Positions 1 to 64,000 of a DNA stretch of 64,000 nucleotides are shown here, one piece after another. Each line of letters opens with the position of its first letter. Position 1 is the stretch's first letter. The notes below the pieces were generated by a model. It saw nothing but the letters and a program-made list of their open reading frames with translations, had not been told where the DNA came from and did not search any database. This DNA is from Pezizomycotina sp. ARF18. Lineage: Eukaryota > Ascomycota. The stretch lies in contig AZLU01000215.1 of the NCBI GenBank assembly GCA_002224055.1, positions 1 to 64,000 of the forward strand. The letters run 5' to 3'. A program made the position numbers and the translations under genes.

Positions 1-752
1 TCGGCTGCTGCGGCTGGGTAGACGATGCAGAGGCGGGGCGTGTTAGGTTGAAAGGGAATTTAAACTGTTTGTTGAACGATCCGGTAGCATTGTGCGGGGC
101 GTCGAGGACTCCGTTCGGCGAATGGGAACGCGAATCCCGAGAGGAATCTTCTATATATGTGTTGCTGTCGATGATGGTTTCGCTGCAGCGTAGCTGTTGG
201 AGAGCTTGCATTTACTAAAACAGAATCTTGCGAGATAGACTTTATAGAATTAACCTACCCGATTTGGAGTGGCGCTTCCGTTGGAGGCACGCCAGGCGAT
301 CTCCGCGGATACTGTAACGATGCGCTCTCTTGAGTGAGGTGCCCCCCGCCTGGCAGGACAACTGGCCGCCGGGTCGTACCGTCAGGCCCCTGCTCCGACC
401 CTATCGACATGATCGATATCGACCTCTTGTGCGCCTGGTTTGCCTCGTTGGGTTGATTGTCCGGACTTTTGGTGTCAGGCCCGCTGTCCATAGCAGCGTA
501 CCCATCGAGGTAACACTTCGCGACCTTCCTGTGGCATCGACAGCGATAACGGACGCCTGGCCCTTTGCCGCGTCCGGCAGACCGGCGGTATCCGGGGCTC
601 AGGAGAGAACCCCGCGCTTTGTCGGAGGCAAAAGCTGCAGCGGCGGCTGCTTGCTTTCGTCGTTCGAAACATCGACGTGTTACCCCGCCGCTGGCGTTCC
701 CGTTCATCCCATGCCGGCTCCGTGTTGCCCGCCCTCGGGCATAAGGAAGCAT
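1..752 (-). CDS. Hypothetical protein, 3' part off the left edge
   Basis: I do not recognise this gene. The minus strand is much more GC-rich than the DNA that follows, and long open stretches switch between frames. A frame ending near 255 contains a Ser/Pro/Gln-rich, apparently disordered stretch (DTKSPDNQPNEANQAHKRS, then ISIMSIGSEQG). A plausible intron (GTAGGT near 257 to CTGCAG near 186) would join it to an open frame rich in Ser and Asn that runs to base 1. In the 475-750 part, another frame reads QPPLQLLPPTKR and DTAGLPDAAKGQASVIAVDA, which looks more protein-like than the longest frame. I infer one or two indels. Low-complexity composition would suit a regulatory protein, but no domain is visible. 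The start is not fixed and may lie up to about 900. Confidence 0.35.
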
Positions 753-1359
753 CCTACATTCTTAAAGGTGAATCGTACACTCGAGCTTCTCGCCGGCGAA
801 GACAGCTCCTTGTCCCGTACGTTACGAAAAGGCGTATTTCGACATGGATCCGTTTTTCACCCCTCGATTCCCTGGCGGAATTGTCGCCTGTCCTCCCTGT
901 CCTCCACGAAGTTGAAGCGTAAAAAAAAAAAAAAGAAATAGACTGGCCGAGCGTAAGAATCGAAGCAATTTTGAACAGGCACTACTCCCCTTCCCTTCCG
1001 TCTCCCATAAAAACAGGCGATTTCGCTTCGGTTCCAATCAGTTAAAACCCGAGGTCCGTTCCGGCTTGAAGATGGGTCGTAATGGCGTTGCGTGGGAAGG
1101 AAGCAATTTGTAGATGCTGACGTTTAACCAAGGAATGGAAAAGATAAAAGGAGCGGGTAATGAATGAGCTGAAAAACTGTTTCCTGAGTATTTTTTTAAA
1201 AACGGTTAAAGAGACATGAAGGAAAACGGAAATAGATGGTGGAAACGATAAACTAATAAATAATAAATAAAATAATAATAAATGTACAAAACAAAATCGA
1301 AAGAAGAACGAGTTAGAAAGGAAAGATAAAAGATTGAAAATAAATAAATAAATCAAAAG

Positions 1360-1392
<33 letters not shown>

Positions 1393-3267
1393 AAATTTCA
1401 GTAAGATGGAGGGAGATGATGATGATGATGATGATGATAAGAACGAGAAGGAAGATAAATCAAAAATGATGAATAAAAATAATACTAATAATAACAAATA
1501 AAAATAAATATCTCTTGTATATTTTTTTAAATTAAATATTCCCCAATAATCCTTTTTTCCTTTGAAGGGTGTCGAAATAACAAATAATTAACGCACTCCG
1601 GGCTCCTGCTGGTTGATTAATTATCTTAAAATATACATTTACTCCTTCGTTACCGGCCGCTAAATGGCTACGGGGCCCACAAGATTCCCCCCCCTTCATG
1701 TCAAAGCGGGAGGGAAAGAGCCCCTCAGTTCAGATTTAAATTTCACCTGTCCGATGACTAAGCAGAGCTGAGCGTGGTATTTGGGAGCGAGGTGAGTGTG
1801 CCAATTGATACCTGGGGAATTACTATCATCACCGCTGTATAGTTTTCTAGCTTCTATTCATTTACTTACGTTTATATAATAGTTAGATTACTTGTGGATT
1901 AGATTTATTGATATTGCTTTTGACTATTATATTTCAGTTGTCTTACTGCTTCGTAGATTAATTTAGAGAAATACTTCCTTTGGCTTTGGCGGGGAGGTAG
2001 CCTAGCGCCTATCAATGTCGAGATCTCTGATCCAAACTTTGACAAAACATCATGTAACAGGTAACACGTTGAACACCTCAATAATAATTATCAACACTCC
2101 TTTTGTTAGCTGAGAAAGCTATATATTATTCCTTATTATCCTATTTTATTTGTATTTATAATACTACACGCAATACGAGAGAAGTGGAAGTAAAATAAGG
2201 TCTCACACAGCAACTGTACGTCCATGCTCTCGAATAAAAGCACGGGTAGATATAGCGGCCTAAGTATAGGCTTGTATACACGTAGGAACTCGAGAAATAT
2301 CAGAATTTCGAAGAACTGTGGTTCTAATATACAAAAATTCAGCTCTGATAAGTAATAATGATATATTATTATATTATATAATAAGCATAAACTTTTGTGT
2401 TGATGTCAATAAAACAGAACAAAACGAAAAGGGGATCACTAGTAACTCCAGGAAAGATAAAAAGAAAAAAGGCTGCCGACCAGTTCTAATGGGCTGTCCA
2501 GCCCGAAATATAGGATGTTTAAACAAAGCGAATATGATAAGATTTACAATTACCTACGGTTGCTCTGTACACTAATATACAATATGAAAAAAAAGGAGAC
2601 CATGACCAAAGGGAAAAAGCATACAAATGAAAAGATAATTAAAGCTTAAGGAAATATTTAGGAAAAGAATATATACGATTGAGGAGATGGTACAAAAGGA
2701 AGGGAGGTAGGTTTAATATAGGATGTAATAATGCTATGATAAACCTTACAAGTAAAAAATGCAGGTATGGTATATACTTGTGATGCACGCGTTTTTCCTC
2801 TCTTATAGGGAAGACTTCGATCGAAGATATATATCAAAGGTAAATATTTTTAGGAAAAGGAAAGAAGAAAAAGGAAGCAAAAAATGATAAAAATTCAAAT
2901 TCTCTCAACATTGAACGCCAACAAACGCCTTTTTTTTTTAACTTTCTGAGTATAAGCATATATCAAGCTACAGAAGGGATGGAAAGGGAAAGGAAGAGGT
3001 GAGGAGGGAGTATATAGGTTATAATAGCGATGATAGTGAGGAAAGCAATATCCACAAAGGAAAGAAAGCAAGGAAACTACAGACCCAATGAACGCAAGTC
3101 GCTAAAACCACTCGACGCGTATACATAAAAAGGCAACAATATGACAAAGAGACCCGAAATAATAAATAAAACAGATATCGGATAATATGATAACTGACCA
3201 GGACAACGGTTGAAGAGATAGGAAAGAGCTCAGGGGAGAGATGAAGATGGTAGAAAAGGCGGTCAGG
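753..3267. other. AT-rich intergenic region
   Basis: Apart from possible 5' sequence of the left-edge gene up to about 920, I see no gene here. It holds an A-run of 28 at 1363-1390, a (GAT)n microsatellite near 1418-1438, C- and G-rich patches around 1670-1720, and long TA-rich DNA from 1800 to 3000. Open frames here are shadows of low-complexity DNA. Confidence 0.6.
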
Positions 3268-6200
3268 TTATTGGAGGTGAGGATATAATTTTTTTTTTTG
3301 TTCAAGAGACTTTGCTGTCTTGTTGTGCAAAGGTTTCGATGTCGACTTCTTGGGAGAGGATGCAGGGCTGTTCATCTTCGACTCGACCATCTCTAATAAC
3401 CGCTCAGAGAACATATTTAGCAACGGCAACATCGCATCTTCGGCACGCCCCAAGTCGCGAGCCGATTCAGGAGTTCTTGGAGTTCCCGGCGCGGAGGGTG
3501 AGAGCATACGTGGGTCGTTTTCGGTCGACGCCCGATACATCTGAGAGTGAGCCTAAGCTCATTTTCGAGATCCCTCTTGGTTTCCGGCCTTAAAGCCGCT
3601 TGGGATCCTCAATGCGTCTCCGGAATAGTTTAAGCGTCCGGGAGAGCTGTTCTGCGAGCGCGTTAGCATTTACGACGTCGCTCGCTTCCCTGCTCAGCGT
3701 CGGCCGGACCACACTGCTTGGCCTCGTACCGAATGACGGTCGCCGAACTGGTTTTATCGCAGGTGAGCTTTTCAATTCAGGACTGGCGGCCCTTTCAAGA
3801 TTTGGGAGCTTGGACTTTCGCCGAGACGTGCTGCTATTGTAGCTGGTCTCAGTATCCGTCTGGACGTCATGAAAGCTCTGGGTTTTGGGGACAGATTGGG
3901 TGACGTCACTCTCGAAGGCGGCCTCGACGGGGGGCGGATATTTAATGTCGGGGTCGTGTAGTATTGTTATTTGACTTCATCATGGAAGTAAGTGACATTC
4001 GTTTTCGTGCAGGTTTCGTTGGCGATGGAGGGCGGTGGTGGGCTTGTTTGGTGAAGGGCTCCGTCCGTTTTTTGTTGGTGAAGCACTGCGATTAATCTTA
4101 GACGCTATCTCCGCTCTCGATTGCGGTGTTTCCAGCCTTGAAGTGCGTCTAGATTTTATGACCTCTTTTTCAGGAGGTTTAGAAGGCTCGGTAACATCAT
4201 TTCTTTCTCGGAGACCCTCTAGAAAGTTCAAGAAGATCAGCTTTTGAGAGCACTTTCTCAATGGAGCCTGATTCAGTAAGGTCCTTTGAGGTCGGAGTGC
4301 TTTGCTCTTTGCTCGTTCCTCCATTGGCTTAGGTAAAAACTTCCACATCATCACGGTTCCATCTGTTCCAGTACTGACAAGCGTAGTTGTAGTGTTCCCA
4401 TCGTCGGGATCGGCGCCTCAAACATCACAAGGTCGGATACACCTTCGGTATGGCCCCACTCCTTGTCGATGAACATCCCAGCAGTGTCGTACACCCGTAT
4501 ACTCTTGTCTGTCGTACAAATGCCAGCAAGAAGCCTTGATTTTGGATCTGTGGGTTTTCCATCCCCAAGCTAAGTGCATCCAAGACAACCGAATCCCCCG
4601 TATCATCTGAAGCTTTAAAGGAGTGCAACTCTTTGCCATTCGCGACATCGAACCGAAAATTTGTCGGCCTGCCGTTGAAACTAACAATAAGGACCCGGGA
4701 TCGGAATGTGGTGTCATATGCACAGCTGCGGACTTCAGGTTATAGTTCGAACAGGCAAAATGCAATGACCGACACGACGCCTTCCGAGTCAAACCGGAGA
4801 GCCAGCTCTCGAATTACAATCGTCCGGTCCACAGAGCAGGACAACAACTTAGAGCCGCCTTCCATAAACCGTACGCGGGAAACGCTCGCGTATGGTCCTC
4901 TAACGTCTGCGTAAGACCCCAAGAACCACCCTTCTTGTTTTTGATTTTCGCGAAGACCTGTACAGTTCGATCTCGGCACAACTTGCCACGATTGTTGCCT
5001 GCTCACTGTCGAAAACGGCCAGGTCCATTACCTCCCCGGAGTGTGCTTTCACGGCGTATTCGCACTTTTCGCGTTTTTCCATCAATAACTCTACAGTAAA
5101 ATAGTGGTTAGTTGTCAGAACTTTCATTCAGCAAGGTTTGGGAGGTTACTCGAAGATTTCATTCGTACCTTAGAACACCAAGCTTGTCTCCCGTTACGAA
5201 AGACTTGCCCGATTGTGTCATTTCAACAACCTTGAGTTCGTTTACAAAGTCATCAATGGTGTCTTTGGCTGTTCGATTTCGACGTTCATTTCCATTTGAC
5301 ACTTCCCTCCGCATTCCAGAATAATATCGTGCCACACGCAGAGTATGTGAAGAACTTGGCTTTTACCACTTCAGACGCGGCATGAGCTTGACGCCTTGTA
5401 CAGCAGTCCTGTGAGCCGCAAATTCATGGACTACCGAGTCGGGGGTCAAAAGGGTATCGATATTAGTCAGTTTGATGATTTTGAGTGTCCGATTTGAGTC
5501 AATCGTGATGAGGTGGTCGCCGAGCGCCGTCATCGCGATTACATCAGCGGGCTTGCATCCAGACGGCAGGACCGGAGATCCTGCTCGTGATGCTGGACTC
5601 TCTGGAGGTGTTGGAGGGAAACGATATTTGAAATAGCGATCGTTCTATAGAAGCATACGTCCATTTAGTAAATTCTTCTATTTTGAGAGTTTTGAGCTTA
5701 GGATATGGCGTCACTCACCTAATACTTCCTTGTCTACCGCGACCCAGGCATATCTTTTCTCAGGGTCAACAGAGAATACAAGAGACGCCGAACTCGGCGT
5801 TTATGATCTTTGAAAACCTTTGGCAGCTATCATCCAAAAGACAAATCTCGCCTTTCTCTGTCGATACCAATGCTTTGTCGTTTGCGATTGCAACAACCGA
5901 AGTAAACAAGTTGTCCGACATGACGCCGAGAAGTGCGTTTCTTCCGTTCAGCACGACAGGACCGGCTGACCTGATATTATTATTGCTGGTAGGGATTTTA
6001 GTTTTGAATTGTCAACTTTTCGAAGAACTGTTGCAGCGATTGCCGCTGCACCTGCGGAGAACCTATGTCCTCGTCGACTTTCCAGACCTTCACGTGACGC
6101 AGCCCGACACTAATATACCATACGGCATCCTTAATTAGCTTTTGGATCTTCCCGCACCGAGCGTCTCTCAAAAAATACAAGCAATTAACATGTGAGTATC

Positions 6201-7146
6201 ACTTACGTTATCAGGCTCTTCCCCATCCAAGCGATATCGCGCACCAAACTAGTACATTTATTGCTCGAATGAAGCTTCACAGTACCATTTCTAGAAGCCG
6301 GCATGGACCATATGTAGACAAATCCATCATTCATCGTTCCAATTGAAGCTAGCCATCGCGAGCAAGGGCTGAAAGCAACGCATTGCACCCCAAAAGCATG
6401 CTCGCCAAGAATTGCAATTGGCGCTTTGTCATTCAATCCGTCTTGTGCCATGGAATATATTAGCACCCTTGGATTGTATCCAGTCTGAGATATATAAGAG
6501 TTATAAAAACAGGTTAGTTACTCATTATTCATCTTCTCTCTTCTTTTTAATTTTATATGGTTTTCCAGGCTTTCGAAGCCATTTTCGTGCGAAATCTAAC
6601 GACGGAAGTATCTTGAGTCGATACGCACCTCTCCAACCGCTAAGAATCTCCCGTCTGGGCTAAACGAAATGGTAGTCGCAGCCTTTACCCTTTCTCGCGC
6701 CGACCACGTTTTTGATTCTTCATTTTTCCCCGGACTATCGACTGTTGGAGAACCTATTCCTTGTTCTCTCAGCGATGCTGCTGTCCGCGACCTTTGTTCC
6801 TGGCTCCAGTAGGTATTTGAGTCGAACTTGTCGTCGCTGAGCATTGGGCCGCGCTCTTAGAAAGTATTTATGTTTTATTTGCAATTTTTCGTCACGTGCA
6901 CAACGCAAACAGCAGCGCCGGCGCAAAACGCTATCGACCTGGAGGGCTGATGGGCTGCCAAACTGCTACTCGAACTTGAGGTCGTCCCGATCATTTTTGT
7001 AAGAATGAGCGCGTGCGCATTCTCCTTTTCTTGCTGCGCCGGAGCACGGGTCCGCAGAGGCGACCGCGCGATTGCCTAGCAGCAAGTGGTATCCCGGATT
7101 GACCATTGGGCGTAGCGGCGAGGTTTGGGAGGTGAGTAACGCTCAT
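3268..7146 (-). CDS. WD40-repeat protein of the MAPKBP1/WDR62 type
   Basis: This is a WD40 beta-propeller scaffold, the fungal relative of animal MAPKBP1/WDR62. Those proteins bind JNK pathway kinases; the fungal role is not known to me. On the minus strand the N-terminal part reads SFSPDGRFLAVGE (near 6640), then after an intron GVQCVAFSPCSRWLASIG and NDGFVYIWSM (6270-6400), VGLRHVKVWKVDED (near 6090), and NGRNALLGVMSDNLFTSVVA with GEICLLDDS (5830-5950). This order is characteristic of the family. The end near 3270-3540 is a Ser/Pro-rich tail (SPSAPGTPRTPESARDLG) followed by a helical segment. The proposed start is MSVTHLPNLA at 7146. Upstream family-like text (MIGTTSSSSSSLAAHQPSR, then FLRARPNA) lies in different frames, so at least three single-base indels are needed. 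Several short introns interrupt 5000-6600. The family is fairly sure, exon borders are not. Confidence 0.75.
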
Positions 7147-7206
7147 GTCGGACAAGGCGTTAATTCGGAAACGGGCTTGGTGTTCAACGGTTTTGAACAA
7201 ATTTGT

Positions 7207-7241
<35 letters not shown>

Positions 7242-9761
7242 CCAGATTCTCTTTCTATGTCGTTTCCTCGTTCGTATTGTTCCTTTCCTGCTTTCTTCTC
7301 CAAACCAAGGCTTTTAAACGCTCGCCCCTTGTCGCTTTTTGAGCACCGGGTTAAAAATAGATTGAATTTCGCATTTGGTAATTTAAAAAAGGCGTCGGTG
7401 TTCCTTAACAAAGAAATTATCGTTGGAACCTCTATCACAAACAAGTGATCCGTAAATCGATGGCTCTCGGTGATGCCTATTCTAAGTCGTTCGATTGTTA
7501 ATGACTTTTCGAAGCGATATTCTCGTGTGTAAGGTTGCTTGCAAAACATAAAAGAAAGAAAAGAAAAGAAAAGAAAAGAAAAGAAAATAGAAGAGACAAA
7601 AGTTGTTCCAGTAAATTTTTGATACCTTGGTTACTATCCTCCTCTTATTTAATCATTCCCCCTTATCGAGTTATTATTTAACCAAAAATAAAAATCGAGG
7701 GGGAAAGAGAAAAAAAAAGGAGGGACAGAAAAAAAAAAAAAAATAGACAAGAGCGAGAGGAGGATATATGCAGAGTGGTGCGTCGAGGGAAAAATAGAAC
7801 CTCTAATTGCAGGTGCGCACACACAACCTGCAAAGAGATCGATCGTTGCTCCAGGGATGTACGGCAAGGAAATCCCAAGGAGAATAAAAAAGGGAAAGGA
7901 AAAGGGCTGAGAGAATAGATTGGGTGGAATTTGCGGTAACGATCTTTGGAGTAATTCCTTGAAAATTTCTTTCCTTCAACTGGCCCTGCTTATTTTCCTG
8001 TTTACCTAGATGCAGTCTGCAAGCTCAGCTGGCAGACATCCCCTTGGGCATGGATCCTAGAGTGGGAGATGACCCCAAGGCGCAAACAGGTCGAGAAAGC
8101 AAAAAAAAAAAAAAGGAAAACTTTGCAAGCGAACCCGGCTGAACGAAGGAGGCTCAAAGGCCGAAGAGACGCAAAAGGCCGCCGTGTGAAGGCGCTAATT
8201 GGTGTCGAACGGTCAGCGAAGAGCTGATAATAAGTCACAAGAACGCAACGGATCAAAAACCAGAACATGAAAGTTTGAAATGGATCAAGTAGTATTTAAT
8301 TTAGATAAAAAGGAGAGATAAAGAATGAGAGATAAAAGGGAAGCGAGGAAATATTTCTGCGAATCTCAATTGTACCCCAAAATGGAAGCGAAAGCAAAGC
8401 AAGTAGGGAATGGCAGTGGGAACAAGGAAGGGGAGAAAAAAGGAAAGGCTTTGCTCCAGGGATCTCGTTTAGGAGAATTATTTTTGTCCAAAGAATTTTT
8501 CCCCTCTCCCCTTTACTTAACCCTAGCAACGGATCAAAACTCCAAGAAACCTCCCTCACCTTTTCTTTTGTTAGTGTCGAGTTCAATTGGCTCCGTTCAA
8601 GTTTCGTCCTGCTGATTTCCTGGATGTAGTTCGAATATATCGTTGATTACCTAAAGAGAGAATTCAGAAGAAAGAAAGAAAAGAAAAAAAAAGAAAGAGA
8701 ACGAGAAATATTTTTTGACTTTCGGCTTCGTTTCTTCAAATCTGCTAGAAGGGGGAGGGAATTTGTTTGTTTTTTGGGTGGGGAAGTTTCGAAGATTACT
8801 TTTTTTTTTTAATTTATTTATTTCAATATTATTTATCATCACCACCATCCATCCCTTTTTTTTTTTTTTTTTTATATTTCAACACGAAAACGCGTCTTAC
8901 TCGCTGCAAATCTTCCTTTTTGCTGGCTGCCACACACGTTGGTTGTGCCGGTTGCCAATTGGGTAGTGACGGGTCACACCATGCATGAGGATGAGGAGGG
9001 AAGTAGGTAGGTGTATATAATTATTATATTTAATATTAGTACGCTACCGTATTGTTTGCTGTAGAGTGATTGACAATCATTTGCAGCAAGGGAGACGAAC
9101 CGAAATTAAGAGAAAAAAAATAGTATCCTTTTTAGATACAAAAGGACAATTCTTTTAATCTTCTATATTCTTTTTCGCGATATTCTCTTCGGTCAAAAAT
9201 ATCTGGTTACGAGACTGTTCGCGATACTTGATTTGTTATTCATTTTTTTTTTTTTTGAGAGGGGGGATGATGATAAATATTTCCGTTTCTTCTCGTCTAC
9301 GACGGACGTTTTCTTTAAATTACGAGTGTCAGAGATTTCGCCTAAGTGGGAGCATTTGTGTGATTTTATCCACACTTAACCCCCTTATCACTTCCGGTCA
9401 CTGATACTGATATGCGTCTGGGAAAGTGACGATAAAATTAAACCCAGTACCAAGAGGGGTTTTGAGACGGACCTCGCTAACTCTGCCTCTTTGATCCTTT
9501 TAAACCTTTTGAAACTTTTTTTTTTTTTTTGTCTTATCTCATCCGCTTATTCTCCGTTTTTAGTAATAGAATATTGTTTTATTTTATTCTAAAATGAAAA
9601 GAGAAAAGAAAAATGTTTCCATGGATGATGTTATGAACACAAAAAGTTTAGGTAGTAGTAAATTACTGTAGGCAGCACGCAACCCGCAATACTACAAAGA
9701 GCCCTTTCCATTGAACAATCTCATCACTTCTTCCTGCCTATACTTGCTGTACCCCCACCTC
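7147..9761. other. Intergenic region with homopolymers and purine-rich repeats
   Basis: I see no convincing gene. It contains an A-run of 29 at 7211-7239, an (AAAAG)n array at about 7551-7587, and a moderately GC-rich patch at 7990-8260 that could be an untranslated leader. Poly(T) blocks lie near 8801-8812, 8855-8875 and 9245-9257. The 3' flank of RRP12 is at the right end. Confidence 0.55.
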
Positions 9762-12700
9762 TCATCCCGCCATGCTGTGCCTTGGGCGATTTTTGAACCT
9801 CCAATCGTCCCTCTTATTGCCTGAAGAGTGCTTGCGCTGGTGGCCGTTGCTCCCTCTGTGCTTCTTAGGGTTCGAGTTCGTTGCATTGCTGCCGCTGCCT
9901 CTGCCACCGTCGGCATCCGCCATCTCTTCATCCTCGTCATCGTCAGCGTCCTGCTGGCGCTTGTTGCTGAACTTGATCCTGTCCCTCTGACCCCTCTTGA
10001 ATGAATCCTTGCCCTTCAGCGCCTCGATATATGCAGAAATGCCATCGCGCACTTCCCCGGTTGCCAGAGTCTTGGAATTAATGTCCAGCATGGGCTCTTC
10101 GACGTCGTCGTCATCGTCACCGGCGTCGTTGTTATCCTCATCGTCCGAGTTACCAATATAAGCTTCCCAGCTTTGTTAACCTGGCCGGTGTTTTCTCCTT
10201 TGGAGCTTTCGCCTGGCGCGGTTTCGTAGACGATATGTGCGCGAGCACTTCCTGTCGAGGAGATCCAGCGGCTCATCCTCGTCTTCGACGATGTACTGCT
10301 GACCCTTCTTCGCCTTACCGCCGCTACCATTAGCCCTCTTGCTTCCCTCGGTTTCGGATTCCGCATCCGAACTATCGCTCTCGCTCCCGTAAATTGCCTC
10401 CTCAAACTCGACGCGAATTCCGTCCGCCTTGCTGCGGCATGCATCATCTTCATCGTCCGCAAGCACGGCATCTTTCTTCCTCTTCTTGCGGTTTCTCGTC
10501 TTGCGGATGTTGATTACAAGCTTCTTATCTTCCATGGGCACATGCTCCTCTACCAGATCGTACCCGAACCTCCTGATCATGCGCTCAATAATATGCTGAC
10601 CTTAGCCTTGAAGTGCGCTTTGTGTTCGTGAGACCATACCATCAGATTGGGAACCAAGGACCCGAGCCTAGCCACTATCAGATCCCTCGACAAGGATATC
10701 ACGGATACCTTGACGAAGCCGAGCACGGACCGGACTATCTCGCGATTTTTAGATGTTAAGAAAGCATCCATCGTCGAAACGATCTCCTGGACGGTTTCGG
10801 GCTTCAAGTCGTCCTTGAAATGATACACGATCTAGTAACCGCAGTTATCGTAGCGCTGATCATGTGAGGCTCAGGAGAGGCCAATCCACCGCACACCATC
10901 AGGAAATAATCCTCCAAGGACGCTTCGACATCCGGAGCGTCGCGTCATTGAATTCCAGTGTAGACCTCTTGACGACACCGCCGTCTCGCATTTTGATGCC
11001 ATGACGATGAGGAGGTCGAACGCAGCAGCCCTCGCTTTCTCGTTGGACTCCTTGCAAGCTTGTATCACTTCGTCTACGATCGCGAAGATAAACGTCAGAT
11101 CTGATTTTGGCAGCAGCTCCACGACCTTTTCAAGAGTGCAAAGGCGATCCTAGGACAAATTAAAGAATGCGTTAGATTTTTATCGCTATCTACAAGATCG
11201 CTTGAACCTATACTTACTCGTCTAGCCGGAGTAGAGGTTGTCTCTTTGGTGATCTCAGCAGCTCCTGGAGGCCCATGACCTGCTGCTCCAAAGCCGTTTT
11301 GCCGACCTCAGACTCCATGATTCGTGTATAACCTTGTACGCCTTCTTCTGGAGTGCGGATCTTCCTTCTTGTTCACGACCGCGCTGAACACGTTGAACAA
11401 TATTTGCAAGCTCTCACCCGACAGGTACGGTGAGATCGTAACGACGAGGTCCATAAGATTGTGGCTCATTGGGGGAGCACTCTGAGACCCCTTCTTGTGG
11501 GTTTTCTGGCGCTCCGCTTGAGTTTGGACAGGCTCGGAAAGAGCACCGTGTAACGCCCCGGTGACCTTGCCAAATGTTGCGGCAACTTCCTCGGTCTTCA
11601 TAATACTCAAGTAAGAATCAGCGCAGTGCAGAATGTAAGCCCTGAACTGAGGCAGAGTCTCGTTGTATATGTTGAAGAGAACCAAAAGGATGTTAGACGC
11701 AAAAGAGGATAACAAATCGATATTCCGCTTGGCGTCAGCTTTCGACACTCGGTTGAGAAGCAATTCTATGTTATCTTCCTCATCCTCCACTTCCAGCTCG
11801 ATAATAGCCTTATTTGACTCTACAAGGTTTGCAGCCCTTGACAAATGGAGACCCTAAGTTCAGGCTGGGCGTAGAGGACGTTGGCGAGAAGCTCGGCAAA
11901 TTGCAAATCAAAAGCCTGCATGAATTTAGAAGTCAGTATGTGCCGATTCACCTTGGCCTCAATATTACAAACAGATTGATAAATCGGTGAGTAAGTAAAT
12001 GAAATGGTTTTAGCAGGTCACCTCATTCATATCCAAAGGTATTGTACAATATCCTGGAAGATCGACCAAAGCTGTTGGATGACGGTTTCAAATATCTTTA
12101 TTTCAAGGGTCTTCTCGCCGGTGTAACTTTGAATACGCTGATGAAGCGTCTCGAACAGCGGTACAAGCTCTTGTCGAAAATGATTAAGGTTCGTGTTTCG
12201 GACGCTGTCCCGGAGGAGCGGCAGCAGCCATGCGCGCCCGGTTGGCCCGGCTCCGGATCTGTAAGATTCAAAGGGAGGATAAGCAAAAAGCAGTCCGGTC
12301 CCATGGCGCTTATCGCAGCCTTGAGGACCTCATCGCTTCTTCTTTCCGTTAAATGACTCGTCTGATCGCAGCTCTCCAACCGCCCGCAAGATATCCTGAA
12401 GGTACAGATTTGACTTCCATCGAAGCTTGACGAATAAAGCCTGGAAAATGTCAAACACTTCTTTCCACGCCCCTTGATATCGAACGTTAGAAGATCCGAG
12501 GCAGTTGAAGCAATCCTGCGCAAATGCTTGTTTTGATTTTCGTCGTGTGCAAAAGCACGTTATCCGAAATACAATTGATGACCAAAGATACCGCACACTG
12601 TGAGGCAGACGTTCTAATCTCATACGACGGTGATTCTAGAAAACTGTAATGAGAATGAAAAGCTCCGGTAGCTGTGTCAATGTTTGTTCGGGTTCAAACA

Positions 12701-13785
12701 TGGCTGAAACTCCGTATCCCCGCGATATCACCGCTAACCAAGGAGGTAGCAGCTGTGAATCGTTCTTAGACGGGCGAAGCTCTGATATCGCCTCTAAGAT
12801 CCTGGGCAATTTTGCGGAAGAAGCCTCATCCTGCATACTGTCGAATATCATCTCAAAAACGTCAAGCGCAGCCGTGACCATAAGCTCATTGTTCGACTTC
12901 GTTATGCTGAGTAGCACCTCGCAGAGCGGCTCCAAGCGCCTCGTGGGCCAGCCTCTTCCCGCCGCAACAACCCGCACAGCTGTAGGGCGTGTATCGTCTT
13001 AGGGTCGTGCTGCCCGGACTTTGGGGTTTTCGAAGCCAATTCGACCAATGCTTGGAGCGACCTTCCCGCACACATGTCGGAAGCGGGTGGTCAAGGGAAG
13101 GGCTCGGCGGCGGGTTCTGAAGTATCTTTGAGAGCGCATCCTGCGCTCTCTTCCTCACCTTTGGCCGCGCGTCTAAGCATAGGTTAAACAACCCAGCAAC
13201 AGCCCTCTTTGGGCCAATTCACTCTGAGGTATCGTCCATGCTGCGCCATCTTGAGACAGCAGCAGCGTCTCCAAGACACCGATCGAGGACTTTAGAATCG
13301 GAGCTTCCACGTCGGCATTCGTAATGGCTGGGGCCAAATGGGATAAGATATGTACGAACTTGGTACGGAGAAGAGGTTCTGGTGTGAACGGCGCGACAAC
13401 ATCCAACAGATAGACAACAGCGGCACCGAGCTCCTTGTTGACAATCTGGGTTGGTGTAATATACTGGTTCAGTATCGAAAGCAGGCCGGAAAAGTAAGCT
13501 GTAGAAGTGAACTCAGTCTCCTGCTCGCGTAGAATGTCTTCCAACGCATTGAGGATGACCTTGGCCTGCTCAGTGAAAGTGGAGAAGTCATCAGTAAAAA
13601 TATCTAATAAAAAAAGAACTGTTTTTCTTTCTTTTACTACTCATTCTACAAGAGCACATTTTCAAAAAAGGTAAACAGCAAATGATGGGAGTAAATAGAA
13701 GTATGTTTTAATAAAGATTTACCTGAGATTGGTTCTGAAGGTTCGGACTTCGTATTCTTTCTAGTTTCTCCTGTAGAGACGCCAT
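9762..13785 (-). CDS. RRP12: Ribosomal RNA-processing protein 12 (HEAT-repeat ribosome export factor)
   Basis: Rrp12 is a nuclear HEAT-repeat protein that helps export both ribosomal subunits and mature pre-rRNA. The start MASLQEKLERIRSPNLQNQ at 13785 matches the conserved fungal N-terminus and is followed by an intron. The next exon carries LREQETEFTSTAYFSGLLS and LGAAVVYLLDVVAPFTPEP, with LFNLCLDARPKVRKRAQDAL near 13170. Toward the C-terminus come FLTSKNREIVRSVLGFVKVS and VPNLMVWSHEHKAHFKAKV (10590-10760), then IRRFGYDLVEEHVP and the basic RKTRNRKKRKK (10490-10580). The tail is acidic then basic (QDADDDEDEEMADADGG). Length is right for the family at about 1,250 residues. The frame changes many times, including inside conserved text, so roughly eight or more indels are likely. 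A stop at 9762 is used; another frame runs to 9692. Confidence 0.88.
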
Positions 13786-14850
13786 TGCGAAATGGAATTG
13801 CAGACTTCCTTCTTCTTTCTTCCTGATGCTTAGTAGATATTTTTATAGCCCAGTTGGAGCTTTGAAGGACGTTGAGGTGAAGGAGAAGAAAAATTTGAAC
13901 CTTTCTTTCTGCTCTTATCGCTTATCGCCCTTTTCTCTCTCGGTTTAAAAAAATAAATAAATAGAAAAAAAGAAAATAATTCAAGAGGCTTAAAACCTCC
14001 AAGCTCCTCACAACTACTTTGTACACAGGTTACATATTATTGTGATTCTATATAGATCTTCTTTTCTCCTTACCTACTTCCTTTAGGTATTTACTTCCCT
14101 AAAGCACGCTACTCAATTCTCTAGACACCGTTTTATTTTGTTCACATGTCTCGCGGCTGTGTAACAATGTGCGACGGGCAAGATGTAGCTACTCAAGAGA
14201 CAAGGGAGCTATTACGATAGTCAGCTATCTCTTTTTTAAGCTCTCTATAGGTCGAAGCTCTCGTCTTCAATTAAGCATTGGCTAGTATCCATTCGCGTCA
14301 CCATCATATATTTGAATAATACGCCTTCGAATAGCTCCAATCGTCGAATAAATCGGTGCAAGTTACAACTATTTGCTTGAGATGCGGCAGCGCACTCCAA
14401 TGCAGGACTTCTGTGTAGCCATTCCAACCAGACATCATTCGCACATGTCGGCTTTAGTATTGCAAAATACGGAAAGGTGCAGATTTGAGATATTTGCGGT
14501 GTTATCCTACTCCTTTTACCAGGAGGAAAAGGCGCTTCGAACTCATGGGCGACCGGTGCCTCTGACTCTGTGTCTAGTTACTCATTCAGAAAGCCCCTTT
14601 TTTTTTTTGGTACCGGATAATTAATGCGGACCAACCAAATGACGGCGTGGCAAAGGATGCTTACGACGTCGATACTATCACCCACACTTCCTGTCGTTTA
14701 CGCAATGGATTGGGTTCGGACAGCAAACCGCTACGGTATTTTAGCCCAAATGTGGATTTACTTAAGGGAAAGCCACCCCCGAGGAGAGGCAAGATAATTA
14801 GAAACTTGAAACTCTTCATTGCTGGTTGTTTCTCCCATTTATTATTTGAA

Positions 14851-14884
<34 letters not shown>

Positions 14885-14983
14885 CTTCTTCTACTCTCAC
14901 ATAAATAAAGATCGAAAGCTTTCTCAAAAAAAGAGAGGTCTTATCTATCGTTTGTAGGCACTGGTTTGCCTCTTTTAAGCAGG
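13786..14983. other. Divergent intergenic region RRP12 / FAS1 gene
   Basis: This holds the 5' flanks of two divergent genes. It contains CT/GA-rich leader sequence near 13790-13930, and a switch from a T-run to an A-run at 14851-14884. Open frames at 14245-14620 have no recognisable protein features. Confidence 0.5.
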
Positions 14984-16820
14984 ATGAAGCATTTAGCGGC
15001 TCGCTCGCTTGTGGTTGGGGCTCTTTGGTGGACGCGTCAGCCTTCGTCATCATAGACGAACATACCGCCCAGGTCGCTTTCACCCGAGATAACGTGGTGA
15101 ATGATGATACCCATCATCTGTGGAGCGAAGAATTGCACGAAGAGACGGTTCTTCTCCCTGATGCCGAAGAGAGGTTGAACCCGTGGGTCACTACCTCAAC
15201 CGGAACTCAATACGCCAGGGCGACGACATAGGTGGAACGGGAACCACGGGGAGGACATAGAGCTTCATGACGAAGCCGATGACCATAAACCTGATTCAGA
15301 CCCGTTTGCTCCGTCCAATTTCGAAAACTCAAATGGATAGATTCAGAGCATGAGCGTGGTTCAGCATGGAAAGGGAGGCGCAAGCACTGCAACAAGGCTG
15401 CACATTGCCGCAGAGCAGCGTTGCTCGTGGTTGACTATATCAACAGAAGCCGGGCTGCACCTGGAGGTCACCGGACAGGGATGATCATCCACCACCACCT
15501 CTCCAGACAGACATCATCCGTCGCTGCCTCCATCTCCTCACCATCCCCCTCCCCCACGTGGACCGCATCCTCCCCCGCCTCCCCCGGGGAGCATCCTCCC
15601 CATCCTCCCCGGGGAAACACCCGCATCGCCCTCCCCACCGCAAGAGGCCACACCATGAGCATGATTTTACCAACGGCACCATCTTCCAGAACCTGGGCTT
15701 CCAAGTACACCACAAAAATATCAGTCTCATATCGAAGGACAAAGAGCTCACCGAGCTCCTCAATTCTACGTCCGCAAACTTCACGTTCTTTGCGCCGGTT
15801 GACAAGGCGTTCGAAAAGATTCCTGAGCACGGGAAGCATCCTAGCGATGAATTCATTGCGAATCTCTTGCGATACCATACTGCGGCGGAGAATACCCCTC
15901 CGTCGTGTGTTAGTCGAACCTACCATCCCTACTTTGTTTAAGGATGACGGTATCGGCGGTGAAGCGCAAAGGCTGAAGTCCAGCTGGGCCGCCTGAACCT
16001 CTACTCCAAGGCGATAGTCAGCAACGTGTTCAGCAAGAACGGCGTCGTTCACGTGTAGACCACATTATCGTCCCGCCGCCTCCCGCCCACGCCGTCCTCG
16101 AATTCTACCAGGCCATTTAGTACTTTCGTCAACGGCCTTTACAAGACGGGTCTCCACGACCACCTTGCCAACGACAAGAGGTATGGCACGCTCTTCGCGC
16201 CTACGAACGGCGCGTTTAAGCGCCTCGGCCCTAAGGTGCTCGCTTTCCTGTTCTCGAAATTTGGAGAGAAGTACCTCAAAGCGCTGCTGGAGTATCACAT
16301 CGCCGTCGACGGTATACTGTACAGCAACGCCTGGGTGAAACCCAAGGAAGACGACGACGACAAAAGTGGCGCGATGGTCCACCACGAGATCCCGAAGGGA
16401 CGTTTCCACGCTGACCTCCGTACCGCGCTTAAGGGTAGAGATCTTTCGATCGACATCGCGCGGTGGGACGTTTATAAGCTTCAAGATCAATGGGTTCACC
16501 CGCGTAGTCTTCAAGATGGTAAGTTACTTTGCTGTTTCGTTGAATAATATTCTACAATATCTTCTCCCTCCCCCATTTCATTTTAGAGAACCCGTGATTT
16601 GCAAAATTTTTTATCTCATTCTCGGATCTAATCAGACATATATACTAACAAATATCCAAATAGGCGTCGTAAAGGACGGTGTAATTCATGTGCCAAGCAG
16701 GGTCCTCATCCCGCGCGCAGACCCCAGCCCGGTGATTCTGAAAAAGCAGCAGTAAACGATGAAGAGATCTGCATGACGGTCGAGATGCTGAAGGAACGCC
16801 TCGAACCTTATTTAACCTAA
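14984..16820 (+). CDS. Secreted protein with two fasciclin (FAS1) domains
   Basis: FAS1 domains are adhesion modules found in secreted and cell-surface proteins. The start MKHLAARSLVVGAL at 14984 is a signal peptide, followed (after one missing base) by VDASAFVIIDEHTAQVAF, with ASA as a likely cleavage site. A Pro/His-rich linker lies at 15430-15660. FAS1 domain 1 contains NGTIFQNLGF, LTELLNSTSANFTFFAPVDK and AFEKIPEHGKHPSDEFIANL (15670-15870). Domain 2 contains VNGLYKTGLHDHLANDKR, YGTLFAPTNGAFKRLGPKVL and LLEYHIAVDGILYSNAW (16120-16340). An intron at about 16518-16663 precedes VVKDGVIHVPSRVLIPRAD. In the most direct frame translation stops at 16755. One base later, conserved-looking text (MTVEMLKERLEPYLT) continues to a stop at 16820, so I end there. 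I see about five frame changes. No GPI signal is visible. Confidence 0.8.
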
Positions 16821-17460
16821 ATTTTTCTTAGAGAGATCAAAAAGACCCACAACGGGCAAGTTAGGTTATACAATCATAAGAAAAAAGAAAAGGAAAGGAA
16901 AAAAAAAAATTTGATTCAAGATTTGCGTATGCTTGAAACGCCCAGATGTTTTGGGAGACAGAATGCTATGTACTGAAAAATCCCTGTCGTTCTTTTTCGC
17001 CCGAGAATGTTAGCTCCAATTAGACTCGAACCGACTTCGAGGGCTATATCTTTTGTGATTTTTTCTCTTTCTTTTTCCAAACGGTCCCTTTCATACATTA
17101 TCTACATTATAACCAGCGTGTAGTGATTGAAACCAAAGTCATAATCTCTTGGTCGTCTTTGATGTGCTTTCCAAGGCCCGAAAAATACGATGCGCTATTA
17201 TGGCTATCTGTGTATAAGGCGCCTTATTCTAACCCTTGCCGAGGACGATGTATATGCGATAAAAGCGATATGAATAAGGAGCGATCAACATAAAAAGTCA
17301 ATAGGCACGTATGAGGACTCTTGCCATACTGCTGTGCAAAAGGCAAATAAAAAAACCCTAGATCGTGAGTGTAAAAATATTCGCAACAATAGATTTAGGA
17401 ACTTGCAATTGGCTGAAGACCAAATATCAAGAGAGGCCCAAAAAGCTACAGGCTGTCCGT

Positions 17461-17495
<35 letters not shown>

Positions 17496-18763
17496 GAAAA
17501 ATCAGATAAAACCCCTTCAATATATGCGCCATAGTATAAGCCAACCGTGCGATAATATCCCTAATTGTAACAAAAAACCGTCGTAATCTTATGACAAGCG
17601 GTATACCTAAACACCCCCCTAAAAAAAAAAAAAAAAGCTCCATGGAGAAGAGAACAAATTAAAATCCAACGAAGAAAGAAAGCCTGTGCTCGCAGTCGAG
17701 CGCAATCCCAGAAGACCCCGAAATGCTACCAGCTAGCTGCTTGATGAAATCTACTGGTATTGTCGAAGTATCGAGACGTAAAGCAAACGTCTGCTCTGGT
17801 TAAGCCACACAGTAACTCTGCGCAACGGCTTGTTTCTCTTCTTTTATTAAACTTCTATCTTCATGATTGGAGGATATGTATGGCAGAAATCCTTGTAGTT
17901 TGATAACGATAGAGAAAGAGAAAAGATGGGAAGAAGATAAAAAAGAAAAGAAAAAGAGAATCGTCAACATCCACAAGGAGGCAGATGGAGTATTAGGAAT
18001 TAAAATTGAGGTGGAAAAGACTGGAAGAAGGGGCTGAAATAATATAAATGTAAACATTAATAAGGACTTAAGAGGGAAAATATAGAAAGAACCGAAAGCA
18101 AAAAAGGACGATATTTGCAAAAAAATACAGATCATCCCATAAATATCACAATTACACTAACACGACGCATCTCCTTTATACGAACGACAACACCGAACGT
18201 AAACAGCATATACACATGACAAATCATGACTGACTGTAAGACAATACAAAAGGATAGAGAGGATAGAATATAAAAATCGAAAAGTGAAGAAAAAAAGGTA
18301 ATCCGGCTTAGTAAAAACCTACCATGACAAGAGCAGAGATATATAACCCGAGAAGGGGATGTACATGATGGCAGCAATAAGCGGTGGTAGTAGCGCCAAG
18401 TTAGGAAATAGAAAAAATAAACAAAAATAAGAAAGGATAAGGACAATAAAGCAGAGCAAACAAACACATTGCAGGGGAAAATAAAAGTCTATAGAGCTGT
18501 TTAAAAACTTTGAGGGGAAACATTCTTTAAGACCAATCCAAATCCTTCCATATTCTGTCGTTAATAATAGTGATATGAGACTCGGAGTTCTGTGAGCCAA
18601 ATCACTAGGAATAAGGAAAAAGAAAATGAAGAAATGTGACTGGGGAAAGAAATGGGAGTAGCACTAATGTATATATAAAATTACAAACGGCACGAAACCA
18701 TTAATATATCCAGTCTCGTAACCAGAATTTTTTTTGACTGAAAATAATCAACTCTTCAACGCC
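16821..18763. other. Convergent intergenic region
   Basis: This is 3' flanking DNA of the FAS1 gene (+) and the Nudix gene (-). It carries an A-run of 29 at 17465-17493, a second A-run near 17622-17636, and AG-rich DNA from 17850 to 18650. That AG bias produces long hydrophobic minus-strand open frames, which I reject as genes. Confidence 0.55.
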
Positions 18764-19471
18764 TCAAGTCTTCTTGATGCTGGAGCGATCTAAAGCTTCT
18801 TTCAGCTCGGGCCGATTCGAGAACCTCTCCGCGGCATCCTTGTAGGAGAGCCACTTGCGCTTCCTCTTTTCATTTCGGGCCATTCGGTAGCTTCTTCCAC
18901 GACTTCCATTCGAAAAATAGGTAAAGGGCTCCTTCGGCTTTGCTGGAGGCGGAGGATCCCGGGCATCGCGTATCTTGCCGAGGGCTTTCGAAATTTTACC
19001 GCTAATACCTGCTTCTTCCCAAGCCTCACGTTGGCGGCTACTCGCCGTAGCCTCATCCATTTCCCAGCCTCCTTTGGAAGGACCCAGTGGTTCGGTCTCC
19101 TGAAGACTCTACAAGCATGACTTTTGACTTGTCAGCGGAAAGGGCGACGATCCCAGCAATAAGTCGAGATCCATCTTCTGCGTATCCTGTTTGTTTTTTT
19201 TTTAAAAGGGGGAAGGCGGGAATTGTTAAGTCAGTAAAGAACAGAAAGAGGGAAAAAAAAAGAAAGAAAGGTTCTCTATCATAGATCAGAAAAGAAGGAT
19301 ACTTCGAAAGACGTTCTTGAGAGAACCACCTCCTTAAACAGATTCAAATATAAAATTATGGCGCATTAAAGAGAATTATATTATCGTAGACTTACTCTGG
19401 TTTGTTCTGCCGACCCTGCCTCCATGGGCGGATTGGATAGCTTGTGCGGCCTTTGGAGCTGGAGCGGCCAT
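18764..19471 (-). CDS. APS1: Diphosphoinositol polyphosphate phosphohydrolase (Nudix)
   Basis: This Nudix hydrolase type cleaves diphosphoinositol polyphosphates and dinucleoside polyphosphates. Exon 1 starts MAAPAPKAAQAIQSAHGGR at 19471. After an intron containing a short A-T switch region, exon 2 reads YAEDGSRLIAGIVALSADK and RRPNHWVLPKGGWEMDE. The complete Nudix box GX5EX7REUXEEXGU is present (GGWEMDE, then REAWEEAGI). One G is missing in the run just before the box; the frame otherwise continues to RSSIKKT and a stop at 18764. The tail is basic (ARNEKRKRKW, then SYKDAAERFSNRPELKEAL), as in fungal Aps1-like proteins. Length is about 170 residues, usual for the family. Gene symbol by homology to yeast Aps1. 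Confidence 0.85.
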
Positions 19472-20438
19472 TGAATCGTCAAACTTTGGAGAAAAAAATT
19501 TTTTTTTTATTTTTTTGAACATCCTCTCTTTTTTTTTTAGGATCATTTTGGAAATGGTAATTTAAGCGAGAAACGAGGCTGATTACTCAGCATGACTTGC
19601 AGAGCGACTGGATCACGCACTAGAAAATAATCAAGTTTACGCATCTTTCTTTCTTCCCTGGTTCTTTTTTTTTTTAAAAAAAAAAAAATTCTTTATCTAG
19701 CCTCCCGTCGTTTATTACCTTAAAGTATTTCGCGAACAAAATGTATTATCCCTTTCCTTATCGTGCGACTCCTGAGGGACCTTCAATATACAATCGATCG
19801 TCCCGTATGATGGCAGGGACTTTCCAACATGGGCCATGGAATTTCCCCACAATAAGTGAACGTTTATACTTAAGAAAATGATAATCTATTAAACTAAGGA
19901 GCCAATTATATACTTGATAATAATAATATCAGCTAGTTATTCCATTTAAATAATTGTTTTTTGTATTTATTAATAGTATAGGATAATATAGCTTTTTATT
20001 GTGTACACCTTTATTTACTTATTCCTCGAAACGTCGTTTGAGGATCCAACGAACAACTCATGATAATAATAACATAGCAACAACAACAACAACAACAACA
20101 ACACAATGATAATAATAACAGTAGTATTAGTAATAAGTAGTAGTAGTAGTAGTAGTAGTAGTATAGTAGTAGTAGTAGTAGTAGTTGTTGTAGTAGTAGT
20201 GTGTGTGTGTGAAATAGTCTATTACTAAGCTAGTGCTATTTCTATCGTCATTAGGATCTATTGATGCTGACGGGATGCTATGAACAATAGCCTTTGAAGT
20301 AATGTAGCAGCCACGACAATCTTATATACAGGATTTCCTCCATTTAATAGACCATCCTATCTAGAACGCGCATAATTTTACATGTAAAACTATCCACTAT
20401 AATTCTTATTTCATAATTCCCTGGTTTAATAATGTAAT
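19472..20438. other. Intergenic region with A/T switches and the presumed LINE 3' tail
   Basis: The left part is the 5' flank of the Nudix gene, with A-to-T and T-to-A homopolymer switches at 19492-19508 and 19665-19688. From about 20080 the DNA is trinucleotide-rich (see the separate repeat entry) and may be the 3' untranslated tail of the neighbouring LINE. No gene seen. Confidence 0.5.
20080..20215. repeat. Trinucleotide microsatellites (CAA)n, (GTA)n and short (GT)n
   Basis: Imperfect arrays lie end to end: CAA units near 20083-20103, mixed AAT/AGT units, GTA/TAG units at about 20138-20187, then a TG run at 20200-20210. They lie about 230-350 bp beyond the LINE coding end on the side expected for its 3' tail. 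Many LINEs end in short simple repeats, so they may mark the 3' terminus. That link is inference. Confidence 0.75.
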
Positions 20439-21800
20439 CTAATACTTTTGGTTTATCGTATAGTAAGCCTCTCCCCGGAACCAGCTCCAACAGTTTAAAT
20501 AAAACGCGTCTCTTTCCACCTCAAATCTCTCACAATTTAAATAACATGTTGTGCATCCTCTCAATCTCCTTGCCGTTATCCTTGCAGAACTGATAAAACT
20601 CGCGTGCCTCGGTATCTCGTCAAATTTGCCTACGTTCACGGCCAAGTTATTGCTGGCTAGACGTATCTTCGCCAAAGACCGTGCCAAGGGACGTGGTAGG
20701 TGAAGATACGGTTGCAGGGTACTTTCTGTAGGAGGTCCGACGTAGGTGTGTAAAAGTGGAACTCTGCATAATATCCGCCTTTGCGTTGCGCAACAGTAAG
20801 TTCTTCAAATGATGCGTGACGGATGTCGGTATTGAGCCTCGACTGATAAGCGGATATCCGACCGACGAGCGTTTTGTTGTAAAGAGTATAACCATCCTTT
20901 ATCATAGCGTTGAAGATCGAAGGAATCCAATAGTGCCTGCTTTGCCAGACGACTTATAGGAGAGAAAGCGTTCGTTGAAAGAAACGCACTGCCAGGTCAA
21001 GTCTCCTCATGGACGGCGGTATGGCACCAAATTCCGCCCGAGTGAGATTGACGTGAGAGCGAGATTGGATTCCCAAGATACGTCTGAAGAGGTCAATCTG
21101 ACACTTATCCATCGTATCGTGAATATATTTCGGGCAATCAAAGGTGACCTCCGCGGCGTACGTCCAGTTCGGGTCCACTGCCACGTACAATTGATAAAAT
21201 TGACGTGGGTAGCACCATAGTTCTTCCCAAGGCCAATAACTCCCAAAAGGCGGATTTTGCAACAAGCGCCTTAGAGAGCAAATCCTTCCTTGGGTCCCAC
21301 GCGCCACGCGACAGTTTGTATCCAATATACGGTTCGTACGATCCGAGGGGAAGGACCTCAACTGGCGTCTCGCCGAAGGAGATGTTGATGGTGCCGATGT
21401 TCGCTTTGTCAATTTTGCCTATAACTAGAACGTAGGTCTTAGAAGCGCTGATATAATACGCAAATGCTCGCCTGTAGAAATAAAAGATCGAGTTTGCGCT
21501 GGAGGCCGAAGGTCGAAGTGGAGGCTAGCAGAAAATCATCTGCCAGACTAAGTTGAGGATGAGAGTATTGTGTAGGGGAGGATCGTCCGGGTCGGAAAGT
21601 GAGATGCCAGATACGTATATAATAAAAGTAGTGGAGAAAGTGGGTCACCCTGAAGTACTCCAACTAAAACATCGAAGAAGTCAGAGTACTCGCCATCGAC
21701 CTTCAACACCGAAGTAGTAGTAGTAGGTTCTATCCAGCTGAAATCGGAGCGGAGACGCTCGTGTTCAAAGTGAGGTGGAAACAAGACAGAACCGGGAAAG
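20439..21800 (-). mobile_element. 5'-truncated non-LTR retrotransposon (LINE) reverse transcriptase
   Basis: Only the second half of a LINE ORF2 is present. On the minus strand, VLKVDGEYSDFFDVLVGVLQ followed by GDPLSPLL is the reverse-transcriptase QGxPxSP block (21650-21720). The catalytic block is LADDFLLAS, with GLQRKLD after it (21500-21560), the LADD variant common in Dikarya LINEs. The thumb and connector region includes DPNWTYAAEVTFDCPKYIH and FRRILGIQSRSHVNLTRAEF (21030-21180). Near the stop (20439) a Cys/His-rich stretch (FCKDNGKEIERMHNMLF plus CERFEVERDAFYL in another frame) resembles the C-terminal zinc knuckle. No endonuclease domain or early RT motifs are found, so the copy is 5'-truncated. 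The frame changes at least five times. Clade not assigned. Confidence 0.82.
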
Positions 21801-21884
21801 GACAATCGTCAGAACGCTCCACAGAAGTGGGCTTGAAGAAACAAATAGAACGGAAGAACGTAGAAAGGGAGAAGGAGTTAGTTC

Positions 21885-23175
21885 TTAATGCTTCGAAGGG
21901 GGCTCCATATTTATTAAATCTTCATCATCGGAGCACATGTTCGAAACCTCAACGTCAAATGTAAGGCCGTAATCAAATTTTCTTGCTTTTTCCTTCTTTC
22001 GAAAGAAATCCAACGCTTTCTCCTTCGATTCCAGGGACGCGAACGGTAACGACGAGGGAGACGACGCTGAGGCAGTAAAAATAATCTTAGATGTAAAGAA
22101 GACGATGTCTTCCTTGTCTTCAGGGTCCTCCAGGATGCAGCAGCGAGATCTCGTTACGATACCAGAATGACCCAGCCGAAGGAAGACGAATTCTTCACCG
22201 GATGTCGCGATCCCATATAATACATGGTTTCGTTTGTCTGACCTCCTTCTATGGAGGGAGAGCATCCCCATATATACAATGGTCTGCGGAATTGCGTTGA
22301 TAGCCGACAACTCCATGCTTGTGTCTCAACGACTACCAAGTATGATGATGGTGACGGTTGTGCTCTTGCGTCATTTGTGTCACCGTACCCGAATATGTAG
22401 TCCGAAATGCCGTTAATCTCGATACCATGCTCGGGGAGCGCAATGCTCAACTGTGCTCGAGCCAGAGACCCAGCGGGACATCTGTGGCCCGGAGGTTCCC
22501 GAGAGAGTAAGAGAAGACAAATTCTGCACAGCATCGTTGATGTTGGACTTTTCGGTATTTCTATAAGGGGTGGAAGAGGTTGGGGTAGTTGGAGTAATGG
22601 GGGGGGGGGGTATCGCTCGCCGGGGTGCGTGATGGTTGGGAGTTCTCTCGATCGTAACTAGCTCGGAGGTTTGCCAGATATTGCTGGGACCTAATGAGTA
22701 CGGCATCAGCGAGCAGCCGTGCCGCAGCTTCTCCACGGAAACAAACGCCTTGTTGTATAGCTGCGATGACTTCGTCTGCAAGGGTCCGCGTTAGCTTTAG
22801 CAATAACGCCAAGTGCCAGCGATTTAATTTGCTCATGGAATTGGGGCCATACCGAACCAGCTACAGGACATAATTTCCCGTTCCTGCTATTTGACTATGC
22901 TTCTGATTTAGTGCTTCTAGTGGTTCCGAATTACCTACTCTCTATCTGCTTAACGTCAAAATCGAGTCCAAAGTACTTCTTAGCTTCCGTAAGTGAGATG
23001 TCTTTAGCGCGAAGACTTGTCTGTTTACAACTGGCACCATCCGACACTGAGATTTTAAAATCGGTAAGAGCTTTCTTTATAGCCCCTAGATCATCGTCTT
23101 TATCTGTGAGATCATGTATGTGACTTATCCAGGCAAGAACGATCTCAACCGGGCTTTTAGTTTTTGAGCAGACAT
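21885..23175 (-). CDS. PD-(D/E)XK nuclease-like accessory protein (tentative)
   Basis: This seems to be a member of the fungal accessory proteins with a restriction-endonuclease-like fold, which are expanded in some Pezizomycotina; function unknown. The likely start is MSAQKLKAR at 23175. The N-terminal part reads VEIVLAWISHIHDLTDKDDD and DISLTEAKKYFGLDFDV, then a possible intron and VWPQFHEQIKSLALGVIAK. The core reads LSIALPEHGIEINGISDYIF with GYGD, then SYLVVVET near 22350, where the Asp and Glu would be the PD...E residues. The Lys of E-x-K is not readable because the frame breaks exactly there. Next come AINAIPQTIVYMGMLSLHRR, HVLYGIATSGEEFVFLRLG and a C-terminal acidic tail. A run of 12 G at 22599-22610 lies inside. 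It directly precedes the LINE on the same strand, so it could be a degraded gene in a repeat island. Confidence 0.45.
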
Positions 23176-25340
23176 TATAGTCGGGGAGAGTAGTCCTGGG
23201 TTTTGAAGCTTTGAATGAGCAGAAAGAGTTCGAGGCAAAAGCAGGATGGCGCTCAATAGTGAGGTCGAGATAGAGAAGGTGATTTACTCAACGGTTAGTT
23301 CTACGTCGTCGTCTCGACGAACTCGAATGAAGCGATCCGCTGCTGATGAAATTCATGGAAAACAGGGGGTAGGGGTTATCAAAAAAGATATTAGATATGT
23401 TATAGTTCTGCAGGCGCCTGGATCTCGAGTAGTTTTTTAGTAAAATGTAGAACTTTTTTTTTTTTTCAAGCGTTGATGCTGGAACCGTTCTGATGAACCA
23501 TAGAGAAGACCAGAAAGATTTCGACGCCTGAAACGAAAAGACTAGATGCTAGTGCGATTGTTAGATTGGTTTTAGGAAAGAAATATGCTGTGGAATTAAA
23601 TGCCTTGGTGTTGTGGTTGTGATGTTGAAGATTGTGGAGTGAGTGATGGTGGAGAGAAAAGGAAGAAGCAGGAGGTTTTGAGGGAGGAAGGGTTATTTTG
23701 AATAGTGCTTAGAAAAAGTATTTGCCAAAAATTTTCCCCAAGGATTGCGAAGCCCAACTCAAATAAACGAGGAAAACTGAAAACATAACGAACAATAAAT
23801 TGAGATGTTAAAATGACGACAATACCTTAATTTGATTATCATATGAAGGATGTAAGGGGAAAACGAGGTACAATCGAAAGATATAACTTTGTAATTGTTG
23901 ATCGGGGCGCGTGGAAGGAAGAAGTAGCTTGTGTGGGTGGAACTGCCAATTTGATTGTGGCCAATAATGAATTTGTAGAATTTGTGGGGGTTTTTCTTTT
24001 TAGTAAATTGCCAAGCTGATGATTAACCAGATAAAGTTAAAAAAAAAAAAAAAACCTGGAAAAGCGACTTGGATGCTTGGAATGGGGGGGGTTTGAAAAA
24101 GGATAATAGAAATTTGGTAAGATATTATTATCCTCTTGCTAAAGGTAGATGCGACTTAGATCGACTATTCTCCCCTACCAGAGGGAACTGTTTTTCCAGG
24201 GCGATTGTAGCATTCAAAGAGCAGAGACGGGCAGAAGGAGGTTATTTTGGAAAGGAAGATTCAAAGAACCCTGATGGCCCCTTGACAAAAGGATAAGGGA
24301 AAAAGAGGGACGAGGTTCGGCGAAGAAAAAAAAGAAGTGGATGGAAAGAAACGAAAAAAAAAAAATACTTAAAAGTTGCTAACAAATTACAGTGAGAGTT
24401 TTTCTGCACGACCGGAGGAAAGGCAAAAAAAAAATAAAATATAAAAATAATAATAAAATTAATAGAAAAAAAAAGGTAAATTAGATAATAAAAGTCCTGT
24501 TCGAAATCCCTTCTTCTCTTAGGATTTCCCTTTAAAACAAGCTGATTGTCTTGGATTCGAAGCTTGAGCTATATAGGAGGACTGCGATTTACGGGAGAAG
24601 CTAAGAATAACAAGTAGCAAGAATGGTAGAAACGAAAGGAGTAACGTAAAGGGTTAGTCTTCAGAATTATAGCAATAACCATCTTATACGAGAATGAAAT
24701 GAAATATGTGCGTCTTCGTGCCGCACAAATTTATTGAACCTTGGAATAAGGATCGATGACTCCTGTCGTTTCTAGCTGAACATCCTGACGAGCAGCAGTT
24801 ATAACTTATAATATAATTTTTCTCGAAAGCACAGCTTGTCGCAAGTTGCGGCTCTGGGCCCCTTTTCTCTTCTCCTAATCCCAAGTTACCCTGATCTCGA
24901 ACCTTCTAAGACTTAGGAGCAGTTATTATTATATATCAATACATTCCATCTCGAATAGAAAATGTCCTCCAATATTTATCGAATCGTCTCGTTTGTTATT
25001 CTCGATTAAAGTGACTTAAAAAAGTGTGAGCAATGTGAGAGTTATAGCTAGAATTATTTGGTAAACGGAAACGGTAACAATACACTAACCTGCTATGTAA
25101 TATGCAATAGGGTTGAAGGTGAAAACGTTCAGACCTCGTTTGTAGAGGTAAAACAGGAGAACTTCGCTCGCTACCAGAATATACTCCTACGGCAAGGAAA
25201 GAACATTTCCGTTATAATACCACTCTCGAGACCCCACGAAGTAGGGTCCGAAACTCTTATAATAATATATGCTCATTTATAATTTAAAAATATACGTAGA
25301 TATTTTGTTTATATATAATATAATATGACACAATCCCCCG
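23176..25340. other. Intergenic region, no gene recognised
   Basis: It contains an A-run at about 24039-24054 and purine-rich DNA at 24290-24480. Short open frames (for example near 23250, 24070 and 25060) show no domain or conserved text. The right end, around 25260-25330, is very TA-rich and is the 3' flank of the thioredoxin-like gene. Confidence 0.5.
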
Positions 25341-26749
25341 CTACGTATTAACTCCAGGTGCCGGAGCTGGAGGTACTGGAACGGCTTTTCCCCCTGCGCC
25401 GTTCTTTTGCTTTTGTTGTTGGTGGGCTGGCTTTGGCGCCGACGAGAATATTCTCCCCTAAGATACAAGAAATATCAGTTAGCTCTCCGTGGCTTCCCTT
25501 TTCCCTCAAATACAAATTCAAAAAAAAAAAATATGAAGGTTGGGAGTCTTACACAATCAATCTGCCTCAATGGTAATGGCCAGTAGCGTAATGAATGGCG
25601 GCACGGCGCTGATCTGGTACAACAACCACCAAGCTCCCCTTACCGCATGACGACCGCTACCGTGGAACGGATGCGTCCAACTTTTCCACTCGTCAATTCC
25701 TTCCAGAGCTCCTCCTTCACGACTTTGATAATCCATTCGCTATTAGGTTTCGCGGACGTCTTGGATTCCAGCAACTGCTGTTCGCCGCTGGAGCTCCTGC
25801 TGCTAGTTTGGACGCCGCATCGTCCGCGCTCGCGCGCTCGTCTGCATCCTGCTTCTCTGCGATGGGAGCAGTAGCTATGGTTGGGTGGAACGGGATGCTG
25901 CGCACGTGTGTGCGACGAACGAGCGGCATGCCTGCGGGTGTAACGGACTTTGACGGGGATTTGGTGTGCGTAAGGTGGACTACAAGTTAAAAAAAAGTAG
26001 TTCGTTAATTATCATCATTCCTTAGATCTACCCAAGAGTTAGCAATATTTGCGCGGGTGTGTTACTTACACAAATGGCCGGCTCCATATGCAAAAAAGAT
26101 GTTACACAAAACTGTGGAGCTTAAATAGTTAGAAGGCGTAAAAGCGAAAAGAGGTCCTCGGAGTTTTAAAGGTGGTTATTGACGCACCGACATGCTCATC
26201 GCAATCAATTCGCGCGAATTTGAAGTAGTCATCGTCCTGAAGCGCTACTACCGTTTCCTATCAGCGAGCGTAGGTAATCAGTTAGAGGTTTGCCTTCCTT
26301 TTCTCTAGGGACTTTCGAAGAAACAGAGCATTTCCCATACATTGAATATCTAAACCGAATTATAATAACAAAGTTGCGTTAGCGCATGTTGACTACTACC
26401 AGAAGTAAAGTCGCGATATGATTTCTCACCTTATCGTATAAAGGGCAATGCTTGCATGTCTCATTGCTCGCAGTGGCGTAGAGCAGCCAATCGGCATCCG
26501 AACTACCGAGTACATTCTCAAAGTCACGCAAAGCTACGCTGTGAACGGTTATTTCATCGATGGTCTTTTTAGTTGGAGGCGCTGCGGCCTCGAAGACTTG
26601 CGCGAGCGATGGGTCGGAAGTTCGTCTGCCACGGATGCAGCGCTAGGTGTTTCATTCTCAGGCGTGCTGGACTTCTTGAACCACTGCGCTGCGACGGGAT
26701 CGGCTAGCAGGGCAGAGAACGCGAGCAGCGGTATGTACTGCAATTTCAT
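25341..26749 (-). CDS. Signal-peptide protein with a thioredoxin-like fold and a C-terminal hydrophobic segment
   Basis: I do not recognise the exact family. The start at 26749 gives a clear signal peptide, MKLQYIPLLAFSALLADPVA, with AQ next. After one indel it continues DPSLAQVFEAAAPPTKKTID and DADWLLYATASNETCKHCP, so a CxxC (CKHC) sits where a thioredoxin active site would be. Later exons read DDYFKFARIDCDEH and QFCVTSFLHMEPAI. That order matches the thioredoxin pattern of a beta strand with a central Asp followed by a V-T-S-F segment, although the usual cis-proline is not evident. A further exon (25640-25980) ends with SEWIIKVVKEELWKELTSGK. LYQISAVPPFITLLAITI is a likely membrane segment, followed by a tail rich in Lys, Gln and Pro with stop at 25341. 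I infer an ER or secretory-pathway, single-pass membrane protein. Five or so exons; several frame changes. Confidence 0.5.
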
Positions 26750-27230
26750 GGTAATTTTAAAAATCAAAAACTGAATCGATATATATTATTCCTTCCAAAC
26801 CTCAAGTTTCGACGTTTAAACAAATACGCACAGAAGCGGGTGCAGGGTATTTTAAGGGTGAAGGGTTCTAAATTTATTTAGTGCTCACTTGCAGCTTGCT
26901 ATCCTCATTTCGTTATTTTGGTGTGGTACACTATCCTCCCGTTATCCAATCATATTACTTTCGCCAACTTAGCATCCTATCGATTATTATCAGCCTTATC
27001 AGGCTTAGATTCCAGGTTACAAGGCCGGGAGACACGTGAGGATTCTTTTGTTAGAAAAAAAAAAAAAAAGACTAGCCTGAATCTACAACGAATACCTCCA
27101 AGGTATTTAAGCACTAGTAATACCGTGGTTGATGAACGATAAATTTGGTTCGTTGATGAGATCGCCTAGCTAGTGTACAATTTTTTACAGGTATATTTAC
27201 ATTTCATGTTACTACTATAACTCTAGGTAT
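26750..27230. other. Intergenic region
   Basis: This is the 5' flank of the thioredoxin-like gene and the 3' flank of RRG9. It has an A-run near 27056-27069 and no gene. Confidence 0.5.
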
Positions 27231-28411
27231 CTAAAGCATTCTTTGGCTCAAATTCATACTTCTGGACTTGTTATACGCATTCTCCAATTTGTCGACCTGG
27301 CGCTGCCTTTTGGCTTCTTTTGACTTATATACGCCTTCATCCACGTACTTCTGATGGATAATTTCCTTTCGGCGCTGCCACCTTCCAGGCGATCCTCATG
27401 CTCCTCTGCCGTGGGCACCCACTTGGATTTCAGGATCCGTCTGATAGCCTCGGGCGATACCTGAAAACCTCTGCGAGCTTCTCGTCGTGCATTCCGCATA
27501 TGTTTTATGCAGACACGGATTATCTCGAGTGTGTCGGGCGATAGCCTCTTGCGCGGTTGCCACCCTGCGTCTCCGAATTTTTCTTGAGTGCATTCTTCTG
27601 TATCATCCAGTCCTCCATCTTCTTGACATCTTGTTCCCGTTTACCGTCTTCCTTCTCTTCAAGTAGGGTTTCGGTTTCGGTTTTAGCTTCGGTTTCAGCT
27701 TCGATCTTCGCTCCATGCGGGTTTCGCTTTAACTTTCTTTTCGCTTTCTTTGTGCTTCGGAGGAGTCAGGTCCCAAGTATTCGGTCGGTTCCTCCGCTTC
27801 GGAACATACACCGGTTTCTTTTCGGCGCCTCGCAGTATCTGTGATGAAATGCTTCGTACGGCGCCACTCTATGCTTGGGATTTTCTCCCCCATCAGAGAA
27901 TCCTCCGCAGTGTAAGCCGACTCCGGTGCACTTCCATCCTCCAATTGTGACTGCTTCTCCGCCGTATTGTTGCTCTCAAGTTTCAGTGCGGGCTCAAATG
28001 CCCGTCCGAATGGCTCATCTGCAAAGATGGGTGGGAGATGCGTTGTGGCTTCGGACTCCACCGCCCAAGAATTGTCGAACAGTGGATTGACTGTGCGTTT
28101 GTCCATCTTGTGTCCCAAGCGACCGATTTTTGCAGAGTTTCCTGGTCTTACTCTCACCAGGACCCCTTGATATGGTAAGAAGTAGTCATCCCCCTGGGGT
28201 CTACGTCCACCTCTGTATGGAAGTTTCTTTCCGGCCTCGTGGCGATGTATAGTTTCGGGTGTGGCAATAAGGGAGTTAGGTAGACTTCCTGCCTCTGCCG
28301 TCTCAGTGAACGAATCACATTCGCCACAAAGGTTGGAGAAACCTGGATGTACAATTGGAGCAAGACATGATATTTACAATGGCTTGCTGATTTAATGCGG
28401 GAAAGCCTCAA
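27231..28411 (-). CDS. RRG9: RRG9-like mitochondrial protein (neugrin family)
   Basis: In yeast, Rrg9 is a mitochondrial protein needed for respiratory growth and mtDNA maintenance. The decisive text is in the C-terminal third: RLSPDTLEIIRVCIKHMR, then FQVSPEAIRRILKSKWVP followed by TAEEHEDRL, the conserved neugrin/Rrg9 core (27400-27570). After one indel it continues RRKEIIHQKYVDEGVYKSKE and RQRQVDKLENAYNKSRSMN to a stop at 27231. The N-terminal half is poorly conserved and reads VANVIRSLRRQRQEVYLTPL and MDKRTVNPLFDNSWAVES. A start at 28411 (MRLSRIKSASHCKY) is basic, as expected for a mitochondrial presequence, but the first exon is not certain. Divergent from EAF3 with about 630 bp between starts. 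At least three frame changes. Confidence 0.75.
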
Positions 28412-29039
28412 GGGCCAATTCTTAACAAATGGATAGAAGGTTGAAGTTGAAGAGAGGAAAAAAAAAAATTTTTTTTTTAATATGTAGATTTTGTAGTCGA
28501 GAAGTTAAAGGCGTAGGTTAGAGAAAATTTTCGAGCTCGCGCCGGATGTCTTGGCGGTTTAGCCGGAACCCATTTAAAGGGAAATTTAATTCGCTACTTT
28601 GCCGACGAAGGAAGCAAACAGAAAAACCTCACCAGCACAACTAATTAATATATTTCCACTCTCCATCAACGAACGGAGGTCCTTTTAACGAAGAAAAAGT
28701 AAAAGATAAAGGACAATAAGTCAATCGAGTCCTGCCGCTGACTTGTGGGGGGATTTCTATAGCCTTTTTGAGCTTTATATGCGATTTATTCAGAGCGCTA
28801 TAACGAGTAAGAGACGTAGTCGGAAGAGGAAGAGAAAAGTACGCGTTTCCTCCTTTGGGTCGTTAAAAATTTACCACGAACACTATCGACAATAAGCACA
28901 AATATACGAATTTGCTCCTAACATTTGTTCACTCTTATTGAAGGAAACGCAATAAAATCTACCTTGACGAGAGCGAACGAGTTACACAACGCATCTGCGA
29001 TTTTGTAGCGGCCTTAGATCCCCCTCTTCTCCTCCAAGC
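28412..29039. promoter_or_regulatory. Shared divergent intergenic region RRG9 / EAF3
   Basis: The two genes read away from each other across about 630 bp, so this must carry both promoters. It contains an 11-A/10-T switch at 28458-28478. No specific operator was recognised. Confidence 0.45.
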
Positions 29040-30462
29040 ATGAGCGGACGTAGCAAAGCTCCCAAAGTTCCTCCTCCCCACTACGAAGTGGGCGATCGCG
29101 TTTTATGCTTCCACGGCCCTCTCCTCTACGAAGCTAAGTCCTGACCGTTAAGCCCGGTACCATCGATCCTCCCACTTCTCCACAGTATAAGTGCATTAAG
29201 GCTGGAAGTCGAGGTGAGTTACAGTGGACCTGGTTCTGTCATTTTAGACTTCCCAAATCTGTTTTGGGATGGATTCAGAGGAATGAAAGCGCCAGCCACG
29301 GCTCTGAAGCTTTTATTCCACTTCTTCTTGCACAATACGCCTGTTTGGTCTAATACGGTCTCCTAACTTGTGTCTTCTCTTGTAATAGTTGGATGAATGG
29401 GTTCCTCAAGACAGAGCTCTAAAGTGGAGCGAAAGAATTTGACACTGCAGAAGAATCTGCGCGAGGAGCACTTGCCAAAGAGAAAGGGAGAAGAAGAAGG
29501 ACACCAAATCGGCACCGACGAGCCCACGGGCCCAGCGCAACCTATGCAAAACAACAAGAAGCGTCCTAGGGAAATGGACATGGACAAGGTGGGCCCGCCC
29601 TTAGCATCACGTTCTTTCACCCATCCAAATTGTACAGAGAAAAAAAAGAGTATCGTCTCCCCACTTTTTCTAACATCACCTGGCTTGTATGGTATTAGGA
29701 AGAGGATTATAACAGGCGCCTTGAGATAAGGATGGAGGTTCCGGATAATCTGAAATCGCTGCTCGTGGACGACTGGAGTATATTACGAAGCTTGGCCAAC
29801 ACGTTCCGCTGCCTCGAGATCCTAACGTCGCGGATGTTCTCGACGACTATCGCAACCATGCCAAGAATTCCAACAATAGCCCGATAGACCCTATCATGCT
29901 CGACGAACTCACCGCCGCTGAATTATACTTTAACAAGGCCCTGGGCACCCGTTTGCTATACAGGCACGAGCGCGAACATATGCCAATATCAGGCTGAAGC
30001 ATCCGGACAAGGAAATGTCATGAAATTTATGGCGCGAGCATCTCGCTCGCATGTTTGGTACATTTCTCTTCCTCGGTACAACTATATATATATACGTATA
30101 TATGACTAACAATCTTTGAAGTAATCATGCCAGAATTAGTCGCACACACGAATCTCGATATCCAATCCACGAACGTCCTTAAATCCTATCTCGAAGACAT
30201 GCTCACTTGGATGGAGAGCAACCACGCGAAGTATTTCTTGCCTGGATACGAGGTGGTACGCCTCCCAACGGTGCGAAAACGGCGGCGGCAAAGAAACTTA
30301 AGCACCACCAGGTCTTCAAGTGGGACATGCACCTCTTTATGTTCGGATATGAAGCCAACGCAAACTCGATTTCAAAATTGCGCGGAATTACCGAAGACTT
30401 TATTGTCAAATTTCGGCGGCCACTCCATACTTTGTCATCCCTATACTCTTCTTTTTGGATAA
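29040..30462 (+). CDS. EAF3: Chromodomain/MRG-domain protein Eaf3 (MRG15)
   Basis: Eaf3/MRG15 is a subunit of the NuA4 histone acetyltransferase and the Rpd3S deacetylase and reads H3K36 methylation. The start MSGRSKAPKVPPPHYEVGDR at 29040 opens the chromodomain, continuing VLCFHGPLLYEAK. One G is missing before the expected V-L, then TVKPGTIDPPTSPQYKCIK and an intron from 29216. The chromodomain resumes as LDEWVPQDRALKWSER (29394). A charged linker leads to the MRG domain: RLEIRMEVPDNLKSLLVDDW (29720-29780), PLPRDPNVADVLDDYRNHAK, ELTAAELYFNKALGTRLLY (29900-29960), and after an intron MPELVAHTNLDIQSTNVLKS and WMESNHAKYFL (30127-30240). The aromatic strand expected just before DEWV was not found. 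The last 200 bp do not match the family, so the true stop is uncertain. About five indels. Confidence 0.85.
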
Positions 30463-31786
30463 TCTTGTTTCTTTTCCTTTCTATAATTTTTTTCTCTTCT
30501 TCCCATCGATCTGTGGTTCAGCATTAGGCGTTTTAGCAGGGTCAGTTTCTGCTTTTGTTATCGTTTTCTTTCTTTCCTCAAGTTCTTTAAGGGTTTCTAC
30601 AAGAATTCGGGTTTTCATGTGCTGCAGCATAAGTCAGTTGTTGAACTATACCAAAGCAAGGTAGTATTTACATCATGTCAATACTTTTATGGCGCCCTTG
30701 TCTCCTTTATAATTATATGATATTTGGACCCGAATCTACACCTGCAATGAGGCCGCATCGTAAATATTAACAGCTCTTTGAAATTAATAGTGCTACAAAA
30801 GAATATAGAAACAAAGTTCCAAGTAACAACCGTTTCATCTAGATATATATAGCTCAAGCATGGAACACTCTACGTCTTCGAACATTTGGGGTCGTTAAAC
30901 GAACAATGTCTTTGTTGATATATTTCAAACCCACTATATATAACCAAATTAATGAGTGATATAATAGACTACAAATTATAGCAATTAAAAAGAAAGGGAA
31001 CGCGTTTTGTTCCTCGCCGTTTCACCCCGAGGACTTTACTTAGATGAAAAAGTATCTCTGTGCCTGGGTACCTTTTAGCCAGCCAGTAGGAGAACTTCGG
31101 AGTGAGATCTCTCTTCCTCTTCACCCTCCAAGGTTCCCGGGGTGGCCCCCAGTCCCACCGCGCAAGAAAGAAAAAGAGGGGGGAGATTTAGTAGTTTAGA
31201 GGTACTTATTTCAAAAAGGTTACAAGTGCACCGATGCACAGCCCGCGCCTAATATTTTTCTGAAGGGGGGGCGTATATCGATCTTCGGGCGATTTTTCGC
31301 ACTCCTTCTGCACGAGGACCTAGAAGTAAGGCAGGGAAAGGTGAATCGATTTATATTAGGATAAGTACGAAGTGTCCATATTCTATTTCTTACGTATACA
31401 AAGAGGGACTACAACATTTCTCCTCGTCATGATATTCTTCGTATGATCGATTTGTTATATTTCAAATCGTCGCCTCTTAAAGACCTTTCTCAGCCCCCAA
31501 AATCGGTAACCGGCAACGCCTTTTTCTTATTTACGAAGAACTTCTAAGTGCTATATAAATCAGAGATGATTGCTTTGTTCTATGCAAAGTAAAATCTCTC
31601 GTTTCTTTCCTACTTTGTTTTGAGACAATTGATTGATCCGGCTCAGTAGTTGGTTGAGATACTTTTATTCCCTCACCTTTTCTCTCTCAATCCAGACGTT
31701 TTTTCTAAATCTTACTTTACTCCACCGAGAAATACCCTTATTTTCGATTAGTTAAATCAGAACCTAAGCGGGGAAAAATTTAGAAG
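30463..31786. other. Intergenic region, no gene recognised
   Basis: AT-rich DNA with short T-runs and a GC-rich patch near 31060-31160. It contains the 5' flank of the HbrB gene. Nothing else is supported. Confidence 0.5.
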
Positions 31787-33592
31787 ATGCCACCGTCGTC
31801 GTCCTCGTCGTCGACATCGTCGACGCTGACGTCAGTGCCTTCACAGCGTCCTCACTTCGATCGCCCTGCGCATAATGACCAAGGTTACTTCGAGCCGACC
31901 CTGGCTTCCTCGCACGCGAACAGCCACATTAACAGCCACACCACCGCCAACACGCCAACACCGCCGCGCAATCCGCCTCGACAGTGGCCGCCGTCGCGGC
32001 CGTCAGGGAGTTCTCCCGCAAAAAGTCCAGAACGACTCCCCCCCGTCTCGCCGCCTCACAATGTAACCCATTCTCGTCGGCGCAGGGGCAGCTGCCCTCG
32101 CGGCTATGCCCAAAGTAGAAGCAGGAGAAGGAGAAGGAGAAGAAGGAGTCCAAGATGAAACTGTTTTCGAAACCCGCCAGGCTGGCGGCGCGTCCTCGTC
32201 GAAGCAGCACCTGCTCAGTAACGCTGACAGCTCCTCAGCCAACACGTCCACCACTTCCCTGCCAGCTCCGCCAGCAAACCCATCCCTCGCCGTCCAAAGT
32301 CGCTCACATAACCCGCAGTCAGTTCTCTCGCGTTCCAGCCGCTGTCACCGGTGAAGGATCGCGCCGCCCGTCGTTCACGCAGTCACTCTCCGACAACGCA
32401 GCCATGTACTCCTCGTCGCCGCCGCAAGCTTCATCGCACACGCACCACAAACACCAATTCCTACTTAGGAGGGGGAAGATAAGGACCTACTGTCGAGCGC
32501 CAGTTCCAACTCGAAGCCTACTTCCTCGGACGCACGACGTTGTACTCATTTGGACCCAGCAGTCCCTCAAACTCTGCCTTTTCATCGGTAACCGCTGTGT
32601 CAGGTTCTGGAACAGAAAGGTTACGACTTGAAGCACGTCGTATCCGGCGGCTCCGGGAAGGATAAAGATGGCGTGGAACAATCGCTGGAAGATGTCTGGC
32701 CCCTTATAAGGAGTAGGGTCCTGCCACTCTTTCTAGGTGCAGGGCTAGGAACCCCTGTCGAAGACCTAAACAAGCTGTTACAGTGCGTCTAGTAGAATCC
32801 ATGTTTTTTGCGCGCTCGATTTCTCATTCATTCCTTAATTTCCATTGCCTTGGGAAAAAGATGAAAAAGAAAAAGAACCCCTCTCATTTCTAATCACTTT
32901 TCCAAATAGGTTACATATACGCCGCCAGGTGGACCGCAAAACGGCAATAAACCTCATCGAGGACACTCGGGCGCTACTAGATATGGGTATGCAATCGTTA
33001 GATAATGCCCTGTCGAGACTTCCGACGAGAAGCTCATACCGCGGCTCGTGGAGATCTGGGGCTTCGTGTTCGGCACTGTGCTGCCGTATTTCGAAGCCGT
33101 ATTCCTCCCGCTGCAGCAGGAGTTCAGGGCACCGGCGCGGTAATGTCAGCAAGGGAAGCCAGGGAAGCGTGGGGCGAGACGGAAGAACGGCTCGATATCA
33201 GGAGGATGTGTCTGATAAGCTACAGGGACAATATTATTCTCCCTTTGCACAGCAGACTAAGGAGTAAGACCTCCGTCCACCGTGTTCTTTTGTAAAATGT
33301 GTGATATATATATATATTTTCTGGCAGAAGGTGAGGGATTTGTGTGCTAACGATGAATTTTGCAAATAGTGATATCTCGAAGCTGCAGCTCGATTTCGAC
33401 GTCCTGACGAACGTCACCGAAACCGTGGCACGGGTTCTACAGTGCGTTAGTGTACTTGCCTCCGTTTTGTCGAACGACGACAAGCAGGCAAAGATGGACG
33501 AGCTGGCTAAAAATCTCAAGCACAACTGGTTGAGTCGCGCAGGACTGGCAGAAATAGGAGAGGATTCGTTGGCACGAAGACCAAGCGGATAA
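31787..33592 (+). CDS. HbrB-like TORC2 subunit (Bit61/PRR5 family)
   Basis: HbrB-domain proteins (yeast Bit61, human PRR5/Protor) are subunits of TOR complex 2. The start at 31787 gives a Ser/Thr-rich disordered N-terminus (MPPSSSSSSTSSTL) that continues through Ser/Pro/His-rich text to about 32480. The conserved domain begins LEDVWPLIRSRVLPLFLGAG and TPVEDLNKLLQ (32680-32790). After an intron come VDRKTAINLIEDTRALLDMG (32930-32985), RLVEIWGFVFGTVLPYFEAV, FLPLQQEFRGTGAVMSAREA and DIRRMCLISYRDNIILPLHS (33040-33260). These are the most conserved segments of the family. A last exon from about 33365 reads ISKLQLDFDVLTNVTETVAR and ends at 33592. The frame changes about four times, in the disordered part and at the start of the FVFGTVLPYF segment. 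Confidence 0.82.
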
Positions 33593-34158
33593 ACAGCGGG
33601 GTAATGAGCACATCATCTTGAAAAAGAATGAGGGAGAGAATGGGTTTCACATTTGGTTTGTTTCGTTTCGTTTCGTTTCTTTCTCTTTGGCCTGGGTAAT
33701 TGGGATAGGTTTTCTGAGTTTCTTTTCCTCATGGAGTTTTTACATTCGATCAAATAAACATGGCGCATCGGCGGTGGTGGATGCTTTTTTTCTTTCGTTT
33801 TCCCTCTTCGTTCGAGTTCATGGATTTCTTGTATTTATATATTCCTTAACACTGTTTTTTTGTTGATATCTTGTCTAAGGAAGCAACTTTAAAACCTTGA
33901 GAACTGAACAGCAACTAAATATGAAGGGAACCCGTTAGTGCCAGAGAACAGAAACAGCAACGGATCAGACGATTGAAATAAGAGCTTGGTCGAAACAAAG
34001 TACGAAGAATGAAAGGGAACAAAGGTCAAGGCCGCATGGAGATTCTAGAAAAAAACTTCTGGATATTTCTCCAGAAGCAGCAAGCCCTCTTCCAAAGCAT
34101 TTAATTACAAATAAAACGGAATTAAATAGAAATAAAAAGGAAAACGAATCAGTTGGAA
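33593..34158. other. Convergent intergenic region
   Basis: 3' flanks of the HbrB gene and V-ATPase B. It has pyrimidine-rich DNA with TTTCG units at 33658-33690 and nothing else recognisable. Confidence 0.45.
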
Positions 34159-36465
34159 TTATTCCCTGTTCAAGGTCGACCAGGTTGCCCTGCTGCTGTA
34201 AGTCTGTTGCTCTCCATCAGGCCTGTTCGAGTTATCGCGCGTGTCTTTGTTCCTTGCCTGCCCTTGCCCTTGCCACCAGCAGCAGACCTTGGTAGAACTC
34301 ATTGATGACCTTGCCGGATACCATATATCGATATGTCAGTGACCTGTTCTTTTCCAAATTTCGAGTCTCAGAAAACTTACGGTTCAGGAGCTCCTTGGGA
34401 TAGATTCTGAGAAGCGACCATGCAATAGAGATAATGTTGCGGTTATGAGCACGGTCAACGAATATTTGCCCTTCAGTGATGTAACCGGTAAGATCCGGTT
34501 AGGATGGGTAATATCGTCGTTAGGATGAATAAGAATGGGTATCTGAAGTAATTGAGCCGTTTCGGCTTCAACTCGACCAGCGCGTTCGTAAATCGTCGAC
34601 AAATCCGTGTACATATAACCTGGATAACGTCGACCAGGAACCTCCTCGCGGGCAGCAGAGACTATATGGGTCCAAAAACAATATGAACTTAGAGCCGTTT
34701 ATTACAAAGATAAGCTAAGAAGCCGCCTTCAAGCTCACATACCTCACGAAGAGCATCGCAATACGCAGACAGGTCAGTGAGGATGACCAAAACGTGCTTC
34801 TCGAGCTGATAGGCGTAGTATTCAGCAGTAGTTAAAGCAGACGAGGTGTAATGATACGTTCAATCCTGCAATAGAAGCGAGTGATATTAGAAACTGACCC
34901 ATCCTTTAAAGAGCCCATCGAAGAGCCTCACATACCTCACGAAGAGCATCGCAATACGCAGACAGGTCAGTGAGGATGACCAAAACGTGCTTCTCGAGCT
35001 GATAGGCGTAGTATTCAGCAGTAGTTAAAGCCAGACGAGGTGTAATGATACTTCAATCCTGCAATAGAAGCAGAGTGATATTAGAAACTTGACCCATCCT
35101 TTAAAGAGCCCATCGAAGAGCCGGGATAGGAGAGCTTACGTTGGTCATTCGCAAGATCAGGAACAGCGTGACTCTTTCCAAGGAACCATTCTCTTCGAAA
35201 TCTCTGGTGAAGAAACGACTCGTCTCCATGTTCACACCATGCTGCGAAGACGATGGAGAAATTGTCCTCGTGGCCATCATGAACATCCTTCGTAACCTTA
35301 ACCAAACCTGGCCTGACGACAAATCTGAGCGCAATTTCGTTATGCGGTAGACCTGCAGCGGAGAAAATGGGAATCTTCTGTCCACGGGCGATAGAGTTCA
35401 TGCCGTCGATAGCGATAGCGGATATACCCGTGGAAGATCATTTCTTCGGGATACACACGGTGACGGATTGATTGGGAGCCGTTGATGTCCAGGTAATCCT
35501 CGCAAAGATTTTGGTCTCTATCAGCGGGCTTTCCGGATCCTGTGAACACGAGTAATCAGGATGGGGTAAGTAACCCGTCGCGAACTTCAAGGACAACAGG
35601 GCGATTCGGCATGCTTAAGACTGACCATTGAATATACGCCCCAACATATCTTCCGAAACTGGTATCTTTAGGTTGGAGCCAGTGAACTCGACGATCAACC
35701 AAAAAAAAAAAAATTTTTTTTTTAGCTCTCTATAATGCAGCATTGAAAACGAGGAAGTGTGCTCACCCCTGGTCTTCTTAACATCGATCCCGTCGTCCCT
35801 TCGAAACCTAACATTGCGTAACAGCGGCTTAGCGATATGCCCTAACAAAGATGTTCTACATTAAAAGGTTGTGAGAATCGATGCCTACCTGAACAATAGC
35901 TCTGCTCCCCTAACCTCCAGTACTTGACCAGCACGTTTCGAGCCATCGGGTAAGGTAAGTTCAACGATCTAGTGAACAAAGAAGAAGTGTTAAATTTTGT
36001 TATCTTTGAGAGAGGAACCGCGAAGATCGTGGAAGGAGTCGCCAAAGGGTATTTTTACTTCGTTGTACATCGGGAACTTGACGTCATCGAGAATGACCAA
36101 AGGACCTAGGACTCCATTAGTTATCGCCATATGCAAAAAGGGAGTCTGGTAGTGTATCTCATCGTACCGTTGACACCTCCGACCGTGTTGTATCTCAGGC
36201 GAGGTTGGACGGAATAGTTTCTGCAGGAGACACTTGCTTAGCAGCCCGAACACACTTTCACCACGATCTGAAAACGAAACCGAAGCAAGGTGTTTTTACC
36301 TGGTAACAGCCGCAGCATTGATAGCAAACGCCTTGAAGGCCACAAATAAGTGATGTCAGCATTCTATAACACATACTGTCTCTATCTAAGATAGATATGG
36401 GGACAGTCTTTGTATAAGTTCAGCTCTCGTTACCTCTTGGGCGGTCATTCGGGGTCGGAAGTCAT
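34159..36465 (-). CDS. VMA2: V-type proton ATPase subunit B
   Basis: This is the non-catalytic nucleotide-binding subunit of the V1 sector that acidifies vacuoles. It starts MTSDP at 36465 and has about ten short introns. Recognisable blocks in order: [15 protein letters not shown] (36180), [17 protein letters not shown] (36060-36110), [20 protein letters not shown] (35645-35700), [11 protein letters not shown] and RVYPEEMI (35440-35500), [20 protein letters not shown] (35350-35401), [17 protein letters not shown] (35260-35310), [20 protein letters not shown], then [20 protein letters not shown] (34590-34660) and NDDITHP. The C-terminus reads [15 protein letters not shown], then an intron and VINEFYQG. 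Two structural faults: an exon plus intron is present twice (34734-35122), and a conserved segment of about 85-90 residues between the HNR motif and IAWSLL is missing. More than ten indels. Both faults look like assembly damage. Confidence 0.9.
34734..35122. repeat. 193-bp tandem duplication inside VMA2
   Basis: Two direct copies lie head to tail, 34734-34926 and 34927-35122. Each holds the exon encoding [16 protein letters not shown] and about 60 bp of the preceding intron. I aligned them by eye and found four differences, each a 1-bp indel, and no substitutions. Only one copy is needed to match the family. Confidence 0.93.
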
Positions 36466-37490
36466 GGTGAAAGGGAAAACCGATGGCTCCCACGCTCGCT
36501 ACTGGACCGAGCTAAAGCTCCCTTAAACGGCTGCCTTCGTTGCGGTTTTGATGGTAAAGTGAATGTTTCTTCTCAAGACCAGGCCCTTTTCAGCCTAAGA
36601 GAAATAGAGCACTACAAAGTAAATTGATGACCCGACCTTGGTGTTTATGTAGGAGGAGAAAGAGAGTGACTTTTGCTTTTCTTCTACTTTGCGATAGTTG
36701 GTTTTTTATTATTTCACAGAAAAGTAAACCTTCCTCCCTTAGAGACTTAGTAAATTATCTGTCCTTGTGAACAGGGAAGTTAACGGTCCAAAGAAAAAAA
36801 AAGGTTAAAAAAAAGTGCCTGGTCCGAATTTAAATTCGAGTTTGCTCTATTTAAGAAAGGAAGAGCTCGTCATCATACTTCCAAATTTTTTCGGTGGTGG
36901 TGGGGGGGTTGCCGAAAACGTGGGGCACCAAAAAGAAAGTATAAAAATCAGTAAGAATAGATCCTGGCTGGTAGTTTTTTTTAAATATACCACAACTGCC
37001 GTATATAAATATCGAGAGAGTTCTGTGCCCAATTGACGTCCAACGCCACCGAGTATCGCGGATTTGTATTCGCTTCTTCTTCTTTTTTAATCATGTATTC
37101 TCATAAATGGCTCGGGTTTTGCAGATAATAGCTAATTTGAGAAGACGTTGAGTTTTCGAATTGCGGTGGATGCTACAATGTTATTTGTTATTTCCACCGA
37201 TACATTGAAAAAATAAAAAATAAAATAAAAAAAATATATAAATAAATAAAAATTAATAAAAAATCGTCCTTAAGTAGTGCTATTGCGACCTTTAATTCTT
37301 ATTCTAAGACCGTTTCAATTCTATTCATTACTTTTCTTTTGGTCTTTCTTCAAGGGTTACAAAATATCATCTTTAGCTTCTTTTATATATATATATATAT
37401 ATAATATAAAAGAGAGATCAGTCCGTCCCACCCAATCTTTTGATATCCGCAGTTACCATATCTATTTGCCTCATGATATTACTGTAGTTG
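36466..37490. other. Intergenic region upstream of VMA2
   Basis: 5' flank of V-ATPase B and 3' flank of the HAUS4-like gene. It is AT-rich, with a G-run near 36900-36908 and a (TA)n run at about 37383-37403. No gene seen. Confidence 0.5.
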
Positions 37491-38804
37491 TTAACCAGCT
37501 CTTTCATCTCCTGCCCGCGCTATCGTACTCTTGAGCTCCCCTTCCGCAGCCTTCTGTCGCTGAAGCAGTCTCACTTTCGTGTCCTTCAGGTGGAGGTGAT
37601 ACCGTTCCAAGGCGTTCAGCATTTCCGGGCTGTATATCTGATCGAGGGCTTCAAAGTACAACACCTTAAGTTTCCCTTCGAATCCTTCCGACACCAGCGC
37701 CAGGTGCTTTGCCTGCGCTTTAGCCGCCCTGGACACGATGCCGCACTTCGTCTGCTCGATTACTTTGATCAGTCTCTCTATTACCTGCTCATAGAGGCAT
37801 AGAACTTCGTCCAAGGATGATATCGTAGCCTTTCGAGCGTCGCTCAATTGTTCTCTTTTCTCGTCGACGTCTTCGAGTAGACTATGCACCCGTCCGGGCA
37901 GCATCTCGATCCGCTCATCTTGAGGTATATCAGGTTCTATAATGAGACAAGGAAATCAAACGTGTTTGTCTAAGTAAAGAAAAATCTTCTATAATTAACT
38001 ATCTAAGCAAAAGTTACCGATTATGCGTACCTCCAACGAACGCTATATCCGCAAGGATTGCAATATCCTTTTCGATATGTGTCGACAACGTTCTAGTGAT
38101 TAAGGCGAGAGATTCCTGGAAAGGGGTTCACTGCGTCAACGAGGGATCTCTCCGTGGTTCTTTGGAAAGGTGCATATATTCGTACCTTGAACTTTTTAAG
38201 ATCGTCCTGACGAAGTTCCTCCGAGAGTTTGGGAGGCAGATCTCCGCCTCGTGGATAGAGTATCGAAACCGCCACATCAATTATATCTAAGAGCTAAGAA
38301 CAATTAGAAAGTGAAAACCGAATACCTATATAGATAACTTGTTTAGACAAGTAGGGAATGAGAAAAGGGATTGGCGAAATGTGTTCTCCCTTTCTCTTTC
38401 TCTCTCTCTCTCTCTCTTCATTTTCTTTTTGGGTGCCTGAGAACATGGAGACGCACACCTCGCGAGGAAGCCCGTTCTCTCGGCTTGAGAGATTTCTAAG
38501 GTAGTTTTCAAGAAGTTTCCGCTTCGCCAATTCCTGGCGGACGCTGTCGAGTTTCTATATTGAGGAACATAGCAATAAAGTATTTTAGCAAAGGTGTTCC
38601 CCAGAGGCCTTTCGCAAGGAATTATTCACATATATTTTTTCTTTTGTAGGGAACGCCTACCTCTTCTATATCATTCCTCCGTTTCGTCTTTGCTTCGTCC
38701 TTAATTGTAGCATCGGGATTGAGCTTATTCTTTACCAAATCCTGATAGAGTAATTTGAATTGGGGATTCTTTTTCAAAACCTCATCCGGAACGAAAGGGA
38801 TCAT
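37491..38804 (-). CDS. Coiled-coil protein, probable augmin subunit HAUS4-like
   Basis: Augmin recruits gamma-tubulin to pre-existing microtubules; HAUS4-like subunits exist in filamentous fungi. The assignment rests on overall pattern, not a signature motif. The likely start MIPFVPDEVLKKNPQFKLLY at 38804 resembles the family's N-terminal segment, followed by LVKNKLNPDATIKDEAKTKR. The next exons read RKLLENYLRNLS and DLPPKLSEELRQDDLKKFK (38210-38255), ESLALITRTLSTHIEKDIAI and LADIAFV. The last exon is a long helical block: LPGRVHSLLEDVDEKREQLS, EVLCLYEQVIERLIKVIEQT and LERYHLHLKDTKVRLLQRQK, stop at 37491. Four exons, about 300 residues. Divergent from SART1. A (CT)n tract at about 38390-38418 sits in an intron. 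Compared with other genes here it needs few indels. Confidence 0.55.
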
Positions 38805-39209
38805 CACGAAGACGACAGTGTAGAAAATATTTTCCTCCTGGTGGTTGTACAATATACTGAGGGTGAAGAAGTATTTAAACGCGTCGGGTAGCGTTCCTGC
38901 GCGGATATTATAATGGCCCAATAAAAGATGTCGTGGTACAACACTCCCTTTGTCTCTTTTTAGGTAGAGAGCGTGTAACTAAATTAACCTCTGACCAGAT
39001 AAAGGAAAATTCGCCTCTCTTTAATTACCTTCTTTTTTTTTTTGACTCTCGTTACTTCTTCAAGCCTCCTGCACTCCTATTTCTCACCAGTACTATTCAT
39101 CCAACAACCCCTCATCAACACATATTAATATACAGCTACAAATAGTACGGTCTCTTATAACCCTGTTCCCTCTCTCCTCTCGCATCTCTCGCGGAACGAA
39201 AACAAAACA
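38805..39209. promoter_or_regulatory. Shared divergent intergenic region HAUS4-like / SART1
   Basis: About 405 bp separate the two divergent starts, so both promoters must lie here. Pyrimidine-rich DNA at 39030-39110 precedes the SART1 leader. No specific sites recognised. Confidence 0.45.
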
Positions 39210-41410
39210 ATGCCTAAAGATGATGCAGAGTCAATCTCGATCGAGGAGACTAACAAGATTAGGGCATCGCTCGGCCTAAAACCTCTACGTGTCGAGCCAA
39301 AGAATGAAGCGGCAGCGCAACCACCACCGCAGCCGGCGAAGGATGAGAAGACGAAGGATTCATTCTCCATAGAAGAAACTAACAAGCTGCGCCAGGCTTT
39401 GGGACTAAAGCCGCTCAGGAAGAATGATGACGAAGATGGGGCACCGGGCGGGACAACAGTTTCGACTCCCAGGAGAGGCGCGCCGTCGACAATTGGAAAA
39501 AGCATCAGGAGGAGGCCGACAGGAAACTCGCCAGAGAGAGGAGAATCGAGGCTGTAAAGAAGGCAAAGGAAACCGCGGCGAGGCTGACGAAGCTCGAAGG
39601 AAAGGGCCTGGCAGACGACGACGATGAGGAAGATGCCGCCACGTGGGTGAAGAAGCAAAATAAGAGGCAAAAAAAGCTCGCCGAAAAGTACGAAAGGGAG
39701 CTTGCCGAGATGGAGGCAGAAGCGCAAAGGGAAAAGAAGGACTATACGTCAAAAGATATGGCCGGCCTACGAGTGGGGCACGATGTCGAAGATCTGCAGG
39801 ACGGAACGGATGGAACAATTCTCACACTGAAGGATGCTACAATTTTAGATAATGAAGGTAAGAATAAACCTGACCACCTGTTTTCTTTTGTTCCTTCTTT
39901 CTATATTTTCTCATTTTCTTCATATATTTGCTAACGGCCGTGGGACCTCTGTAGATGAAGGGGATGAACTTGTGAACACGGAATTGACCGAACGCGAAAA
40001 GCTCAGGGACAAGCTTGACCTCAAAAAGAAAAAGCCTGAATATAACCCGTATGAGGAGGACGATGACGGACTCAATAAAAGTGTTCTTGCCAAGTATGAC
40101 GAGGAAATCGACGGCAAGAAGAGGAAGCATTTCGTCCTCGACGATACTGGCAGCTCAGGGCTTGTTGAAGGAAGGGACGCATCGAGAAGGGAACAAATAG
40201 CACAAAAGCTGAAGAGGATACCAATAAATCTCGACTCTATACGGACGGAAGAGGCTTCTGATTACGTGGACCCGTCGACCGTCAAAATTCGCAAGCCGAA
40301 GAAGAAGAAAGCGAAAACATCTCGGCGCCGTGTTGAGGACGAAGAACTAGACATGTTCATGCCCGAAAGGACCGCAAACGGAGATGGGATGGAAATCGAC
40401 TCGGGAGCTGCTGAGAAAACGAAAAAGGTCGACGCAGCGGAGTCATTTGTTGATGATGATGATCTTTCCAGTGCACTTGCTTTACAACGGAAAGCTGCTC
40501 TAAAGAAGCGCAAGGTGATGAAGCCGGAGGATATCGCCCGTCAGCTCCGCGAAGAGTCCAAACCCGAACCCGAAGATGCGGAAGGCGAACCTGCTCTTGT
40601 TATTGACGAAACGAGCGAGTTCGTTTCTTCCCTCCGTGCGCCTGTTGTCCCCGAGCGCCGCAAAGTAGTCAAGGCCGCATCGGCACCACAAGAATCGCCG
40701 GAGCCGCAGGAGCCCGCCGCTGAGAAGGACATCGATATGGAGCGCGGTAGCCCGAAGATGAGGACGAAGTTATGCAAGAAATTAAGCAGGAAGAAGAAGA
40801 GGAAACCGAAAAGAAGACCGAGGCAACCTCCGAACTTACGTCGACCGGTCTGACCGAGGAGACCACGATCGGCGTCGGTGTTGCGGCAACTCTCAAGATG
40901 TTGAAGCAACGCGTGCTAATGGACGAAGCTGCAGATCCCGAAGCTCACAGAAAGCTCAGAGAACGGGACACTTTCCTAGCCAAACAGCGCCAACGCCAAG
41001 CGGAAGCGGAGAAACGCGCACGAGCGCAAAGGGAGAGGGATAGGAATAGCGGCAAGTTCGATCGCATGAGCGCTAGGGAAAGGGAAGAACACGCCCGGTG
41101 GGAAAATAGGCAAAGGGACCAACAGGAAGCGCGAGAAGCGGCGCAGAGCTTCAAGGACTACAAGCCCGAAGTTAACTTGGAGTACAAAGATGAATACGGC
41201 CGTAACATGACTCCGAAGGAAGCGTTCAAGTACCTGTCTCACCAATTCCACGGTAAAGGATCCGGCAAACAGAAAACGGAGAAGAGGCTCAAGAAGATTG
41301 AGGACGAGAAGAAGCGAGCCGCCGCGAGCAGTCTTAACCCCGAGGGCATGGTCTCGACTGTTGCTAACGCTGCTAAACTGTCCAAGAAGCCTGGCGTGCG
41401 TCTCATGTGA
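39210..41410 (+). CDS. SNU66: U4/U6.U5 tri-snRNP protein SART1/Snu66
   Basis: Snu66/SART1 is a tri-snRNP protein needed for spliceosome activation and binds the ubiquitin-like protein Hub1. The start [20 protein letters not shown] at 39210 gives a first Hub1-interaction (HIND) element at residues 10-26, and [17 protein letters not shown] at 53-69 is a second. After one missing base near 39463 come [40 protein letters not shown] and [18 protein letters not shown]. An intron at about 39856-39953 follows. Exon 2 reads [20 protein letters not shown] and FVLDDTGS, then Lys/Glu-rich text. After a second frame change near 40750 it reads [19 protein letters not shown] and the signature C-terminus [20 protein letters not shown] with [18 protein letters not shown]. 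Stop at 41410. About 700 residues, fitting the family. Confidence 0.93.
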
Positions 41411-41996
41411 TTATTTGCTACTTTTTTTAATACAACTCGCTTCAGCATCAATATGTAAGATACTAGATTCAAATAATTATAGGACTGGCGTTTGTTTTTA
41501 CCGAATCCTGTTTTAAATTGATTCAACTTGTATTGCATTTCTGGCGCTGGCAAGAGGATCCATCTGTGCGCAAAAAGTAGAGCGATATGGATGTATATAT
41601 TCGACAAAAAAAAATTGATTTTTTTGGATAAAAAAATAAACGATACACTTACAACCCCGGCACGTAGAGGCTCACCCCGATACAGTTTGCAGCGCTGATT
41701 ATAATACTTCTAGTTTGAAAGGTACAGGCAGGAGATCCATTTAGATAAGCCGCTCAAAACTCCAGTGTTATACATCCATGAAAAACAAAGTATAAGAAAT
41801 ATATCGTATATCAAGCAGCTCTACTATTCCTAAAGTTACATGTATAGCGGCCGGAACGCCTCCTCCTTCGCTTAAAAAAAACCACAAGATATGTATTTAG
41901 AAACAAATAGAACGAGAGAAAAATAATCTATTAAAGAACAGTAGATAGGAATCACTAGAGGAACCCGATTCACTTTCTTAACCGGGAGATGACAGT
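41411..41996. other. Convergent intergenic region
   Basis: 3' flanks of SART1 and PTH2, AT-rich, with a short A-run at 41606-41614. Nothing else seen. Confidence 0.45.
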
Positions 41997-42892
41997 TTAT
42001 AATAGCTTGAGGTGTCCAGTGATCTGATCTACTACAGATTTCGGGGCTACAGAAAAAAAAATCGTCAGTTCTTGAAGTCTTAATTCTTGCCATGCCGAAA
42101 TAAAAAATGATATATGATATCTTACCCGGGCCAACACCAAGAACTGTCGCACTTCCGGCAGCAATTTGAGTACGACCTTTCTAGGATGTCAGCAATCGAG
42201 ATATGTTCTTCATCGTTTCAATCAACACGCATATTTCATATAAAGGCAATTTTGCTGTACCTGCATCCCGAACCACCTTCGCAATAACGCCATACTCATG
42301 GCCGTAGCTTGTAGCATCATCATGTCTTCCTCGCTGTCTATTTTGAGGGCAATCTTTGCCTGGCCGGTCCTTTCCCACCGCCGGAGGATACTGGGTACGA
42401 AGGCTCTGGCGGCTTTGTAACAGTATAACGTTGCGTGACCACACTGCGCGGCCATTTTACCCTTGGTCATGCCCAAGTCACTGCGCACAATAAGGACCTA
42501 GGAGACGAATATTCCAAAATGGATTAGTCTCAGACTACTTATGGACTCAGTTGTTCATTATTATCTTTTTGTCGAAGTAGAAGCCCCTTCCTCCTTACCA
42601 ATTTGCATTCGCCGCCTACCGAGGTGAAATTTTGCAGATCTGAGGGTTGTAGATCGTCTTCGTCATCACTCTCCTCCGACGTAAGGCCATCATCCCCTTC
42701 TTTTTCGCGCAGCTTTTGGAAGAAATGGGACGTAGGGTCGACGGGTACCTCGGGTTTCGAGGCGGTTTCTACGACAGTGGACCTACTGGCAGTTGGACGC
42801 TTTGATCCGATATAATAGCCGCTGAGCCCGGCGATCAGGGCGGTCGCAACGAGGGGGATGAAAAATGCTGGGGTCGTCATTCGAAAGCTCAT
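41997..42892 (-). CDS. PTH2: Peptidyl-tRNA hydrolase 2
   Basis: Pth2 releases peptidyl-tRNA stalled from ribosomes; the eukaryotic enzyme is anchored to the mitochondrial outer membrane. The start MSFRMTTPAFFIPLVATALI at 42892 leads into a membrane segment (FIPLVATALIAGLSGYYIG), then an acidic linker (GLTSEESDDEDDLQPSDL). After an intron comes the enzyme core: VRSDLGMTKGKMAAQCGHAT, with the catalytic-face KGK and QC-HAT residues, and AKIALKIDSEEDMMMLQATA (42310-42490). The following frame reads GVIAKVVRDAG, then a small exon GRTQIAAGSATVLGVGP (42130-42180) and a last exon APKSVVDQITGHLKLL with stop at 41997. The 5' leader has a run of 14 G at 42928-42941, which makes frames extending further upstream suspect. 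One or two indels in the third exon. MTTP at 42880 is an alternative start. Confidence 0.9.
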
Positions 42893-43351
42893 ATCTTCAT
42901 TTAGGAAAAGAAGAAAATGCGCAAGCTGGGGGGGGGGGGGGAAGGAAGCGCAGCGAACGCTCCGGGGGTGACGGGAATCTCGCTTTAAGAGCACCTTATA
43001 CGAAAAGTAAATGCGCTGTAGTCAGCATGGAAGAGTGATGCGGAGTACCTGTCGCGGAAATAATACTACGACATACGGAAAGAGGCAAAACGTGGATGCG
43101 AAGGAAGGAGGAGTAGGAGAACAAAGGGATTACGGTAATCTAATCAGCGCTTTTTAGCCTTTCCGAAGCCCTGGATCCTGTGATGAAAAAGGGTTGGTTC
43201 TGTGACTCCTTGTGTGTCACAAGAGAGGTAGTAAGAAATGTGTTGAGGTAGAAAGGAAGCCCACTGAAAGAAGCTTTCTTCGTCCATCCGTGCTGTAGTA
43301 GTAGAGGGGGGAATATATTCCGGCCCGGTTTAAAATTCTTTGTTCCTTGTA

Positions 43352-43386
<35 letters not shown>

Positions 43387-43710
43387 AACAGTCCGACCAC
43401 GCGGCGGTTATATTTTTTTTTTCTCGCCCCTTTGAATTTCGTTACTTTGTTCGTTGCTCAACTTTTCTCTCTTCAACGTCATAATAATACCGATTGAAAG
43501 CTCAATTGGCTTGTATCATTATATCACGCATCTCGTCATTACTTGATCTATATTTTTTGAAAAAATTGTTCAATTTCAAATCCAAGTAAGCAAAAATTGG
43601 TTTCAAGCTGGACTTCCGTCCATCCAATTCTAATAATTCTTATTCTTTGTGTAACTTTCTTCTACGGATAATGTGATGCCAGAGATTAACAGCTACTTCA
43701 TTTAGCCGCA
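42893..43710. promoter_or_regulatory. Shared divergent intergenic region PTH2 / AAT
   Basis: About 820 bp lie between two divergent genes of mitochondrial function. It contains a 14-G run at 42928-42941, a T-run of 28 at 43354-43381 and a second T-rich block at 43412-43422. No specific regulatory motif is recognised. Confidence 0.45.
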
Positions 43711-45960
43711 ATGTTTGTTCAGAAGGCGTCGCTTACTGCCGGTAGGGCAGCAACGCTTGCTCCCACAGCGTTTCGAAGTTCTACCGCCCGAGCTGCGATC
43801 ACGGTCGCGTCCCGATCCGTTTCCTCCTGGGCGGATGTTCCTCAAGGACCTCCTGTAAGAAGAACACGCACGATATTGCTGATGGAATTGCAGAAGATCT
43901 GGGCCTTCCTAGATTTATTTCTTGCCCTTAAACCATTTGATATTCAAAAATTGCAGCGACCAAATGCTAATTCTTGATTTCTCCGCAATAGGATGTGAGC
44001 TTGACGTGAAAAGAAGATGAACAAACAACAGAAAGAAACATGAACTTGCTGCAAGGAATTCAACGCTAATTGTATCGTGTACCTGATTTTGAGTAGGCGA
44101 TTCTCGGTAAGCTTCCGTTTTAGCCATCTAATCTCCAGTTCAGGCTGCCGTATTAGGAATTGTGTTTTAATTAACTAAAGTTGGGTTTACAGGCATCACC
44201 GAAGCTTTCAAGGCAAGCACCAATAACAAAAAGATAAACGTTGGTAAGTGTTCAGTCGTCTTCTTCTTGCAAGACACTTCCGTACAGTGTTATCACCAGA
44301 GATATACGTTGCTTTCTCGGTCTTTTCAAATCTTGTAATTCGAGAATTTCAACGGCAGCTGACAGGGATATTTTGATATATAGGCGTCGGAGCTTATCGC
44401 GATGATTCGAATAAACCCTATGTTCTGGGTAGCGTCAGAACGGCAGAACAAAAGATTGCGAGCACCAATATGAACAAGAATATGCGCCTATTACCGGGCA
44501 GGAAGCCTTCAGGAAGCACGCATCGGAGCTCGCGTACGGTAAGGGTTCGCAGGTCATAAAGGACGATCGCATTGCAGTAACCCAGTCAATCTCTGGTACT
44601 GGCGCTCTCCGTATCGGTGGGGCTTTCTTCGAAAGGTTCTACCCCGGAGAGAAAACGATCTACCTTCCCACCCCGACTTGGGCCAATCACGGCCCGATCT
44701 TCAAAGACAGTGGTCTCAATGTTAAGTCATACCGTTACTACGACAAGAGCACCATTCAGCTTGACGAAGCGGGGCTTCTTGAAGACTTGAAGAGTGCTCC
44801 AAATGGCTCGATAGTTTTGCTTCACGCTTGTGCACACAACCCAACTGGAGTTGACCCTTCCAAAGAACAATGGCAGAAGATATCTGATGTCGTCAAGGAA
44901 AAGAACCATTTTGCCTTCTTCGACATGGCTTATCAGGGCTTCGCCTCTGGAGATTGTGATCGGGATGCATATGCCTTGAGGTTGTTCGTCGATGAGGGAC
45001 ACAATGTCGCTTTGTGCCAGTCCTTTGCCAAGAATATGGTATCCTCCCCTTACGAATCTCACGCTCATATTATATTATATTTGCTGCTCTCGTTACGGTA
45101 ACTAATTTACAGTTTGGGAGACTAGGGTCTTTACGGAGAAAGAGTCGGTACATTCTCTCTCGTCACCAGCTCGCAGGAAGAGAAGAATAGGGTTGAAAGC
45201 CAGCTCAAGATTCTTATCAGGCCTATGTACTCGTAAGATATACTCCCCGCCAACACCAAGACTGGCAAATATTAGGCTTTAGGCCACTAACACGGTAGTT
45301 ATGCCCTTCTTTTCTAGTAACCCGCCAATCAATGGTGCAAGGATCGTTACGGAAATCCTCGGACACCAAGCGCTGAGAAGCCTCTGGCTGGCAGAAGTAC
45401 AAGAGATGGCGAACAGGATGAAGAAGATGAGGAGCGAGTTGAAAAGACCAGCTTGAGAAAGCTGGCTCGCAGCGTGATTGGTCTCATCTCACGTCCCAGG
45501 TACAAAAATCTTTGAGCATTTATCCGTGACAGCCTGTAGCACTAACGGATACGGCGTAGATTGGCATGTTTATTTATACCGGCCTGACCCCTCAGCAAGT
45601 TGACCGTCTCAGAGATGAGGTACTGTGTTCTCCAACATTAATTATTTTCTGCTATTTCAATTCAATATTACAATACTGAAAAATCTCTACTTTAGTTCGC
45701 AATCTTCGGCACGAAGGATGGCCGGTAAGCATTGTCACTCAAACTTGGCTTTTAATTCGCGGTCATTCCATTGTGAAATATTACCGTTTGCTAACTCTGT
45801 TTTTTCGATAGTATGTCCGTTGCGGGAATCAACTCGAAGAATGTTGAGTAAGTTGGCGACTTCATGCCGTTCTCTTATATGTTGAGATACTTGCCATTGC
45901 TAATCCTTTCTCCTCCACAGGTACCTGGCCAATGCAATCCACACGGTTACAAGCTCATAG
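43711..45960 (+). CDS. AAT1: Mitochondrial aspartate aminotransferase
   Basis: This PLP enzyme interconverts aspartate/2-oxoglutarate and oxaloacetate/glutamate and acts in the malate-aspartate shuttle. The start at 43711 yields a basic, Ser/Ala-rich mitochondrial presequence ([20 protein letters not shown]) before [11 protein letters not shown]. Later exons read [17 protein letters not shown] and [20 protein letters not shown]. The main exon reads [60 protein letters not shown] (substrate and PLP contacts) and LCQSFAKNM, where the Lys is the Schiff-base residue. It continues after an intron as [18 protein letters not shown]. The C-terminus has [20 protein letters not shown] and [12 protein letters not shown], stop 45960. 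Eight or more short introns. Indels are visible near 44480 and 45450. Length matches the family. Confidence 0.95.
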
Positions 45961-48582
45961 ATTGCATTATAGACTGAGAAAAGAAGCTTAAGACGTTCTC
46001 ATTTCATATAGCTGTCTTTACTCATTCAGATATGTCGGACTATCCTCAAATATCTTCCATCGTCCTTTAAATCTGTTTTCTCTAATACTTCAAGCATACC
46101 GGGAATATTTGAATCAAGACAAAAAGAAAGAAAAAAAAACCACAAAAAATTAAGAAAACACATACTTCTGTATCAAAAAGTTCCATCCACAAATTATATA
46201 ATTAACACAACATCAATCGAAACAAGCGAGTCTAAATGGCCAGACGTATTTGTTCCTTTTAGTTGCCAGTAAACCATGGTATTCGGAGACTATATGTATA
46301 AAGTTCAGATAGAAATAAAACTGTACTGGTTGTTAGATAGAGAAGTACGAAAAGCGATCCCTAAATTAGCCCTTAAAAGAATACCTCCTGTAATATATGC
46401 CTTTGGGAGTTTTTTTATTGGTTTTTTTATGTAGACAAACTACTATTAACAAGTATATATATATATATATATCCACGTGGGTAATACCATCACTATCTCT
46501 CTCGAATATATTGATAATATGATTAATGATTGCTCACTCCAGAGATTTCTCCGCAAGCAATCCAACGAATTCCTCCTACCTGGATCCTCTGAGCAATTCA
46601 GGCAACAGCAGGAGGCTTGAGCTTAATGTTCCTTACCCCTTTCTTCTACTTCTTTTCCTTTTTATTTTTAGGCGTAGCGTTGTTGGATGAGGACGCTAAT
46701 TCTATAATGCCAGATTTGTGCAATGTGCAGTACGTGGTACATTTTCCGGATCTTTGGACTTTCGCGATCGCCAGCTACGGAACAAGCCATGATCTAGCTA
46801 GCGCCCAGTCGTCCGAATAGTACACAGGGCTTCTTCTCTTCTCTCTCCTCCGACAGAAATGAAAAAAAAAAAAAATGCTCTGCATTACTCGCCATAATTT
46901 CTTTGACAAGTTTTCTTCTTTTGCTCTTTTTCCCCTACTCTTTTCTTTTTTCTGTGTTAAAAGAGGGAAAAATCATTGCTGCGTTTCCAACCTGTATATC
47001 ATCCATCATATTAATCAAAGAAAGCAAAAAAAAGGAAAGAAACGAAAAAAAGGTGTTTCCAGAACGTCTAGCTGCTCATTAGCTCAATATCTCGGACGCC
47101 CCCGCTAACCACATATTGCATATAGTTTTTCTTTCCCCTCTTCTCAGTTCCTTCTTCATGCATGCTACTTGCAGGTTCGCTGATTATTGAATACAAGTCG
47201 ATTATATAGGTGGAATGTTCAAGGCGTCCAATACATTTGCAGCTTTTGCTTTTGGCGACTCGCGAATCATCCGTTCTAAAGGACGGTCGATATACGTCCT
47301 CTCTCAATGCAACCTCGGGCTGGCTCTCTTCTTTTCCCCCTTTCACCGTTGGGATCTCCCTTGTGGTATGAAAGTGTTCCCCTCCACTTTTAGACTTTTC
47401 ACCCTTGGTACTACAAGCAGGCTACTCTTTTTCCAAAAAAAAAAAAAAAAAAAAAAAAAATTCGAGCGCAGATATCTCGAGGCTATAGTTTCACTGAAAA
47501 GACTAGAGAATAAGATATCAAAAGGTATTGCAACGTTTCTCTATCGAACCAATGAGGAATTCTTGTGCACGGTTTGAAGAACAGATTTCTGTTACTTTTT
47601 GCAGTCTCTCGATCATATTCTCCAAGCGAAAAGCCATCCAGGCGACTTCTTCCCTTTTAGATGCAGGGGTTTTCAATTACAGGTAAGGCAGAACAGGCGA
47701 AATAATAACAAACGACCGACGATTAATAAGGTGGCTTTGAACACTACGGGAAGGTATAAGCGAAGAAAGCTCCTTGCGGGGGCCCAAGGAACGCATGGCC
47801 GCCTCTCGCGAAAGAGAAATAGGGACCCACGGTAATAGTATTTATTTGGATGAATATATAAAAGGGTAATAGAACACAAAATGGACAGGGCTATCTTCTT
47901 GTAAGACGCAAAATTATATCATCAGTGCAGCGGGAGAGAGAGAGATAGAGAGAGAAAGAGTATGAGAGGAATAAAAGCAAGACTATATTTCGCAAGATTT
48001 TTGGCACCTGAATTTCTTTTAGAGAAGGATAATTTTATTACTATCTCTGATATACGAAATACCATTATAATTCTTAGTAATAATTGTAAATATCGAGTGG
48101 TACCTTGCTATTTGTTTACTACTTACTTATCTTAAAAACAACAATAATATATGGCCCACTAATATAGCCCACTAAGGCGAGATATTGGTATTATATATTG
48201 CACTGGCGCGCGCGCTTCGGGTACCTCTTGACTTCAAAGTATGATAGTCTATAAATTCAGCGGAAATTAGCAGATAAGCCCGTCTCTTCTAATTCTCCCC
48301 CCCCCCCCGCTTTTTTTTTTTTATAAACATCTTCCTCGCTCCTTTTTCTGCTTCTGATTTTCCCTTCTCTCGTTGGATCATCAATATCAAGAGGCACATG
48401 AGTATATAAAGGTGCTGAATAAAAGCGGACCATGTGCTGAATCCGAGATTCCAAGACGAATATCGATATATCTGCTCACGCCATTCCTATATTATATTAT
48501 TACGTATCACTCCCTAAGTGATAGCTCAAAAACAAAAACAAAAAAAAAAAAAAAAAAAAAAAAGAAAAAAAAAAGAGAAGAA

Positions 48583-48585
48583 GGA

Positions 48586-48645
<60 letters not shown>

Positions 48646-48647
48646 AA
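48583..48647. repeat. (GAAA)n microsatellite
   Basis: About 16 uninterrupted GAAA units follow a 23-A run at 48541-48563. The repeat explains the Lys/Glu/Arg-rich open frame across it. Confidence 0.95.
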
Positions 48648-50069
48648 AGAGAGGCTTTATTGAATTTCGTTGCGGTGGCGTTTTTCAAAGCCAGGGTTTC
48701 TCGTTACGGAAGGATCTACGCCATCTATCTATCAGATTATTTTCCTACTCGACGCCTCTTTTACGTGCTTTGTGTAAAGTGAGCAAAAAAAAAAAAAAAA
48801 AAAAAATAAGGATACCCCCAATAATATTTTTTATGAGAACGGCGGTTTTTTCCCATTATATTATTTATTTACTTATTTAAAATTGTGAAAAACTTCTTTC
48901 TCCACAAGGAAGCTTCTTATTTTCTTCAAGATAGATAACGGGTAATAATATATACATATACCAGAGTGAGGGAGAGGTAAAGGGAGAAAGAGGGAGGAGA
49001 GAAATAGCCGTGATACTTTAGCAGCAACCAATTCGTTAACCGTTGGTTCCGCTCTGCTGGTATGTACCTCATTTCTTGTTTGTAATGATGCATGCTTTGG
49101 TTCCAAACTTTTTTAAGGATTGTTCCTGTTACTCTCCCGCCTCTGGCTAGGGAAAATCGTTTTCTATTGGGAAAGGTTTTGCGGCTCGATCGATGATCAG
49201 AGGGTCAAATTTTAAATCTATACACAATTTCATCTGGCTCGTAAGTATCCACTTATCTTCGCGTTCTCAAACTTACAATACTTTTTTATTTTATTTTATT
49301 TTTGGGCTATAAGTTGACTGATACATAATCCACTGATATTGGATCAAATTAAAATAAATAAGCTGGCCGAGGATACTTGAGGGATTCGTCCTTAGTTCAT
49401 TCTATTATTGTTGAACATCGTAGGTGGCGTATTTTTTCTTTCTTTTCCTCTCGCTCCTTCTCTATGAGTTTAGATTTATTTGCAGCACCGAACAGTGACA
49501 ACCTGGTCAAACCTACGTACGCAGCAAGTATCGTTTAGATATCCACTACTTCTGTACCTTAGCCTAAGGAAGACATCGGTGAAGGAAACCCAGCAAAGCA
49601 GAAATGAGTATGAGCGACTAATATAAGCGGGGAGGACGAAGGAAAAGGAAGAAAAGGGTGTCTCATTTGGAAGTTTATAGGTGCGATGTCATTGAAGTTT
49701 TCTCAAGTTTCCTGGTCCTAAAGGTCCCCTCCCCGGGTGCGAAGTCTTTTGCCATTCTTTGCTTCTTCATCATCTTTTTTTTTTTTTTTTTTTTGTGGCT
49801 TGATTGGAGAATGCTTTCTTAAGATCCGATATGATAGGTTTCAGTGGTCCGCATGCTGCTTGGGGTTCTTCCCTGTTTTTTGGGACTGTATGTTTCTCAT
49901 TTCGTTTTCCACCTTTCCTATTTTTCTCTGGATGTCCCTGGCCTAAGCTAAGTCGCCTTTCTCTTTTGATTCTATGTTCGTTTACTCTCCTCTTCAAAGC
50001 TATCTCCTTTTGATTTTCTCTTTCTTATTAAATATTCTTTTGTTTATTATTTCATTTATTTATTTATTA

Positions 50070-50100
<31 letters not shown>

Positions 50101-50946
50101 ATTATTATTTTATAATTCTCCAGTTTCTTGTCTCGCCTACTTTTCAATTCTCACAATTATTTCACGAATCATAGCCTGGATATCAAGATCAGTGGCGCGC
50201 ACCATCGGAGAGGCTTCCTCCATTCGTTTATAGCCACGGATTTCCAATCTTGAGGATTAGAACGTGGCCGGGAGATTCGTACACAAATTTTTTTTCTTGA
50301 TTATATATTTATTAATCGATAATTAGTACTTTGAGATATATATGTATATATCAAGATATATATCGTTCAAACAAACGCGAGCCTCCTGCTTAATTACTTA
50401 GCAGTCTCCTCCGGTAATTAATTAATCAATCGACGATATTTCCTCCTATTCGTCAGTGTCTTATATTTTTGGCGAAATTATACTCCTGTCCTTATCACTG
50501 TTTAAATTGAACACTGTATAAAGTAATCTCAGTATACAGGTATATCTAAATATTGCACGGTCCCGGTATTTAAGTTTTTGGATTTTCCTTTAATTATCAG
50601 ATACGGTACCTTTTTTTTTTTTTACTTTTTCTTTTCTCGTTTCGAGTCGTCCGAATCTCAATATACCGAATTTCTATTGGTACGTTCAGTCGCCTATACT
50701 TGTTGACTGAGGAATATTCAAAATAAAATTATAAGCCGGTAATTTGTTATCACGGTTATGATATCATTGACTTCCCTCATTTGATTTCTGATGAAAAGGT
50801 AATGATTGTATACATATATGAATATATATTGTATAAGATTGGGTCTTTGGTTAATATCTCCACGAATGTTTGGTTTATATTTGCACAATCACGAGTACCT
50901 AGCTATATATAAATGGAGAAAAAAACAGAGTAAGAAGATACGAAAT

Positions 50947-50980
<34 letters not shown>

Positions 50981-51120
50981 GAAATCATTCCATCTTAATA
51001 TTCTACCAGTATTTATAATAATAGAAATATCCTAGTTTAGAGATCGGCACAACACACCAATAATTAACTAGTTAATATTTTTATACTTTAATAATTACTT
51101 AGACACGGAATAAGTTAGTC

Positions 51121-51145
51121 TCGGACCCTCCTTTGGAGGGTCCGA
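51121..51145. repeat. Perfect 11-bp inverted repeat with 3-nt loop
   Basis: The arms are TCGGACCCTCC (51121-51131) and GGAGGGTCCGA (51135-51145), separated by TTT. This GC-rich hairpin stands alone in TA-rich DNA. It could be the terminus or centre of a small inverted-repeat element, or a transcript hairpin. Confidence 0.85.
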
Positions 51146-54001
51146 CTAGGAATAAGAATTGTATTATTATCTTGCTAGAAGCGAGTATAATTGCGCGCGC
51201 GTACTATAAGTCTGTATAACTTAATTATATATCTTGTAGCTTAATTATATTTTGTAGTGAGGCTATGTTTATAGACGGAAAATGAAAGATGAAATCATCT
51301 ATTGCCGTATCAATCCAAATATATCTCCCCCGTCTTGGGGCTCTTTCTGGAGAGATGGTAATGATTTTTTATATCTGGTGAATTGCTATAACGCGGACTT
51401 TGACACCCCTAGGATATTTTGATACCGGCAGAGACGCGCTTCCTAATCATATCGATTACTCTGCGGTATTATGATGCTCCCTTCCTACTTAGAAACAGAA
51501 CACTTCGGTTATTAGTATTATATCTTTAAAGGAGAAATATACGGAGTATATCAAATATTATTTACTACAATAATAAAATCTCTACTTAGTAAGTAATCAA
51601 AAAATAAAATTAGTCTGGGACCTTACGAAGAAAATATAAAAAAGGAGGGACGAAAAGGGAAAAAAGAAAAAAAAATTTTTTTTTAATATAAATAAAATAA
51701 ATAAAAATAATAAATAAATAAATAAAATAAATATTTAAATAAGGACACAAGAAAAAGAAAAAAAAAAAAACTTTAGCTCATCCAGCAGATCAACGACGAC
51801 ACCCCACCAAAAAAAAGTGACCTTGCTGTATTCACATCCCACTCTTCCTCTCCTAGTGTTAGACTTAAAAATCAATAATAAATAAATAAAAATCAATAAA
51901 GGAAAATATAAAATATAATAAAAAGGAAGTAGACAATACTGCCCTCTTTTGCTTACTTTTCGTTATTATTATTTTTTATAATTAAAGAAAAAGAAAAGAA
52001 AGAAAGTTTATAGTAGTAATATCTTGAAATATCCTACTCACAGAAATATCTTTCGCAGTTTTTTTTTTTTTTTGCTATATGTCATTATCATTGCTATCAT
52101 TCATTTCTTTTTTTTTTGACAAATTAGAATTTTCATCTTCCTGCATCTATCGTCTCATCTTTCTGCTTTTGCTCGGCCCTCTCGACGAGCACATATTCCG
52201 ACGCAGAAGCAGCAGGAGTCATTTGCATTCGTTTTCCCCCACTACACACTTTCTTTTAGCGGCGAGGAAGCTCGAAGGTCGAAGGGCCTTGCCCCAAAGC
52301 CAACACGAACGCTTGAGGTCCACAGAGGTAACGCTACGCTCCGAATTCCCTTCGCCTTAATTTTACCTGCGTCGCTGACATCTCCTGACCGTAACGCCCC
52401 CACCACTGCCACCACGCAGGTCGGAGGACGTAGAAGGTTACCTTTCCTGAAAAAACCGATCAACGGTAATTGCAGGGCCAAATAACCCAGGTACGATTCG
52501 TATTCCGAGATACTCCGCAGGGCACGGCTTTTTCGAAACATCGGGATGAGAGAAGCCGAAATTTCTCTTAATTTCGTGCTGCTACAACCAGCTCTTCTCT
52601 GCAAAAGTATCTCTTTTTTTTCTGGCTTTAAACATCCACATTATAATCTTCCCCACCAATAGCGAAAAAAACTGCCCAAACCATTGAATCAGCGATTTCG
52701 GAAAAGAGAAAGAAGAAAAGACGCCCTCGAACCGGCAGAACAACAAATTGTTTCCTCCTTTTGCTCCTTTCATTGCCTTTGTTTTTCTTGTCGTTTAGTT
52801 ATCTATTTGTTTTATTTGTTTATTTTCTTTCCTCGCCCTGCTCCCCTCGTTTTCTGTTCCTTGTCTTCCGTTTGTTTATCCTACTTTAATCCTTTGCGCT
52901 ATTCACTTTGATCCAGTGACGATACGGTTAAAAATTTTGAAAAAAAAAGGAAAAAAACTTTGAGAAAGAAAGAAAGGAACGAAGAGAAGAAGATGTTATA
53001 CAAAGCATTCATCTTCTCTCTGGTATAAGTGCTATACGACTTTCTATCTTCTACGGCGACGCTTTTCGTTGTGACCATGCTTAATTTTATACACATCTTA
53101 AGTCTTTTCCTTTTGAGTGGTTTAATTGCTATTGCATCACTCCTCTCGCTTAATTTCGGTCTTTAACTTTTTTTTTTTTTTTTACTTCACCTTTTGTTCC
53201 GGGGCGAAGAACCAAAAAATAAGAAATATTTTGAACCCTATATATAAAAACAAAATAAACAAAATACTCACTACAAGATAGATTGAATAAAACAAAACAA
53301 ATTATTATTAGTCTGAAACTCTTGGAAATCAAGACAAAAAAAACCAGGAATACAATTTTACAAAGAAATACTTGAATAAAATAAAATTATAAAAAAATAA
53401 AGTATATCCAATGGGGTCTGAAATTGTATGCAAAGAAAAGAAAAGTAGTAAAAAAAAAAAAAAAGGGAAATTGAAAAATGAAATAGAAAAAAGGAAAGAA
53501 ACGAAAAGAAAGAAAAAAGAGGGACAGAAAAAAAAGCAAGGCAGGCAAAAGCGAGAAGGACGGTCCGAACCAAAAGTCTCCATACTATACTATATCAATA
53601 CAGACCAATCCCTGGGTCGGGTACTTGTTGGCGCTGTTCCTCGTCTCGTCTTTTTTTTTTCTTGCACTTATTGTTTCCAAGGCCGTTTCTGCTGCTATTA
53701 TACTAGAAGTTCTCTTTTATTTCCTCATTCCCTTTTCCTCTTTATACGTAAGCAGAGTCTGACTAGCAGTCCATAGCAAGTCTGACTTTCGATCGAACGA
53801 AAAGGTTACAACGTATCTGGTTACCCCGCCCAACCTTCCATTCACTCGCTTCAAAGGCTTTGGGAAGCGACCAGGAAGGAAGAAAAAAGAGAAATGCCAA
53901 ACGTAGGTGTTTATAATGAGGCAAATCGGTATTAGGAAGATACAAATAGTATAAAACTACCATGTACTAACGTCTTTTATCGCCACTGCTCTCGCTATAG
54001 C

Positions 54002-54594
54002 CTGAGGATCGAATTTTTCTACTTTATCAAAAAGCGGCAATAACATAGATGAAGCGACGTTCGATCAAATCTAGAAATGGATGAGGATGAAGAGGAGAGG
54101 GAGTTCAGCAAGCCACTAGTGTTCGACTTCTTTGAGCAGGCGAATGTTACATTCGATGAGATAGAGCAAGGAATGTAAGTTTCTCTCATTTATCTTCAAG
54201 TATACGTGCACACCGCGGGTTAGCAAGTTGTGGGCAGATGTTGAGAAGACAGGCTGCCGCTCTATTGCATCAATTGCACCCTAGGGAGTCTGTAGGCAAT
54301 AAATTTGTTAAATACTAAAGTGTCTGTATTGAATAGTGAGACAAAGGATCTCAAACTCCTATCAGATAAGGCCATTTTCCTCAAAGGCTCATCCGCTACC
54401 CTCGGTCTTACTAGAGTAAAAGACTCGTGTGAGAAAATACAACACTACGGAGCGAGGAAGAATGACAAGGGAGATGATGACCCTAAATTCAACAATGACG
54501 ATTTTTGCGTCCGAAAGATCCGGAGGTCCCTCGGAACAATGAAAAGGACTTAGCAGAGGTCCAGCAACTCCTCGAGGAGTTCTATTCGGCATAG
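54002..54594 (+). CDS. YPD1: Histidine phosphotransfer protein Ypd1
   Basis: Ypd1 passes phosphate from hybrid histidine kinases to response regulators in the osmotic/oxidative-stress phosphorelay. The coding text SNFSTLSKSGNNIDEATFDQ (from about 54008) joins, after one missing base, to EMDEDEEEREFSKPLVFDFF and EQANVTFDEIEQG. An intron at about 54174-54333 has a GTAAGT donor. The second exon reads ETKDLKLLSDK, then FLKGSSATLGLTRVKDSCEK and IQHYGARKNDKG, the HPt helix bundle. As printed, the active-site position reads D-K-A-I-F-L-K-G-S instead of the expected x-G-H-F-L-K-G-S. A missing G and an extra T would restore Gly-His. A last frame change leads to NNEKDLAEVQQLLEEFYSA and the stop at 54594. 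An ATG was not fixed; a first exon probably lies upstream of the TACTAAC/TATAG acceptor region near 53965-54000. Confidence 0.88.
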
Positions 54595-55217
54595 ATCAAT
54601 TGACAGAACACGAACAACCTCCTCAAACCGTTGAGACTGTCTTCTAAAATTGAACAATGCAAGAAGATGAAGAACAAAGGGGGAGGGTTGCGTTGGATCT
54701 AAGATGACGATGAAGAAAAGAAGCTTGATTTCAAAAACACATTGGATTTGGCGTGTTGGAGCGGGGAAAGTATTAAGGAGCACGATCATTCCAAGACCAA
54801 AGACTTTGGTAATGATACATCGTCGAGGTTCTTTTTCGCTCTCTCCCTTTATTATTGAGAGTGTTATTGCCCCTTTCTCGTCTTTGCACAAGATAACCGG
54901 GTTGCCTTGTCTCTTTTCTTTTCATTTGCTTTTTGTATTGCTCCTACATATTTCCACGAGCACTCTCTACATTCTCATGCGTAGCTATCAAGCTTGAGTA
55001 CCCCTTCGTCACTTTGCGCTTCTTCGCCAGAGGTATTTCTAGAGTTCTTTGTAAACTTCATGGCAGCGTAGCAGATTCTATACTTCATATAATACAGTGC
55101 GTGGCAGTTACAGCTATCGAGGGGGAAAACTTTATTCCTGTGGTTTAGTCCTTTTCTACTTTTTTTTTTTTTCTACAAGGAAAAAAAATCATTCGGGCGT
55201 ATAAAAGAGGATAACAG

Positions 55218-55253
<36 letters not shown>

Positions 55254-55509
55254 AGAGAGAGAGAGAGATAAAATAAAAGAGAACAAAGAGAAAGGGACGA
55301 TAGAAAGGAAAAGGAGAGTAACCTCTTCAGTTTAAAGTGGAAGTTCTTTGTGTTAAGTATTCAACATCATGATAACAGGAGTTATTGTAACATTTATATC
55401 TTACGTATCTGCTGTAATGGAGATATCTTGACGAATTCTCATCCTTAAGTACTACTAACTGTTATACCTCCTTACTAGTATGGTTCTACGAGACTGCTTC
55501 TTTCAACAG

Positions 55510-55540
<31 letters not shown>

Positions 55541-56098
55541 TCATTTCATTTCTTCCGTTACGTACATGAACACGCATTAAAGTGGGACCTCTACGACTCC
55601 TCCGAAGATTCCGCTTAGACAAATGGAAGCCGAAGAACGCAAGTACCGGGGGAATTTCTTCCTGAACGAAGGAAGGCTTGACAATTGGTGGTAGTTAGTT
55701 GCAGCAAAAAAGGTACATCTTCGTACCCTAGAAATGGCTCCTAGGGTTATACCAGATTTAGAACAACACCTACTGCTCGCAGCAAAGTTTTTTGGATCGT
55801 AAACATTGTTGTAATCGTAGGGGCGAAAGCTTTTCAACATCATGAGTATCGTCATGTATAACATAAATAATAATAATAGTAATAAAATTTTAATTTGGTT
55901 GAGAGAATACTGTTCTTAACATGTTCGGGTCCATTGCTGTAATATCTTTCCGGCATCTTTCTATTATAAAATCTAGAGAACCGTAGCAACAATACCCTTT
56001 AATGTGAGAGAACTGGATACATCACGCTGTTCTGTTCTCTCGCAGAAGCTACAAAGTGGTTCAGTAATAAGTAGATGATATATGCGGGGAACGATAAT

Positions 56099-56129
<31 letters not shown>

Positions 56130-57825
56130 TAATAATAATAATATTTGGGTCCAGCGCTTGTTAGCAGCGGCTACCAAATTAATAATAATAATAACAATGT
56201 TTTGTCAAATTGGTGTATCCAATTATAGCCAGGCAATAATACTTTTTTCTTTCTTTCTTTCTTTCTTTTTTTTTTTTTTTTTTTCATCCTCTTGCTATAT
56301 GGAATATTGAATATCGTGTAAATATAGCTCGCCAGCTTATAAACCTCTGCTCTCTCTCGGATACGTAGGTATCAGACAAGTTATTTTACTTTTAAACCTT
56401 GGATGTCTACTGCTATATATATATATATATTAAACTGATATGTATACAATACTGACCCCTTACTCTTTGACTGAGGATTTATTCACTTAAATCAGGATTT
56501 TCTACATTATTCATTCGTTTTTGTTTTTATTTTTACGTTTAATTTTATTTTCATTTTTTCGCTATGGAATATGTACGTCCTTCTTTGATTACTTTTCACT
56601 TGATTCTCCCTCTTTTTAGCTCCGGGGCTCTAGAGCGACTCTCAACGCGAAAGGTTCCAGTACGTCACTCTGCTTTCTAGGCCAGTAAGGCACTTTATCC
56701 CAAACCCTTTGCTCGGGCATGGATACTTTTCGACGAAGCGGCTAAAGGAACAGAAGGGGAAAAAAAATTTTTTTGTATGATTTATAGGTTTTATCATTTA
56801 TTTATTATTTCCCTGTTCGCGTTATCTCTGTTTTTTTTTTTATTTTTTTTATTATTATTATTCTACGTTTACTTTCATTTCATATTCACTTTGCTTCGTT
56901 TTATTGTTTAAGATGCACTGTAGATCTGGTAGAGCGTTGCCTTAATGGGTTTCTTAAGGATATTTTCTGGTGCTAAATTATATCTAGCTGCATAGCTCCT
57001 ACTCTGGTCTCGCTCCTAACGACGCAAACAAGAAGGAATTCCCTTCATTCGGATCTGAACTCAAAAAGGCATCGAAAGAAGAAAAAATAAGGTGAAAAGG
57101 AACCCACTACTCGGGCGTCGGCAAATGAAAAAGCAGATAATATATTTTAAAACCTGGTAGCTTTCCGGGAAGGGGAACGGTCAGTTGAAAGCCTTTGAGA
57201 TGTCTATATACTGCGGATTTATCTATCAGCCAGGAAGGGATATAAAAGCAATATAGTTGCCCTTTGGTCCTTGTGTCCCTTGTTAACCTACAAAAACCTC
57301 CTTTTGTTCATTTCCCTTGCTCCTTCTCCCCTTTCCGCTCGTTTTCCTATAATACAAGATGCTCTATTATACCGATATCAGATGTATCGTCATCGGGTTT
57401 ATCTCTATCCGGCAGGCTCCGGGCATTTCTCAGCGCTATTCCCTTATATCTCTTCGGCGGCGTCGTTGTTGAGATTCCCGGCCTGACGATTTTATCATTG
57501 CGCTTGATTCTATACTGCGGTACCTTACACTTCCTTGATGTTACACAAAATTTGGATTACGACGAAATACGCCTCAAAAGTTTGTGCAAGGGTGTAAAGA
57601 AAAACGACTTTCGCGACGAAAGAAAGTGAGGTTTACTATATTTGAAACCCGGCCGCTCTGGTTCATAAATTTTCACGTCAAGCTTCGCCAGCAAGACTAT
57701 TATATACAACAACTTTCGAGTTTTCTGTAATATTTGTTTAGTGTGGTAATAATATCGTCCCCCTTCTTTCTCCTGATATTGCGATACTTTTCGATCCGAG
57801 GTTTTCTAAACAGAAAGACGCTAAT

Positions 57826-57863
<38 letters not shown>

Positions 57864-60085
57864 GGAAAAGTTTAAATTTGCAACCATACCTGTCAGGAAA
57901 ATTTAAAAAAAAAAGCCTGCTCTTTTATTTTTAGCAGATGGAAGCGATGCAGCCAACCGAGCAAGCGAGAAAAGCTGGCGTAAAACTTTCCGCTTGTGGG
58001 CAAGACGCAAAACCAGGCAGCAGGGCTACTTTGATACAGGCAGCCATCGCCCACTTCCACGTTTTTCCTTTTTCTTCTTCCCCGTGGCCCCCTTCTGCAG
58101 CCGGATTCCGAATACCGAAAAAAAGCGATCCAATGACCTTTCCTTAACTAGATTTTGGGTTTGGAGCCCGTATCCGGGAAGCAAATATATGAAACGTATG
58201 GCTGACTAACCGGTCTAACGAGCCACGGGACGAGCCACCGACGAGCCACCGAGTCCATGGAGACGGAGACAATATGTGGGCTATACCTATTCTATTTTAC
58301 AGATGGAAGGAACTTGAGGGCTTCTGTGGAAGTCCTGCAATGTGTTTCCGTGGTTCTTGGCTGGCACGCAGCAGTGTGATAGCAGTTGATAGTGTGGCAG
58401 AGTGGCGCATTGTGAGGCACGTGCTCTTTTTTCCACATTGCACAGGCAGGCATACATCTTCAGCGATAGTACCGTGCAGCTATTGGTCTTTTTGCCGGTC
58501 GCTGAGAAGGAATATGGATGTCCGGAGTAGAACCAATATTTTCATTCTGCAGGCAGAACAAGGGGGTTCAGTTGACGAAAGGAATGAGATATGTCGGTAT
58601 TGTGTTGTGCGTTCTCACGGTCAGTATTCTCGCCGACAATGCCATATTAGCGTCCACTCGATTTATTCGACATCTCGTAATTCTCAGAATATGGTTCCTT
58701 TTTCATTCGGTTTCCTTTTTTTTCTAGCGATCACTAGTCAACCTGCTTCAGCCTATCGATTCGATTTTCTCTGCAGAGGATATATGCTTATTCAACGAGT
58801 TTAGACTCTGCATTTTCGGCTTTATATCTTTAGGTCTCAATTTTAGGCTCCGCTACTTTAGGCTAACGTAGGTTTCTCATATTGCACCTTGCTTGATTCT
58901 CTCTCTCTTTTTTTTTTTTTTTTTTTTTTTTTAATATGCCAGGATTATAATTGTTCATATCAAAGAATGAAAGGGGGGGGAAGAGTAAGAGAGATGAAAG
59001 GGAGGATAAAATTGAAGATAGGTCGAGGCACATTTGCTGTTGCAAGTTGTAGAAATTCCAAAGAAATTAAAAGACCGGTAGAGAGGCCTATTTCTTTAGA
59101 TATGGCAACCACAGTAGCCGCCCTTGGAAGGCAGGCTATGGGGTAGACATCTACACAATATTGCGTTCATAATGGAGGTTTATACAATTTGTTCAATGAC
59201 TATATCAAAATGGCAGACAGGTCGGCGTCAAACACCATGTACAAATGTAACATGTCGATAAACGACTCGAAATCCGCGCAAGTTGCAGGTTGCTTCATAA
59301 CCAATCGACACAGAGATACCAATGTTCCTAAACATCTAGCTCCTCAAAAGTTTACATTGAAAAAACCGAAAAATTCTATAATTCAGCATCTAAACCATTT
59401 CACCTCTCTCCCACCAGAATACAAAGGCTGGAATTATAATATAGATATATATATATATAAGAAACGAGAAACAGTAATTGCACAAGCTGGAGAATGGAAA
59501 CACGTTTGCTTTGCTTTCGATACGGCCTAGTTAGCTTGAACTCGCACTATAAATAATAATGTTTCCTGAAGTCCTTATACTCTGGCTCACCTACCGCCAG
59601 CAGTTTCCTTTACTGGTGAGCTCAATGAGAGGGAGAGAAGGCAAACTAGACTCTTACTAGAGCCTAAAATACAATAGCTTCTCAATCTATCCTCTCTAGT
59701 CCTATAATCGCTATATTATTGAATTAATATAATAACACACCTAATTGTTTCCTTGTTTATATTATTATTTTTTGCTAATTTTTGTTTCCCTCTTCAAACA
59801 GACATTCATAGTCTCATATTTTCGCCAATTAGGGTGAAAGCAACATTCATAGGTCAATTGATATAAAAACAACGATATTGTAAATATTGAAGTTATTCCA
59901 CTTGATTCAGAATCTGAAAAAAAAATTTTTTTTTTTAACTATTTGCCGAGTTCTACTGCTGTTGGACCCTTTTCCAAACGGAAGGTCGGATAGCGGAGGA
60001 CGCCGTCGGCCGTTTTGTGGTTTATTTTACTTTTGGGAGCGAAATCTAACAGTTCTGCATTATATATATATATTGAATACCGCTG

Positions 60086-60121
<36 letters not shown>

Positions 60122-60455
60122 CAAAAAGAGCGAGAGCAAGACTCAGAGACACCTCACTATCCTCGCTCTCTATAACTTAAGCATTACATATACTTTATTC
60201 AAAAGATTATATAAATCAATCCAGGCGATCAAGTGGTATACTGGCGGTTTGCCTTCACTCAACAATTTTCCTGCACGGACATCTAGCTCCGCCAGGACCC
60301 CCGAATCAAGAAGATCTCTTACCTGCCTGCCCTACCTGCATAAAGTAGCTAGTAGCTAGATTGTTAGCTAGCTACTGAGACCTTTATATATAAGCTCAAA
60401 TCTCCCCCAGCAGATTCTCCACACGGAGGCCTGTTTTATCAAGTTGTCTTCTGCA

Positions 60456-60486
<31 letters not shown>

Positions 60487-60827
60487 GGAAGAGGAAAGGG
60501 CGTTGGCAGTCACTTACTTTAAGAAGTACTGTTATTTTAAATATAGCGAGCGTATATCTAGTAATTAAAGAGCTTTGGAGCCCTTTTTACTGCTATATTT
60601 TCTCCTTCCAAAGTATTCGCCAAAGTCCTCAAAAGTAGTTTTTTGCGGAGTATTTCGCTTTTGCCCCCGCGAATTCCTTGAAGCTTAATCATCCCCGACA
60701 TCGGGTCAGTAGTAAATAAAGTATTCGTGGACGCGGGGTTTGGAAAAGAGGGATTCTATCTTTATCTTATCCTCGCTCTCTATATTTTTTTTTTATTAAA
60801 AAAGAGCCCTCTTCAACCATCGAGATA
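54595..60827. other. Gene-poor AT-rich desert (second part)
   Basis: No supported gene. It holds an A-run of 28 plus (GA)n at 55223-55269, a T-run of 28 at 55510-55537, (TAA)n at 56098-56150, a (TTTC)n/T block at 56250-56284, a 34-A run at 57827-57860, T-run 58908-58932, A-run 60086-60117 and T-run 60458-60486. A/T switches lie at 56760-56774 and 59917-59936. Three CGAGCCAC copies sit at 58219-58249, and a 9-bp inverted repeat at 60351-60376. Open frames around 54704, 57271, 58274 and 59189 show no recognisable protein. The last 150 bp are the 5' flank of xanthine dehydrogenase. Confidence 0.5.
60351..60376. repeat. 9-bp inverted repeat with 8-nt loop
   Basis: AGTAGCTAG (60351-60359) and CTAGCTACT (60368-60376) are exact reverse complements. 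It lies about 450 bp upstream of the xanthine dehydrogenase start. A further AGTAGCT lies just before the left arm. Confidence 0.6.
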
Positions 60828-63800
60828 ATGGCTCCTGGTTTAACAGTCCAGCAAGCGAATGGGGCGGTCGAAGGTCATGTCTCACTCGCTTCAGTCACCG
60901 CGGAGTATGATGACACCATCCGCTTTTACCTGAACGGCTCCAAGGTCGTCATCGACACCTACACGATTAATCCTGAGGTCACGCTTCTGGAGTATCTGCG
61001 TGGAGTCGGGCTTACTGGAACAAAGTTGGGTTGTGCAGAGGGAGGATGCGGCGCATGCACCGTTGTACGTTTGCACATAGAATTAGAATGTTCCTGCACG
61101 GCTTCGGTTAGAAAACAAGAAAAAGGAGAAAATATAGGAAAATGGTTTCTAATGGAAAAAAAGTTATAATACTTATTTAAAACTTGTTACTGTTATACAT
61201 CATGAGGTTTTCTGAGAGAGAAAAGGTTAGAAGGCGGTATATATTTCTGACATATATTTATTACCCAGGTCGTTTCGCAATATAACCCCACAACAAAGAA
61301 GATATATCATGCTTCAGTTAATGCGTGCCTGGCGCCGTTGATCAGCGTCGATGGCAAGCACGTTATCACAATTGAGGGATTGGTAACTCGAAGAGACCTC
61401 ATCCCGCCCAAGAGAGAATTGCCAAATGGCATGGCTCTCAGTGCGGTTTTTGCACCCCGGGGATCGTTATGGTTAGTATCATATAACCTCTCACAAAAAT
61501 ATCCTGTTTGATTTGGTTCGAAAGCGCGCCGTCGCCATGTGTAGCAGGATCACGAGCTGACTACATCTTCTGTGCAGAGCTTATATGCTCTACTCCGTAA
61601 CCATCCTGAACCGACGCATCATGACGTGGAAGAAGCGTTCGACGGCAATCTCTGCCGGTGTACGGGTTACAGGCCAATTTTGGATGCCGCTCAAACGTTC
61701 AGCGTGGACAGTTGCGATAAGACAACCACCAACGGCGTGGCGGGTGTTGCATGGCGAATGGAAGCGGTGAAAGACCTGCCGGCTGTTGTATGAGCCGAGA
61801 TACGGCTGTTCCAAGGATGGACATGGGATAAATGGTATCGGTACCATAGGGCTCGAACGGCTCCGCAGAAGGGGAAGGCGAAGAGAAGAAGCGGTTCACG
61901 CCGCCAGGTTTCCTGGAGCTGAGGGCTGATCAGGAGCTCATATTCCCTCCTTCCTTAACCAAACACGAATTTAAACCCCTCGCTCTTGGGAATAAACGGA
62001 AGAGGTGGTATCGACCAGTGACCGTAGAGCAGCTCCTCCAGATCAAGAGTGCTTATCCGAACGCAAAATTATCGGCGGAAGTACCGAAACCCAGATCGAA
62101 ATTAAATTCAAGGCAATGAAATACGACACGTCCGTCTACGTAGGGGATATTCCAGAGCTACGGGAGTATAAGTTTAACGATGATCACGTCTACATTGGCG
62201 CGAATATTACTCTTACGGATCTCGAAGGCGTTTGCAAGCAGGCAATTGAGCACTACGGAGAAGTCAAAGCGCAGCCGTTTCAATATCATGGCCAAGCAGC
62301 TCATGTATTTGCCGGACGACAAATTCGGAACGTTGGAACACCAGCCGGCAACCTCGCCACTGCATCTCCGATATCAGACCTGAATCCTTGCTTTGTTGCT
62401 TCTAACACCACTCTCGTGGCCCAATCTTTTAGACGAAGGTGAATTTGACATCCCGATGACCGAATTCTTCAAAGGTTACAGGAAGACGGCGCTACCGATG
62501 AATGCCGTAATTGCCGGGCTTCGTATTCCCCTTGCACAGGAGAAGGGAGAGTATTACCGGCGTACAAGCAATCCAAACGGAAGGACGATGATATTGCGAT
62601 CGTTACTGCCGCGTTGCGGGTCGCACTGGATGATGAGCAGAATGTGAAGTCTGCTAGTCTCGTCTATGGCGGCATGGCTCCGTTTACTGTAGCCGCTAAG
62701 CAGACGATGGAATATTTAGTAGGAAAGAATGGACAGATAACAGGTGCTAGAGGAAGCCATGAGCATTCTCGAGAAGGATTTTGACCTCAAATTTAGCGTT
62801 CCTGGTGGTATGGCTACCTACCGGAGAGCGCTTACCTTCGGCTTCTTCTACAGATTCTGGCAGGAAACCGTTGCGGCAATCGGTGGCGAAGATGTCGAAG
62901 CGGACGAAGAGGCAACGGCGAAATTGTCCGGAACATCTCGTACGGAACCAGAGATCAGGATAGCACAGTTGCTTATGAACAAAGGGTGTTGGGAAAGGAG
63001 TGCCGCACGTCGCTGCGATGAAGCAAACAACTGGAGAGGCGCAGTATACTGAAGACATCCCACATTACAGCAATGAGCTGTACGCCTGTCTTGTGCTCTC
63101 GACCAAAGCGAGAGCGAAGATTTTGAACGTCGATGCGTCTCCCGCCTTGGAAATGCCGGGTGTTCACAGCTACATCAGCCACCTGGACCTTCCTACCCCG
63201 GAAGCGAACTGGTGGGGAGCTCCGGTCTGCGACGAAATTTTCTTTGCCATCGATGAGGTATCACCGCTGGGCAGACAATTGGGCTCATTTTAGCCGAAAC
63301 TGAGCTTGCAAGCTCAAGCTGCTGCCCGGCTGTCGTCGTTGAGTACGAAGATCTTCCAGCCATCCTCAGTATTGAGCAGGCTATCGAGAAAGAGAGCTTC
63401 TTCCAGCATTATAGGTTCATCAAGAGAGGCGAGGAGATTGAGGAGGCACTGAAGAGTGCCGATCGGATCGTAGAAGGTGTCTCAAGGATGGGTGGCCAGG
63501 AACATTTCTACCTCGAAACAAATGCATGCGTGTTGTGCCGAAGCCCGAAGACGGAGAGATCGAGATATACTCCAGCACTCAAATCCTACCGAAACACAGA
63601 CGTATGCGGCAAAGATTACCGGCGTTCCTGCTAACCGTATCGTGTCTAAGGTCAAGCGCCTCGGCGGTGGCTTCGGTGGTAAAGAGACGAGATCCTGTAT
63701 GCTCTCGTCCGTCTGCGCTCTCGCAGCGAGGCGGGCAAAGCGACCGGTCAGATGCATGCTGAGTAGGGACGAAGATATATTGACTTCAGGACAGCGTCAC

Positions 63801-64000
63801 CCCTTCATGTGTAAGTGGAGAGTTGGTGTCAACAATGACGGCAATATCGTGGCTCTTGACGCCGACGTTTTCTGTAATGGTGGATGGACACAGGATTTAA
63901 GCGTATGTGCTTTCTCCCCTTTTTTCTTCATGGATGAACAAATAGAGCTATTGCTAACATTGCTTTTTTAGGTGCTGTATGTGAGAGATCGTTATCCCAC
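60828..64000 (+). CDS. hxA: Xanthine dehydrogenase (purine hydroxylase I), 3' part off the right edge
   Basis: This molybdenum-iron-sulfur flavoenzyme oxidises hypoxanthine and xanthine to urate. Exon 1 starts [20 protein letters not shown] at 60828 and carries the plant-type 2Fe-2S site [16 protein letters not shown]. After an intron, exon 2 reads [20 protein letters not shown] and [14 protein letters not shown]. Exon 3 has [20 protein letters not shown], which completes the second 2Fe-2S cluster. The FAD domain follows with [14 protein letters not shown] (62070-62115) and [20 protein letters not shown] (62330-62382). The molybdopterin domain has [21 protein letters not shown] (63490-63525) and [12 protein letters not shown] (63655-63695). 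The last visible intron starts at about 63903. Frame changes occur at least ten times (for example near 61740, 62070, 62435, 62560 and 63270). The remaining roughly 500 codons lie outside. Symbol follows Aspergillus usage. Confidence 0.95.

Follow-up and report, generated by a model that had tools for sequence, protein, structure and literature searches.

The DNA investigated in this study, a window of 64,000 nucleotides that is part of contig C215 in an assembly of 46.36 Mb and 408 contigs from an Orbiliomycetes-like fungus, contains the genes and domains listed in Table 1, several of which change reading frame within conserved text. The source organism is a nematode-eating fungus. Domains were located by Pfam scans of 50 selected ORFs and of the X-stopped frames of five segments of about 10 kb (1-11, 17.3-27.3 and 27.3-37.3 kb on the minus strand, 23.3-33.3 and 41.3-51.3 kb on the plus strand). 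The gene that the original prediction had named FAS1 encodes a Fasciclin (FAS1) domain and is not a fatty-acid synthase, and YPD1, also named there, gave no Pfam match in the scanned frames, which cover part of the window. Scans for tRNAs and Rfam families returned nothing in the window and nothing at 15 sampled loci, so that a second test of noncoding DNA could not be based on noncoding RNA.

Table 1. Features located in the window, with strand and basis of assignment.
Feature	Position	Strand	Basis and extent
WD40 repeat	6305..6421	-	Pfam
RRP12	11311..13640	-	HEAT_RRP12_N and RRP12_HEAT pieces in three frames; intron-caused breaks possible
Fasciclin (FAS1) domain gene	16059..16544	+	open piece covering profile 3-73 of 123
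NUDIX domain	18767..19108	-	Pfam; frame break directly before Nudix box by reading
EAF3-like MRG domain	29776..30252	+	Pfam MRG and three-frame view
HbrB family	32911..33259	+	Pfam; three successive frames over ~350 bp
VMA2 (V-ATPase subunit B)	34433..36454	-	alignment over profile residues 5-374 of 524
Abutting tandem duplicate (VMA2 intron end and exon)	34734-34927 and 34927-35122	-	self-BLAST
SART-1	39542..41308	+	three frame pieces: profile 3-113, 112-413, 398-585
Class I/II aminotransferase piece	44433..45098	+	profile 34-222 of 361 in one frame
XDH (xanthine dehydrogenase)	60828..64000, extending beyond the window within the same contig	+	frameshift-aware alignment

The frame changes were scored in XDH and VMA2 by frameshift-aware alignment to profiles of orthologues in which introns were modelled. 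The VMA2 profile was restricted to references of 495-530 residues (61 used of the 120 listed), whereas that of XDH comprised references of 1340-1392 residues together with P0096 and P0098 (108 used of the 120 listed). The same method reported no frame change in either of two intact control orthologues, and 29 events in each when 31 indels had been planted; in a repeat of the planting in which the places were checked, an event was found within 20 nt of all 31 planted indels in one control and of 29 of 31 in the other, and none elsewhere. With this background, XDH displays 31 frame changes, 16 of them in the window and 15 just beyond its end (24 with one base missing, one with two bases missing and six with one extra base; about 7.6 per kb of coding sequence), and VMA2 displays 17 (11, three and three, respectively; about 15.7 per kb), which bears out the claim that both genes change frame repeatedly inside conserved text. 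The XDH alignment spans profile residues 1-1366 with 1327 aligned codons and five introns, two of which adjoin each other. In VMA2, 345 codons were aligned, 320 of them identical to the reference P0270, and eight introns were placed, one merely skipping the first copy of the duplicate; events close to introns and gaps in this gene are less certain than the others.

Such broken frames could in principle reflect real decay, with pseudogenes accumulating in a degenerating genome, on an accessory contig or in a dormant nucleus, and the exon duplicate and missing inner part of VMA2 would be in line with this scenario. Decay would, however, bring stop codons and missense changes, and the relaxed constraint that characterizes pseudogenes, in the form of stops and of missense changes at conserved sites, was not found: the aligned codons of both genes contain no in-frame stop, and 793 of 808 near-invariant residues are retained (583 of 595 in XDH and 210 of 213 in VMA2). 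Moreover, the affected genes encode the V-ATPase, HSP70, the F1-ATPase and SART-1, expected essentials for a living fungus, on several contigs, and the two copies of the VMA2 duplicate lack any substitution. We thus regard decay as very improbable.

The duplicate in VMA2 provides an internal replicate of the same text, which illustrates how an artefact of this kind can be recognized without recourse to reads, on the basis of the assembly itself. Its copies, the sole pair listed in a self-BLAST of the window, share 97.97% identity over 196 bp, with no mismatch and four gaps. These gaps, at columns 33, 50, 71 and 92, all concern a single base, with each of the four letters A, T, C and G affected once, and with the acceptor at base 64 two are intronic and two exonic, demonstrating in a single small sample that noncoding DNA is affected as well. 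One-base errors explain neither the duplicate itself nor the absence of about 90 VMA2 residues near position 34430, both of which must thus originate from misassembly or from a real rearrangement. A search of the region 33000-38000 against the genome retrieved the locus itself and nine short matches to one repeat, and no second copy of the locus.

The spectrum of events is asymmetric. Among the 48 in XDH and VMA2, 39 are short of bases and nine carry an extra base, with 35 one-base deletions and nine one-base insertions. The original prediction had placed the indels often in or beside short homopolymers, a statement that calls for some qualification. The inferred missing base has the letter of a neighbour in 30 of 35 one-base deletions compared to 74 of 132 simulated random deletions (Fisher p 0.0014, with the four two-base events excluded), five matching neither neighbour, which supports the association. 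The lengths of the runs remaining in the assembly, by contrast, stay at background, with 27 observed against 26.8 expected for runs of at least two and 11 against 8.0 (SD 2.5) for runs of at least three, and thus no significant homopolymer excess, in a test that undercounts because each deletion shortens its run and that preceded the comparison of neighbours. Taken together, the data support indels that are dispersed, consist mostly of one-base deletions biased to homopolymers and dominate over substitutions and stops.

The same asymmetry, along with the conservation of protein text across each break, would also be compatible with genes whose frame is restored after transcription, either by single-nucleotide insertional RNA editing, as in the mitochondria of Physarum, where the inserted base is mostly C, or by pervasive programmed frameshifting, as in Euplotes. 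The composition of the missing bases in the 35 events (G 12.5, A 8.4, T 8.9, C 5.3) reveals no single preferred letter as would be expected for editing, and shifts of both signs argue against programmed frameshifting, for which the 48 events and the two exon copies suggest neither a recurrent site nor a single direction. Both mechanisms would moreover have to act at different places in two copies of one exon whose intron differs too, and the database entries for XDH and VMA2 of Orbilia relatives are predicted proteins of full length. We consider restoration after transcription still less probable than decay, and it appears slightly more improbable again that fungal nuclear genes would be stored with many one-base gaps and read by insertional editing or pervasive frameshifting.

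Another possibility, that the breaks are mostly unrecognized introns rather than indels, draws on the presence of introns in these genes, including those placed by the aligner in VMA2 and XDH. These were already modelled in the alignment, and many changes occur in place, leaving no space for an intron. This is most evident in HSP70 matches on contigs C70, C49, C3, C208 and C303, where adjoining or overlapping pieces switch frame in 19 of 31 neighbouring pairs, a count limited to pairs in which DNA and profile gaps agree within 6 nt and the next piece starts no more than 15 profile positions on, with 'one base short' taken modulo 3. In-place changes are also found in HbrB and once in SART-1, at 40760/40808, whereas an intron may account for the other switch in SART-1, of about 94 bp. 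We therefore judge introns to be as improbable a general cause as decay. SART-1 was outside the list of genes named previously; its matches among solved structures and proteins were distant relatives only, whose identity to part of the query did not exceed 63%, and their divergence precluded the placement of indels. HbrB changes frame as predicted, with pieces at profile positions 36-75 (21.1 bits, just below the Pfam cut-off of 22.7), 71-116 and 131-165, and direct reading confirmed both the AAAA preceding IGGSTETQ in XDH and the Nudix-box break. In EAF3, several frame changes are apparent by reading at 29900-30260, although Pfam detects one single-frame match and thus nil net shift, and the RRP12 matches lie in three pieces in as many frames, but introns may account for the breaks.

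Frame breaks are spread across the assembly, as sampled among its 408 contigs. The frames of F1-ATPase genes on C24 and C404 are also broken by reading, and open frames were short in 6 kb samples from seven other contigs. A longer ORF at one sampled locus (L054 on C160) was dismissed as a sign of better consensus, its longest frame residing in a low-complexity Gly/Gln-rich stretch. A tubulin search gave four partial matches.

The published draft genome of ARF18, a Brachyphoris sp. of the Orbiliaceae, was obtained from PacBio data only (142,598 reads of 7,686 bp, about 23.5x raw) and assembled with Canu 1.1 in low-coverage mode, a polishing step being absent from the description (PMC5571426). 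Our assembly resembles that draft in clade, size, sequence number and contig sizes and probably represents ARF18; it has 408 contigs and 46,361,250 bp, compared to 412 scaffolds and 46,639,970 bp in the draft, and the sizes of C70 (193 kb) and C100 (145 kb) fit its N50 of 177 kb at an L50 of 76 if the numbering follows size (PMC5571426). The spectrum, the retained residues, the indels in an intron and on other contigs and the probable method of assembly all support the proposal of uncorrected long-read error. We thus assign a probability of roughly 0.97 to the interpretation that the frame changes represent consensus errors left in an unpolished, low-coverage, PacBio-only assembly and that the genes are intact in the living fungus. 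Single bases would have been lost, in many cases from homopolymer runs, with additions being rarer, at a rate of roughly 0.8-1.6 errors per 100 coding bases that would strike coding DNA and the one noncoding stretch tested. Indels of this spectrum, set in conserved text and spread over several contigs, are directly observed, and accurate reads would be expected to remove them.

Kastor is reported to address gene-fragmenting errors in long-read assemblies (PMC12007338) and Polypolish to note errors in homopolymer length (PMC8812927). Unpolished long-read assemblies likewise contain frameshifting indels that mimic pseudogenes, with a homopolymer bias, in comparison to which the density observed here is high (~7.6 per kb in XDH and 15.7 in VMA2) and 5 of 35 missing bases are unlike their neighbours. 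Low coverage combined with a lack of polishing would be expected to result in such a high density.

Collectively, the broken genes are very probably an ordinary artefact and a problem of data quality, not biology. Gene models are probably fragmented, as foreseen in the original prediction, and therefore too numerous. If the genome is that of ARF18, the published set of 14,461 genes with a mean length of 1,028 bp points in the same direction (PMC5571426). Users of the assembly who investigate gene content, pseudogene counts, selection or the genes of nematode parasitism could thus be misled.

The claim that conserved genes of the window are split by single-base indels is borne out by the alignment of its DNA to orthologue profiles, carried out by a script that permits introns, codon gaps and frame changes of one or two bases. 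In this frameshift-aware alignment, xanthine dehydrogenase (XDH) contains 31 frame changes over profile residues 1 to 1366 (16 within the window and 15 just past its end, still on the same contig) and V-ATPase subunit B (VMA2) another 17 in an aligned part covering residues 5-374 of 524, corresponding to ~7.6 and ~15.7 per kb of coding sequence. Two intact XDH proteins from fungi served as controls: back-translated and kept out of the profile, they showed 0 frame changes, and once 31 indels had been planted in each, the script reported 29 events per sequence. In a repeat where positions were compared, 31/31 and 29/31 of the planted indels were found at most 20 nt from an event, with no event away from planted indels. 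These frame changes are genuinely present in the assembly. A pseudogene reading is contradicted: 0 stops occur in 1327 aligned codons of XDH and in 345 of VMA2, and conserved sites are not lost, 583/595 and 210/213 near-invariant residues being kept (positions at which at least 97% of the references share one residue).

An internal replicate is offered by a duplicate in VMA2, the sole repeat within the window listed by self-BLAST. Its copies are identical in 193 of 197 columns, with no mismatches and four one-base gaps, two located in the intron before the splice acceptor and two in the exon, three bases being missing from one copy and one from its partner. These gaps are explained if single bases dropped out independently when the same DNA was read twice, whereas mutational divergence is disfavoured because substitutions would be expected too. 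The duplicate itself may be either an assembly fault or real. Elsewhere in the gene, ~90 conserved residues are missing, and a local misassembly at this site is therefore likely.

Location of features in the window
Feature	Position	Strand	Description
Abutting duplicate in VMA2	34734-34927 and 34927-35122	minus	self-BLAST, 196-bp, intron end and exon
Gap in VMA2 (likely local misassembly)	near 34430	minus	skips from residue ~374 to a piece starting at ~466 of the Orbilia brochopaga reference P0270
Short sequence with copies on other contigs	37206-37264		84-93% identity on C17, C37, C4, C315 and C285
AT-rich step	48001-52000		GC 33.4%; remaining 4-kb steps of the window 38.7-48.0%

Among the 48 events in XDH and VMA2, 39 lack one or two bases and 9 carry an extra base, with one-base events distributed as 35 short versus 9 long (binomial p ~1e-4). 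The proposed link to homopolymers holds in part: the inferred missing base can match a neighbour in 30/35 cases compared to 74/132 simulated random deletions (Fisher p 0.0014), and the AAAA ahead of IGGSTETQ in XDH was confirmed by direct reading, but residual runs in the assembly show no excess, either for runs of two or more (27 observed, 26.8 expected) or for runs of three or more (11 versus 8.0 expected). All four bases are represented among those missing. Restoration of the frame by RNA editing or frameshifting is contradicted by this mixture of missing bases and by shifts that go in two directions, and the VMA2 duplicate also counts against it.

Beyond XDH and VMA2, HbrB uses three frames in succession, SART-1 contains one in-place frame switch and RRP12 is found in three pieces in three frames, for which introns may account. 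In the Nudix gene and EAF3, breaks were seen by direct reading, although the EAF3 domain gives a Pfam match in a single frame without net shift. The WD40 gene was located, 'FAS1' turned out to be a Fasciclin domain gene and YPD1 gave no Pfam match in the window frames scanned. The fault extends to other contigs. In HSP70 matches on C70, C49, C3, C208 and C303, 19/31 neighbouring pairs of pieces adjoin or overlap in a changed frame (DNA and profile spacing within 6 nt), 16/19 of these being one base short modulo 3; such in-place changes leave no room for introns. On direct reading, the ATP-synt_ab genes of C24 and C404, taken here to be ATP1 and ATP2, are broken as well. Compared within this assembly alone, the longest open frames reach 132-334 aa in ten window chunks and 145-391 aa in 6-kb samples of seven other contigs, where the 391-aa frame (L054:2155-3330, a sampled locus on C160) is of low complexity and rich in Gly, Gln, Ala and Pro. 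The original observation is right, and so, very probably, is its interpretation as uncorrected long-read error rather than decay, with small corrections.

The top-scoring relatives of the window XDH are Orbiliomycetes, with 76.5-78% identity over aligned residues to Dactylella, Orbilia, Dactylellina and Drechslerella, compared to 71.8% for Morchella and 68.3% for Aspergillus japonicus; VMA2 is identical to P0270 in 320/345 aligned codons. ARF18 was tentatively assigned to Brachyphoris sp., Orbiliaceae, with a draft of 46,639,970 bp in 412 scaffolds (N50 177 kb, L50 76, GC 44.6%; PMC5571426). The assembly holding the window comprises 46,361,250 bases in 408 contigs; the window is positions 1-64000 of C215, a contig of 72,477 nt. 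Long A/T runs (maximally 34 A and 29 T) are numerous across the window, far over first-order expectation, and copies of the short repeated sequence form a tandem-like cluster on C17.

The ARF18 genome was sequenced with PacBio reads only (142,598 reads, mean 7,686 bp), by our arithmetic a depth of ~23.5x, and assembled with Canu 1.1 following low-coverage instructions and AHA scaffolding; the methods describe no consensus polishing and the paper is silent on base-level error (PMC5571426). Its 14,461 genes, with a mean of 1,028 bp (PMC5571426), exceed in number the 11,479 genes in 40.07 Mb stated in an excerpt of the Arthrobotrys oligospora report (PMC3164635), and more and shorter genes are the expected outcome of split gene models.
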